Positions 1-64,000 of a stretch of DNA of 64,000 bases are shown in pieces. The position numbers were made by a program, and so were the translations under genes. Position 1 is the stretch's first letter; each line of letters starts with the position of its first letter. The DNA is from Maylandia zebra (Eukaryota; Chordata; Actinopteri; Cichliformes; Cichlidae), in NCBI RefSeq assembly GCF_041146795.1, contig NC_135185.1, positions 10,225,529-10,289,528 on the forward strand, read 5' to 3'. The notes under the pieces are model-generated. The model did not search any database. It was given only the letters and a program-made list of their open reading frames with translations, and was not told the DNA's origin.

Positions 1-35
1 GGACGCTGGACAGACCTGGTGCACCTAAACGCATA

Positions 36-2224
36 GTGAGGGTGTGCTGGGAACGTCTAGCAGAGGCCCCAGTCCGCGAGATCTTCAACGCACACCTCCG
101 GCAGAGCTTCAACAGCATTCCGAGGGAGACTGGGGACATTGAGTCCGAATGGACCATGTTCAGCGTTTCCATTGGCGAAGCTGCTGCATTGAGCTGCGGC
201 TGCAAGGTGGTTGGTGCCTGCCGTGGTGGTAATCCCCGAACCAAATGGTGGACACCAGAGGTGAAGGGAGCCACCAGGCTGAAGAAGGAGTCCTATCGGG
301 CTTGGTTAGCCTGTGGGACTCCGGAGGCAGCCGACAGGTATCGACAGGCCAAGCGGAATGCGGCTCGGGCAGTGGCTGAAGCAAAAACTCGGGTGTGGGA
401 GGAGTTCGGAGAGGCCATGGAAAAAGACTTTCGGACTGCCTCGAAGAGATTCTGGCAAACCGTCAGGCGTCTCAGGAGGGGAAAGCGGTGCTCTACCTGC
501 ACTGTGTATAGTGCTGGCGGAGCGCTGCTGACGTCGACTGAGAAAATTGTCAGGCGGTGGAAGGAATACTTCGAGGACCTCCTTAATCCCACTGACACGT
601 CTTCCGAGGAGGAAGCAGAGTCTGGGGATGAGGGGAATGACCCGCCAATTTCCGGGGGCGAGGTCACTGAGGCAGTTAAACAACTCCTTGGTGGCAGAGC
701 CCCTGGTGTTGATGAGGTCCCCCCCGAGTTCCTGAAGGCTCTGGACGTTGTAGGGCTGTCCTGGTTGACACGCCTCTGCAATGTTGCGTGGAGATCAGGG
801 GCAGTACCTGTGGACTGGCAGACCGGGGTGGTGGTCCCCATCTTTAAGAAGGGGGACCGGAGGGTGTGTTCCAACTACAGGGGGATCACACTCCTCAGCC
901 TCCCGGGGAAAGTCTATGCCAGGGTGCTGGAAAGGAGAGTTCGTCCGCTAGTCGAACCTCGGATAGAGGAGGAACAATGCGGTTTTTGTCCTGGTCGTGG
1001 AACACTGGACCAGCTCTTTATCCTCTCGAGGATACTTGAGGGTGCATGGGAGTTTGCCCAACCAGTCTACATGTTTTTTGTGGACTTGGAGAAGGCATTC
1101 GACCGTGTCCCTCGGGGTGTCCTGTGGGAGGTGTTGCGGGAGTATGGGGTGTCTGGCCCATTGCTACGGGCCATTCGATCCCTATACAACCGTTGCAAGA
1201 GCTTGGTTCGCATTGCCGGCAATAAGTCGGACTCGTTCCCGGTGGGTGATGGGCTCCGCCAGGGCTGCCCTTTGTCTCCGGTTCTGTTCATAATTTTTAT
1301 GGACAGGATTTCTAGGCGCAGCCAAGTGGCGGAGGGCTTTCGCTTTGGTGGCCTCAGAATCTCATCTCTGATTTTTGCGGATGATGTGGTTCTGTTGGCT
1401 TCATCGGGTGGTGGCCTCCGAATCTCATCTCTGATTTTTGCGGATGATGTGGTTCTGTTGGCTTCATCGGGTGAGGGCCTCCAGATCGCACTGGAACGGT
1501 TCGCAGCCGAGTGTGAAGCAGCGGGAATGAGGATCAGCACCTCCAAATCTGAGGCCATGGTTCTCAGCCGGAAAAGGGTGGAGTGCCCACTCCGGGTCGG
1601 GGATGAGTTCCTGCCCCAAGTGGAGGAGTTCAAGTATCTCGGGGTCTTGTTCGCGAGTGATGGGAGAAGGGAGCCGGAGATCGACAGACGGATTGGGGCT
1701 GCAGCTGCAGTAATGCGGACGCTGCACCGGTCCATCGTGGTGAAGAGGGAGCTGAGTGTAAAAGCAAAGCTCTCAATTTACCGGTCGATCTACGTCCCTA
1801 CCCTCACCTATGGCACGAGCTGTGGGTAGTGACCGAAAGAACGAGATCGCGGATACAAGCGGCAGAAATGAGCTTCCTCCGAAGGGTGGCTGGCCTCTCC
1901 CTTAGAGATAGGGTGAGAAGTTCGGCCATCCGGGAGGGGCTCAGAGTAGAGCAGCTGCTGCTCCACATCGAAAGGAGCCAGCTGAGGTGGTTCGGGCATC
2001 TGACAAGGATGCCCCCTGGGCGCCTCCTGGGTGAGGTGTTCCAGGCATGTCCCACCGGGAGGAGGCCCCGGGGCAGACCCAGGACACGCTGGAGAGATTA
2101 TATCTCTCGGCTGGCCTGGAAACGCCTTGGTATTCCCCCGGATAAGCTGGAGGAGGTGGCTGGGGAGAGGGAGGTCTGGGCCTCTTTGCTTAGGCTGCTG
2201 CCCCCGCGACCCGGCCTCGGATAA
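36..2224 (+). pseudogene. RTE/Rex3 reverse transcriptase, frameshifted
   Basis: This is the RT of a non-LTR retrotransposon, which copies element RNA at a nicked chromosomal site. The first open stretch (36-1829) holds the RT fingers and palm: KKGDRRVCSNYRGI near residue 275, DLEKAFDRVPR near 350, RQGCPLSP near 410 and the catalytic FADD. The FADD block occurs twice because of a 63-bp tandem duplication. The frame breaks near 1812, where one base seems to be missing in the segment coding YGxELW, giving a TAG at 1827-1829. The next frame (1829-2224) continues the RT C-terminal region (RIQAAEMSFLRRVAG, RGRPRTRWRDYI). The endonuclease must lie left of the window. The frameshift and the duplicated catalytic motif argue for a dead copy. 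Confidence 0.85.
1347..1472 (+). repeat. 63-bp in-frame tandem duplication of the RT FADD block
   Basis: Bases 1347-1409 and 1410-1472 are nearly identical (one clear difference, CTCAG against CTCCG). Each encodes the 21-residue block that starts GGLRISSLIFADDVV, so the RT active-site strand-turn-strand occurs twice in frame. Confidence 0.93.
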
Positions 2225-2246
2225 AGCGGATGAAGATGGAAGATGG

Positions 2247-2473
2247 AGTATTGAGTTGTATTTTTGTTATTGACCAAATACTTATTTTCCACCCTGATTT
2301 ACGAATAAATTCTTTACAAATCCTACCATGTGGATTCATGGATTTTTTTTTTTTCACATTCTGTCTCTCACAGTTGAAGTGTACCTCTGGTGCAAATTAC
2401 TGACCTCTGTCATCATTTTAAGTGGGGGAACTTGCACAATCGGTGGCTGACTAAATACTTTTTTGCCCCACTG
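2247..2473 (-). mobile_element. Solo end of a Tc1-like transposon
   Basis: This stretch is the reverse complement of 5387-5613. It contains the long terminal inverted repeat ending GCCCCACTG at 2473, followed by the TA target dinucleotide at 2474-2475. The rest of the element is replaced at 2246 by the RTE tail, so the RTE seems to have inserted in this Tc1; the other Tc1 half would lie left of the window. Confidence 0.85.
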
Positions 2474-2475
2474 TA

Positions 2476-2802
2476 AACCTATGAAAACCATAACTGAGAC
2501 CTAGGGAAACAAGAAACAGTACAACAAAGGACTCAAAACATAATCCATAATATAAAAACACGAGATCTCTTCAAAATAAAATAGGAAACATAATGAGACG
2601 CAGACATGACAACCAGAACTTGACAACGTAAGACACAGACATGAAACACATGAAGAGCAGGGGAGACTTAACATGGGTTGGAAACACAAGGGGGAACTAA
2701 TAAGCAAATGAACATAGGAGACCTAATGAGCTTAAACATACTATAAACATCAAAATGAACTAAAACTCAAAACACTGGGTCATAAGACCCAGGATCGTGA
2801 CA
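2476..2802 (-). mobile_element. Fragment of a solo LTR
   Basis: Read on the minus strand it begins TGTCACGATCC, the usual start of fish Gypsy-type LTRs (compare TGTCATGGTCC at 6500). It is cut at 2475 by the Tc1 end. No internal region or partner LTR is visible. No ORF is worth calling. Confidence 0.5.
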
Positions 2803-2929
2803 ATAGGGAGCATTTAGAGGCTGGAATTTATGCAAAAGGCGGATCTACTAAATATTGATTTCATTTCTTTTTTTGTGGTGCCCAAATTTATGCACCTGCC
2901 TGATTTTGTTTAAACAATTATTGTACACT
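2803..2929. other. Unassigned repeat-like sequence
   Basis: A T-rich stretch reading like the subterminal part of a fish DNA transposon. I cannot place it in a family and see no gene. Confidence 0.3.
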
Positions 2930-3490
2930 TTCTGTAAATCTGTTGCTCCTGTAAAGAAGTTAAAATGTCAAAAAAGGAACTCTATGCCCTGGCTAAATGA
3001 GGAGCTCTCGAATTTGAGAAGAAATTGTAGAAAAGCAGAGCGTCGCTGGCGATCTACCAGACTAGAAGTATTTCTCCAGGCTCAGAAGGACTTATTGTCT
3101 TTTTTTCAATCAGCGATGTTAGCAGCAAAAGCAAATTATTTCTCAAATCTCATCATGAGTCATAAACATAACTCAAAACTCTTATTCAACACAGTGTCGC
3201 AACTTACAAAGAGTAAGTCAACTCTCTGCTGTTCTAATTTGACAGCCCATGACTTTCTCATATTTCTCAGATACAGGGCTGAAACACTTAGGAATCAGAT
3301 TACTCCCTCCTCAAGCTGTTCGTCAGACTACTCAGCTGCTTTGCCTGTTGGTGCTGATAAACTGTTCTCTGACTTCAAGGTTATTTCTCTGTCTGGATTA
3401 ACTAAGGTTGTAAAAGCAGCTCAATGTACAACCTGTTCTTTGGATCCTCTACCAGCCTGGGCTATAAAGGAACTGTGGTCAGTATTAGGA
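2930..3490 (+). pseudogene. LINE fragment (endonuclease-RT linker), L2/CR1/Rex1-like
   Basis: One frame (2855-3496) encodes a protein resembling the stretch between endonuclease and RT of L2/CR1/Rex1-type LINEs: PWLNEELSNLRRNCRKAERR, then a basic helical part, then FSDFKVISLSGL and TTCSLDPLPAWAIKEL, which is where the RT domain starts in these families. No endonuclease precedes it and no RT follows it. It is a remnant with no likely function. Confidence 0.7.
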
Positions 3491-3509
3491 ACTTAAACAC
3501 TATTTAGAT

Positions 3510-3894
3510 GCTTTTTCATATTTTAGATTATAAGACTGCAGAAAAGATCTACTATGAAGCAGCCAATGTGTCTTCATGTTAGCAACAGTTATATCTGTAA
3601 ACAGCTGATATTCAAGAATTACAGAGCACAGTGATGTGTGCACAGCAGAGCTAAAAGACTTCGCCCACAAACTGGATCTGAAGAGAAATGTAATGTTTCA
3701 CATTGTACAATCCTGTCAATATTTAATAGTAATATTCTGGAACCGTAAAGGTCCTTCTTCATCTGTTCATTGTTTTTCTTATTCCTCTCAAATTACTTTC
3801 AGAGAAACTAAATGTGCCTCCATGGTAATCCCACAAACTAAGAAACACAGAACATTTTACAATTGACCCAAAATATATTTGAAATGATCATGGC
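3510..3894 (+). repeat. Left flank of the hAT insertion, part of an older repeat
   Basis: This stretch together with 24511-24640 matches, in inverted orientation, 53620-53945, where the two halves are continuous. A weaker match is at 52110-52200. It ends in the target-site copy ATCATGGC (3887-3894). No ORF of interest. Confidence 0.65.
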
Positions 3895-4223
3895 CAGGGC
3901 TGGACTGGGACAAAAAATCAGCCCGGGCATTTTGACTAGAGACCGGCCCACCAGGTATTATAGGAAAAACCATAATTTAATTTGTACTTTATTTGTTTAT
4001 TTAGGACAGTGCATGTTAATGAACATAAATGTAAAAAACATTACATGAATGTAAACATACCAGATTATAGCCAAGGGCTAATTTCCATCTGTTGTCCTTA
4101 AACATAAAAAAATAGACATAATAATTCATAAAAATTCATCATTCATTCATAATAAAAACTCCATCACCAAACTTACACATACACACCAATCTGTTTCCAA
4201 ATAAAACATTAAAACTATACAAC

Positions 4224-5384
4224 TCATACATGATCACACACTTGATTTGTCCATAACCAGTTTTTAACCTGTGCCTTAAACAAAATGAGTGTCGAGCATT
4301 CTCTAATGGGTTGAGGAAGACTGTTCCACAGATGGCCTCCCTTGACAGAGAGGACGTTCTGCCCACATGCTGTCCGTCTGTGGGGTATAAACAAGTCTCC
4401 TCGGATTGAAGCTCGAGTGGTCCTGTCTGAGCTTTCTTTATGCCTAATGAACTGCTTTAGTGGTGGTGAAACAAGGGAGTGTAAGACTTTATTAAACACA
4501 CTCTTTTAAGTTTCACTAAGTTATTGAAGTTCAGTAATTTATGTTTTTTTAACACATGACAGTGGTGGTGGGAAGTCAGTTTTTTGTCAAGTAGTTTTAA
4601 ACTTCTTTTATAAATGTTTTCAATAGTTTTAAGTGTTGTTGGACAAACAAGTGACCAGGACGTCAAACAATAGTCCATATGAGAGATGATCATTGAGTAA
4701 AAGTAAGTTTTTGCAACATTCATATTTAAATGATTACGTATATGATTAAAATTTCGATTATTAAATTTAAGTACCTGGGACACTTTATTTATGTGACTCT
4801 TGAGGATAATGTTGGCTCTGGAATGACCCCAAGATATTTAAATTCTTGAGCTACTTCAAGCTCTACTCCATCCAGGAATATGTTTGACTGCTTCAAGTTT
4901 AAGGGGCGTTTTGAAAAATACACGCAGACAGTTTCTGAGGTGTTCAACATTAGGCATGAGTCCTCCAGCCAGCTATGCATTAATGCTAAAGCAGCTGTAA
5001 GATCTTTTGCCACCTGCTGGACACTATTTGCTTGTGTATATATAACTGCATCATCCGCATACATTTGAGCAAATATATTTGGACAGACTTCAGGTAAGTT
5101 ATTGATAAAAAGAGAGAACAATAAGGGCCCAAGAACGGATCCTTGAGGAACCCCTGCATCACAGTCTAAATATGGAGATTTAACCCCATCCAACACCACA
5201 CACTGTTTCCTGTGTGAGAGATATGAGGCAAACCACTGAAGAGCCTGACTGGAGATATTAAACTGAGTCAATCTGGACAACAATATCTGATGGTTTACAG
5301 AGTCGAAAGCCTTCTTCAGATCTAAAAATGCAGCTCCAACACAGGGACTCTTGTCCAGCAAGCTCTTCAAGTTCTCCACTAACA
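4224..5384 (-). pseudogene. LINE reverse transcriptase remnant, C-terminal part
   Basis: The minus strand encodes RT palm motifs: FLDLKKAFDSVNH, GVPQGSVLGPLLFSLFINN and MYADDAVIY with the catalytic ADD (5397-4789). Two other frames (4783-4457 and 4499-4224) carry the thumb and C-terminal region (YFYSMIISHMDYCLTSW, LWNSLPQPIREC). Two frameshifts and an in-frame break at about 4788 inactivate it. The upstream RT stretch (FGFRAHHSTDTAL) lies beyond the Tc1 at 11475-11583. Clade L2/CR1/Rex1 is by resemblance. Confidence 0.8.
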
Positions 5385-5603
5385 TACAGTGGGGCAAAAA
5401 AGTATTTAGTCAGCCACCGATTGTGCAAGTTCCCCCACTTAAAATGATGACAGAGGTCAGTAATTTGCACCAGAGGTACACTTCAACTGTGAGAGACAGA
5501 ATGTGAAAAAAAAAATCCATGAATCCACATGGTAGGATTTGTAAAGAATTTATTCGTAAATCAGGGTGGAAAATAAGTATTTGGTCAATAACAAAAATAC
5601 AAC

Positions 5604-6499
5604 TCAATACTTTGTAACATAACCTTTGTTGGCAATAACAGAGGTCAAACGTTTACTATAGGTCTTCACCAGGTTTGCACACACAGTAGCTGGTATTTTG
5701 GCCCATTCCTCCATGCAGATCTTCTCGAGAGCAGTGATGTTTTGGGGCTGTCGCCGAGCAACACGGACTTTCAACTCCCGCCACAGATTTTCTATGGGGT
5801 TGAGGTCTGGAGACTGGCTAGGCCACTCCAGGACTTTCAAATGCTTCTTACGGAGCCACTCCTTTGTTGCCTGGGCGGTGTGTTTTGGATCATTGTCATG
5901 TTGGAAGACCAGCCTCGTTTCATCTTCAAAGTTCTCACTGATGGAAGGAGGTTTTGGCTCAAAATCTCACGATACATGGCCCCATTCATTCTGTCCTTAA
6001 CACGGATCAGTCGTCCTGTCCCCTTGGCAGAAAAACAGCCCCATAGCATGATGTTTCCACCCCCATGCTTCACAGTAGGTATGGTGTTCTTGGGATGCAA
6101 CTCAGTATTCTTCTTCCTCCAAACACGACGAGTTGAGTTTATACCAAAAAGTTCTACTTTGGTTTCATCTGACCACATGACATTCTCCCAAACCCCTGCT
6201 GTATCATCCTTGTGCTCTCTGGCAAACTTCAGACGGGCCTGGACATGCACTGGCTTCAGCAGCGGAACACGTCTGGCACTGCGGGATTTGATTCCCTGCC
6301 GTTGTAGTGTGTTACTGATGGTGACCTTTGTTACTTTGGTCCCAGCTCTCTGCAGGTCATTCACCAGGTCCCCCCGTGTGGTTCTGGGATCTTTGCTCAC
6401 CGTTCTCATGATCATTTTGACCCCACGGGATGAGATCTTGCGTGGAGCCCCAGATCGAGGGAGATTATCAGTGGTCTTGTATGTCTTCCATTTTCTGAT
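5604..6499 (-). pseudogene. Tc1 transposase, main part (broken)
   Basis: The minus strand encodes the linker and DDE catalytic domain of a Tc1/mariner transposase: [20 protein letters not shown], then [15 protein letters not shown] with the first catalytic Asp and [16 protein letters not shown]. After MKRGWSSNM the frame shifts at about 5960-5840, in the region of the second catalytic Asp. The last part (5840-5604) has [18 protein letters not shown], carrying the third acidic residue, here Glu. The N-terminal helix-turn-helix part lies beyond the LTR insertion at 11107-10982. Two separate breaks make it non-functional. Confidence 0.88.
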
Positions 6500-7173
6500 T
6501 GTCATGGTCCTGGGCCATGTGGGCCCAGTATTCTTAGTTTTCATGTATTTTTGTATTTTGTTCTTTATTTAGGCCATGCTTCCTGGGTTGATCTGTTACG
6601 TTGTTCCTTATGTGTTTTCCCTTCGTGACTCTTACCCCCTGTGTGCCCCTCTGTGTATTTATGAGCCCTCGTCTCTCTTTGTGCTTTATTCTATGTTTTC
6701 CCCAGCCCGTTATGTCTGCGTTCTCCCCGTGCTCTCTCTCCTCCTGTTTGAACCTCTGTGTACTTCCTGCTTTACTTTGCCCATCTCCCATCAGTGTTAC
6801 GTCCACTCCTGCCGTGTCTTGTTATGATTATCAGTGTCACCTGTGTTCCCTGTGTGCATCCACTTCCCCTGATCTTCCCTCATGTGTATTTAGTCTCTGT
6901 GTTTCGTACAGTCTGTGTCGCGTCGTCTGTGTTCCCACCCTCCATGTTTCCATGCCCGGTCTGTTGTATTCATAGCCTTACCTTAGTTCATTCCCAGTTT
7001 AGGTTTCTGTTTAGTTATTGCTTTTGAGCTGCCCTTATTCTTGTTTGTTTCTCTTGCGTTACCAGCCACAATAAAAGGCTCGCTTTTGTTTAACGTTTAC
7101 TCCCGTGTCACTCGTGTCCGCACCTGAGTCCTCCACGCACTTTCCACTCGGTCCGTCACAGCGGACCGTGACA
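6500..7173 (+). repeat. 5' LTR of the pol-less element
   Basis: 674 bp, starts TGTCATGGTCC, ends GGACCGTGACA. It holds an AATAAA at about 7071. It differs from the 3' LTR at one clear position near 6861 (CCCTGTG against CCCCGTG). Confidence 0.92.
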
Positions 7174-7186
7174 GTACGACGCGACC

Positions 7187-9709
7187 ATGTCGGACTCAGC
7201 GGACATTTCGGAGGAGGTGGGAGAGGAGCTGAACAGGCTCTGCCGCGTAATGGATCGCATCATCGGATGCATGGATCCGAGAGTGGTTTCCACGGGATTG
7301 GCGGCCGTGGACGCCATTATGTTGCGGGAGCCGCGGTTGCGACAGCTCCCCCGCCTCGTCGAGGCATTTGACTCCCTGGGCCCCCTGAAGGAGGAGCTTC
7401 GTGCCCGTGCGCTGGCCCAGAGGGTCCTGGATGCCGCCTCAGCACCCACACCTCCACCCCGTAAACGGGTGTCGGCGCCGCTGCCTCAGGAGCCAGAGGC
7501 TGCGACAGGGGGAACGCTGAGGCCCACTTCCACTCAGCCATCGCCTCACCGTGGATCGGCTTCCTCGTTTCCGCCACCGTCATGCTGCACTAACCGGCAC
7601 ACGGAGGCGGTGGAGGCCGTAGACTTCGGGGACGATGAGCGTCAGCAGGTGTTACGGGCTTATCGGGAGGACGAGCTCCGGTGGAAGCCCTGGCTCATCC
7701 CAGAGGAGGAACTCTCACCTGCTGCACCGCCTACCAGCCGCTCGCCATCTCCAACCCGCTCAGACTTCGCTTCCCCTGCCTCGCCGTTAGCGAGGATATG
7801 GGCAGAGGAGGATGTTGCCGCTACGCCACCCTCTGCAGTGGTGGCATCAGCGCCCATCGCGCCAGCTACCAGAAGGGGGCGGCGCCGGCGCCGCCGTTGC
7901 ACCGCACTAACTCCGGTGAGTGACTGCGTTTTTGCGCCTCACGTCCCTTCTATGAAGCAGAGTGAGATGAGTGTTGATTCCCCGGGACCGGAGACTATAA
8001 CGGAATTGGGCTCCAGAGCTGAAGGAACTGTGTGTGACTGCTTTGAAGGAGCACGCAACGAAATCACAGACCATGTTTTTGACTCTGTAAGATCTGGGAC
8101 TTTTTCTAGCGTTGCTCTCTTAGTCGCACCACATGAAGCCCAGGTTCATGAGACGGCGAAAGGGGTCCGCACGTCGGCAGTACAGGTTGCTTCTGAGCCT
8201 GCTAGGAATGGCGTGAGCTTTCTCTCCGCCTCAGACTGCCTTCTACCTCAGCCGTCTGTTCCCGCTGGAGGGTCCGAGGGGCCCGTTCAGCCACCTGTCT
8301 CAGCTGGAGGGTCCGAGGGGCCCGTTCAGCCTCAAGCCTCGTCAGCTGGAGGGTCCGAGGGGCCCGTTCAGCCTTCTGTCTCCGCTGGAGGGTCCGAGGG
8401 GCCCGTTCAGCAACCTTCCTCATCAGCTGGGGGTTCTGGAGAACCGCACCAGCCTCATGCCACGTCAGCTGGAGGGTCCGAGGGGCCCGTTCAGCCTTTT
8501 GTCTCCGCTGGAGGGTCCGAGGAGCCCGTCCAGCCTCATGCCACGTCAGCTGGGGGGTCCGAGGGGCCCGTTCAGCCTTCTGTCTCCGCTGGAGGGTCCG
8601 AGGAGCCCGTCCAGCCTCATGCCACGTCAGCTGGGGGGTCCGAGGGGCCCGTTCAGCCTCCTGTCTCCGCTGGAGGGTCCGAGGGGCCCGTTCAGCAACC
8701 TTCCTCGTCAGCTGGGGGTTCTGGAGAACCGCACCAGCCTCATGCCACGTCAGCTGGAGGGTCCGAGGGGCCCGTTCAGCCTCCTGTCTCCGCTGGAGGG
8801 TCCGAGGGGCCCGTTCAGCAACCTTCCTCGTCAGCTGGGGGTTCTGGAGAACCGCACCAGCCTCATGCCACGTCAGCTGGAGGGTCCGAGGGGCCCGTTC
8901 AGCCTCCTGTCTCCGCTGGAGGGTCCGAGGGGCCCGTTCAGCAACCTTCCTCGTCAGCTGGGGGTTCTGGAGAACCGCACCAGCCTCATGCCACGTCAGC
9001 TGGAGGGTCCGAGGGGCCCGTTCAGCCTCCTGTCTCCGCTGGAGGGTCCGAGGGGCCCGTTCAGCAACCTTCCTCGTCAGCTGGGGGTTCTGGAGAACCG
9101 CACCAGCCTCATGCCACGTCAGCTGGAGGGTCCGAGGGGCCCGTTCAGCCTCCTGTCTCCGCTGGAGGGTCCGAGGGGCCCGTTCAGCAACCTTCCTCGT
9201 CAGCTGGGGGTTCTGGAGAACCGCACCAGCCTCATGCCACGTCAGCTGGAGGGTCCGAGGGGCCCGTTCAGCCTCCTGTCTCCGCTGGAGGGTCCGAGGG
9301 GCCCGTTCAGCAACCTTCCTCGTCAGCTGGGGGTTCTGGAGAACCGCACCAGCCTCATGCCACGTCAGCTGGAGGGTCCGAGGGGCCCGTTCAGCCTCCT
9401 GTCTCCGCTGGAGGAGCCCATCCAGCCACCTTCTGCTACGCCGGCTCCAGCCTGTGCTTCGCCTGCTGCGGCTTCATCAGAGTCTCCGTCAGCCGCAGCT
9501 CCAGAGCCTTCGCCAGCTGCAGCAGCCTCCGAGCCTTCGCCAGCTGCAGCAGCCTCCGAGCCTTCGCCAGCTGCAGCAGCCTCCGAGTCTTCAGCCTCAT
9601 CTGCCGCGGCTTTGGCCTGTGCTTCGTCTGGTCCTGTGCCCACCGGGCCATGGCCGGCACGCCTGACACTGGAGAGCCGCCGCTGCCTTCCACGCGGCCG
9701 GCCCCCTGA
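7187..9709 (+). CDS. Gag-like repeat-rich protein of the pol-less LTR element
   Basis: An 840-residue open frame starts 14 bp after the 5' LTR at a good ATG (GCGACCATGTCGG). Residues 1-80 are helical and acidic (SDSADISEEVGEELNRL), followed by a proline-rich linker and an Arg-rich patch (RRGRRRRRR). Residues 360-750 consist of Gly/Ser/Glu/Pro/Gln repeats with a 41-residue period made of AGGSEGPVQP-type subunits. No zinc knuckle, protease, RT or integrase is seen. The last part after the repeats (Ser/Cys/Phe-rich) looks like non-selected readthrough. It is probably a divergent gag analogue. I do not recognise a named family. Confidence 0.6.
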   Translation: MSDSADISEEVGEELNRLCRVMDRIIGCMDPRVVSTGLAAVDAIMLREPRLRQLPRLVEAFDSLGPLKEELRARALAQRVLDAASAPTPPPRKRVSAPLPQEPEAATGGTLRPTSTQPSPHRGSASSFPPPSCCTNRHTEAVEAVDFGDDERQQVLRAYREDELRWKPWLIPEEELSPAAPPTSRSPSPTRSDFASPASPLARIWAEEDVAATPPSAVVASAPIAPATRRGRRRRRRCTALTPVSDCVFAPHVPSMKQSEMSVDSPGPETITELGSRAEGTVCDCFEGARNEITDHVFDSVRSGTFSSVALLVAPHEAQVHETAKGVRTSAVQVASEPARNGVSFLSASDCLLPQPSVPAGGSEGPVQPPVSAGGSEGPVQPQASSAGGSEGPVQPSVSAGGSEGPVQQPSSSAGGSGEPHQPHATSAGGSEGPVQPFVSAGGSEEPVQPHATSAGGSEGPVQPSVSAGGSEEPVQPHATSAGGSEGPVQPPVSAGGSEGPVQQPSSSAGGSGEPHQPHATSAGGSEGPVQPPVSAGGSEGPVQQPSSSAGGSGEPHQPHATSAGGSEGPVQPPVSAGGSEGPVQQPSSSAGGSGEPHQPHATSAGGSEGPVQPPVSAGGSEGPVQQPSSSAGGSGEPHQPHATSAGGSEGPVQPPVSAGGSEGPVQQPSSSAGGSGEPHQPHATSAGGSEGPVQPPVSAGGSEGPVQQPSSSAGGSGEPHQPHATSAGGSEGPVQPPVSAGGAHPATFCYAGSSLCFACCGFIRVSVSRSSRAFASCSSLRAFASCSSLRAFASCSSLRVFSLICRGFGLCFVWSCAHRAMAGTPDTGEPPLPSTRPAP
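8255..9415 (+). repeat. Coding minisatellite, 123-bp higher-order period
   Basis: The landmark CATGCCACGTCAG recurs at 8741, 8864, 8987 and 9110, exactly 123 bp apart. Each unit holds three related subunits carrying GGGTCCGAGGGGCCC or a variant. Upstream units (8255-8740) are more diverged. The period is a multiple of three, so the frame stays open. Confidence 0.95.
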
Positions 9710-10000
9710 ACTGCTCCGTCGTCTCCTCCGCCGCCGCCGCTGCCTTCCGCGTGGCCGGCCCCCTGAACTGCTCCGCCTTCGCCGCTGCCTTCCGCGCGGC
9801 CGGCCCCCTGAACTGCTCTGCCTTCGCCGCCGCCGCTGCCTTCCGCGCGGCCGGCCCCCTGAACTGCTCCGCCTTCGCCGCTGCCTTCCGCGCGGCCGGC
9901 CCCCTGAACTGCTCCGCCTTCGCCGCTGCCTTCCGCGCGGCCGGCCCCCTGAACTGCTCTGCCTTCGCCGCCGCCGCTGCCTTCCGCGCGGTCGGCCTCC
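9505..10000 (+). repeat. Two further GC-rich tandem repeats
   Basis: At 9505-9590 a short Ala/Pro/Glu-type unit (GCCTTCGCCAGCTGCAGCAG) repeats three times. At 9680-10000 a 45-54-bp unit containing CGCGGCCGGCCCCCTGAACT repeats about seven times. The latter lies mostly past the stop of the gag-like frame. Confidence 0.85.
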
Positions 10001-10289
10001 GGATCTGTTCTGTCACCGTGGCCACCTTTCCCGTGGCCGGCCTCCGGAACGGTTGGACTGGACTTTTGTGTTGTCGCCTCTCGGGTTGGCCTTCGGGCCT
10101 CTTTGGACATTCGCCTTCCTGTTCTGGACTCTTTTGTGTATTTGTGGACTCAGTTTTGTTCTCGTGCTCCTTGTTTTTGGTTCGTTTTGTTCCCTCCGTC
10201 CTGGTCCCCCGCCTCGCGCCCTGGGTGGGGTGTTTTCTGTTTCGCTTGTGTTTTGTTTCTCGGGTTTGGGCTGTCGGGAGCCAGCCCTT

Positions 10290-10302
10290 TAGGGGGGGGT
10301 GG
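10290..10302 (+). promoter_or_regulatory. Polypurine tract
   Basis: The G-run AGGGGGGGGTGG lies directly before the 3' LTR start at 10303, the place where plus-strand priming occurs in LTR elements. Confidence 0.7.
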
Positions 10303-10976
10303 TGTCATGGTCCTGGGCCATGTGGGCCCAGTATTCTTAGTTTTCATGTATTTTTGTATTTTGTTCTTTATTTAGGCCATGCTTCCTGGGTTGATCTGTT
10401 ACGTTGTTCCTTATGTGTTTTCCCTTCGTGACTCTTACCCCCTGTGTGCCCCTCTGTGTATTTATGAGCCCTCGTCTCTCTTTGTGCTTTATTCTATGTT
10501 TTCCCCAGCCCGTTATGTCTGCGTTCTCCCCGTGCTCTCTCTCCTCCTGTTTGAACCTCTGTGTACTTCCTGCTTTACTTTGCCCATCTCCCATCAGTGT
10601 TACGTCCACTCCTGCCGTGTCTTGTTATGATTATCAGTGTCACCTGTGTTCCCCGTGTGCATCCACTTCCCCTGATCTTCCCTCATGTGTATTTAGTCTC
10701 TGTGTTTCGTACAGTCTGTGTCGCGTCGTCTGTGTTCCCACCCTCCATGTTTCCATGCCCGGTCTGTTGTATTCATAGCCTTACCTTAGTTCATTCCCAG
10801 TTTAGGTTTCTGTTTAGTTATTGCTTTTGAGCTGCCCTTATTCTTGTTTGTTTCTCTTGCGTTACCAGCCACAATAAAAGGCTCGCTTTTGTTTAACGTT
10901 TACTCCCGTGTCACTCGTGTCCGCACCTGAGTCCTCCACGCACTTTCCACTCGGTCCGTCACAGCGGACCGTGACA
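10303..10976 (+). repeat. 3' LTR of the pol-less element
   Basis: 674 bp, almost identical to 6500-7173, ending GTGACA and followed by the target copy CTGAT. Confidence 0.92.
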
Positions 10977-10981
10977 CTGAT

Positions 10982-11107
10982 GATTGCTCCCACAGTTGAT
11001 TTTTTCACACCAAGCTGCTTGCCTATTGTAGATTCACTCTTCCCAGTCTGGTGCAGGTCTACAATACTTTTCCTGGTGTCCTTCGAAAGCTCTTTGGTCT
11101 TGGCCAT
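10982..11107 (-). pseudogene. Tc1 transposase N-terminal DNA-binding segment
   Basis: The minus strand from ATG at 11107 encodes [18 protein letters not shown] and [20 protein letters not shown], the paired helix-turn-helix start of Tc1 transposases. The LTR element cuts it after about 42 residues; the protein resumes at 6499. Confidence 0.85.
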
Positions 11108-11474
11108 GGCGGAGTTTGGAGTCTGACTGTTTGAGGCTGTGGACAGGTGTCTTTTATACAGATGATGAGCTCAAACAGGTGCCATTCATACAGGTAACGA
11201 GTGGGGGACAGAAAAGCGTCTTACAGAAGACGTTACAGGTCTGTGAGAGCCAGAGATTTACCTTGTTTGAGGTGACCAAATACTTATTTTCCACCCTGAT
11301 TTACGAATAAATTCTTTACAAATCCTACCATGTGGATTCATGGATTTTTTTTTCACATTCTGTCTCTCACAGTTGAAGTGTACCTCTGGTGCAAATTACT
11401 GACCTCTGTCATCATTTTAAGTGGGGGAACTTGCACAATCGGTGGCTGACTAAATACTTTTTTGCCCCACTGTA

Positions 11475-11583
11475 CATAGGGCAGTATCTGTGGAGTGATG
11501 TGCCCGAAAGCCAAACTGCAATGGATGCAATGAGGGTTGGGTGTTTTCTACGTGAGCAGTGAGGAGTTTAACCACCCACTTCT
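11475..11583 (-). pseudogene. LINE RT remnant, part upstream of the Tc1 insertion
   Basis: The minus strand encodes KWVVKLLTAHVENTQPSLHP and FGFRAHHSTDTAL, RT motif A leader of the same LINE whose later part is at 4224-5384. The copy is truncated just upstream, where hAT host sequence resumes. Confidence 0.75.
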
Positions 11584-13056
11584 CAGCCTTTGAATGGAAA
11601 CAAACGTCGTTGTGACAGTGATGCACACTGTCTTGTTGGTACATATGTATCAATCTAATAAACTTAAACCTACACCATCCTCCCTATTCTGGTATTCTAA
11701 ACAGTACTTAGCCGAAACCCAAAGACTGCTTGGTCCAGTTAACCTCCTGAACTATCTACAACACATGGTGGAAACCTGAAATTAAGACAGAGAGGACTAG
11801 AGGTAAGACATGACCATTACTGAATATTAAAAATAATAAATGACAGATTTAGTGATATTTTCATAAACTATTTATTTACCACATCAATAAACAGCATGGC
11901 AGGGCAAAATATTTTTTCTAACATGGCAACCTTTAAAAAGTGAAAGGAGATAGAAAGAGAGGTGAGAAAGAATAAAACTTAACTGCCTTTTTGATGGCAT
12001 TTTACACAAAGTACTGGTACCTAGATATGGTATCTAGAAAATGTGGGAAAATACTGCCATCATATACAGTACTTACTTCTGAAGAAATTATGTTGGGACC
12101 CTGAAAAAAACTTACTACGTACAATAATGGATTTCTATAAATTTGACATCAGATGAAAACTTTGGGTGTAAGATTCGGATAATTATTTGCTAAAAGCTGG
12201 AAATTTTAAATGAGAATAAGAAAGTATTTCTTTGTGCCCCCCTCTCCCTGTTAATGCCCTACCTGCCCCCCTGGCAAAACTTTGCTAGACCCGCCCCTGC
12301 ACAGTTACCAGCTGTCAGCTACATAAAAAAGGATGCTGGTGTAAGTTGTCTCTCAGAAACAGTTCATAACTTCCCTTCAACTCATTCATGTCACCTAAAA
12401 GGTAAACCTGTTTCTCCATCACCTGTTCAGTTCTGGTGATTCAGTAAGGACATCTCCTGGTTTCATCTGCATGTTTCCCTCTCACCAGATAACCAAACCG
12501 ACATCATGACCAGCAGCTTTTACGGCCGTGGCTCCAACAAACATCAGCTGATACTAGAACGTAATATTAAATAAATTCTAACATCAGCTGATCAAGTTTA
12601 AAGGCACTTCTGCTGTTTAACGCGACCTCCGCTAGTTTCCTCTTTCTGGCGCAAAGCGGGAGATAAACAAGCAAGACAGACGGGACTTGCGGCAGAAACA
12701 CCGATCAGCTGATCATTGATCAGTTTCATGATTGAAGTAGCAGCAGGAGAGGGAGGGGGGAGAATGAGAGAAGAAGAGACAGCTGACAGCATAAAGACGC
12801 AGAATAACTCCAGCTTTGTGTCTTTTTTTTATTGTAGCTGAAGTACGGGACAAATCGCGTTTATTTTCAGCTCAATACGAAACGCGTAATATTAACTCTG
12901 AATACCAGAGGATTCCGTTTTTTACTGGACGGTTGGCAACTCTACTAACTAACCATATGAATAAAGTAAAGTTCACTATCAGTAATATCATAGCACCCAC
13001 CCAGCTGTATAGAAACTCCATCATGCTAGCTAGTACGCAGTACGAGTTATTGTAAC
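11584..13056 (+). repeat. Middle part of the hAT-like element
   Basis: Bases from about 12130 on align well with 55280-56150 (landmarks GTGCCCCCCTCTCCCTG and CTAGACCCGCCCCTGCAC). 11584-12120 aligns only in patches. There is no coding frame of interest. It ends with GTAAC, the left target copy of the chromovirus. Confidence 0.75.
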
Positions 13057-13801
13057 TGTTACGGCCGGGACCGTTTCAGACGAGTGACAGGACTCAAACG
13101 CAAGACGCCGAACAGCTCGAAAATATATTTTAAGAATAATGTTTAATGTGCACACAAAATATTCATAAACAAAAGGTGAGCGTAGACGTTAACTAAATAA
13201 TGATCTGGTCCGGGTCCGGGGATTGGACTGGAAAGCAAGTCACAAAAGGTCCAGGAAAAGGTCGGGGTCACTGTAACAGAATGCAAATGTTCAAAACATA
13301 GATAAGGAGGCATATGAATATGTTGTTTGGCTCAAAATCCTCCTTCGTACTGTGTACTTGCCAACGGAGGTCGGAGATGACATAGAGGGGGAGTAATCCG
13401 GGTGTGTAAATCCAAAAACTCCTGGCGTGGAGGCAGAGAGGCAGGTAGGTAGTTTTGGTGGTAGCCTGAGGGACTGCCAGAAGGTCCAGCATCCAAGTAG
13501 AAGCTCTTCGCCAGGGGTTTAACAGTTAGGTGTAGCTGAAAAAGGGAGGCGCACAAAAAACAAACATACAGTGAAGCAAAGGTGATTCACAAAAAAACAC
13601 GTAAGGAAATTATGGTGGTGGCCTGCACTGACTGATGTTTAGCAGAGAATCTGGCGAAGAGAGATTGAGAACGCTGGCCTTATGAGTCCCCCGGCTAATT
13701 ACCCACAGATGTCAACGATCAGCAAAAACACTGAGGCCCCTCCCAGGGGTGGAGACGCCGGCTCGGAGGGAGACACACTGGCACACACCCGGACCATGAC
13801 A
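13057..13801 (-). repeat. Chromovirus LTR (3' LTR of the downstream unit)
   Basis: 745 bp. On the minus strand it starts TGTCATGGTCC and ends CCGTAACA. The adjoining interior shows a G-run polypurine tract (plus-strand ACCCCCCCCTC at 13804-13814). Confidence 0.92.
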
Positions 13802-13812
13802 GTACCCCCCCC

Positions 13813-16800
13813 TCAAGGGACGCCACCCGGCGGCCGACCAGCACCCGCCCCACGACGTGACCTAAGAAAATCAGAAACCATCACAGAGTCAAGCATCAAA
13901 GAACGAGGAACCCAAGAACGCTCCTCCGGCCCATAACCCTCCCAGTCCACCAAAAACTGCAGCCCCCTACCCCGCCGCCGCACATCCAGAATGCGCCGGA
14001 CAGAAAACGCAGGATGCCCGTCAATGAGCCGGGCGGGAGGCGGGGGCACCGGAGGCGGGCACAGATGACTAGACACCACCGGCTTCACCTGAGAAACGTG
14101 AAAGACCGGGTGAACCCTCAAGGCAGCAGGCAAACGGAGCTTGACAGCCGAAGGGCTGAGGACCCTGTCCACAGAATAGGGGCCGATGTAACGAGGAGAC
14201 AACTTGCGGGAGGATGCCCTGAGAGGGATGTCTTTCGCAGCGAGCCACACCTTCTGTCCAGGTGAGTAAACAGGCGCAGGAGACCGGCGACGGTCGGCAC
14301 AGCTACGTTGGCGAGCCACAGCTCGCAACAGCGCCTCCCGCGTACGAGACCAGACCCGACGGCAGCGCTGTAGATGATGCTGGACCGAGGGGACAGCAAG
14401 ATCAGCCTCCTCCACCGGAAACAGGGGCGGCTGATAACCCAAAGAGGCCTCAAACGGTGACAACCCAGTAGCAGACGAAACCAAGGAGTTGTGGGCATAT
14501 TCCACCCACGGCAGATACGAGGCCCAAGTCGCAGGGTTATGACAGGTCACACAGCGGAGCGCGGCCTCCAGCTCCTGATTTAAACGTTCCGTCTGGCCGT
14601 TCGTCTGAGGATGGTAACCAGAGCTCAGACAAGGCCTGGCCCCCAAAGCAGCGCAAAAAGAACCCCAAACCTGGGACGAGAACTGCGGACCCCTGTCCGA
14701 AACTATTTCCACAGGAATGCCATGAAGCCGAAAAACATGGTCCAACAACAACGTAGACGTCTCAGCCGCAGTGGGCAACTTCTCCAAAGCGACGAAATGA
14801 GCAGCCTTAGAAAACCGATCCACGACCGAGAGAATAGTGGTCTTCCCAGCCGAAACCGGGAGTCCCGTAACAAAATCCAGGGCGATGTGGGACCAAGGGC
14901 GATGAGGCGTAGACAACGGCTGCAACAGCCCAGCAGGACGGTGAGTACGCGACTTACACCTGGCACACACAGGGCACGCAGCCACATACTCCCGAACATC
15001 TTTATCCAGAGTGGCCCACCAAAAATGTCTCTTAACCATAGAAGTCGTCCTGCCCCTGCCCGGGTGACACGCAAACCTCGAAGCGTGCACCCATTCCAGT
15101 ACCTTGGAGCGAGCAGCCGCGGGAACAAAACGCCGGTTAGGCGGTCCCGTGCCCGGATCCGGTTCCGTCCGGAGGCCCCGGTCGATGGCGTCCTCCACCT
15201 CCCAGGTAATAGCTCCCACCGTACAGCCGGCCGGAAGAATGGTGGAAAACTCCGCCGGACCCGTGTCAGAGTCAAACTGCCGAGAGAGGGCATCCGGTTT
15301 GGTGTTTCTGGAACCCGGGCGATAGGAAATGGAAAAGTTAAAACGTGCGAAAAACAGCGACCAACGAGCTTGACGTGCATTCAACCTCTTCGCACCGCGT
15401 AGGTACGTCAAGTTCTTATGATCCGTCCACACCAGGAACGGTAGCGCCGCGCCTTCCAGATGATGACGCCACTCCTCCAACGCCAACTTAACGGCAAGCA
15501 GCTCCCGGTCCCCCACATCATAGTTCCGTTCCGCTGGTGAAAGCCGCCGAGAGAAAAAGGCGCACGGCCGCAGCTTAGAGGAGGGGCCGGCACGTTGTGA
15601 AAGCACAGCCCCCACCCCCACATCAGAAGCATCCACCTCCACAATAAAAGCCTTAGACGGATCGGGTTGAGCGAGGATGGGCGCAGTAGAAAACAGATGT
15701 TTCAGCTCCGTGAATGCGCTGTCAGCTTCGGCGGACCAGCCGAACGGAAGCTTCGTAGAGGTAAGGCGTGTAAGCGGACCCGCCACTAGACTGTAGTTCC
15801 TTATAAACCGACGATAGAAATTCGCAAATCCCAAAAACCCCTGGAGTTGCTTGCGAGTAGAAGGCACAGGCCAGTCAGTGACCGCCTTCACCTTAGCCGG
15901 ATCCGTCTTCACCTGCCCCCCTGCCAAGATGTATCCCAGGAAAGAGACCGATGTCAAATGAAACTCACATTTCTCAGCCTTGGCATACAGTCTGTTTTCC
16001 AAGAGGCGTTGAAGGACAGCACGGACATGTGAATGATGCTCAGCCAAAGACTTAGAAAAAATAAGAATGTCATCTAAATAGACGAACACAAAACGGTCGA
16101 GGAAATCCCGCAGGACGTCATTTATTAGGGCCTGAAACACCGCTGGAGCGTTCGTTAAACCGAAAGGCATAACGAGATACTCGAAATGACCCAGGGGGGT
16201 GTTAAACGCGGTCTTCCACTCGTCTCCCTGACGGACTCGCACCAAATGATAAGCATTGCGAAGATCTAACTTAGTGAACACCGTGGCACCCTGTAGCGAT
16301 TCAACAGCGGAGCTAATGAGTGGCAAGGGATACTTATTTTTAACAGTGACGTCATTCAAGCCCCTGAAATCAATACACGGCCGAAGAGACCCATCCTTCT
16401 TGTCTACAAAAAAAAACCCCGCCGCCACGGGGGACGAAGACGGACGGATTAACCCAGCCGCTAATGAATCCCTAATATACTCCTCCATCGCAGCACGTTC
16501 AGGCCTAGAGATACTATATAACCGGCTCTTGGGCAGGGACGCTCCGGGGAGCAAATCAATCGCACAGTCATAAGGGCGATGGGGCGGTAGGGACTGCGCT
16601 TTGATTTTACTGAATACCTCCCGCAAATCATGATACTCAGGCGGCACCCCTGAGAGATCGGGGACATATTCGTCAGTCCCCGTAACCTCCCCCGGGCCGG
16701 GAAAACGGGCGGAAGTCAGACAATTGGAGTGGCAAAAAGGGCTCCAGCTGACAACCCTTTGCCCCTCCCAATCCAAGTGCGGATTGTGTAAGCACAGCCA

Positions 16801-17175
16801 GGGATAACCCAAAGTGAGCGGAGTATCAGGTGAATCGAGGACAAAAAAGGTGAGTTTTTCCCTATGATTCCCCGAAGTGCACAGTGACACTGGACCAGTG
16901 CGAAAAGAAATTCTAGTGAAAACCTGGTTATTAATCGCTCTAACTGGAATGGGCGGCTCAAGGCGCACGAGCGGAACGCCTAATCGTTCAGCGAGATCGA
17001 GACTGATTAAATTCTGTTCAGAACCAGAATCTAATAAGGCTGTGCACGAATGAGTACTCTGTAGCATCTCCAAGGTGACAGGGAGTTGTAAACGGGGTTT
17101 CTGACCAGAATTCGAACCGCCCACCCGTATCCCCGATTCTACCGGCGGGCAACACCTTTTCCCTCCTTCGGGCAT
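13813..17175 (-). CDS. pol: Chromovirus Pol polyprotein, unit 1
   Basis: Pol makes and inserts the element's cDNA. The 1120-residue frame shows, in order: retropepsin ([13 protein letters not shown], residue about 45); RT ([19 protein letters not shown], catalytic [12 protein letters not shown] near 375); RNase H ([16 protein letters not shown] near 510, TDHKNLTYL); integrase with the zinc-binding HHCC region ([19 protein letters not shown]), then [19 protein letters not shown] and a glutamate-bearing helix (TNGQTERLN); and a C-terminal chromodomain ([30 protein letters not shown]). The chromodomain and the -1 overlap with gag place it in the sushi-like chromoviruses. Nothing is broken, so it may still be competent. 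Expression is expected by -1 frameshifting from gag; the ATG at 17175 is probably not used. Confidence 0.93.
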
Positions 17176-18182
17176 GCAGCAATCAAGTGTTCCAGCGAGC
17201 CACAGTAAAAACAGGCATGAGCCCGACGCCGCCGCTCCCTCTCCTCCGGTGTCAACCGTGACCGGCCAATCTGCATAGGCTCCGGCTCGGGATCAGTGAC
17301 GTAAGCCGAGGCGACAAACTCATGCGAGTCCACAGTCGGAGGCGGCGACGGTGACGTACCAGGAAACGAGCGCGGTAAACGGCGCTGGGATTTGTAGTTC
17401 CTGTCCCTCTCCCTGTCACGCAACCTGTTGTCAATGCGAAGGGAGAGGGACGCCAGTTCCTCAAAAGATTTTGGCTCATCACGGGAGGCAAGCTGGTCTT
17501 TCATACCCTCGTTCAATGCCCGGAAAAACACCCCACGCAGAGCGTCGTCAGGCCAACCGGTTTCGGCGGCAGCAGTACGAAAATCAATCAAAAAATCAGC
17601 AACCCTCTGACGGCCCTGGCGAAGATCCAGCAGCCTCTGCGCAGAACTACCCTCAGAAATGGGGTGCGCAAACGTTTTCTGGAATTCCCCCAAAAACACC
17701 TCATAAGAACAGGTTAACAAAGGATTCTTCGATAGATACGCCTCTGCCCATTTAAGTGCACGATTACGCAGTTTACCCACCAAATAAGATATCTTATTAG
17801 AATCCGCAACAAATGTGCGCGGAGAACGACCGAAAACAAGGTCAACCTGAAGCAAAAACCCGCTACAACTCCCTGGATCCCCTGAGAATGGTTCGGGCTC
17901 CGGGGACGTAGCATCACGGAAAGCTGATGTAGGTGGAGATGCAACGGCAACAGGTTGAGGCAGAGGAGCTGGTGTACCGGAGTCTTGGCCCGCGGGGCCC
18001 GAGGCGGAACCAGCAGCAGTAGAAATATCAGTTTGTAGAGCCTGGAGGGTCTCAAGTATTTTAGTTTGACCATCTCTAAGAGTCTGCTGCTGGGCTAACA
18101 GGAACTGAATAGATTGTTCATGACTTCCTAATATCGCCCCCTGCCTCTGAATGGCTGACCGTTCCGCGTCTGCTGAGTCCAT
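17139..18182 (-). CDS. gag: Chromovirus Gag, unit 1
   Basis: A 347-residue capsid/nucleocapsid protein starting about 20 bp inside the interior. The N-terminal part is a predicted coiled coil ([20 protein letters not shown]), then a Pro/Ala linker, then a capsid-like helical region ([40 protein letters not shown]) and an Arg-rich region. The C-terminal zinc knuckle is [14 protein letters not shown], a CX2CX4HX4C motif. The stop lies within the pol overlap. The layout matches the gag of sushi elements, the group from which mammalian PEG10/RTL genes derive. Confidence 0.92.
17157..17163 (-). promoter_or_regulatory. -1 ribosomal frameshift heptamer GGGAAAA (unit 1)
   Basis: In the gag frame the minus strand reads gaG GGA AAA ggt, an X-XXY-YYZ slippery site. 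A one-base backward slip gives the frame of pol ([12 protein letters not shown]). It lies 36 bp inside the gag-pol overlap. Confidence 0.85.
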
Positions 18183-18202
18183 AACTGCTGGCCAGATTCT
18201 AC

Positions 18203-18947
18203 TGTTACGGCCGGGACCGTTTCAGACGAGTGACAGGACTCAAACGCAAGACGCCGAACAGCTCGAAAATATATTTTAAGAATAATGTTTAATGTGCACA
18301 CAAAATATTCATAAACAAAAGGTGAGCGTAGACGTTAACTAAATAATGATCTGGTCCGGGTCCGGGGATTGGACTGGAAAGCAAGTCACAAAAGGTCCAG
18401 GAAAAGGTCGGGGTCACTGTAACAGAATGCAAATGTTCAAAACATAGATAAGGAGGCATATGAATATGTTGTTTGGCTCAAAATCCTCCTTCGTACTGTG
18501 TACTTGCCAACGGAGGTCGGAGATGACATAGAGGGGGAGTAATCCGGGTGTGTAAATCCAAAAACTCCTGGCGTGGAGGCAGAGAGGCAGGTAGGTAGTT
18601 TTGGTGGTAGCCTGAGGGACTGCCAGAAGGTCCAGCATCCAAGTAGAAGCTCTTCGCCAGGGGTTTAACAGTTAGGTGTAGCTGAAAAAGGGAGGCGCAC
18701 AAAAAACAAACATACAGTGAAGCAAAGGTGATTCACAAAAAAACACGTAAGGAAATTATGGTGGTGGCCTGCACTGACTGATGTTTAGCAGAGAATCTGG
18801 CGAAGAGAGATTGAGAACGCTGGCCTTATGAGTCCCCCGGCTAATTACCCACAGATGTCAACGATCAGCAAAAACACTGAGGCCCCTCCCAGGGGTGGAG
18901 ACGCCGGCTCGGAGGGAGACACACTGGCACACACCCGGACCATGACA
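18203..18947 (-). repeat. Shared middle LTR of the tandem chromovirus
   Basis: It is 745 bp and serves as 5' LTR of unit 1 and 3' LTR of unit 2. There is no target duplication or host sequence on either side. Confidence 0.92.
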
Positions 18948-18958
18948 GTACCCCCCCC

Positions 18959-21900
18959 TCAAGGGACGCCACCCGGCGGCCGACCAGCACCCGCCCCACG
19001 ACGTGACCTAAGAAAATCAGAAACCATCACAGAGTCAAGCATCAAAGAACGAGGAACCCAAGAACGCTCCTCCGGCCCATAACCCTCCCAGTCCACCAAA
19101 AACTGCAGCCCCCTACCCCGCCGCCGCACATCCAGAATGCGCCGGACAGAAAACGCAGGATGCCCGTCAATGAGCCGGGCGGGAGGCGGGGGCACCGGAG
19201 GCGGGCACAGATGACTAGACACCACCGGCTTCACCTGAGAAACGTGAAAGACCGGGTGAACCCTCAAGGCAGCAGGCAAACGGAGCTTGACAGCCGAAGG
19301 GCTGAGGACCCTGTCCACAGAATAGGGGCCGATGTAACGAGGAGACAACTTGCGGGAGGATGCCCTGAGAGGGATGTCTTTCGCAGCGAGCCACACCTTC
19401 TGTCCAGGTGAGTAAACAGGCGCAGGAGACCGGCGACGGTCGGCACAGCTACGTTGGCGAGCCACAGCTCGCAACAGCGCCTCCCGCGTACGAGACCAGA
19501 CCCGACGGCAGCGCTGTAGATGATGCTGGACCGAGGGGACAGCAAGATCAGCCTCCTCCACCGGAAACAGGGGCGGCTGATAACCCAAAGAGGCCTCAAA
19601 CGGTGACAACCCAGTAGCAGACGAAACCAAGGAGTTGTGGGCATATTCCACCCACGGCAGATACGAGGCCCAAGTCGCAGGGTTATGACAGGTCACACAG
19701 CGGAGCGCGGCCTCCAGCTCCTGATTTAAACGTTCCGTCTGGCCGTTCGTCTGAGGATGGTAACCAGAGCTCAGACAAGGCCTGGCCCCCAAAGCAGCGC
19801 AAAAAGAACCCCAAACCTGGGACGAGAACTGCGGACCCCTGTCCGAAACTATTTCCACAGGAATGCCATGAAGCCGAAAAACATGGTCCAACAACAACGT
19901 AGACGTCTCAGCCGCAGTGGGCAACTTCTCCAAAGCGACGAAATGAGCAGCCTTAGAAAACCGATCCACGACCGAGAGAATAGTGGTCTTCCCAGCCGAA
20001 ACCGGGAGTCCCGTAACAAAATCCAGGGCGATGTGGGACCAAGGGCGATGAGGCGTAGACAACGGCTGCAACAGCCCAGCAGGACGGTGAGTACGCGACT
20101 TACACCTGGCACACACAGGGCACGCAGCCACATACTCCCGAACATCTTTATCCAGAGTGGCCCACCAAAAATGTCTCTTAACCATAGAAGTCGTCCTGCC
20201 CCTGCCCGGGTGACACGCAAACCTCGAAGCGTGCACCCATTCCAGTACCTTGGAGCGAGCAGCCGCGGGAACAAAACGCCGGTTAGGCGGTCCCGTGCCC
20301 GGATCCGGTTCCGTCCGGAGGCCCCGGTCGATGGCGTCCTCCACCTCCCAGGTAATAGCTCCCACCGTACAGCCGGCCGGAAGAATGGTGGAAAACTCCG
20401 CCGGACCCGTGTCAGAGTCAAACTGCCGAGAGAGGGCATCCGGTTTGGTGTTTCTGGAACCCGGGCGATAGGAAATGGAAAAGTTAAAACGTGCGAAAAA
20501 CAGCGACCAACGAGCTTGACGTGCATTCAACCTCTTCGCACCGCGTAGGTACGTCAAGTTCTTATGATCCGTCCACACCAGGAACGGTAGCGCCGCGCCT
20601 TCCAGATGATGACGCCACTCCTCCAACGCCAACTTAACGGCAAGCAGCTCCCGGTCCCCCACATCATAGTTCCGTTCCGCTGGTGAAAGCCGCCGAGAGA
20701 AAAAGGCGCACGGCCGCAGCTTAGAGGAGGGGCCGGCACGTTGTGAAAGCACAGCCCCCACCCCCACATCAGAAGCATCCACCTCCACAATAAAAGCCTT
20801 AGACGGATCGGGTTGAGCGAGGATGGGCGCAGTAGAAAACAGATGTTTCAGCTCCGTGAATGCGCTGTCAGCTTCGGCGGACCAGCCGAACGGAAGCTTC
20901 GTAGAGGTAAGGCGTGTAAGCGGAGCCGCCACTAGACTGTAGTTCCTTATAAACCGACGATAGAAATTCGCAAATCCCAAAAACCCCTGGAGTTGCTTGC
21001 GAGTAGAAGGCACAGGCCAGTCAGTGACCGCCTTCACCTTAGCCGGATCCGTCTTCACCTGCCCCCCTGCCAAGATGTATCCCAGGAAAGAGACCGATGT
21101 CAAATGAAACTCACATTTCTCAGCCTTGGCATACAGTCTGTTTTCCAAGAGGCGTTGAAGGACAGCACGGACATGTGAATGATGCTCAGCCAAAGACTTA
21201 GAAAAAATAAGAATGTCATCTAAATAGACGAACACAAAACGGTCGAGGAAATCCCGCAGGACGTCATTTATTAGGGCCTGAAACACCGCTGGAGCGTTCG
21301 TTAAACCGAAAGGCATAACGAGATACTCGAAATGACCCAGGGGGGTGTTAAACGCGGTCTTCCACTCGTCTCCCTGACGGACTCGCACCAAATGATAAGC
21401 ATTGCGAAGATCTAACTTAGTGAACACCGTGGCACCCTGTAGCGATTCAACAGCGGAGCTAATGAGTGGCAAGGGATACTTATTTTTAACAGTGACGTCA
21501 TTCAAGCCCCTGAAATCAATACACGGCCGAAGAGACCCATCCTTCTTGTCTACAAAAAAAAACCCCGCCGCCACGGGGGACGAAGACGGACGGATTAACC
21601 CAGCCGCTAATGAATCCCTAATATACTCCTCCATCGCAGCACGTTCAGGCCTAGAGATACTATATAACCGGCTCTTGGGCAGGGACGCTCCGGGGAGCAA
21701 ATCAATCGCACAGTCATAAGGGCGATGGGGCGGTAGGGACTGCGCTTTGATTTTACTGAATACCTCCCGCAAATCATGATACTCAGGCGGCACCCCTGAG
21801 AGATCGGGGACATATTCGTCAGTCCCCGTAACCTCCCCCGGGCCGGGAAAACGGGCGGAAGTCAGACAATTGGAGTGGCAAAAAGGGCTCCAGCTGACAA

Positions 21901-22321
21901 CCCTTTGCCCCTCCCAATCCAAGTGCGGATTGTGTAAGCACAGCCAGGGATAACCCAAAGTGAGCGGAGTATCAGGTGAATCGAGGACAAAAAAGGTGAG
22001 TTTTTCCCTATGATTCCCCGAAGTGCACAGTGACACTGGACCAGTGCGAAAAGAAATTCTAGTGAAAACCTGGTTATTAATCGCTCTAACTGGAATGGGC
22101 GGCTCAAGGCGCACGAGCGGAACGCCTAATCGTTCAGCGAGATCGAGACTGATTAAATTCTGTTCAGAACCAGAATCTAATAAGGCTGTGCACGAATGAG
22201 TACTCTGTAGCATCTCCAAGGTGACAGGGAGTTGTAAACGGGGTTTCTGACCAGAATTCGAACCGCCCACCCGTATCCCCGATTCTACCGGCGGGCAACA
22301 CCTTTTCCCTCCTTCGGGCAT
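18959..22321 (-). CDS. pol: Chromovirus Pol polyprotein, unit 2
   Basis: Its 1120 residues are identical to unit 1 except for one residue after [11 protein letters not shown]: Ala here, Gly in unit 1 (plus-strand GGAGCCG near 20922 against GGACCCG near 15776). All domains from retropepsin to chromodomain are intact. Near-identity over 5 kb means the duplication is very recent, was homogenised, or is an assembly artefact. Confidence 0.93.
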
Positions 22322-23328
22322 GCAGCAATCAAGTGTTCCAGCGAGCCACAGTAAAAACAGGCATGAGCCCGACGCCGCCGCTCCCTCTCCTCCGGTGTCA
22401 ACCGTGACCGGCCAATCTGCATAGGCTCCGGCTCGGGATCAGTGACGTAAGCCGAGGCGACAAACTCATGCGAGTCCACAGTCGGAGGCGGCGACGGTGA
22501 CGTACCAGGAAACGAGCGCGGTAAACGGCGCTGGGATTTGTAGTTCCTGTCCCTCTCCCTGTCACGCAACCTGTTGTCAATGCGAAGGGAGAGGGACGCC
22601 AGTTCCTCAAAAGATTTTGGCTCATCACGGGAGGCAAGCTGGTCTTTCATACCCTCGTTCAATGCCCGGAAAAACACCCCACGCAGAGCGTCGTCAGGCC
22701 AACCGGTTTCGGCGGCAGCAGTACGAAAATCAATCAAAAAATCAGCAACCCTCTGACGGCCCTGGCGAAGATCCAGCAGCCTCTGCGCAGAACTACCCTC
22801 AGAAATGGGGTGCGCAAACGTTTTCTGGAATTCCCCCAAAAACACCTCATAAGAACAGGTTAACAAAGGATTCTTCGATAGATACGCCTCTGCCCATTTA
22901 AGTGCACGATTACGCAGTTTACCCACCAAATAAGATATCTTATTAGAATCCGCAACAAATGTGCGCGGAGAACGACCGAAAACAAGGTCAACCTGAAGCA
23001 AAAACCCGCTACAACTCCCTGGATCCCCTGAGAATGGTTCGGGCTCCGGGGACGTAGCATCACGGAAAGCTGATGTAGGTGGAGATGCAACGGCAACAGG
23101 TTGAGGCAGAGGAGCTGGTGTACCGGAGTCTTGGCCCGCGGGGCCCGAGGCGGAACCAGCAGCAGTAGAAATATCAGTTTGTAGAGCCTGGAGGGTCTCA
23201 AGTATTTTAGTTTGACCATCTCTAAGAGTCTGCTGCTGGGCTAACAGGAACTGAATAGATTGTTCATGACTTCCTAATATCGCCCCCTGCCTCTGAATGG
23301 CTGACCGTTCCGCGTCTGCTGAGTCCAT
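22285..23328 (-). CDS. gag: Chromovirus Gag, unit 2
   Basis: 347 residues, identical to the gag at 17139-18182, including the CX2CX4HX4C zinc knuckle. Unit 2 lies upstream in the direction of transcription and has its own 5' LTR at 23349-24093. Confidence 0.92.
22303..22309 (-). promoter_or_regulatory. -1 ribosomal frameshift heptamer GGGAAAA (unit 2)
   Basis: Same heptamer and frame relationship as at 17157-17163, exactly one 5146-bp period away. Confidence 0.85.
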
Positions 23329-23348
23329 AACTGCTGGCCAGATTCTAC

Positions 23349-24093
23349 TGTTACGGCCGGGACCGTTTCAGACGAGTGACAGGACTCAAACGCAAGACGC
23401 CGAACAGCTCGAAAATATATTTTAAGAATAATGTTTAATGTGCACACAAAATATTCATAAACAAAAGGTGAGCGTAGACGTTAACTAAATAATGATCTGG
23501 TCCGGGTCCGGGGATTGGACTGGAAAGCAAGTCACAAAAGGTCCAGGAAAAGGTCGGGGTCACTGTAACAGAATGCAAATGTTCAAAACATAGATAAGGA
23601 GGCATATGAATATGTTGTTTGGCTCAAAATCCTCCTTCGTACTGTGTACTTGCCAACGGAGGTCGGAGATGACATAGAGGGGGAGTAATCCGGGTGTGTA
23701 AATCCAAAAACTCCTGGCGTGGAGGCAGAGAGGCAGGTAGGTAGTTTTGGTGGTAGCCTGAGGGACTGCCAGAAGGTCCAGCATCCAAGTAGAAGCTCTT
23801 CGCCAGGGGTTTAACAGTTAGGTGTAGCTGAAAAAGGGAGGCGCACAAAAAACAAACATACAGTGAAGCAAAGGTGATTCACAAAAAAACACGTAAGGAA
23901 ATTATGGTGGTGGCCTGCACTGACTGATGTTTAGCAGAGAATCTGGCGAAGAGAGATTGAGAACGCTGGCCTTATGAGTCCCCCGGCTAATTACCCACAG
24001 ATGTCAACGATCAGCAAAAACACTGAGGCCCCTCCCAGGGGTGGAGACGCCGGCTCGGAGGGAGACACACTGGCACACACCCGGACCATGACA
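23349..24093 (-). repeat. Chromovirus LTR (5' LTR of the upstream unit)
   Basis: 745 bp, followed on the plus strand by the right target copy GTAAC (24094-24098) and resumed hAT sequence. Confidence 0.92.
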
Positions 24094-24518
24094 GTAACTG
24101 ACTGTAAAAAGTCAGCATAACGAAAATAAACTCCACCTAAAGTTGGTTTATATCTGGCCAGATAGACTGCAGGTCATAACTTCTTACCTGAAGCTCAGTT
24201 CACCTGACACTCGGACCGGCGGCCACCTTGGGTCTCTCCTCCTCCGCCTCCCCTTTCCCTCATCCACCTGCTGGCCTCCACCACTTGCTAATTTTACTGA
24301 ATCTGTGAAAGCTCCACCATAGCCACTACCAAACAATTGAGTTATTTTTACACGTCTGCCAGCATCTGTCCAATCCGCCACCTTTCACTGTTTACACGGT
24401 TACGGGAAAAAAATGACAAAAACAACAAAACATCGGCCCATTTAAGACGAAAAATTACCATCGGCTGACCGGGCAAATGCCCGGTATGCCCGATGGCCAG
24501 TCCAGCTGTGATCATGGC

Positions 24519-26017
24519 CAATGGATTAGATGAAAAATAAGTAATCAAACACTAACACAGTTGTCTATTATTAATAATATGTAACACTTACACAAGTATT
24601 ACTCACTTTAGTGTCTTCCTTCCTGATGAAGCTGGAGCACAGATGACACTTTCCTGTAAATTCCAGATTTATTAAATATTGATTAAAGAACATAAATTTT
24701 TAGTGTAGTGTCCTGAAAAGGACAGTCAGGTTTAATGTTAGTGAATGTCCTCTCTGTTGTTGTCAGGGTGGAGGACTGGTTCTACCTGAAATACATGACT
24801 GGGAGGAGGAGCTGCTGTTTCTGTCTGCTTAACTTTCGATCTTACATTCACAGGCTTTTAAATCATACACGTAGTTTTAATAACAAACGTTAGATAACCT
24901 CTGAGGTGTGCTTCGGTTTCTTTCCTTTGAAGAGAACATGGATGACATTTTGCTTTAAATTAAATATTAACAACATCTTAAAACAGTCAGAGGAAGAACA
25001 GATATTTTAGAGATGCATTAATTCTTCTTTAAGCTGAATTCATGGCAGTACAGTTGTGAGCATGCAGCTTATAGTGAGTTTAAACTAAAGATTGTTCTCT
25101 TTGTTTTATCCTCTTTCATTTAGAGAACTTGTGCTGGAAACTCATTTGACTTTCAAAACAGGAGGGGAAGCTGGGCCTGTGTTTGTTAGGCTTTCACTTT
25201 TACAGTCAAATTATTTCACATCACACAAATAGCTCAAAACAGAAATACTGAACAGGACATAATGCAGGAATTTGGTGATATTTAACTTGTTCTAGCTAGT
25301 GCTTTCTACTTGGGACTCTGTATGTATAATTTGTTGAAATGTTCTCATTTCAGTTCCCTGGATGTTAATGCACTGTGATGTACTAAAATGTGTTGAGGAT
25401 ATGAGGAAGTGGAGTCACGTTTTCTGAGTGAACTTATCTGATCATCAGTTGAACTTCTCCTGGCGCCTGGCTTATCTCACTGATCTCACTCATTTGTTTG
25501 TTCCCTGATCCCTGTGCTGTTTTACATTTTGTTACCAGTAACAGTGTCAGCCGTGTGGATCTTTTGCTGCTTCAGGAACTTCTTCTCACAAACAGTATGA
25601 CAGTATTTTTGGACACTGACCAAAACACACTCTGGGACACCGCAGGCGTCACATTGGTGTTCATGGTTGATTTAAAGCTGTCACAGACTGCAGACTATGT
25701 GGCGGTTGAGGTGTGAAGTAGACATGTGGAAACAAAAACTTGCTTTTAACAAAAAGCAAACGTGTAATAAGGCTGGTGAAACTTACAAACAAAAGGTAGG
25801 GAGACACTAACCCTCCCTGTATGTTCTCTTGCCATTTGGATTTTTTTGTTGTTCTGCTCCTTGGATCGTTTGCATCTATGTTTGGACTTATTCCAGCCTA
25901 ATAAATGGCTTATCTTCTGTTTTTTGATTCATGCTTTCTTGTACTGAATTTACTCCTCACAGATTAGAATAGTACAAAAAATGAAGCTGTTACATAAAGA
26001 AAGTATGAAACCATATA
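24519..26017. other. Intergenic, no gene recognised
   Basis: The first 120 bp belong to the older repeat that also lies at 53620-53945. The rest is AT-rich. A 72-residue frame at 25498-25716 has no recognisable feature. An AATAAA lies near 25901. Confidence 0.6.
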
Positions 26018-27040
26018 CAGTGGGGCAAAACAAGTATTTAGTCAGCCACCAATTTTGCAAATTCTCCTACTTAAAAAGATAAGAGAGGCCTATAATTTTA
26101 ATCATATGTATGAACTATGAGAGACAAAATAAGAAAGAAAATCCAGAAAATCACATAGTTTGATTTTTAAATAATTTATTAGCAAATTATGGTGGAAAAT
26201 AAGTATTTGGTCACCTACAAACAAGCTCTCAGAGACCTGTAACTTCTCCTCTGCCCTTCACTCATTACCTGTATTAACGGCACCTGTTTGAACTCGTTAT
26301 CAGTGTAAAAGACACCTGTACACAACCTCAAACAGTCACACTCCAAACTCCACTATGGCTAAGACCAAAGAGGTGTCAAATGATATCAGAAACAAATTTT
26401 AGACCTGCACCAGACTGGGAAGACTGAATCTGCAATAGGTAAGCAGCTTGGTGTGAAGAAGTCAACTGTGGGAGCAATCATCAGAAAATGGAAGACATAC
26501 AAGACCACTGATATTCTCTCTCGATCTGGGGCTCCAAGCAAGATCTCAGCCCGTGGGGTCAAAATGAACAGTGAACAAAAATCCCAGAACCACACGGGGG
26601 GACCTAGTGAATGACCTGCAGAGAGCTGGGACCAAAGTAACAAAGGCTACCATCAGTAACATGCTAAGCTGCCCGGGACTCAAAACCTGCAGTGCCAGAC
26701 GTGTCCCCCAGCTTAAGCCAATACACGTCCAGGCCTGTCTGAAGTTTGCTAGAGAGCACTTGGATGATCCAGAAGAGCACTGGGAGTATGCCACATGGTC
26801 AGATGAAAACAAAGTAGTACTTCTTGGTAAAAACTCTACTTGTCGTTATTGGAGGAGAAAGAATGCTGTGTGGCATCCAAAGAAAACCATACCTACTGCG
26901 AAGCATGTGGGTGGAAACATTTGGGGATTCGGGGCTGTTTTCCTGCAAAGGGACCAGGACGACTGATCCGTGTTAAGGACAGAATGAATGGGGACATGTA
27001 TCGTGACATTTTGTGTGAAAACCTGTGATGGACCGAGCAG
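26018..27040 (+). mobile_element. Tc1-like transposon, right end missing
   Basis: It begins with CAGTGGGGCAAAAC at 26018, preceded by TA, and shows a diverged version of the inverted repeat seen at 5387. After about 27040 the element stops and a poly-T/poly-A stretch follows (27080-27160). It is older than the copy at 5387. Confidence 0.85.
26355..27028 (+). pseudogene. Tc1 transposase, broken
   Basis: The start ATGGCTAAGACCAAAGAGG at 26355 is followed by a premature TAG near 26399, then by the helix-turn-helix region in another frame ([20 protein letters not shown]). The longest frame (26571-26966) has [31 protein letters not shown] and KHVGGN. A further frameshift leads to [12 protein letters not shown]. 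The final catalytic Glu region is absent. A fossil. Confidence 0.85.
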
Positions 27041-27189
27041 TGAAAGAAAGTCAGGCACAGGTTAAAGTCCCCCAAAAATGTTTTTTTTTTTTTTTTGTTA
27101 TTTAACCCAAAAACATGGTTGGTTAATTCATACAAAAAAAAAAAAAAAAAAAAAAATCAAAATCTTTGGGGAAACTTAAATAGTGAAAC

Positions 27190-27600
27190 TAACATAATGA
27201 ACTCCAATTCCTGTTTTGGGTCCTATGTTATTGTCTCTGTACATGTTGCCCTTGAATGTATTTCAAAAAAAATATAATATTTATTTCCATTGCTATGCCG
27301 ATGACATTCAAATGTGTTTTCCTTTGAGTTTGAATGTCGCTGATCCATTGCATAAATTGTTTAACTATCTTCATGATGTCAGAACCTGGGTATCTCAAAA
27401 CTCTCTTACTTTGAATGACAGTAAAACTGAAGTTTGTTATCTTTGACAGCCATATCCCTCTGAACAAACTAACTGATACCCTTGCCCCCCTTGCTAGCTA
27501 CCACTCCCACATTGTAAGAGACCTTGGGGTACTCTTGGATAGGTCCTTCAAATTGGAGAAACAATCTACAGTGGTTATATCCAGCTTCAATTAGCTGCGT
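27190..27600 (+). pseudogene. LINE RT fragment (Rex1-like)
   Basis: The plus strand encodes GPMLLSLYMLPLN, HCYADDIQMCFPLSLN and VRTWVSQNSLTLNDSKTEV, the RT palm with ADD of a Rex1/L2-type LINE, with a frameshift near 27265. Nothing upstream of this part of the RT survives. Confidence 0.75.
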
Positions 27601-27659
27601 CAAATTGAATTGAAAGTGAATTGATAATGAAAAATGAATTGAAAATCCTGCTCCTCACA

Positions 27660-28010
27660 TACAAGATCTTAAATAATAACAATACAATTTACTTAAAAGC
27701 GCCTTTCAAACACCCAAGGACACTGTACAGCAAATAAAACGGGTCTAAAAACATGAAATATACACAATAATAGAAAGTTTAAGATCATGGATAAGTTATA
27801 TAGAATAGGCAATTTTAAACAGGTGGGTTTTGAGATTGGACATAAAAAGAAGGAATGAGGTGATGTTTCTGAGGTCAGGGGGTAAGGAATTCCAAAGTCG
27901 GGATTCCAAAGTCGGACAGAAAAAGTCAAACTTATGGTCTGTGAGGAGATCCTGGACGAGATGTCCCTTATTCGTGAGCAAACGGATGTTAAACAGGCCG
28001 AAGTTGACGC
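27660..28010 (-). pseudogene. LINE 3' fragment (RT C-terminus and 3' end)
   Basis: The minus strand encodes CPTLESRLWNSLPPDLRNIT and FKAxLKTHLF-type residues, the C-terminal region of L2/CR1-like RTs. It then runs into a 3' end with GCGCCTTTCAAACACCCAAG (plus 27700-27719), also seen at 41842. Confidence 0.65.
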
Positions 28011-28717
28011 AGGTACAGTATTTAATTGTTGCATTTTAGGCCAGTTGTATGTATAATGTTAGATTGTGATAGTTACATCTCATGACTCCCAAATCACAAA
28101 AGTAAATTTTGTCCTCTTTTGTTGTTTCAGACTTTAAGTACAAGCACAGATGACCAGTTTGGATTTGCATTAGTTAAAGAAGAAATTAATGAAGCTGTGC
28201 TGAAGAATAACCAACGAGCAGCTGCTGCAAAGATCAAAGAGTTAATGATGAAGGAGAAAAACATCACACTAAATATCGCCATCACAGGAGAATCTGGTTC
28301 TGATAAATCCACCTTTGTTAATGCCCTCAGAGGGCTGTCCAATGATGACGAGGGAGCTGCTCCTACTGGTGTTACAGAAACCACCATGGAGGTCAAACCG
28401 TACCCCCATCCAAAGTGTCCCAATGTTACTTTATGGGATCTTCCTGGAATCGGCACCACCAAGTTTCCAGCTGATAAGTACCTGGAGCTTGTTGGATTTG
28501 AGAAGTTTGACTTCTTCATCATCATCTCAGACACTCGCTTCAGAGCAAATGACGTGAAACTCGCTCAGGAGATTCAGAAGATGAAGAAAAAGTTCTACTT
28601 TGTTCGATCAAAGATTGACAACAATATGCGAGCTGAGAGAAGAAAGAGAAACTTCAGTGCAGACGAGGCTCTGACAAAAATCAGAGACGACTGCGTTCAA
28701 AGTGAGTATTTGGTGAT

Positions 28718-28893
28718 GTCTGTGAAGGTTCTCAGTCATCCAGGTCATCGTAGTCAAATGAGCTTGCAAAGAAAAGCGTCTGGACTTCTTTAAGAAAAGC
28801 TTCTTCAGTTCAGAACTGAAGAAGCTTCTCAGATGAGAGGTGAAACGTCTTCAAGCAACTTAAAGAAGTCCAGACGCTTTTTTTTGCAAGCTC
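28718..28893. repeat. Foldback repeat directly after the IRG-A exon-1 donor
   Basis: Its arms AAGCGTCTGGACTTCTTTAA and TTAAAGAAGTCCAGACGCTT, plus an inner arm pair (GAAGCTTCTTCAGTTC and its complement), form a long hairpin. The 13-bp direct repeat AGTATTTGGTGAT flanks it (28705-28717 and 28894-28906). I recognise the sequence as a dispersed fish repeat but cannot name the family. Confidence 0.8.
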
Positions 28894-28906
28894 AGTATTT
28901 GGTGAT

Positions 28907-29795
28907 CATTTATCCCAGTGTGAGATTAATTTCTGGATGTGTTCTTTAATAATGTTCACTTTGTGGCTGTGTGTGAATGGAATAACCTTTATTTTCTGTT
29001 GTTTGCATCATCGCATACTCAGAAAAATGACAAATTAATTTGATTATCAGTAATCACTGAGAGGAGCTGTATGAACTTTATTTGATGTTTCAAGTGTATA
29101 AAGTTATTTAGATCTGTCCTCCTGCAGCTGCTGGAGAGGTCAGGCTTTTATTGGACAGTTGAACTTTAGAACACTGATCATTCATTAAACTGCTACTGTC
29201 TCTTTCAGGCTGATACCAAAATTTAGGATGAGAACAGATTTTTAATTTATTTGTTCATTTTTGACTGACAAGATAAAATGATCAATCCAATCAAATTCAT
29301 TTATTGGGTCAACAATGTATAAACATATAATCAGTTTTATCTCCAGTTTTTGTCTCCATCAACAAACATTACACTTTAGTTGTTTGATGTTTCTTGAAGA
29401 ACAGCTGCCTGCTGCTGTTAATCTCTAACTCGATGTTTGTTTGGTATTGTTCAGACTCTCTGGGCTGCAGTTTCTCTTCATAATAATCTTACATAAAAAA
29501 CACTCTAATCATTCCCATGACAAACAGCAGCAGATAGGATCCAAGATTATTCTATGGAAATGGCTTTTACACATAAAATGATAATAATAATAATAAACAA
29601 TAAGTGGAAATTAAATAGCTAATGCAGTGTAAGTAACCCAAAAATAATGTGCTTTGACCTACACAACTAAACTATAATCCTTTATAAATGTAGAGTCAGA
29701 AGAGTTAATGAATCCCCTGAATGGAAAAGCCTAGTTTTAGATCATTTATTATTTCATACTTAATCTTCACACTGTGTGTTTCTTCTGTGACGCAG
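28907..29795. other. IRG-A intron remainder
   Basis: AT-rich sequence with no ORF or clear repeat, ending in the acceptor TTCTGTGACGCAG at 29783-29795. Confidence 0.7.
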
Positions 29796-30559
29796 GTCTT
29801 CAGAGACAAGGCATCAAGTCTCCACAGGTGTTCCTGGTGTCCAGCTTTGAGCTCCACCTGTACCACTTCTCTCTCTTACATCAGACCTTAGACAGAGACC
29901 TTCCTGCACACAAGAGAGATGCTCTGCTGTGTGCCATGCCCAACTTCAACCCAGAGATCATCAGGAAGAAGAAACAAGCTCTGAAGTCCAAAATAAAATA
30001 CTGGGCTACTCTGTCTGCAGCCGGAGCAGCTGTTCCAGTTCCTGGTCTTTCTATTGTTGTTGATGCTGCTTTGCTGGTTGATGCTGTCACACATTTTGTT
30101 TTTGCGTTGGGTCTTGATGTCCCGTCTCTGAAGAGACTTTCTGCCAGAACAGGTGTGCCATATGCTGATCTGCGTTCCGTCATCATTTCACCACTGGCTG
30201 CAGCAGAAATAACTACAGGGTTCCTCTTGAAGGTGATAGTCCAACTTGGGTCTGTAGCTGCATTAATTGCAGCAGTGGAAGTGTCCAGATGGATTCCAAT
30301 TATTGGAATTCCAATAGCAATGGGTCTCTCTTTAACCACAACTTACAAAATTCTGAATTTGATCCTTGAAGAGCTCGCTGAAGATGCTCAGAGGGTGTTT
30401 GAAAGAGCTTTAGGCTGAACACATCAGTGTGAATTTGTAAATTAAAGATGAGTGAAACAAAAGAGTACAAATGAAATTAGTTTAAATCATTAAATATAAA
30501 TATATTGAAACCAAATAATGTTGCAGCTGCACATTTGAGCCATTATCCTACTATAGCTG

Positions 30560-31845
30560 ATAAATCAATCAAAGCTTTATTCGTCACATGCAGGTTGCCC
30601 TGCAGTGAAATGGGACCCCCCCCCCCGACCTTACACATATAGCACAAACATTACATGGGGATACAGGTCGGAGATGGAGGAGTAATCCGAAGCGAACACA
30701 GCAGCCGCCCTGCACAGCGCTACCATTCCAGCGCGGCACACAGACCCGCCGTGTTCCCTCGCAGGAAACAAGCATCGAAGGCGTTGGAAAGGGAGGGGGG
30801 ATGAGTGAGTGCCTATCAGTGTAAGTGTATGTGTGTGCGTGTCCATAGTTCAGCTGAGACAGTGTCCTTCGGCCTATCAGGCTAAGTAAACAGTCCTCCA
30901 GCCAATCCAGGTGTCCTTGCATGGGATGGGAAGAATAGCCGTAACACAGTCGTTATCAGGGAGTGATTGTTCGGCTCCAGCCTTGGGCCTGCAGCTGGCG
31001 CCATGATGGGGATCCGCAATGTTCATGTTGATTTTGTTAATTTCCATGCGAGCAGCCCAGGAGAGTTTTCAGGCTGCCCTAACACTCCGACACTGGTCTC
31101 TCAATCTCCCGTTGGAAAGTCGTGAGCCTCCCCATGATGGTATCAAACTTCTGTTCCATGGTGTTATCATTCTTTTGATTCTGAGACCTCACAACTGCAG
31201 TGATCCGTTCCACAATGTATTCCAACTGTCGCTCAAGGGTCTCATTTTGAGCAGGCCTCTCTCTGATGTATCCCCCCATACGCTCAATGGTGTTGTTTTG
31301 AGCCTTCACAGCAGCTGTAAGCGTCTCCAAGGTGTTGACCATATTACGTTCGTTGTGAGAGGTTGCGCCTCGTTCCATTGCGATTCCAGCGGGCAGCCTT
31401 GGGGGGGTTTGAACAGCCAGTTCCGCTCTCTTATTTCTCCGATAAACCAGGGCTAAGCCAACTCCAATCAGCATGAACCCTGTTATCACGGTTCCGAATA
31501 GATAGATATCTTCAGCGTCCTCGATCGACAGTCCCGCCAGGCACATGATCCTCCAGTTCTGCCACCCGTCCATCGTGTATCCGGCAGGGAAAGTCCCTCC
31601 AGGGCACTCAGGCTCTCCCGAGCCCAGATTTCTCGTTGAGAAAAGGGTGTCAATAGCATTCAGAGACCAGTTGATCAAATCCATAATTCTCTTTTAGGTT
31701 TTAGAGAACGACAGTGGGAGGCTATTCCAGGGAAAGTAATGCACACGAGACAAGACAAGGACATAGAGGCTAAGCAGGGAAGATAAGGGTGAGGAGGAGA
31801 GGAGAAAAGTGCGACCGCCTTCGCTGAGAGCTGAAGAAGAAAAAT
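30560..31845 (-). mobile_element. Retroposed element carrying a transmembrane ORF
   Basis: It interrupts the 3' flank of IRG-A. The flanks (GCTGCACATTTGAGCC before, CTCAGCAGGTCTCAT after) are close together downstream of IRG-D (62060-62115), so this interval is an insertion. On the minus strand it ends in GAATAAAGC and TTGATTGATT, a polyadenylation signal and simple tail as in non-LTR retroposons. Boundaries are good to about 20 bp. No RT is present. Confidence 0.6.
31079..31684 (-). CDS. Single-pass membrane protein with C-terminal coiled coil, in a retroposed element
   Basis: A 201-residue frame starting at an ATG near the 5' end of the element. Residues 1-60 form a short N-terminal part with two Cys (SGEPECPGGTFPAGYTMDGW, RIMCLAG). 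Residues about 62-83 (LFGTVITGFMLIGVGLALVY) form one membrane helix followed by a basic stop-transfer (RRNKR). Residues 110-195 are a predicted coiled coil (TLETLTAAVKAQNNTIERMG, LERQLEYIVERITAVVRSQ). There is no cleavable signal peptide; orientation N-out/C-in is inferred from the charges. I do not recognise the family. It could be a host gene captured by a retroelement or an accessory protein of one. Confidence 0.55.
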   Translation of the reverse strand: MDLINWSLNAIDTLFSTRNLGSGEPECPGGTFPAGYTMDGWQNWRIMCLAGLSIEDAEDIYLFGTVITGFMLIGVGLALVYRRNKRAELAVQTPPRLPAGIAMERGATSHNERNMVNTLETLTAAVKAQNNTIERMGGYIRERPAQNETLERQLEYIVERITAVVRSQNQKNDNTMEQKFDTIMGRLTTFQREIERPVSEC

Positions 31846-31849
31846 GTAT

Positions 31850-32446
31850 CAGAGGCCTCAGCAGGTCTCATTTCTTCTCATCACATCAATACAGGAACAA
31901 ATGTGATGTTATTATTCAGATAAAAGCTGCTAGAAGAGCTTTGTTCTAATCCTTTGTCTGATTTGGTGATGTCATCACTTTTTACAGATCAGGTGATCTG
32001 ATAGTTGCTCCTGAAATGTCGTCATCTGAACTTCTTTTGTTTGATTTACTTTGTGATGAAACTCTTTTATTATCAGCTTACAGCATAATAAATACTTTTA
32101 ATACAGAGTGTTTGATGATGAACAGAGGTGTGTAGAACAGAAACTGCTCTGTGGTGTTTTTTTCATTTTGACTATAGATTGTGATGAGAGTTCACTGCCC
32201 TCCTGCTTTTATAAATAAATTGTTCTTGATAAACATTTTACCATCAATGTCATTATTTAAGAAGTGTTTTAAATTAAACATGTTTAAACAAGGAGAGCTA
32301 TTCACCTCTAGTCAGTGTTGATGTTGGACACAGTATTACCTTTTCTGCCCTTTGAGGGAATTAGTGAACATCCATGAATCTATAGTCTGTCACAACTTTT
32401 AAACGTCTCTAAATTTTCATTCTTTGAAAATATGAGAGATTTTCAC
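31850..32446. other. IRG-A 3' flank, no gene recognised
   Basis: AT-rich; the first 60 bp correspond to the 3' flank of IRG-D. No ORF or element seen. Confidence 0.6.
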
Positions 32447-32873
32447 TGTCACGACTTTTGGACCTCACTTTGTCCAGTCTGAGGTCCAAAAGTTGTCTCT
32501 GAGTTCAGTCTGTGGATTTCCTGTTTTACTTTGAAGGTCTTGTCTCATGTTAGTGTATTCTGCTTTACTTCCTTGTCTTGTCTAGCCTAATGAGTCCCAG
32601 CTGTGTGCCCACCTGTTCCTCGTTTCCTCATGTGCCTACCAGTGTATTTTAATCCCTGTCAGTTAGTTCTTGTTGTTGTGTCGTTAACGGCGGTTTACTC
32701 TCACTTTCACTGCGTGTTCAGTTTGTTAGCCTGCCTTTTTAGTTTGTTTTTGTATTCTCAGTTTAGTTAGTTTTCTGCTCAGTTGCCTTCCAGCAATAAA
32801 GCTGAATGAATGAGTTACGTTTGTGTCCGTGAGTGCTGCATTTTAGGTCCTCTCCCTGCACACAGCCATAACA
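32447..32873 (+). mobile_element. Probable solo LTR
   Basis: It begins TGTCACGACTTTTGG, ends GCCATAACA, and has an AATAAA near 32795, resembling the end layout of the LTRs at 6500 and 13057. A small palindrome (GACTTTTGGACCTC and AGGTCCAAAAGT) is near its start. No clean target duplication is visible and there is no interior. Confidence 0.55.
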
Positions 32874-33680
32874 TCAATACAAGCTGTTAATGATGTTGTA
32901 AACCTTACAATATTAATTATAATTACAAATATTTAGCTTTAAATTATTTTCAAATTTCTATGACAATTGTCGATGTGTGAAATACATAAATAAATGAATA
33001 TTCCCAAAAGTACAGCACCTAAATCACACAAGTCCCTCTAGAGGAACATAGTATAAAGGACCAACTTCTTTACTCAAGTAAAAGTAAAAAAGTACAGGCT
33101 CTGAAATGTACTCTCACATGTAAGTAAGAAGGATAAAAGCAGCTCTTCAGGGGAAAAGTTAAAAAGATAAGCCTGTCTCCCACACACCATCCCTGTGAAG
33201 CCAACATCCCTCCACACAGCCTCTGCCCAGGCAGGTGGACCATAATTATTGTACTTTCTAAGTCACTTTTATTTTTATTTCACTTTTTGTTTTTAATTCA
33301 GTTTAGTTTGAGTGAGTTTCCACTGTGGATTTTCTCAGTTCTTTAGTTTTCGTCCTTTAAATTATTAAAGCATGGAGGACACATGTCAGAGGTAATATTT
33401 AGGAAAACCAGCATAAACACATCGATGAAAGCTTCACCCAGCAAGTTTGAATAAATTTCTACCAAACAATAAAAACTAAAATACTTTATTTTAGTTTTTA
33501 AAAAAGATTATTTTTAATTTTAGTTAACTGAATAGTTTTGACATCTAGTCTTAGTTTTCAGTTTAAATTGATAATAACCTATAAACTATAATAACTTTGA
33601 AATGGACACGATCACGGTACCGTAAAAACATCACGCTCTGTGGGGTTAGGTCACGCTCTGATTGGTTGGAGGTCCACAGG
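32874..33680. other. Intergenic, no gene recognised
   Basis: AT-rich sequence before the VLIG promoter; no ORF or recognised repeat. Confidence 0.6.
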
Positions 33681-33707
33681 AAGTTCCGCTTCTGACGACC
33701 GTCCTTA

Positions 33708-33719
33708 GAAACCGAAACT
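33708..33719 (+). promoter_or_regulatory. Interferon-stimulated response element
   Basis: GAAACCGAAACT is an exact match to GAAANNGAAACT, the site bound by ISGF3/IRF factors. A second, imperfect site in the opposite sense (AAGTTCCGCTTCT) lies at 33681-33693. It sits just before a putative first exon ending at a strong donor (CGCAA|GTAAG, 33755) and 1.25 kb upstream of the first VLIG coding exon, as expected for an interferon-inducible GTPase. Confidence 0.7.
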
Positions 33720-33879
33720 AGACTAAAAACCAGGAAGAGCTCGAGAGACACGCAAGTAAGAGTTTGTATTTCTGTGGTGTGTAAACGCTTCATTAAAGTT
33801 ATGAAACTCTGACTTAAAGATAAAAGTTAATGTGGCAGCTCTGACCCGAGGAAGAGGATTTCATGGGGGTGTCTGCGCT

Positions 33880-33880
<1 letters not shown>

Positions 33881-33960
<80 letters not shown>
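33881..33960. repeat. (AC)40 microsatellite
   Basis: Uninterrupted AC dinucleotides over 80 bp in the presumed first VLIG intron. Confidence 0.98.
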
Positions 33961-33962
<2 letters not shown>

Positions 33963-35000
33963 AGATCAGTGTTACACTCTTCAGTTTAAGCCTTGTTTTA
34001 GTTACAGGCAAAGAAGGTGCTGAGACGTTACTCATGTTACGGTGCGGTAAAAAGCAACGGCTGTGATGCATTTAAGTGCGCCTCGTAAACGCAATAATCT
34101 GCACAAACAGCTGGTGAGGTTGTTAAAAGGTGGTTCATTTCTCGTGAAAACATAATCATTACTTTGTTGTTGTTTGGATTTTTGAATATTTCAAACTTAT
34201 ACACATTTACTGTTAGATGTGTAACTTTTAAATGTTCCACACAAAAATGAAAGAAACTAAATAAGTATTAGAAAAAACACCCTGACTTTGGTTCATCATC
34301 ACTCAGTTACCTGACTGTGTTAAACTGTTGTTAACCACTGATGTCTCTTCAACATAAGCCAGTGGTGGGTAATTGTTTTTCTCATGGTGTCACATGAGTA
34401 ACTGGGACTGCTGTGGAGCGCTGCACCAACAAGATGAACTCAGTTATCCTCAATATGAATTTCATGTCTTTATAAACTGCCGCTGATGACAGCAGATGTT
34501 ACAGTTAAATAATGAAAATGTGAAACTTTATCCAACGTTTATCCAAAGCCTGAATATTTGCATTACAGTCAGGTTCATATTCTGAGGTGGAAATGTGAAG
34601 CACGGTCACATCAGCAGCAGATATAAGATGTGAGGTCCATTCAGCATCTATTAGCTCTGACGTTCTCACCTTTCTGCTCACGAAGATCTCAGATGTCTGC
34701 TCTCAGGTCCCAGACTCTTTTTAGCACTTTTAAATATTTCTATTTATTTCTATTTTCTGTTTTGATAGATAACAAAACAAACAGATGATGTGTGGATCCT
34801 TTGTAAAGATGAGGAGCAGATGAGATGGAAAACCTTCACAGCACAGCAGCAGCAGGTGGAGGAGAGGCTGAGATCAGATCTAAGGTCTCGTCTTTGAAAC
34901 CTGACAAAGGTCATTAGAAGTAATAAACCAGACATTCATGACGGAAGTTTGGTTATTAAAGTAAACTCTGACAAAGATCCTGTTTTCTGTTTCTTCCTCC
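33961..35000. other. VLIG upstream intron, no exon assigned
   Basis: No repeat family recognised. A stretch near 34770-34880 (GATGAGGAGCAGATGAGATG) could be a small exon, but no frame supports it. Confidence 0.45.
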
Positions 35001-35006
35001 ATGAAG

Positions 35007-38000
35007 GTGAAGAAGATGAGAACGAGGAACGCTCCAACAAAGGTAAAATCTTCTCACCTGATCAGCAGGAAAATGTGTTTCTATGATCATGTTGTTGTAC
35101 ACATGCTGTCTGCAGGAGAATCTCAAGGTTTGATTTCACACCTTCAGCAAAGTCTCAAAGGTTTGAACACATTGACTCGCTCAACTTTATTATTGTTGTT
35201 ATTGTTTTACTGATGATGTGATTGTAAATGTGTTTCTCCTGATTGGGAATCTTCACAGAAGAAAAAAGTTTGATGGTTGTTCGCAGCTTCATTTTGCTTT
35301 CAAAGCGTTCCACTCTCTTCATTCTCCAACCAGCTCAGTCACGTTTCCTCCGGGAGTTTTTCCAAAGAGCTTGAATATAATCGGAGCTCTTGTGGGATGA
35401 ATTTTTATCTCTTGTTGGTCAAACAGCTGTTTTGTGCTGCTGAGACAGAAATGATGGTACAGCTGAGAGGGGATGCTGTGTGTCTGCAGGACTGTTTCAT
35501 TTCAATAATCAGTGAATAATTGTGTTTTTATTGTGACCACTGAGGGTTTATAATGTAAATGAAAAGAACACAAAGTCCTCTGTTTGACTGTCAGTAAACC
35601 TTCACGTAGTTTTTCTGTATCTACATCACGTCTGTTACACAAACTTATCAGTGTGCATCAAACTGATTGAAAGTGACTCAGATTCATGTCTGACTTTCAC
35701 AGTAATGATTCATACAACATACATAAACCTAGTGATGCCCCGTGTGCTCCACACAGTGACTGTCTGTCACGGCACAGCAGTTTGGATTCACTCAGTCTGT
35801 ATAGGACTGTATCGTTCATGTTACCTGTGGGAGTTTGATTGTTTTATTGGTTCGGTCCAGTCACATGATCTGTTCTCCTGGTTTGTTTTTATCTCGCAGG
35901 TTCCTCAGGTGAGGACGTGAGTGGAAACATGGTAGGAAAGTCCAAATTTTTCCAAAGATCTTAGAGATAGTTTCTATGACAGTATCAGTCCTTAACAAAC
36001 TGTTTGCTTGTTTCCTGCAGTCAGTGAATGTTTCTGATGAACTCACCAAGTATCCATGTCAAAGACAAACTGAGACACTGATTGATAGACTTCAGCTTCA
36101 AGACAAACTGCAGCAGAAATTCTCACCAGAGGATTTTCTTCAGATCCGTCCACCTGTGACACGGCACCATGTCACATCTGAGAAACATCTGGCTCACATG
36201 TTTGTCTGCAGGCTGATAATGTTAGACTGCAGGGCCAGATATATTCCTGTAAGACCAGACAGTCCTGAGGGGACAAAGCCAAAGCCCAGGCCGGTGACTG
36301 ACATCCCTGAGAAGCATTACAGTGATTGGGAGGTTTTTCTGAACACCAGCGTGGACACAGAACAGACTCACCTGCATCCAATGGATGTCCAGATGGCCGT
36401 GTTTCACTGCTCAGACAGCTTCCTTAAACAGACGATGGTCACAAAGCTCTCTCAGTGTCAGTACGCTTTACCTTTGCTGGTCCCTGACCCAGTCACAATG
36501 GAGATGGAGTGTCCTCTGTGGACTTTCAGACAGATAACAAAAACCTGGACGGCGACTCAGATCAAAGATGGCTCACCTATCGTCACCATGAAGAGTGTTC
36601 CAGTCTGCAAAGCTCAGACACCCTTGGTGTCATTTTTCCGCCTGGGTTCTCTGTCAGTGTCTAAATCTCAGCTGATGAACGCTTTGATCAACGACCGCCA
36701 CAGCACCTTCTTCCACAGGAACTGCCCAGGAAGCACCAGGTCTCGCCATCTGATGGATGGTGTGGCAGAGATAGCCTGGTACTGCCCTGCTGGGTGATGC
36801 CTTCAGGGACTGCATGGCTTTTTGTAATCTTCACGGTGATGCTCTGCAGATTGAAAAACAGCGCGACATACTGATTGAAAAATCCTCCATCAACGTTTTC
36901 CTTGTTGCATCCCTGCAAAAAGATGAAGAAAGCGCATCACTTGTAGCCGACCTCTTTAAGTCTCATAAACCTTTAATATGTGTGAGTGTTGATGACAGCT
37001 GTGATGCTGTCAGGACTAAAAAGGGAAAATACAAAATGGGTCTCAAAGGCAGAAACCAGTCAGATGTATCTGAAGAGCTGAAAAAGATCATTAGAGAAGT
37101 TTTATCTTCTCTAGAAGATTCCAGTTTGAAACCATCCTTCCAGCTGGAAACCCTGGCTGAGCTCTCTGGAGTCAGAGTGGATGAAAGTGACCCAGCCTGT
37201 CAGAGAGGCAGATCTGCTGCTCTGGAAATAATGCAGCTGATTATGAAGGATAACCTGGATATCTCAAAGATCAAAGAGGAATTCCTTCCTTGTCAAAACC
37301 ATCTGTGGCATCACTTGAACAAAATATACAAAGAACTGAATCATCTCAGAGGAAACAGTGAAAAGGAGAAAAGTAAAAAGCAGCAGAAACTGATGGACAT
37401 GCGTCAGAAACAACGTGCTGCTTGCTGCAGTAAACTGATGGAGCTGTTCACTAACAGCCTGTCAGCACTGCCACCACCAGACAGAGAGTATTTCCTGAAA
37501 TGGACTCAGATCTTCATGGATGCTCTCTCCACAGAGGACGTTTCTTCTGTTCTCCAAAGTTATGATGAAAAGTGGTTGGAGGTCTTAGCTCTGAAGAACA
37601 AACATGACAAATCTGGTCTGTTATTAATGAAACAAACTGAGCTCCAAGACTTGTCCCACAAACTGCAGTCTGCATCCTTCGGCTTGGAGCACATGTTCAG
37701 AGAAATGGGACACATCTATGAAGCCCACAGAACAACAGCTGGAGAGAGCAGAGACGCTGACTGGTGTAAATACCCTGAGCTGGCTGCACAGCTGATGATA
37801 TCAGGACACCCAGTGGAGCTGATGGACGGGGATGCAGGTCACCTGCCTTTCACATGGATCTCCAGCCTCTTAGAGGAAGTCATCCAGAAACTGGGGGACC
37901 AGAGAGTTTTTGTGTTGTCAGTGTTGGGCCTCCAGAGCAGTGGGAAAACATCACTGCTGAGCTCCATGTTTGAACTGCAGCCTGCAGTAGGTGCTGGCAG

Positions 38001-39130
38001 GAGTACCAAGGGTGCCTTCATGCAGCTGCTCAAAGTATCAGAGGACATGAAGACAGACTTTGACTATGTTCTAGTGGTGGACACTGAAGGTCTGCAGGCT
38101 CCTGAGCTGGACGGTAACACCACTCGGTACTGTGACAACGAACTGGCGACATTTGTCGTTGCTCTGGGAAACGTGACACTGATCAGCATCTTTGGAGATG
38201 ATCTGTTGAAGATCCAAGATATTCTGCAGATTGTTGTTCAGGCTTTGATGAGGATGAAGAAAGTTCAGCTTTCTCCCAGATGTGTGTTTGTTCAGGATGT
38301 TCCAGATGTTGCAGCAGCAGAGAAGAACGTGGACGGAAAGAGACGCCTGCAGGAACATCTGGACCAGATGACCAAACTAGCAGCTGAAGAGGAGCTATGT
38401 GATGCTGAGCGCTTCAGTGATGTCATTGAATTTGATGTTCAGAAAGATGTGAAATACTGTGGGCAGCTGTGGGAGGGCAGTCCACCCATGGCTGCTCCTA
38501 ATCCAGCTTACAGCGAGAGCCTCCAAGAAGTGAAGAACACCATCCTCTCTAAAGCTTCAAAGTCTGCTGGGATCACTCTCTCACAGCTCAGAACCAAAAT
38601 TCAGGACCTGTGGAACGCCCTCCTCAGTGAGAACTTTGTTTTCAGTTTCAAGAACACACTTGAAGTTGTAGTGTACAGAAAACTGGAGACCCTGGCCATT
38701 AAGCAGATCTCCCACCTGAGGAGTAACATGAAGACCACTGAAGACCAGCTTCTTCACAGAGATGAAAGTGGAAAACTTGACGAGGCAGGGGTAAGTTATC
38801 TTTATCAAGAAACAAACTGAAAATTTGAAGGAATAAAAAAAGAAATGAAAACGTACTTTGAGGCTGTCAGAGAAATTCTGGCTCAGTGGACACTTTGATT
38901 TGAAATCAAAATCAGCAGCTTTTATATTGGATACTTGAAAGTGAAAAGAAAACAGTTTGAAGTCATCCAACAGAAAAATACTCAGAAAAAGGTGGATGAT
39001 AGGAACACAGTTTGAGAACAAACTGGTACAGAAGATCAGAGCGCTCGATTAGCAGTTGAAGGTCGAGGCCAAAGAAGACGATCTTCAATAACAGCTCAGC
39101 TCTGTTGAGGCTGAGTTACCGATTTAAATG
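35007..39130 (+). pseudogene. VLIG/GVIN (interferon-induced very large GTPase) pseudogene
   Basis: Two small acidic exons (35007-35042 and 35900-35931) join in frame to a long exon from 36021. Together they give EEDENEERSNK, SSGEDVSGNM and SVNVSDELTKYPC, the typical start of fish VLIG proteins. The long exon holds the VLIG N-terminal region, a frameshift with TGA at 36795-36797, then from 36814 helical sequence and the G domain: GLQSSGKTS (about 37926), DTEGLQAPEL (about 38083) and a QDVPDV segment. After VSYLYQETN an in-frame TGA (38818) and another TGA (38896) interrupt recognisable homology (IKKEMKTYFEAVREILAQW), which fades at about 39130. Family members run well over a thousand residues further in one exon. 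Three or more lesions plus truncation make this a pseudogene. Confidence 0.88.
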
Positions 39131-39149
39131 TAGATGCATCTGTGGTTAG

Positions 39150-40080
39150 AATTTTACATCCACTCAACATGGGCATGAATATCAGGGTAATTTTAGGCTT
39201 TTAATGATTTATTTGTACTGTTCTTTTTTTCTAGAGTAGAATAATCGTTCAGCATACATCTTTAATTACTTTAAAAACGAGAATTGGGTGCACAAGTTAG
39301 AATTTATTTTGGACTTCCTCTAAGCCACACAGGCTCAAATATATACATTTATAAATCTTTTAGCCAGTGCTGCTGAAAATACTACAATGTCTTATCTTAA
39401 CAAGGCTGAGGCCTGTTAACTTCTTGTTAGTGACCATGATTGACTACAGCTGGTAGTTTGTCTTTGCAGCATAGAAAGGATTTGTTTGACAGCTATAAGT
39501 GAAAATTACTAAGAATATTGGAGAAGTCCAAGGAACTCAGTGAAGATCCAAGAGGGAAATTGTAGATTTATACTAGTTGCTAAAGTTTCTTAGAGCTATT
39601 CCTAAACAACTGTAAATGGTTCATGTAAACAACTACATAAGTACAGGTTTGGCAGTATCATCACTTGCCAAAGTTTGGAAGAAGACCCAAACTGTCACCC
39701 TCAGATGAGAGGACATAAAAAGGAAAAACCCAGAAACCACTGAGGCTCAGGCCTGCCATGAAGTGGAAACTGCTAGAAACACCAGCATCACTGTCCACTG
39801 TGAAGACAGTTTATTATAAAATAAATTAAGAGACTTAAAGTGTAAATGTATGCATTTATTTGACCCTATACGGATTAGAGAAAATCCAGAATAATTCTTG
39901 TTTTTAATTTTAAGTAATTAAAGATGCTGTACAATCATTCCACCCTGGACAAAGAACAGTTCAAAGAAATCATTAAAAAACCAAAATTATTACATCATTC
40001 ATACCCATGATGAGTGGATGGAAACATTGGACCACAACTGGAATCAGATTACAATCAGACTGTCTGCAGTAGCGTTTAAA
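39150..40080 (+). mobile_element. Degraded Tc1-like transposon
   Basis: Translated fragments such as KFGRRPKLSPSDERT (about 39665) and SLSTVKTVYYK (about 39798) resemble the helix-turn-helix part of a Tc1 family distinct from that at 5387. Inverted-repeat-like ends (ACATCCACTCAACATG near 39160 and candidates near 40010) are weak. Heavily decayed, with no catalytic domain. Confidence 0.5.
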
Positions 40081-41185
40081 AATTACTTAGATAAATATTT
40101 AACCTCAGTAAAAAGTGCAGTAAATGTTCCAGTGCAGGGAAAAAGTCTCAAAGTATGACAGCTGCATTACTGGGTTTGAAAGAACTTCTGTAAATTAATT
40201 TGCTCCACTCATGATGGTGGTTATCAACTTTAAGTTAGTCCGGGCTTTCTGCTTCAGAAAGCTGCTTCTGCTCATTGTTACAAGAATCTGTGTGTATTAT
40301 TATAAAATATGTATAAATGCTTCATTCTAATCTGCTGCCTCGTCTCTTTGACACTGTTGGAAACAGAGCAACACCAAGAACACCCGTCCAACCAATCACA
40401 TTCATGTAACTCGTCTCTTTCATCAGGCAGACGGACAGGAAGCTTTAATGATTAAATAGATCCAGTTTAAAGACTCAGAGCTCTGATGCACAGCTTTCAC
40501 CTTACAACTAAACACTAGCATTCAGTGTAAAAGTAATTGATAGAACTTAAAATGTTTCTGAGCCATAAATCACCAGCTTAATGATTTTCTGCAGGATTCG
40601 TCTTTTGTCTGTTTTGTTGCTGCAGTTCTTTAAAGATCACTGTTTTATCATCATTTAATTATGTCTCTGATTGGAGGAGGCAGCACTCGAATCATTTCAT
40701 GCAGAAGTAAATGACTGTATGATTCTATATTAGACACAGGAGGGGGAGGAGACGCAGGTGAATGTAATTAACAACAATCAGATCAACAAATCTGAAACAG
40801 GAGAATAATAAATACAGAGATAAGAGAACTCAGACTAAATTCAGCCAAACGACGAGTCTGATGTGTGGTGTGTAAGACAGTACTGTTCATGAATGAAGAC
40901 ATTTGACTCAATAAAAAATTTATTTAACTGAAATATTATTTTCATTTAACTAAAAGTATTTCAGTGCTCGAAAAAAGAACAATGTTAAGTAAATTTTGTA
41001 TCTGCAGAATTTTACTTAAGTATAGATTAAATGTAATTAAGCTTTTTTTTTTTATTTCATTTTCACATTCAGCCAAGTATTCTATATTTTACAATTTCAT
41101 GATATTAGATCACGCAGAGGTAAACCTCACAAGAACAAAACTGTTATGCTCATTTTTATTTGTTTTTGTTGTTGTTTTTTGTTCC
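40081..41185. other. Upstream region of IRG-C
   Basis: AT-rich. No GGGGCGG promoter cassette like that of IRG-B or IRG-D is found here, so the first exon of IRG-C is not identified. A T-rich stretch and TTGTTCCAG (41179-41187) form the acceptor before the coding exon. Confidence 0.5.
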
Positions 41186-41196
41186 AGTTATCAAAG

Positions 41197-41789
41197 ATGG
41201 TTACAGAAGATATTACAGATGTTCTGAAAATTAAAAAACCACTGGCTGCTGCAAATATCAAGTTACCACACGAGGACAACATAACACCTCTAAATATCGC
41301 CATCACAGGGGAATCTGGTTCTGGGAAATCCACCTTTGTTAATGTCTTCAGAGGTCTATGTGATGATGAGGAGGGAGCTGCTCCCACTGGTATGACAGTA
41401 ACCACCATAGAGGTCACAGCGTACCCCCATCCAAAGTATCCCAGTGTTATCTTGTGGGATCTCCCTGGAATCGGCACCACCAAGTTTCCAGCTAAGAAGT
41501 ACCTGAAGCTTGTTGGATTTGAGAAGTTTGACTTCTTCATCATCATCTCAGACTCTCGCTTCAGAGAAAATGATGTAAAACTCGCTCAAGAGATTCAGAG
41601 GATGAAGAAAAAGTTCTACTTTGTTCGGTCAAATGTTGACAAAGATATACGAGCCGAGAAAAGAACCCGGAGAGAGTTCAACATGGAGAGGACACTTTCA
41701 ACCATCAGGAAGAACTGCACCCAAGGTGAGCTTCTTCTTTTCTTTGATTAGAGTTAATATATTTGTTTCACTCTAAACATCATTTCCAC

Positions 41790-41825
<36 letters not shown>

Positions 41826-44092
41826 TTTTTTATTTGAAAGCGCTTTTCAACACACCCAAGGACACTTGCCACAAAACACATAATAGAACAATAACAACGA
41901 AGAAAAATAAGAAAACAAAAGCACAATATAACAGAAACAAACAATAGGTTCACAGTGAATATGCAGATTTGAACAGATGGTTTTGAGTTGAGCTTTAAAC
42001 TGGGGGAGAGAATCAGTGTTTCTTATATTTGGGGGTAGAGAGCTCCACAGCCTGGGAGCAGAGCAGCTGAAAGCTCTGCTTCCCATGGTGCTGAGGCAGA
42101 AAGATGGCACAGCAAGCTGGATAGAAGAAGAAGCTCGAAGTGAGCGGGTGGTGCTTACTGATGTGAGATTTCTTATATCTACTCTCTAGCCTTCGAGCTT
42201 TGGCCTTCAAAATGGTAAATGGCCTGCATTTGTATAGCGCTTTTCTAGTCCCTAAGGACCCCAAAGCGCTTCACACTACATTCAGTCATTCACACACTGG
42301 TGATGGAAAGCTACATTGTAGCCACAGCTGCCCTGGGGCGCACTGACAGAGGCGAGGCTGCCGGACACTGGCGCCAAACACGGGGTTAGTATCTTGCCCA
42401 AGGATATTTGGCATGCAGCCAGGAGGCAGCCTGGGATCGAACCACCGAAGCAAGCGAAGAAAACAGAGTTTTTACAGGAGACATTGAGTAAACAATAATT
42501 ATAATACAACAACAGATCATCAGGGGTAGAATAGAGGTCTGGAATCTGAATATTGTCCAATCTGGTAGTGAGAATGTCCATATCAATGGACATTTACAAT
42601 TTAGTTATATGTATCAGGTGTAGTGATGCAGCGTGAAGCATCACAGCAATAATCACATAATAACTCACTGTATGAGTAGATTGCTCTTAACATGGAGCTA
42701 ACTAAATACAACAATATATAAGCACATATTTCACATGCTGTATGGTTCATTTCTCCCATGTAGACAGTTTAATTACTATAAAAGGAAGATGTAGATGAAT
42801 AAATCTAATCCTCCCCCTAACATTGACCATGAACACCACCGCTGCTCTGCACCAGTCCACAAAAGTGCATCACAGTAAACGTCACCACAGTTCTGCATAC
42901 TAATCGCTAAACTGTATTTTCATGCAACCTTTGAGTAACACAGAAATTTTATATTTCAGTTAGTTTTGTGAGATGTTTCACGAAAAAAGAAATTCAGCAA
43001 CACATCATGTAAAACTGCAGTATCTGATTTACTGGTGACCCTGCAGCCTCTGAGTAGATGCACCTATGGAATAAATATGAAAGTCCCAGCTGACTTCCTT
43101 CTTGTGTTATCATCTTTACAAGACTTTTAGAAAGGTTGACCTCTGACCTTCAACTTGAGGTTAAGGTCACTGAGATTTGTACTCGTCTGAGGGTTTTACT
43201 AGATGCGTCTATGGTGTCCATCTGAAAATCCAACGTCATGTTGTTCTCATCGAGATGACGACAATCCGCTATCAGCCTTTCACAGCTGAGAGGTGAAAGG
43301 ATGTGTTGGTGTAAGCAGGCCGTGGCATCAATTACTGAGACAGTTTCTCCGAACATTACCAGAAGTTACACCAGGGTGCAGCACACAAAGAAGTCCACAG
43401 TCAGATGTGTTAGTCTGCATTTCTCATTTAATCTTCACACCGTGTGTTTCTTCTGTTACGCAGGACTCAGAGATTTGGGCATCGAGTCTCCGCAGGTCTT
43501 CCTGGTGTCCAGCTTTGAGCTCCACCTGTACGACTTCCCTCTGTTACATGAGACCCTAGAGAGAGAACTTCCTGAACACCAGAGAGATGTTCTGCTGTTT
43601 GGTATATGCAACATCATCAAGAAGAAGAAAGAAGTTTTTCAGGCTGAAATAACACTCTATGCTACTCTGTCTGCAGCTGTACGTACAGCTCCTCTGGGGA
43701 TTTCTTCTGTTTTTGACAGCACCTTAAAGGCTGCTGTCACAGGTTATGTAGCTGGGTTTGGTCTTGACAGCCCATCGCTGAAGAGACTTGCTGCCATCAC
43801 AGGTGTCTCCTACACTGATCTGTGCGCTGTCATCAATTCACCGCTGGCCACAAACACCATAACTACAGATCTTATCCTGGATGAGTTGACGACACTTCCA
43901 AGCACAGCTAAAATAATGAGAGCAGATAACGTGTGCAGGTTCATTCCACTGTTTGGATCCCTGCTGACAGCTGGTTTCTCTTTCACTATAAGCAGTCGAG
44001 CTCTGCAGTTTTTCCTCAGTGAGCTCGCTGATGATGCTGAGAGGGTGTTTAGAAGGGCTCTGAATTTGACCTCCTCAGTGTGGTACTGTTAA
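41197..44092 (+). CDS. IRG-C: immunity-related GTPase with altered G4 motif
   Basis: Coding exons 41197-41725 and 43464-44092 join in frame to 385 residues. The ATG follows acceptor GTTCCAG by 9 bp and has a good context (AAAGATGG). The G domain has an intact P-loop GESGSGKST (about residue 44) and G3 DLPGIGTT. The G4 motif, SKxD in its neighbours, reads SNVD: Lys is replaced by Asn (AAT at 41632-41634). This Lys packs on the guanine and P-loop, so weaker or altered nucleotide binding is expected. The helical domain starts GLRDLGIESPQVFLVSSFEL and is more diverged in its second half than those of IRG-A and IRG-B. The N-terminal leader is about ten residues shorter than in IRG-B. The 1738-bp intron holds LINE and other repeats. 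No break in frame: a live but possibly GTPase-impaired gene. Confidence 0.88.
41792..41823. repeat. (AAT)n microsatellite
   Basis: About ten ATA/AAT triplets in the IRG-C intron. Confidence 0.95.
41824..42205 (-). pseudogene. LINE 3' fragment in the IRG-C intron
   Basis: The minus strand encodes CSAPRLWSSLPPNIRNTDSL, RT C-terminus, and upstream pieces in another frame (LPQHHGKQSFQLL). It runs into the same 3' end as the fragment at 27660 (GCGCTTTTCAACACACCCAAG). Confidence 0.7.
42210..42450. repeat. Dispersed teleost repeat
   Basis: Starts TGGTAAATGGCCTGCATTTG and includes CCCTAAGGACCCCAAAGCGC and GGCGCACTGACAGAGGCGAG. I know this as a common fish interspersed repeat but cannot give a family. 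A possible tail is CTTGCCCAAGGATA. Confidence 0.55.
42451..43463. other. IRG-C intron remainder
   Basis: No ORF or named repeat recognised. It ends in the acceptor TTCTGTTACGCAG at 43451-43463, nearly the same as in IRG-A. Confidence 0.6.
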
Positions 44093-44201
44093 AATCTAGC
44101 ATTTCTCACAAATTTCACTATTTTTAGACGAGCTGTAAATTTGAGGAAAACCAGTGTTTCTCTGAGCTGTGGGTTGTTTGGTGTTCCATGTCACTCTACA
44201 T

Positions 44202-46303
44202 AGAATAGAATAGAATTCAACTTTATTGTCATTGCACATGTCACAGGTACAGGGCAACGAAATGCAGTTTGCATCCATCCAGAAGTGCTTTAGCCATGAT
44301 ATAGATATATTACAATATATATTAGCAATAATATAGATATCTAAGTATATTACAGAAATGGGTCTATTAAGGTATGTTATGAATATTCTATAACTATAAG
44401 TATGTACAGGCTGTAGTGAGTACAGGCTATGAACAGGATATAAATATGAAAAACTATACAGAATCTGAGATATACAGCTATACAGAAATGTGAACTAAGC
44501 AAGTTATAAGCAGTTGTAGGATTAAAAATTATCGTATGTACAGAATGATTATTTACACAGAACTATACAGTAGTGCAGTTAAGATACGTGAGGGTGTGGA
44601 TAATTTCTACAGAGGCTATATAAAGTGCTAGTGGTTGTGAGTGGTGGTTCAGTCCATGTTATTATTGTGTGTTTGAGGGTACAGTTGTCCATTGTGTGTG
44701 TGTTGTTGTGGGTGTGTGTATGTTCAGTCCATGAGTTAATGTGGGTCAGATGTCAGGAGGCAGAGTTCAGGAGTCTGACAGCTGTGGGGAAGAAGCTGTT
44801 CCGGTACCTGGTGGTCTTAGTCCGGAGGCTCCTGTGGCGCCTCCCAGAGGGCAGGAGGGTGAAGAGTCCATGTGATGGGTGACTGGGGTCTTTGATGATT
44901 TTCCCAGCCCTTTTCAGACACCGCTTCCTGTAGATGTCTTTTATGGCAGGAAGTGTTGCTCCGGCGATGCGGTAGGCAGTTTTCACGACCCTCTGCAACG
45001 CCTTCCGGTCCGAGGCAGAGCAGTTCCCGTACCAGACTGTTATACAGTTGGTCAGGATGCTCTCGATGGTGCAGCGATAGAAGTTCACCAGGATGTCTGA
45101 GGACAGGTGGTTCTTCCTCAGAGTCCTCAAGAAGAAGAGGCGCTGGTGAGCCTTCTTGACCAGCTTGGAGCAGTTGGTCGTCCAGATGAGATCCTCGGAG
45201 ATGTGGACTCCCAGGAACTTGAAGCTGCTCACACGCTCCACAGCCGTCCCCTTAATGTGGATGGGTGGATGTGGATCAGCATTCCTCCTGTAGTCCACGA
45301 TGAGCTCCTTGGTCTTCTCGGTGTTAAGCAGCAGGTTGTTTCTGTCGCACCACTCAGCCAGACGATCCACATCCTCCCTGTAGGCGGCCTCATCGTTGTC
45401 ACTGATGAGGCCAATCACCGTGGTGTCATCTGCAAACTTAATGATGGTGTTGGAACCATCAGCAGGTCTGCAGTCGTGGGTGAAGAGGGAGTAGAGGAAA
45501 GGGCTCATCACACAGCTTTGTGGTACACCGGTGTTCATCGTGATTGTAGATGAGCAGTGGTTATCCAGCCGGACATGTTGGGGGCGGTTGGTCAGGAAGT
45601 CCAGTAACCATTTGCAGATGAGGGAACTGATGCCCAGCTCTGTCAGTTTCCTGATGAGTTGTGAGGGGTGGATTGTATTGAATGCTGAACTGAAGTCTAT
45701 AAACAGCATTCTGGCGTAGGTGTTGTTGTTGTCCAGGTGTGAGAGGACAGAGTGCAGTGCGATGGAGACTGCATCCTCTGTGCTCCTGTTCTGGCGGTAT
45801 GCGAATTGGTGGGGGTCCAGGGTGGGGGGGAGACAGGATTTGAAGTGTGCTAGGACCAGCTGCTCTAAGCACTTAGTGATGATGGGGGTGAGTGCTACTG
45901 GGCAGTAGTCATTCAGGCTAGATGGGTTGGAGTTTTTGGGTATCGGGACGATGGAGGTGGAGTTGAAGCAGGCCGGTACCACAGCGTGGGCCAAGGACAG
46001 GTTGAATATGTCTGTCAGCACTCCTGCAAGCTCCCCAGAACACGCTCTGAGAACACGCCCGGGGATGCCATCAGGACCTGCAGCCTTGTGGCCATTGATC
46101 CTGCTCAGCACCGCTCCTACATCGGTGGGGGAGAGAGTCAGAGGTTGGTGGTCTGGCGTCATGTCTGCTTTGGTTGTGGTTGTGGTGTTCTCTCGCTCAA
46201 AACGAGCATAAAAGTTGTTGAGCTCGTTGAGGAAGGAGACATCAGAGGATGCGGGGGAGGGTTCTGGAAATATCTGGAAAAGTGCAGCAGTTTCCACTCT
46301 CAT
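44202..46303 (-). mobile_element. L2-type (Maui-like) LINE, 5' truncated
   Basis: The RT frame fills the left part of the element on the minus strand. The 3' end is an AATAAAGTTGAATTC segment with a TTCTA-type tail (plus 44202-44225). The endonuclease is missing, the usual outcome of abortive target-primed reverse transcription. Confidence 0.85.
44753..46303 (-). pseudogene. L2-type LINE reverse transcriptase, open but N-truncated
   Basis: A 516-residue frame with no internal stop: linker ([13 protein letters not shown]), RT ([38 protein letters not shown], catalytic IKFADDTTVIG) and C-terminal region (RRHRSLRTKTTRYRNSFFP). The motif around the fingers-palm junction has PQS where this family has PQG. 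No endonuclease is encoded and the first Met is internal to the parent protein, so the copy cannot move by itself. Confidence 0.85.
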
Positions 46304-48232
46304 CCAGGAGTGGACAGCTCACATATAACATCCTGAATTATCAGTCGAACTAATAGGAATGAACTTAGAAACAGTAAATTCAAAACGAGGAACTAAACCC
46401 ACAAATGCAAACTTCAGCAGCACTGAATAATGTAGAAGAAGCCAAACTCAAATATTACATAAAGATCTAAATGCTCATCATACTTCAGTGATAATAAAAC
46501 AAAATGAGGAAGTTAAAACTCAAACAAACAAACATCAAAAATGTAAATTTAAATATTCCATTATACCTCTCTGAGTTTCCTGCCTTTAGTCTGAACACCA
46601 AAGGACATGAACTCTCTTTAATGGCGGTGCTTTTAAATGTTTTTATGAATGAACTGCTTATTTTATGTTTCTTGTTTTTAAAGATTGTGTTCGTTGCCTT
46701 TGACTCATTTCAGTAAATAATGTAAACACTTTTCAGCATTTAATAATTGAAACTTGAGATCTAGAAGAAAAAAAATTGTGGTACACTGTCAACTCAAACC
46801 TTTTCCTGTCTACTTTCTGGTTCTGCTTTTAGCTCCTGAACTCAGAGCTCTGACACACTGTGACATCGTTCTCTTCGTCATCGCGGTTTGTTACAACTAA
46901 TCATTAACAGGGTTTTTCTTTCTCCATCATTCTCTGTGAAATGCTGATATATGTGAGCCACTGCTGAGAGTTTTTCTTTCCTGATCAGTGGTTTAAAGAT
47001 GCTCGTCCTCCCCTCAGACTCTCTGATGTTCAGCTTTCTTCCTGACATGATGTTTGCTGGTTAAAGTCTGTCTGTGGGTGAACAAAGACTTGTGTTGACT
47101 TTGTGGTGATGTATTCACTTTTGGTCTGACTCAGTGGTTTGCATATAACTTTTTCCTTATGTACAAACAAGCTGACATGATACACGTCCCAAGTTTGATG
47201 GTTATTTGGCTGATTTTGGAGAGTAAAGATGAAAATAAGCAGCTTGTTAGATGCGTGTTTATAATGGGACTTTCCATTTGTTTGAGATCAGATTAGAAAA
47301 CACGAAACATGAGAAAGCTTCAGTTTTCCTGTAAAGGATTCCTCTCTTATTGGCTTTATTTAGTGAGTTATATTTTGTGTGTGTTCACAGAATCACAACT
47401 GAATGTTAGATTAAGAACTGCAGTCAGACCCAAACCTGCCAGACAATCAGCTGATCTTCCTCAATGATCAGCACACCTGCTTCCACTTCCTGATCGGCCT
47501 CTCAGGTTTTATATCGCTGCTCCATCATCATCCACCTTTTACCAGAGTGTCTGTAAAATACTTTCCCGCCATTTCTGTGCTTTTCTAACTGATAAATAAT
47601 TGGACAGTTGTTGTGAATGAGCCATATAAATAAAATTAAATTGAAACTGATTCAGTGAAATCTATTGTTGAATTAAAAACAAATCAAACACACTTACACT
47701 AATGCTAATGTGTTTATAAACAGCATTTTATTATTAACATGGCTGATGGTTATAAACAGTTTATATCAGTTGTAGTTCCTGATTCTGACCACTGGAGGGC
47801 AGTGAACACAAACTGTTTTATCATTTTACTAAATCACAAATAAAATACAAGTTCAGATAAAAACAGCAGCCGTCATATCAGCTGATTACACACACAATGT
47901 GAAAAAGCATCACAGCAATGATTCAGCAGCTCCTCTACGTTGTAAACAGGTTTTATCTGTCAAACAGGATCGAATTTATTCTGATCACTGTGAAAGATAA
48001 ATGTGCAGCTGACTGTGACTCAGTACATATATATTGTTTTGCCTTTGTTAAATATTGCAGTGAGAGCGAGAGTGTGGAGCAGACACACATCAGGGTCAGA
48101 GGTCAAATCCAGGACTCTGCATTTAGCCACACATGAGGTCACCTGTTGAACCTGTGAGCTAAACTGGTGCCTGGATTCAGTCGTTTAGGAGAATTTACAC
48201 ACAGCACACAGTCACTAAGCTTCATTTGAGTT
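46304..48232. other. Intergenic between the L2 LINE and IRG-B
   Basis: AT-rich, with only short meaningless frames. No transposon ends or exons recognised. Confidence 0.6.
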
Positions 48233-49544
48233 TTACTGACCCAGAGCTTTTTCAAACACCTTCTCAGCATCTTCAGCGAGCTCACTGAGGATAGCATTCA
48301 GAACTTTATACGTTGTGATGAAAGAGAGAACCATGGCTACTGGGATTCCAATTAACGGAATAAATCTGGATACTTCCTCTGCTGCCATTAATGTAGCTGT
48401 GCGTCCCACTTGGGTCATGACCTTCAGGAGGAGCTCTGTAGTTATTTCTGCTGCAGCCAGTGGTGAAATGATGACAGCCTGCAGATCAGCATATGGCACA
48501 CCTGTTCTGTCAGAAAGTCTCTTCAGAGACGGGATATCGAGACCAAACGCAAAAACATAATCTGTGACAGCACCAACCAGCACAGCAGCATCAACAGCAA
48601 TAGAAAGACCAGGAAGTGGAACAGCTGCTCCAGCTGCAGACAGAGTGGCCAACAAATATAATCGGCGCTTAAAAGCTTCTTTCTTCTTCCTGATGATCTC
48701 TGGGTTAATGTTGGGCATGACGAACAGCAGAGCATCTCTCTTCTTTGAAGGAAGGTCTCTGTCTAAGGTCTGATGTAAGAGACTAAAGTCGTACAGGTGG
48801 AGCTCAAAGCTGGACACCAGGAACACCTGCGGAGACTCGAAGCCTAATCCTCCGAGTCCTGTTTCACAGAAGGAACATGTTAACATGATTACACACATAA
48901 AAACAAATAATGTAAAGCTAAGGCCTGAATATTAAAGTGAATCCATAATGTGCTCCCACTGAGCTGTAAGTGATCAGACACTCACTCTGAACGCAGTCGT
49001 CTCTGATTACTTTGAGAGTTCTCTCTGCACTGAAGTCTCTCTTTCTTCTCTCAGCATTTATATCGTTGTCAAGTTTTGAGCGAACAAAGTAGAACTTTTT
49101 CTTCATCTTCTGAATCTCCTGAGCCAGTTTCACGTCATTCTCTGTGAAGCGAGTGGCTGAGATGATGATGAAGAAGTCAAACTTCTCAAATCCAAAAAGC
49201 TTCAGGTACTTCTTAGCTGGAAACTTGGTGGTGCCGATTCCAGGAAGATCCCACAAGATAACATTGGGATACTTTGGATGGGGGTACGGTGTGGCCTCTG
49301 AGGTGGTTTGTGTAACACCAGTAGGAGCAGCTCCCTTCTCATCATCACATAGTCTTCTGAAGGCATTAACAAAGGTGGATTTACCAGCCCCAGACTCTCC
49401 TGTGATGGCGATATTTAGTGGGATATTATGTTGTTGTTTTAAATTTTCTTCAATCTTTGCAGCTGCTGCAGCAGTGTCGTTGTTCTGCAGGGCTTCTTTA
49501 ACTCCAGGAATCAATTCCATATATAAGTCATCTGGGTCCTCCAT
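48233..49544 (-). CDS. IRG-B: immunity-related GTPase, all G motifs intact
   Basis: Exons 49544-48986 and 48858-48233 (127-bp intron, donor GTGAGT) join in frame to 394 residues. The start ATG lies in GGATCAGCATGG, 7 bp after an acceptor, the same as IRG-D. P-loop GESGAGKST (about residue 51), G3 DLPGIGTT and G4 RSKLDND are all canonical. The helical domain includes VFLVSSFELHLYDFSLLHQT, a hydrophobic stretch (AAGAAVPLPGLSIAVDAAVL) that may touch membranes, and the C-terminus VFEKALGQ. There is no N-terminal MG myristoylation signal. IRGs bind GTP and assemble on vacuoles enclosing intracellular pathogens in mammals; the fish role is inferred. A non-coding first exon with a GC-box promoter lies at 50432-50570. 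Confidence 0.93.
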
Positions 49545-49559
49545 GCTGATCCTTAAAAA

Positions 49560-50431
49560 AAGGAGAAAAAATGTGGAAAATGTGACTTTTTTCTTGAACT
49601 GCAGAATTTGTACTTAGCTACTTTAATTTGACATTTAAATTTAGTCATTCGTTATGATCGGATTAAACCAAAACCTGAAGTTCAATCTTTAAAGTTGATT
49701 TTCAGGTGGGATCCCAATTTTTGGAATATGTCTTTTTTAAGTTTTGGGGAGGCCACTGGAATAAAAATAAAACTAGTTTAACATGTTGCTCCATGAGAAG
49801 CTGTGAGTGTATCATCAGTCATGTAGTGACTGTTCTTGTTTAAATGTGAGGCTTTTAGACATGAAACAGACCATAAACATGGATGTTAGAAGAAAACTAG
49901 TAAAGAACATGAATAAGACTGAAGACGGGTCAGTGCTGATTCATATTAGCTCATAAAGCACAGTTACTGAGACGTCTGTAGATTATTTGATTATTTATTT
50001 CAGTGCGCTGTGCAATTTTTTAATTCCATTTAAAGATCGCTCCAACGTAAATTAATGAACAAATCAGTTATTTCTTATTTCCACATTTTCTCCCATGATG
50101 CTCCTTTTATGGCCGATCATTTAACAAAGTGCTTATTAAAATTATTGTTTTGACTTTTGTTAAAAAGAAGAAGAAGAAGTGTATATGTGGCTAATGAAGC
50201 GTATCGTGCAGTTTGCATTGTAAATATTAACCACAGTGAAACGAGGAACAGCAAGGAACGAGGAATTTAAATCTGAATTAAATCTGCTGCATTAATGACA
50301 CAGAAACACAAGAACGACCCTTGAAATTTTGCCAGTTTAATCTTAATGTTTTAAGTTTACGAATCAAGAGCAGGGACACGTGACAGAAGCAAGAAGTTTG
50401 CAGAAAGTGTGATCACATGATGGAGGTTTAC
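49560..50431. other. IRG-B 5' intron
   Basis: Runs on the minus strand from the donor GTAAAC (50431-50426) to the acceptor TTTTTTTAAG near 49552. No repeat family recognised. Confidence 0.6.
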
Positions 50432-50570
50432 CTGCGTGCTGTTGGAGTGATGATAAGAGCTGTACCCAGCAGTGAGTCTGGTGATGGATGGTCGTGGTGG
50501 AAGTCAGTGTGCGTACTGGTCTCTGAACTCTGAACCTCCACCTATATGCGTGTCCTATAGCTCCGCCCCC
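50432..50570 (-). promoter_or_regulatory. IRG-B promoter and non-coding first exon
   Basis: On the minus strand: GGGGGCGGAGCTATAG (GC box, plus 50555-50570), then CGCATATAGGTGG (ATA-rich core, about 50545), then an exon ending CAGCACGCAG|GTAAAC at 50432. Order, spacing and the exon end match IRG-D (56821-56968). A CAAT-like GGACCAA lies further upstream (about 50598-50604). Confidence 0.65.
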
Positions 50571-50599
50571 TGAAAACAGCAAAGCATTTCTGATTTTTG

Positions 50600-51500
50600 G
50601 TCCTTCCTGTGGCTGTGAGTGGTTAAGAAATGGTCTCTGCTCCAAAGATGAGCGTGCACACAGCACTGTAAGCAGGATTCTGCAGAGACTTGAAAAGTTG
50701 CTGCTTACACCCTGAGTTACACAATGAGTCTTTCAGATGTCCCACATGGACTGTCCGTGGCACGTGTACTCATGCTGGACATCACATGGTCTTATTTTTA
50801 TTAACCCTCGACTCAGCTGCAACGTGCTTACAGTTAGTTACGGGTTTAGTTTCCTTTTCATCAGAATTATCTGCTGTCATCCAGACATGAGCTGATCAAT
50901 CATTTAACCAATTTCCCATCAAACCATAAAGATTGATGGAAAGTCACAGAACCATTGCTTGCATGTGTGCTGATAAAATGTTTTTTCCATATTAGGTTTT
51001 AGCTTCTCTTGCATGCATAAGATGTGGGGGCTGGTCTCTTTGCTGTAATTTTCCATTGCACATAAGAAACCACAAGTTCCTGTTTTTATAAGTTCAGCTA
51101 TACCGCTCACTTCTGCTTTGTTGGTTCATTGAAAGCTCACGCCATATGTGGTGTGATAGCAAACGTCACACACACACACTCACTTGCTCACGTACACGTG
51201 CCTTAACTGTCACATAACTAACGAGATGTTTTTATAACTGCTGTTGTCAATAAAAGAGACAAGTCAGGTTGGAAGTTGGCTGAGATCAGGTGAAGAGCTT
51301 TCAACTCTGAGACCCTGACCGGACATCTCTGCTGCAAGTAAAAAGACAAAGAGCGCTGTGTGGTCTTGCTTTGTTCACACGGATCTGTCTCTGAGTCAGC
51401 GGGGTTTACGTTTTAGACCCAACAACTATAAATACAAACTTTTTTTTTTTACTTTTTTTACATCCCCACATAGAAAAAAACTCAAAATCTTACCACGTTT
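50600..51500. other. Region between two IRG promoter cassettes
   Basis: No ORF of interest or recognised element. Confidence 0.5.
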
Positions 51501-51504
51501 TACC

Positions 51505-51610
<106 letters not shown>

Positions 51611-51818
51611 TTGAAATTGACTCGTAAGTCTAAGTTTCACACCAATCACTGTCATTCTTTAGAGAAAACTTCATGTACTGAGCTATGCTATTACTAACCA
51701 ATTCATATTGTACACCAGAGTAATAAAGTTCACTTTAAATGAATCAAATTAAATTTGAGGAAATTTAATTTTGCACAGAGACAGAAACTGGAAACACTCA
51801 CCAAATGATGGCGTTTAT

Positions 51819-51963
51819 CTGCGTGCTGTGATAGAGTGATAACAGGTTGGAGGTCAGTCTGCACACAGTCGAGTCTTGTAGCTGCTGCTCCTGTTTCGGA
51901 CTCTGTCACCCCACCTATATTTGTCTTAAAGCTCCGCCCCTTGAAAGAATTAAAAGTGAAACT
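51819..51963 (-). promoter_or_regulatory. Second IRG-type promoter/first exon with ISRE-like site and altered donor
   Basis: On the minus strand: AGTTTCACTTTT (plus 51952-51963) is one base from the ISRE consensus. It is followed by AAGGGGCGGAGC (about 51931-51942), AAATATAGGTGGGG, and an exon ending ATCACAGCACGCAG. The next bases are ATAAAC where IRG-B and IRG-D have GTAAAC, so the donor GT is lost (51817-51818). A good donor GTGAGT follows 17 bp later (51801). It lies 1.4 kb upstream of the IRG-B first exon: either an alternative IRG-B promoter or the remnant of a lost IRG gene. Confidence 0.6.
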
Positions 51964-52229
51964 GGTTAAAACACTGAATGTGTGAGTGATGCAGCTGCTG
52001 AGATGAGGGCTGATCAGAGGGTGAAAACAATTCAGTCGTGCTGTTATGTCTGAATTACTTTAATGTTGAAAAAGAAAAAACACGTTGCATGTTAGCAGAA
52101 TATGACAGATACTTTTTATGGACCACAGCAATATCTGTAAAACAGCTGATTTACAAGAAATCACGTGTTCAGTGATGAGCTTAAGTCACTGACAAACTGC
52201 ATCATTGCAGGAGAGAGACACAGAACATC

Positions 52230-52860
52230 AGGAGGATGAACAAGCACAAAGCGATGCAGTGGTGAGATGCAAAGTTGTAAGAAGTCATTAAAAGCCCAAA
52301 ATTCCCATGATATTTGTATCCATGATGAATGTAACTGTGTAAAATGGGCAAGTGGAACATTTCAACAGAACCTTTTGTGAGAAGTATGCTAATGCCATTG
52401 TAAAGCTACAGGAAGGATTTGATCACCGGTTTGTAAACTTCAAGTAACACAGAGACACTTTTTAAATTTTTGCTGACCCTTTCTCATTCGATGTGGACGA
52501 TACACCCCCCTCCCTGTACTTCAGATGGTGCTAATTGACCTGTAGTGCAATTCTGAACTTAAAGTCAAGTTCTAAGAGATGAGTGGAAACAGACAAGCTT
52601 GAATATTTTTGAGAGAATTACCCCCAACCTTCCCTGAGCTTTCTATAATGTTCAGGTGGAACATGTTCCTTTTTGGCAGCACCTATCTGTGTGAAAAACT
52701 CGTCTCCACAATGAACTTTAATTAGTCAAAGTTTAGGTCCAGACTTACAGATGAGCATCTTCAAGCCACACTAAGAGTCTCAGTTGCTTCCTCCCTCAAG
52801 CCAATTGTGGCACAGCTGTGTAAGAGGAAGTGCTGCCAAGTCTCTGGCAGCAAGACTTAG
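52230..52860 (+). pseudogene. hAT transposase C-terminal fossil
   Basis: Translation across frames gives FDHRFVNFK, IFADPFSFDVDDTPPSLYFR, FGSTYLCEKLVSTMNFN and SKFRSRLTDEHLQATLRVSV: the end of the catalytic domain and the dimerisation region of hAT transposases, of the type related to GTF2IRD2-like fusion proteins. There are stops at several points (for example after VNFK and after STMNFN). No N-terminal BED finger or first catalytic Asp region is seen. Confidence 0.75.
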
Positions 52861-53041
52861 GAGGACGTAAGAGAAGCCTGTGATCTATTCCTATGTTCCT
52901 TCTGTTCATGTTCTGCATGTTTTGCATTATTATTAATACAGACCGAAAAGACTGAATATATTGGACTTTTTTTGGCATGCTTGAAACCCACTTTTGTGAA
53001 AGCCTCACCCAGACTCTGCCTTCAGCGGCCCCCAGGTAATT

Positions 53042-53603
53042 CAAATTTTATTTGTCACACACACAAACATACACAGTATGGCATGTGGTGAAATTATTGC
53101 TGTGCAAGGCCTGACCATTAAATGACAATAAGAATTGACAGTAAGATTAACAGATTTACAGATTACTACTACATTTACAGATTTTAACTTAGAAATTTAC
53201 AGTAAAAATGTGCAAATAACTGTTTACTAAAGAAATTATGAATAAAAAGAAATTATAAGAAATGTGCAAAAAACCAGAGTGTACGTGGTGATGTGAAATA
53301 GCCTTCCCCCAGGCTATTTCCCCCCTGAATACCCTGGGGGAAGAAGCTCCTCCTCATCCTCTCTGTTTTGGCATTAAGGGAGTGGAAGCGCTTCCCAGAC
53401 CTCAACAGTGGTAAGAGTCCATTGTTGGGATGAGAGAGGTCCATCATTATTTTCCTGGCTTCAGTCTTGCATCGCTTGGTGTAGATGGACAGCAGGTCAG
53501 GGAGCTCTGATCGAATGATGCATTTAGCTGAGCGCACCACTCTTTGCAGATTTTGTCTGTCCTGCTTGGTGCTGTTCCCAAGGTAATTTGAGTTTGAGAC
53601 CAC
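53042..53603 (-). pseudogene. L2-type LINE 3' fragment
   Basis: The minus strand encodes YLGNSTKQDRQNLQRVVRSA, TKRCKTEARKIMMDLSHPNN and FHSLNAKTERMRRSFFP, the RT C-terminal region as in 44753-46303 but a different subfamily. It is followed by a 3' UTR ending in TGTGACAAATAAAATTTGA near 53042. 5' truncated. Confidence 0.8.
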
Positions 53604-53619
53604 TGCACTAAAGTGAGTA

Positions 53620-53945
53620 ATATTTGTCTAAGGGTTACATATTATTAATAAAAGACAACTGTGTTACTGTTTGATTACTTAATTTTGCGTCTAATCTATT
53701 AGCCATGCTCATTTCAAATATTATGGGATCAATTGTAACATTTTCTGTGTTTGTGGGGTTGCCATTAAGGTGCCATTTAGTTTATCTGAAAGTGATGAAC
53801 ATTTGAGAGGAATTGAAAAAACAATCTGCTGTGCACACATCACTGTGCTCTGTACTTCTTGTAGATCAGCTGGTTCACTTTGGCTAACATGAAGACACAC
53901 TGACAGCTTTAGAGTAGATCTCTGTTTGCTGTGTTATAACCTAAA
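53620..53945 (-). repeat. Uninterrupted paralogue of the hAT insertion site
   Basis: The reverse complement reads TTGAAATGAGCATGGCTAAT, continuous with the 3510-3894 side and the 24511-24640 side. It carries a single copy of the target (AGCATGGC against ATCATGGC). Confidence 0.75.
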
Positions 53946-54499
53946 ATATGAAATAACATCTAAATAGTTTTTACTCAGTGTGAAATAAACACCAGCGTGT
54001 CTATTTGCTGTGATATCGCGTTGAGTAAGCTAATTTGAACATTTTCTGTAGCTGCACATTTCAAACTGAAAATAGAATTGTGGGGTCTCGCTTTAAGGGT
54101 TTGTAGGTATTGTTGTCACTAAGCAGTGTAGTGATCTTTGTGTGGTAATCCACAGGGTAGGGTCGGCAACCTTTCTGATGACGAGTGCCATCTAAAATTT
54201 TATCAGAAGTCAATGTGCCATATGACTGCATTAGCAATAAATTTAATAACGCTCTATATGAACAGTTAAACACTATATAGATCAACTTTATAGGATTATA
54301 TTTGTTTGCAGATGTTGGCAGCTGTCAGTGAATAGTTATCAGCTATTTTGAAACAAAAAAAGACTTTTTATCCATAACAGCAAATGAACTGTACAACAGA
54401 AAATACAAATGCTATTTATGGTCTCCTCACAACAATGATAAGAGAAATAAACTGAGCCAATATGGCATGTTTGTTAATACAGAGACACACATGTTAATG

Positions 54500-54740
54500 T
54501 GATCTCTGGTCTCCCACTCAGAGACACAGGTCTCCGAGTGTCCAGCATTCAGAGGCTACCTGAGGACTCATGTGAGAGAAAATCTGCTCACACAGACATG
54601 TAGAGCCAAATACTGTCAATAAGGCCTCTGCAATGTTCTGAAGACAGTTAAACTTGTCAGGTAGTGATGTCCAGCAGATGAACATGCAGCTCCATGAACA
54701 CACACAGCTGTGGATTCCAGCTGCTTCGATGTTACATTAA
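54500..54740 (-). pseudogene. hAT transposase dimerisation-region fossil
   Basis: The minus strand encodes CLQNIAEALLTVFGSTCLCE followed by QIFSHM, matching the [F/L]GST-x-LCE-x-x-FS-x-M signature of hAT C-termini. Only this part is readable. It differs from the fossil at 52230, so it derives from another hAT lineage. Confidence 0.65.
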
Positions 54741-55129
54741 CTGGCATTAACTCGGCCAGTTAATGTGAGACAAATCCAGCTGCTCATTAAAGCTTTCTGG
54801 ATTGATAAGTCTTGAGACTTCGGATGTATCCGTGTATTTCTGTGGTGCTGATGCTGCACTGATCGGACAGCTCCTGAAGCATTTGAAGTGTTGGAATGTG
54901 GAAATGACATGAAAAAATGCCAGCTAGCAACGTCCCTCTCACTGGTAGGCTAAGTTATTTTTAGCCAATTACAAGTTGAATCTGGTACTTGGGGCTGTTA
55001 GCTAAGATACTGTCATTAAGAAGCGACACAGCTAATGTGTCTATGCGAGCTAATTTGCGATGTGCACCACTGGCCCAGCCATTTATTTTTTAATGCACCT
55101 TCTCAGATTAACTCACTGCTTGTTGTGCA

Positions 55130-56369
55130 CAGGGCTGGACTGGGACAAAAAATCCCCCCGGGCATTTTAACTAGAGACCGGCCCCCCAGGTATTAAAGCC
55201 ATAAAGCCTTTGAATAAAAACAAATGCTGTTGTGACAGTAAAGTAAAGTTTTGTTTGTATATGTATGATTTCTTTACATTTTACGTCAGATAAAAACTTT
55301 GGTTGTAAGACTCAGATAATTATTTTTTAAAAGCGAGACATTTTAAATGAGAATAAGAAAGTATTTCTTTGTGCCCCCCTCTCCCTGTTAATGTCCTACC
55401 TGCCCCCCTGGCAACACTTTGCTAGACCCGCCCCTGCACAGTTACCAGCTGTCAGCTACTTAGAAAAGGATCCTGGTGTTATTTGTCTCTCAGAAACAGT
55501 TCATAACTTCAACTCATCCATGTCACCTAAAAGGTGAACCTGTTTCTCCATCACAGCTCTGATGATTCAGTAAGGACATCTCCTGGTTTCATCTTCATGT
55601 TTCCCTCTCACCACATATCCAAACCGACATCATGACCAGCAGCTTTAAAGCTGTGGCTCCAGCAAACATCAGCTGATACTAGAAATTAATATTAAATAAA
55701 TTCTAACAACAGCTGATCAAGATTAAACGTGCTGCTGTTGTTTAGCACGACATCCGCTGGTTTCCTCTTTCTGGTGCAAAGTGGGAGATAAATAAACAAG
55801 AGAGACGATCAGCTGATCATTGATCAGTTTCATGATTGAAGTAGAAACAGGAGAGGGAGGGGGGAGAATGAGAGAAGAAGAGGCAGCTGTGCAGCAAAGA
55901 CACAGAATAACTCCAGCTTTGTCTTTTTCATTGTAGCTGAAGTTCGTGACAAACTGTGTTTCTTTTCAGCTCAACACGAAACGCGCAATATTTTCTCTGA
56001 ATACCAGACGATTCCGTTTTTTAAGGAGCCGTTGGCAACTCTACTAACTAACCTTATGAATAAAGTTCACTATCATTAATATCATAGCAACCGAACAGCT
56101 GTATAGAAACTCCGTCATGCTAGCTAGCACGCAGTACAAGTTATTGTAACTGACTGTAAAAAGTCAGCATAACGAAAATAAACTGCACCTAAACTTGGTT
56201 TATATCTGACCCGGATAGACTGCAGGTCATAACTTCTTACCTGAAGTTCAGTTCACCTGACACTCGGACCTTTATACCGTTACAAAAAACAAAACAAAAC
56301 ATAGGCTCATAAAAACAAACAATCACCATCGGGCATACCGGCCCCGATGGTATGGCCAGTCCAGCTATG
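55130..56369 (+). mobile_element. Compact copy of the non-autonomous hAT-like element
   Basis: Starts CAGGGCTGGACTGGG at 55130 and ends CCAGTCCAGCTATG at 56369. The flanking octamers GTTGTGCA and GTCGTGCC match at 6 of 8 positions. It aligns along its length with the element whose ends are at 3895 and 24510 and lacks the insertions found there. At about 56148-56155 it reads TTGTAACTGACTG, the unoccupied chromovirus site. No ORF. Confidence 0.85.
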
Positions 56370-56417
56370 GTCGTGCCATCAGTTAACCCTTCGCGTGCCC
56401 AAGGTTGCCGACCCCTG

Positions 56418-56820
56418 CTCTTGTTTTTACATATGGCATAGAAACTGAACATTTAACAGTTTTTCCTGAAAACCCTCTCTTGTCTGATCAAAAGTATACC
56501 AAAATATAAAATATAAATGTAAAAAATATAAAATATATTTATTCACACAAAATGTAGTTTAATCTCAACCAAAGAGTTAATCTGGGATTTGTGAGGAGGG
56601 GGAGCGTTTGTCCTGTAACAAGCAAGCATTAATACACAGGTTATGTCTGTGGAAACTGTAAATTTCTTAGCACTTTGTGCTCCACCTGCAGTTGCTCCAA
56701 GTGATCCATCAACATCTTAAAATTTACTTTCAGTTTTCCAGTCTGTAGTGTACCTTTTCTTTTTCTTTTCTTAACTACAGAAAACAACAGCTACAGAAAG
56801 ACCAAAGAGCAAGCCATCAA
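56418..56820. other. Upstream of the IRG-D promoter
   Basis: AT-rich. A weak ISRE-like GAAACTGAACA lies near 56445 and a CTACAGAAAGACCAA motif near 56791. The latter motif also appears before the truncated promoter at 63060. Confidence 0.45.
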
Positions 56821-56968
56821 GGGGCGGGGCTACTCATATGGGTGGGAGCAGAGTTCAGCTGAGAGTAGTACAAGGCTGCACTCTGTACAGACAGACCTCC
56901 ACCAGCTCCACCATCAGATTCACTGCTACAGACAGTACTCATCATCGCTTCAAAAGCACAGCGTGCAG
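56821..56968 (+). promoter_or_regulatory. IRG-D promoter and non-coding first exon
   Basis: GGGGCGGGGCTAC at 56821, CATATGGGTGGGAG at about 56836, then an exon ending CACAGCGTGCAG|GTAAAC at 56968. It matches the IRG-B cassette base for base at the exon end and intron start (GTAAACTTCCATCATGTGAT against GTAAACCTCCATCATGTGAT). The coding exon follows 3.6 kb later. Confidence 0.65.
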
Positions 56969-58280
56969 GTAAACTTCCATCATGTGATTAGACTTTCTGT
57001 TCTTTACGTCAGTCCGTGGGCACATTTTCCGTGATCACGTAGAAAAGGAAAGAGTGCGCGCGGTTGGTTGTAGCTGTCAGTGGCGATTCTGACGGGCTTC
57101 AGTAACCTGGGCGGGACATGTTAGTGTTTTTGATTGTATTTATAACAGTCGCCTTGACGCGACTGCTGTTGTGATTTGGCGCTATATAAATAAAACTGAA
57201 TTTAATTGAATTTATTACCAACTTAACGTGTGTAAGTTAAGTTCTATCATTGTTGTTTGCATTATTGTGCCGTCTTAATTTTGGACTCCAGTATGAACAC
57301 AAATGCCCCAACCCGAGTATCACCACAACATAACCTAACAGACCTACACCTTAGTTCACAGATTCACTTTGTCTAAGGTGTATTTCTGGGATTTCGCACA
57401 ACCCAGGATTCAAATCATGAATACATAATGGACTTGGATTTGCAACATTATGAATGAAATGTGCTCTATTTGGAAGCAGCATGTCTCCCTCCCCTTTCGA
57501 CAGGTTGTGTGTGAGACTTTAAATCATAAACTGTAAATTTAAAATTGTTATTGATCCCTTTACCTCTAGTCCTAAAGTGTATATTTATTTTTTTAATCTT
57601 CTTATATTTATTGTTTGTTTACTTGCACTGCTGTAACTGGAGCCTCGTCGTCTCGTCTCTATATACTGGACTGTATGTAGCGGAGATGACAATAAAGTTT
57701 ACTTTGACTTCAGCAGCGAGCAGGCGCACTGAGGGCTCTCGCGCTCACTTTTCGTGTATAGAATTTCGAAAAAACAAAGGTGCAAATTATAAGTCTGTAT
57801 CATGATGTCTGGTGTTTTCATGTTTGTTGGTTTGTTTTTATTTTGTTTTATTTTGCGAGTTGGTTATTAGATGCTGCTCCAGCCAGCCAGAGAAGCCCCG
57901 CCCTCTCCTGTGCCGCAAGCAGCAGGCGCACCTCGCAAACGGAGGGCGCCCTTACTCCCAGCAAACGGGCGATAGAAAACCGATCGGTGCCTATGACATT
58001 CCCAATATGCGCTGGCATAACTTCGGGACAGCATGAGTATGAGCATTTTTTTTTCGCCGATGCCCGCGATGCCGCCCCGAGGCAGCCGTCCGTGTCGCCC
58101 GTATCAAAAACCGCTACTGCTGACATCCAAACAATAATTGTGTAAACAATAATTAAATATCTTCTTATTTAGAAAAAGAGAGAGGCCAGTGGGTGAGATA
58201 CATTATCTAATTTTCACAGAGAGGGGCACACTGTGCTGCACATTTATTAAATGATCTCAATAGAAACCATCTGTGCTGTG
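56969..58280. other. IRG-D 5' intron, left part
   Basis: It holds LINE-tail-like scraps: GGCGCTATATAAATAAAACTG (57179-57199) and GACAATAAAGTTTACTTTGA (57688-57707). The stretch 57700-58140 is GC-rich with several frames but no recognisable protein. Confidence 0.5.
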
Positions 58281-58443
58281 TAGTGATGGGATTTATGACT
58301 CTTTTTAGCGAGCCGGCAACGAAACGGCTCTTCAGGTTGTTTTGTTGCTTTAATTAATTTATTATTAACAATAATATAAAATTATGCACCAAAGGAATTA
58401 CTAATGTAAAAAAAAAAAAGGGTTTATTTATATATGTTTATAA

Positions 58444-58812
58444 GCACGGTGGTTAGCACTGTTGCCGCACAGCAAGAAGGTCCTGAGTTCAATTCCACCA
58501 TCAGGCCGGGGTCTTTCTGTGCGGAGTTTGCATGTTCTCCCCGTGTTTGCGTGGGTTCCCTCCGGGTACTCCGGCTTCCTCCCACCGTCCAAAGACATGC
58601 AGCTTGTGGGGATAGGTTAATTGGATAATCCAAATTGTCACTAGGTGTGAATGAATGTGAGTGCGAATGGTTGTCTGTCCCTGTGTGTTAGCCCTGCGAC
58701 AGACTGGCGACCTGTCCAGGGTGTACCCTGCCTCTCGCCCTATGACAGCTGGGATAGGCTCCAGCGCCCCCCGCGACCCTGAAAAGGATAAGCGGAAGCG
58801 GATGGATGGATG
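58444..58812 (+). repeat. SINE-like repeat with RTE-type tail
   Basis: It has TGGTTAGCACTG (58450-58461, A-box-like) and GAGTTCAATTCC (58485-58496, B-box-like), so a pol III promoter is possible. It ends GATAAGCGGAAGCGGATGGA, the same kind of tail as the RTE at 2219-2246. This suggests mobilisation by an RTE/Rex3 LINE. Confidence 0.65.
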
Positions 58813-58829
58813 GATATATAAATATATGT

Positions 58830-59188
58830 GGTGGCCCCTAGAGACAAAGCATGTACAAACCCCAAAACACATTCCTAGAGTTAACTGAACTTCAAAACAG
58901 AGCTACCTAGATCACTTAAATTACACAATTGAAAGCATGTGTGTATTGTTTGTGTATTTATACACAGGCGCTCATATATATTAAAATAATTAAAAAAAAA
59001 ATGTTCATTTACCTGTTACTACCACACACCAAATCCGGTCGTTGGTACTTGCTGGCTTGTGTAGCCACTAGGTAACAAAAGCTCAACACTGCGCCCAGCA
59101 TCCTGGAGCACTTCTGTTGTCTTTTGTACGTGTTTTGGAGTTTGTACGTGTTTTGAAGTTTGTATGTGCTTTGTCTCTAGGGGCCACC
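58830..59188. mobile_element. MITE with about 31-bp inverted repeats
   Basis: GGTGGCCCCTAGAGACAAAG at 58830 and its exact complement ending at 59188. The repeats extend to about 31 bp with two or three mismatches (TACAAAC box). The target duplication is unclear. Near the right end a TTTGTACGTGTTTTGGAG-type unit repeats. Confidence 0.8.
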
Positions 59189-59769
59189 GTAAATATACTT
59201 TTATTTATCCACGCCACATAAAATGAAATAAATAAATCATATAATACAAAAACCAACTAGTCACAGTTCAACTTTTAACTATTTAAATTTTCAGCTTTTT
59301 CCTTTTAAACAAATTTAAAGTGAAACAACACAAAACACTGCAAACCACAACACAATTAAATATAAATTAAAATATGAAAACAAAAAGAAGATGCACATTC
59401 TCTGTCATATGGACCTGCATGAATAAACTTTCTGAATCCTTTATCATCTGCAACTGAAAATAGTTGTGGATGATTATTATACCTTTCTAATGTGACGTTG
59501 TTGTCCCTGGCTCTCTTTCTCTCTCTCTCCTGCTCTGTTCCTGTGCTACTGCGAGTGTAACTACCGCCCCTCCCCCCTCTGCCCAGTGCAAGCACAAGGC
59601 TTTGCACTGGGAAGAGGGAGTGAAGTGGGGAAAAAAGTGCGAGAGAGAGGGTGAGAGAAAGAAAAAAAATCCCCACGGCTCGCGATAAGGAGCCGGCTCG
59701 CGTCGTTCTCGTCAAAGATCCGTCTCTAAGAGCAGTTTTGTTCGTGACCGACACATCACTAGTGCTTTC

Positions 59770-60555
59770 AAGAAAACAGTCATACAACTGACTGTTCTGT
59801 AGGCTTTTCTACTTTCGACAGAAAGTGTATTTGCAGCGTTAAGTGGTTTCTGCGTCACTAAAACAATACTCCCACTCAGCACAGGCAGAAGCCGAAGGAG
59901 TGTTCATGCTGTTAAAATGTGCGAAAGTCTAAACAAAAATACAAGAAATTAATTAAAGTTTTTGTTTGTTTCTCACAACATATTGCATTTTTTTCAGTCA
60001 TACTTTCGGACTCAAGATATGTCATCCACAGCAGAATGCAAATAACTTTAAGGAAGGTTTCTTCATCCTCAGCTCAGCAACCTCTGGACCATGACATGTT
60101 TGCGCAGAATTAACTGGTAGTGGTCAGTGTGAAACGGACTGTAGTATAATTTACCTATGGCAAAATAAATAATGCTGTCATTCCTACTTTTTAGAAAACA
60201 TCTTTAGTCTTTGGTTTATGTAAATAGTTACAGCTCACCCAGCCTTTCATTGGCTCTTTTACAAGTTGTTTTTGCAAACTCCTGTCCAAAGTTGTCTGTC
60301 TATGATGTCTTTGATGTATTTAAAAAAATCTGGTAATTGTGAAACATTTCATGCAGTGCTTTAATTGAATCCCTCGAATTAAAGCTGAAAGACTGGCTTC
60401 AATCACAACTTGATTGTGTGGTTTAAAATCCTGTGGTACGACGACAACTTTAAAAAGCGTCTTTGTTCAAATACTTTTAGATCCAAGTTTAGTTTCTGTG
60501 TTTCCTCATAATAGTGCAGTAATTTTAAATGCATCCCTTTCTTCTTCTGTTAAAG
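59770..60555. other. IRG-D 5' intron, right part
   Basis: AT-rich, without recognised elements. It ends at the acceptor CTTCTGTTAAAG (60544-60555). Confidence 0.55.
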
Positions 60556-60562
60556 GATCAGC

Positions 60563-61951
60563 ATGGACGATCTATCTAATCCACATCCAGAAGAAATTGC
60601 TCGAGTTAAAGAAGCGCTGAATGACAACGACACTGCTGCAGCAATTGCAAAGATTAAACAGTGTTTTATTAAGCAAGATAATATTCCACTAAAAATTGCC
60701 ATTACAGGAGAATCTGGTGCAGGTAAATCCACCTTTGTTAATGCTTTCAGAGATATGGGTGATGAAGAAGAGGGAGCTGCTTCAACTGGTGTTACACAAA
60801 CCACCTCAGAGGTTACAGCACACCCCCATCCAAACTATCCCAATGTTACTCTTTGGGATGTTCCTAGAGTTCGAACCCCACATTTTGATGAGTACCTGAA
60901 ACCTGTTGGATTTGAGAAGTTTGACTTCTTCATCATCATCTCAGCCACTCGCTTCAGAGAAAATGATGTGAAACTCGCTCAGGAGATTCAGAAGATGAAG
61001 AAAAAGTTCTACTTTGTTCGCTCAAAGATTGACAACGATATACACGCTGCAGAGAGAAGTCAGAGAGAGTTCAGTGAAGAGAAGATACTGGAACATATCA
61101 GGACAAACTCCATTCAAAGTGAATTTATTTTTATTTCTACAATATCAAAATTTGTTGAATTCATCCTGATTTTGTTTAAAACACATCATCCTTGTGACTG
61201 ACATGAGGTTTTATTGAGCCACAGTGAGAAATTGAGGCTCATTTGTAGGATTCTATCAGAAACAAGTGTGAAAGTGAGTTTCATGATCAAAATCATAAAC
61301 TTTGAAACGCATTTCTGTCTTTTTCACACCACAGGTCTCCAGAAACAAGGGTTTCGGTCTCCACAGGTCTTCTTGGTTTCCAGCTTTGATCCCCGTCTCT
61401 ACAACTTCCCTCTCCTACACGAGACCTTCAGGAAAGAACTTCCTGAACTCAAGAGAGATGCACTGCTGTTTGCCACATCCAACATGAACCTGGAGATCAT
61501 TAACAAGAAGAAAAAAGCTTTTCAGTCCAACATGAAATACATCACTCTGCTGTCTGCAGCTCTAGCAGCTGTTCCAGTTCCTGGATTTTCTGTTGCTGTT
61601 GATCTGATCTTGATGTTCACATCATTCCTGAAATATGTTGCTGGGTTTGGGCTTGATAAGCCATCGCTGAAGAGAATTGCTGCCAGCTCTGATGTTCCAT
61701 ACACTGTTCTGAGCAATGCTGTCAGGTCACCCCTGGCTGCAGAAAAAATAGACAAATATTTTATTATGAAGGTGTTGATAACAGCTGCAGCAAAGGGAGC
61801 ATCCAGATTCATCCCAAAATGTGGAATCCTAGCAGCAGTGAGCCTGTCTTTCATCATTCCCTACAGTTTTCTGAAGATGTTTCTTAATGTCTGTGCTGAC
61901 GATGCTCAGAGGGTATTTGAAAGGGCTCTGGGTTGGAGCACCTCAGAGTGA
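60563..61951 (+). CDS. IRG-D: immunity-related GTPase with degenerate G3 motif
   Basis: Exons 60563-61118 and 61335-61951 (216-bp intron) join in frame to 390 residues. The start lies in GGATCAGCATGG, identical to IRG-B. P-loop GESGAGKST and G4 RSKIDND are intact. The G3/switch II motif, DLPGIGTT in the others, reads DVPRVRTP: the invariant Gly is Arg (AGA at 60866-60868), and two residues are missing just after it. Loss of this Gly should block the GTP-dependent switch while leaving nucleotide binding possible. The intron donor is GTGAAT, weaker than the GTGAGT of IRG-A and IRG-B. The helical domain is full length (GLQKQGFRSPQVFLVSSFDP to RVFERALGW). Open throughout, so it may be a live, hydrolysis-defective member. 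Confidence 0.88.
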
Positions 61952-62555
61952 TTTTCCAAAGTAAAAGTTAGTGTCATTAAGAGACACATTTAAAACTGAA
62001 TCTTATTAAAAAGCTATGAATATTTTTTTTTCTGAAGTAAAAACTGAAGTCATAATCGAGCTGCACATTTCAGCCAGTGTGCTGCTGATCAGTGTATCGG
62101 CCTTAGCAGGTCTCATGTATTTTCATTAATACACAAACAACAATTTAGGAAAAAAATGCAGATGTGGATATTTAAAAAAAGCTTTCAATTTTTACAAATA
62201 CTACATAAATACTATGATTTTATCTGTCACAAAATATGCAGCCTCACTCTCACTGTAACCACAAAAACGGGTTACTATGGGAGTCATGAGGAGTGGGAGT
62301 ACTTGTCCTCTGAGACTGAGGAAATATTTGTAAAAAGAAAAAAAAAGTTTTCTCTGTGTCAGAATAATAAAGACCAAGTTTCTGGAAAAATGCGATGCAA
62401 ATGTCATGGTCTTGGTAATCTGAGGATTTTTTCCCTTCTGTCTTTTCTCCCTCTTTCTCACTGGTCTCCTACCTAAAAAGGGAATATTCACCTGCCTGCC
62501 CACTCTTCTTCACTTTCCTTCCACTTCATTCACAGAATTTGTTGGTTGTTCCTTA
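61952..62555. other. IRG-D 3' flank
   Basis: The part 62058-62150 resembles the IRG-A 3' flank (30520-30556 and 31846-31910) without the element inserted there. No gene. Confidence 0.6.
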
Positions 62556-62880
62556 TTGAAGAATAAGGCTTAGGGGGGACAGAGCCTTCAAATCTGTGGC
62601 TCCAAGACTTTGTAATAATCTCCCACTCTGAGTTCGTGTAGCTGACCACGTGGACTTAAAAAGTAGTTAGAAATTATTTTTTTTAATTTAACAAAGCTTT
62701 CTGTTTAGAGTCTTATTAATAATAACAACTGTTTTTATCCGCTTTTGTTTATTTGATCTTGTTCTGGGTTTTAAGTTGGCCTTGTATTGCTGTGCTATTC
62801 ACTGTATTTTTGTTTGCTATTGCCTGTTATTATGATTATTCCCATATTAAATTTCTGTTTTGTAAAGTCCCCTTTTAAAG
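62556..62880 (+). pseudogene. LINE RT C-terminal fragment
   Basis: The plus strand encodes RGDRAFKSVAPRLCNNLPL and VRVADHVD, the C-terminal RT block of CR1/Rex1-type LINEs, with a stop (TGA near 62629). It is followed by AT-rich 3' UTR-like sequence. Confidence 0.6.
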
Positions 62881-63049
62881 AAAATTTTACTTAACGATTT
62901 CTTCCTCTAAAACACCAGTGTTTCAATGTGGCTGTGATTAAAAAAATACTTAAAAAGTTTCTAATTGTTCCAAATGGCATAGCTAATTATTTGTAGAGCA
63001 AAGGTTTATTTGCAGACTTTTGCTCACGATGTAGAGTCATCATTTCATA

Positions 63050-63114
63050 ACTGCTGAAAGCTACAGAAAGGACCAATGATGATCAGGATGGACGTTTCTG
63101 TTTTCAGGGGGCGG
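63050..63114 (+). promoter_or_regulatory. Truncated IRG-type promoter
   Basis: GCTACAGAAAGGACCAAT (63059-63076) and TCTGTTTTCAGGGGGCGG (63097-63114) match the sequence upstream of and including the IRG-B GC box (GCTGTTTTCAGGGGGCGG). The cassette stops at the GC box, where a hAT end (CATAGCTGGACTGG) begins. Confidence 0.55.
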
Positions 63115-63295
63115 CATAGCTGGACTGGCAATTATCCAGCTATGCCGCCCCAATGGTGATTTTTCGTTTTTATGGTCCGATGTTTTGTTTTTTGTAACGG
63201 TATAAACAATGAAAGCTGGTGGATTGGCCAGATGCTGGTCGATGTGTAAAAATAACTCAGTTGTTTGGTGGTGGCTAACGCGGAGCTTCCACGGA
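63115..63295 (-). mobile_element. End fragment of the non-autonomous hAT-like element
   Basis: CATAGCTGGACTGGC at 63115, then sequence corresponding to the right-hand part of the element at 24094-24510 read on the minus strand (GATGTTTTGTT, GGATTGG, AAAATAACTCA). The match fades near 63295; the other end is not seen. Confidence 0.7.
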
Positions 63296-64000
63296 AAGTA
63301 ATGTGCAGTAGTTAGTGCTTTTTTAAACCGAGATTCCTGGGCTCATGTTCCTCATGCTCACATGTTTTCTTTTATCCAAAAACAGGTTAGTTTGGCGATC
63401 GTGTAACTTGTCCTTGACCTTTTTACTGGCTCGAGGAGGTGGTTCCTAATGCTGGCTGGTCCAAATATTTAGGATGGGTCAAATGCCGAGTCTCCATATG
63501 GAAACAAAAGGATATTTTCCATGTTATATCTTAAATGTGTATAAATGGGATCTGTTGATGTCCAATAAAAGTAACAAACAATGAATGTAAATCTGTTTTT
63601 TTAAACTTTGTAGACTCGTTTACCCGCTCCAGTGAAAGCAAACAAAACAAAACAACAATGATAGTGGCTTTAAAGAGATTATGAAAAAAATGCAATACAT
63701 TTGTTTTTTGCTACATTAACAGCTCCAAACTTTTCCCGTTTTCCCACTCTGACTTCCTGCAGGACCCACACGGACTTTAATTCAGAGTGAAATCCAGTTC
63801 AGCCACAACATTAACTGTGTTCAACCTTTCATGGTGCTGGAGGGCTTTCAATAAATATAAATAGATGGTTAAGGTGAGAGATTACTATTGTCTTTTACAT
63901 CGGTACAAAGGGAGGACTAAATGCCAAAAGAGAGAGACGTTTTTTAAAAAATGACGCTTTAAAACAGTTCAAGTATCTCTGTGTTTAAGGAGAGAGGGGA
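63296..64000. other. Right edge, no gene recognised
   Basis: AT-rich sequence, no ORF or clear element. Confidence 0.6.

Follow-up and report, generated by a model that had tools for sequence, protein, structure and literature searches.

A cluster of four IRG genes with an irgf-type intron in Maylandia zebra, three of them with differently altered GTP-binding motifs

Results and Discussion

Gene organization and family assignment

The DNA stretch analyzed (the window, 64,000 nt from Maylandia zebra) includes four two-exon IRG genes (PF05049) in the order A(+), C(+), B(-), D(+). The exons coding for the G domain and the helical domain of IRG-A are located on the + strand at 28131..28701 and 29796..30418, the latter ending with a TGA stop codon. 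IRG-C, also on the + strand, starts at an ATG at 41197, and its G-domain exon (41197..41725) is followed by a helical-domain exon (43464..44092) that shows in-frame gaps of 12, 3, and 3 nt with respect to the other three genes. IRG-B is encoded on the - strand, with its ATG at 49544, its G-domain exon at 48986..49544, and its helical-domain exon at 48233..48858. IRG-D (+ strand, ATG at 60563) consists of a G-domain exon at 60563..61118 and a helical-domain exon at 61335..61951, which has an in-frame gap of 21 nt. No further IRG stretches were found in the window by tblastn using the translations of eight IRG ORFs as queries (E up to 1e-3). The Pfam model IIGP (PF05049) exceeded its cut-off in each of the eight IRG ORF stretches, and a profile of the four helical exons matched the solved Irgb10, Irgb6, and Irga6. 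The four genes are members of the IRG (p47) GTPase family, with IIGP extending over the G domain and the C-terminal helical domain.

All four genes share a single phase-1 intron with GT..AG ends, located in the same codon, where it immediately follows the counterpart of Irga6 residue 215 in the alignment. The IRG-D splice donor, GTGAAT, lacks the G at +5; it matches seven of the nine positions of the donor consensus, which equals the IRG-B donor, and for this reason it was not counted against IRG-D. In fish, irgf genes are described as having a single intron where helix 4 of the G domain ends (PMC1297648). The M. zebra genes share this irgf feature, a likeness by description since the position was compared with the text of that article and not with sequences. 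IRG-A has no in-frame ATG where IRG-B, IRG-C, or IRG-D start, and its first ATG is found at 28245, just before G1. A search of the 4 kb upstream of each gene for possible phase-0 coding exons gave four for IRG-A versus none, two, and three for IRG-B, IRG-C, and IRG-D, counts that are uninformative on the start of IRG-A. An initial annotation had proposed that all copies keep the splice structure and a complete helical domain. The intron agrees with the former; the completeness of the helical domain is in doubt for the N-terminal part of IRG-A, unless an upstream coding exon exists.

Scans of contigs did not yield a confirmed relative: the G exon ORF of IRG-B produced six pattern matches in viral contigs and the four-row G alignment produced 589 in genome contigs, none of them confirmed. 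Therefore, the analyses below lack a codon-level outgroup. An AlphaFold2 prediction of the IRG-D G exon from the four-row alignment was unusable (mean pLDDT 36.3, pTM 0.22).

GTP-binding motifs and catalytic positions

Only IRG-B keeps the three G motifs (GESGAGKS, DLPG, and SKLD). In IRG-A, G1 reads GESGSDKS (Gly81 to Asp in Irga6 numbering, used throughout), while G3 (DLPG) and G4 (SKID) are kept. IRG-C and IRG-D have an intact G1; G4 of IRG-C is SNVD (Lys184 to Asn), and G3 of IRG-D is DVPR (Gly129 to Arg), accompanied by the replacement of Gly131 by Arg and the deletion of two codons, which leave the stretch DVPRVRTPHF. The motif alignment bears out the initial annotation, in which G1, G4, and G3 had been identified as the damaged motifs of IRG-A, IRG-C, and IRG-D within a group of four IRG genes. 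The change in IRG-D is more than one hit: among columns identical in the other three genes, 8 of 12 in switch II are changed (two of the eight are the deleted codons) versus 11 of 93 elsewhere (Fisher p 9e-5, for a stretch picked after inspection). The single-residue motif hits in IRG-A and IRG-C, taken alone, are not above chance, with replacements at 1 of 12 motif positions in each versus 11 of 86 and 10 of 85 other G-domain positions, respectively.

Irga6 Glu106 is reported as essential for activated hydrolysis, and no Glu106 mutant was able to activate (PMC3042988). The residue at this position is Glu in IRG-A, Gln in IRG-B and IRG-D, and Val in IRG-C, and Arg106 is present in none of them. 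Lys82, Thr102, Thr108, Arg159, and Asp164 are kept in all four. The description of IRG-B as an intact GTPase was therefore upheld for G1, G3, and G4 and not for the catalytic position, where Gln makes it appear not fully canonical by the Irga6 reference, which may not be the fish norm. By the mouse standard, none of the four genes has the GKS effector set of intact G1, G3, and G4 plus Glu106: IRG-B has the motifs with Gln106, IRG-A has Glu106 with G1 lost, and IRG-C and IRG-D combine an altered motif with Val or Gln at 106. Quasi-IRGs are collinear with other IRGs except for their modified GTP-binding motifs, a description that fits IRG-C and IRG-D, and IRG-A only if it is translated.

Reading frames and substitution patterns

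Substitution tests were carried out on the four paralogues of one haplotype, and omega fits are reported for two of the three possible topologies, AC|BD and AB|CD. Neutral evolution on the terminal branches was simulated using AB|CD branch lengths and IRG-B as the starting sequence (IRG-A for IRG-B itself). The probability of finding no stop codon was 0.062 for IRG-A, 0.016 for IRG-B, 0.0005 for IRG-C, and 0.0003 for IRG-D. The number of stops expected since the split (summed means) was 7.39 in IRG-C and 8.03 in IRG-D, and none was observed in either gene. Every gap in the nucleotide alignment is a multiple of three. The stop-codon test is compatible with a neutral run over approximately a quarter to a third of the IRG-C and IRG-D branches. 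Because their frames have stayed open far more than neutrality predicts, IRG-C and IRG-D have not simply decayed, and plain random decay over most of their history is unlikely.

The G domain of IRG-C is under purifying selection, with omega values of 0.38 (AC|BD) and 0.40 (AB|CD) and 2dl against omega = 1 of 8.15 and 6.57; 2dl stayed at 7.00-7.46 in all three three-gene subsets containing IRG-C. Constraint is borderline in IRG-D (omega 0.53 and 0.50; 2dl 3.66 and 3.86) and IRG-B (omega 0.39 in both topologies; 2dl 3.56 and 4.35), where 2dl fell to 2.92 and 1.63, respectively, in some subsets. In the helical exon, omega lies close to 1 for each gene, IRG-B included (largest 2dl 1.05, and 1.31 in further fits), and a model mixing constrained, neutral, and fast sites describes this exon better. 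IRG-C and IRG-D thus combine a kept start, frame, and splice sites with a G-domain omega below 1 (borderline in IRG-D) and a helical omega near 1. The check for neutral rates proposed in the initial annotation had a divided outcome: the helical exon lies near neutrality in every copy, while the G domain is constrained in IRG-C and borderline in IRG-D.

In the G domain of IRG-A, the branch omega was 2.4 (AC|BD) and 1.7 (AB|CD), indistinguishable from 1 (2dl 1.78 and 0.89). The pseudogene signs are mixed in this gene, as the start is missing and omega is not below 1 while the frame and splice sites are kept. Since the two-exon model has no start and purifying selection was not detected, IRG-A is probably a dying gene.

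Neutral branch lengths in the AB|CD free-ratio fit were similar in the G and helical exons (A+B, 0.58 versus 0.54; IRG-C, 0.70 versus 0.70; IRG-D, 0.73 versus 0.88); the difference between both exons resides in replacements. Recent gene conversion as the main cause of the high G-domain DNA identity was discarded on the basis of these lengths. The two exons prefer different topologies, a conflict that indicates some exchange between copies; 14 of the 29 site patterns supporting AC|BD lie within the first 40 codons, the least certain part of the alignment.

Comparison of models M1a and M2a gave a 2dl of 14.06 in the G exon, a value reached by none of 80 simulated null sets, and 10.33 in the helical exon, with a class of omega above 1. 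Replacements are in excess at sites grouped around helix 4, where 24 columns corresponding to Irga6 190-214 include 10 of the 18 G sites ranked highest (permutation p 0.0012). When one gene was dropped, the p value for M2a in the G exon was 0.028 without IRG-A, 0.011 without IRG-C, 0.055 without IRG-D, and 0.147 without IRG-B. Recombination is able to inflate tests of the M1a/M2a type. Only one of these 18 sites (197) is also one of the eight Irga6 residues at which a mutation prevents ROP5 binding.

Comparison with known IRG systems

Quasi-IRGs were named in 2005, when their function was called doubtful. The zebrafish irgq1-irgq3 genes are described as having modified GTP-binding motifs and a doubtful GTPase function (Bekpen et al. 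2005, PMC1297648). According to that description, irgq1 adjoins apparently normal IRG genes, as altered and motif-intact copies do in M. zebra. It differs in that irgq1 lies among irge genes, whose reading frame is not interrupted by an intron, and is transcribed in tandem with irgg, whereas the M. zebra genes have the irgf-type intron and no tandem arrangement was seen in the cluster. A different motif is altered in each of IRG-A, IRG-C, and IRG-D, which sets them apart from irgq by description, not by sequence. Among the literature matches listed, which covered open-access titles and abstract openings, none concerned a group of fish genes altered in three different G motifs. In view of the 2005 account, the distinct arrangement claimed in the initial annotation has a precedent, and the cluster is a further example of the quasi-IRG phenomenon described then, not a new kind of system.

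The mouse Irgb2-b1 tandem, which binds Toxoplasma ROP5, is the model for bait action, and positive selection is reported around its G-domain helix 4 and alpha-d (PMC3810784, PMC6420625). In the fish genes, the sites ranked highest by M2a also gather at helix 4, with support that varies when single genes are dropped. Irgb2-b1 is a two-unit tandem; the fish genes are not known to have a pathogen partner, and their top sites include a single one of the eight mapped ROP5-blocking positions.

Possible functions of the altered copies

We hypothesize, giving this reading an even chance of being correct, that the locus is a small irgf-type cluster shaped by birth and death and by some sequence exchange among its members, with surface sites that change fast, in which IRG-A is dying and IRG-C and IRG-D are real, translated quasi-IRGs acting as hydrolysis-impaired partners or bait. 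The motif changes, gene structure, open frames, and substitution patterns are observed, and translation, folding, and partners are inferred; a decoy or partner role of IRG-C and IRG-D is possible. Both proteins would still fold as IRGs. IRG-C is expected to show weak nucleotide binding or fast exchange, and in IRG-D the gamma-phosphate would not be coupled to switch II. Their conserved G-domain face and fast-evolving helix-4 side may bind other IRGs such as IRG-B, or a pathogen IRG inhibitor, so that they would serve as partners or bait rather than as membrane-destroying enzymes by themselves. The fact that none of the four proteins has the complete mammalian catalytic set led us to consider a division-of-labor or bait complex as well, with one nucleotide-binding subunit and several pseudo-enzyme partners whose fast-evolving helix-4 faces would bind pathogen inhibitors or each other, shielding or timing the active subunit. 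This more elaborate scheme is very improbable.

Ordinary decay, in which IRG-A, IRG-C, and IRG-D are duplicates losing function and caught before stops and frameshifts built up, is a rather unlikely explanation for the whole set. The startless, unconstrained IRG-A fits it, as do the helical-exon omega close to 1 throughout, motif hits in IRG-A and IRG-C that affect single residues at a rate no higher than the rest of the G domain, and the report of pseudogenes in each of the mouse IRG haplotypes studied (PMC3810784). Nonetheless, the seven to eight stops expected in each of IRG-C and IRG-D are missing, their gaps keep the frame, and the IRG-C G domain is constrained. The random decay that the initial annotation offered as its alternative is probable for IRG-A and unlikely for the other two over most of their history.

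It is improbable that the altered proteins have retained GTPase activity, for instance with fast exchange instead of lost binding in IRG-C, and that the cluster is a set of diverged effectors. Ras Lys117 mutants show fast nucleotide exchange, a parallel to the Lys to Asn change in G4 of IRG-C, the copy with the most clearly constrained G domain, and such activity agrees with the intact G1 of IRG-C and IRG-D and the conservation of Thr102, Thr108, Arg159, and Asp164. On the other hand, switch II of IRG-D is remodeled by the two Gly to Arg changes plus the deletion, and IRG-C has Val at 106, where no Irga6 mutant activated hydrolysis (PMC3042988); Gln106 in IRG-B and IRG-D faces the same objection, and Gln may be normal in fish IRGs. 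The initial annotation had also invoked the GMS (Irgm) regulators. That IRG-A, IRG-C, and IRG-D are functional analogues keeping IRG-B in the GDP state is extremely doubtful. They resemble Irgm1-3 in that some family members have a non-canonical G motif in a preserved fold, superficially like the Lys to Met change in G1 of GMS proteins. However, the latter are reported to have Arg, Gln, and His at positions 106, 159, and 164 (PMC3042988), and the M. zebra proteins have Glu, Gln, or Val at 106, Arg159, and Asp164, together with Lys82. GMS-like regulators were ruled out on these residues, the analogy failing at all three, and a survey of fish genomes in 2005 found no IRGM gene in them (PMC1297648).

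If IRG-C and IRG-D are expressed, it could be asked in fish whether the role of pseudo-enzyme IRGs is that of bait, regulator, or passenger. The cluster is a compact natural case of IRG paralogues that kept their frame and domain layout while the nucleotide pocket was damaged at a different point in each altered copy, and the region of the G domain in which their changes concentrate is the one affected in mouse Irgb2.

Candidate interferon elements

The window was searched using ISRE and GAS consensus patterns. Within 3 kb of upstream sequence, none of the four ISRE/GAS patterns occurred at IRG-A or IRG-D. Loose ISRE-like matches were present at IRG-C, one of them in T-rich sequence, and a loose second one at IRG-B; these were not counted as evidence. 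Eight matches to the ISRE consensus with one mismatch allowed were found in the window versus 4.25 expected, and two perfect matches versus 0.11 expected. One of the perfect matches is inside the coding exon of IRG-A (28640-28653), and the other, a candidate only, is located on the + strand at 50848..50861, approximately 1.3 kb upstream of the IRG-B ATG.

IRG Genes and Their G Motifs

Four IRG genes, IRG-A (28131-30418, forward strand), IRG-C (41197-44092, forward), IRG-B (48233-49544, reverse) and IRG-D (60563-61951, forward), hereafter A, C, B and D, lie in the window. Ten stretches were searched against Pfam, and IIGP (PF05049) scored above the cut-off on all eight IRG open reading frame stretches, the other two being neighbors; tblastn with the eight translations (E up to 1e-3) found no further IRG copy in the window. 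The two exons of each gene encode the G domain and the helical domain and flank a single phase-1 GT..AG intron, located at the identical codon in all four (1094, 1738, 127 and 216 bases in A, C, B and D, respectively), and a profile of the four helical exons matched solved mouse Irgb10 (E 1.9e-22), Irgb6 and Irga6. The four genes and common splice structure recognized in the initial annotation were thereby confirmed. Compared by published description, this architecture is like that of zebrafish and pufferfish irgf genes, whose intron lies where helix 4 of the G domain ends (Bekpen et al. 2005, PMC1297648), and unlike that of irge genes, described there as having a reading frame without an intron. 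Fish quasi-IRGs adjoining normal IRGs have been in print since 2005, according to the same paper, and the cluster is therefore a further case of an already known phenomenon.

Residue positions were assigned from an alignment to mouse Irga6, whose numbering is used. The observation of four IRGs with differing motif losses stands: Gly81 in G1 is replaced by Asp in A and Lys184 in G4 by Asn in C, and D carries Arg at both Gly129 and Gly131 in G3, plus two deleted codons. In switch II of D, 8 of the 12 columns identical in A, B and C were changed (two being the deleted codons) versus 11 of 93 elsewhere in the G exon (Fisher p 9e-5, for a stretch picked after inspection). The motif change is 1 of 12 private changes in A and 1 of 11 in C, with no excess of motif positions over others in either gene. 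B alone retains every G motif. Its designation as an intact GTPase held for G1, G3 and G4 but not at the position of Glu106, a residue described as essential for hydrolysis activation (PMC3042988), which is Gln in B and D, Val in C and Glu in A, as in mouse Irga6, Irgb6 and Irgb10 (the compared rows being mouse only). While mammalian GMS regulators are described in that paper as carrying Gln159 and His164, Arg159 and Asp164 are unchanged in all four fish genes. The first reading had missed both the residue-106 substitutions and the retention of Arg159 and Asp164.

Selection, Open Frames and Exchange

Among the four-gene topologies, the G exon fitted AC|BD best, 5.3 log units above AB|CD, and the helical exon fitted AB|CD best, 22.5 log units above the next. 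Since these topologies conflict, recombination is indicated, pointing to exchange between the IRG copies. Codon models (own script) were fitted with free ratios on these two of the three topologies, using 157 gap-free G codons and 193 helical codons. On AC|BD and AB|CD, respectively, omega (dN/dS) of the G exon was 0.38 and 0.40 in C (2dl, the likelihood-ratio statistic, against 1 = 8.15 and 6.57), 0.53 and 0.50 in D (3.66 and 3.86), 0.39 on both in B (3.56 and 4.35), and 2.4 and 1.7 in A (1.78 and 0.89). Three-gene star fits gave G-exon 2dl of 7.00-7.46 for C, 2.92-4.48 for D, 1.63-5.17 for B and 0.62-1.49 for A. In the helical exon omega differed from 1 in no gene, B included (largest 2dl 1.05 in free-ratio and 1.31 in three-gene star fits). 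The domain-by-domain dN/dS check suggested earlier thus showed constraint in the G exon of C, borderline constraint in that of D and B, and none in any helical exon.

The initial annotation had set a decoy or regulator set against random decay, and a helical omega near 1 would be expected under the latter. However, it does not amount to plain neutrality, because frames seldom stayed open in neutral simulations that used the AB|CD branch lengths and B as the starting sequence (A in the case of B): the mean expected stops were 3.96 + 3.43 in C and 3.95 + 4.08 in D, and the simulated probability of no stop was about 0.0005 in C and 0.0003 in D, versus 0.016 in B and 0.062 in A. Every gap in the nucleotide alignment is a multiple of three. 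Neutral runs of 0.2 and 0.3 substitutions per codon left 7% and 2% of frames open, which leaves room for neutral evolution over about the final quarter to third of the branches leading to C and D. The interpretation we favor is that birth and death of genes, together with surface sites that change fast, shaped an irgf-type cluster in which C and D are quasi-IRGs that have been maintained; A is probably a dying gene. From the sequences, a decoy or partner role for the altered IRGs would be a reasonable hypothesis.

Fast-Changing Sites

Adding a class with omega > 1 (M1a vs M2a) gave 2dl of 14.06 and 15.43 for the G exon on the two topologies and 10.33 for the helical exon (AB|CD only), in tests that rest on four paralogues and that recombination can inflate. 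None of 80 data sets simulated under M1a (G exon, AC|BD) reached 14.06, the maximum being 5.27. With one gene dropped, the G-exon p was 0.028, 0.011, 0.055 and 0.147 on omission of A, C, D and B, respectively, and two of four helical subsets gave 0.008 (BCD) and 0.002 (ABC). Of the 18 G sites ranked highest, a cut of our choosing, 10 fell within 24 columns (permutation p 0.0012) corresponding to Irga6 190-214. Similarly, the alpha-d and helix 4 region of mouse Irgb2 is reported to be under positive selection and to contribute to ROP5 binding (PMC6420625, PMC3810784). Binding of ROP5 by Irga6 is described as blocked by mutations at 161, 162, 164, 196 and 197 and also at the helix 4 residues 209, 212 and 213, that helix being said to be necessary for oligomerization (PMC3393671, which writes E209, the Irga6 chain used here having Ile at that number). 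Of these eight positions, the 18 top sites include 197 alone; therefore, the overlap with the ROP5-binding surface is regional and not per residue. Residues 159, 164, 196 and 209 are invariant across A-D.

Gene Starts, Regulation and Neighboring Elements

B and D share a short leader, AAGGATCAGC, that directly precedes the ATG, and C starts at an ATG of its own. Where these three start, A lacks an in-frame ATG; its first, at 28245, aligns near Irga6 residue 62, past most of the N-terminal helical part. An upstream coding exon for A is possible, and the numbers of candidates (A 4, B 0, C 2, D 3) do not discriminate.

General ISRE and GAS consensus patterns were scored. A candidate ISRE-like site that matches the consensus perfectly is located at 50848-50861, upstream of the B start codon by 1.3 kb; the window has two perfect matches versus 0.11 expected, the other being within the A coding exon. 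The four-pattern search found loose matches upstream of C and B and none within 3 kb upstream of either A or D. Published evidence on fish IRG expression, in the accounts drawn on here, is thin; Kryptolebias IRGF1 differed between lines (P 0.037).

At 35913-38820 (forward; Pfam URGCP_GTPase), a stretch of a large GTPase of URGCP/VLIG-like type runs through two reading frames that switch near 36,797 and ends with a stop codon at 38,820; it resembles a partial or broken copy, its frame being disrupted while those of the adjoining IRGs are unbroken. A 204-codon open frame at 31079-31693 (reverse) contains a single hydrophobic segment and gave no hit in Pfam at E 0.001, and an 845-codon frame at 7172-9709 (forward) includes near-identical repeats of the 'SAGGSEGPVQP' type in a long array. 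Frames at 5837-6568, 4789-5409 and 44753-46318 (all reverse) presumably represent, by inspection, Tc1-type transposase and LINE reverse transcriptases. Two retroelements, putatively of the Ty3/gypsy type by the appearance of their open reading frames, form a direct tandem (13055-18950 and 18201-24096) and are 99.98% identical over 5896 bases; the tandem is a very young event. A 750-base stretch occurs at 13055, 18201 and 23347, as if the middle LTR were shared.
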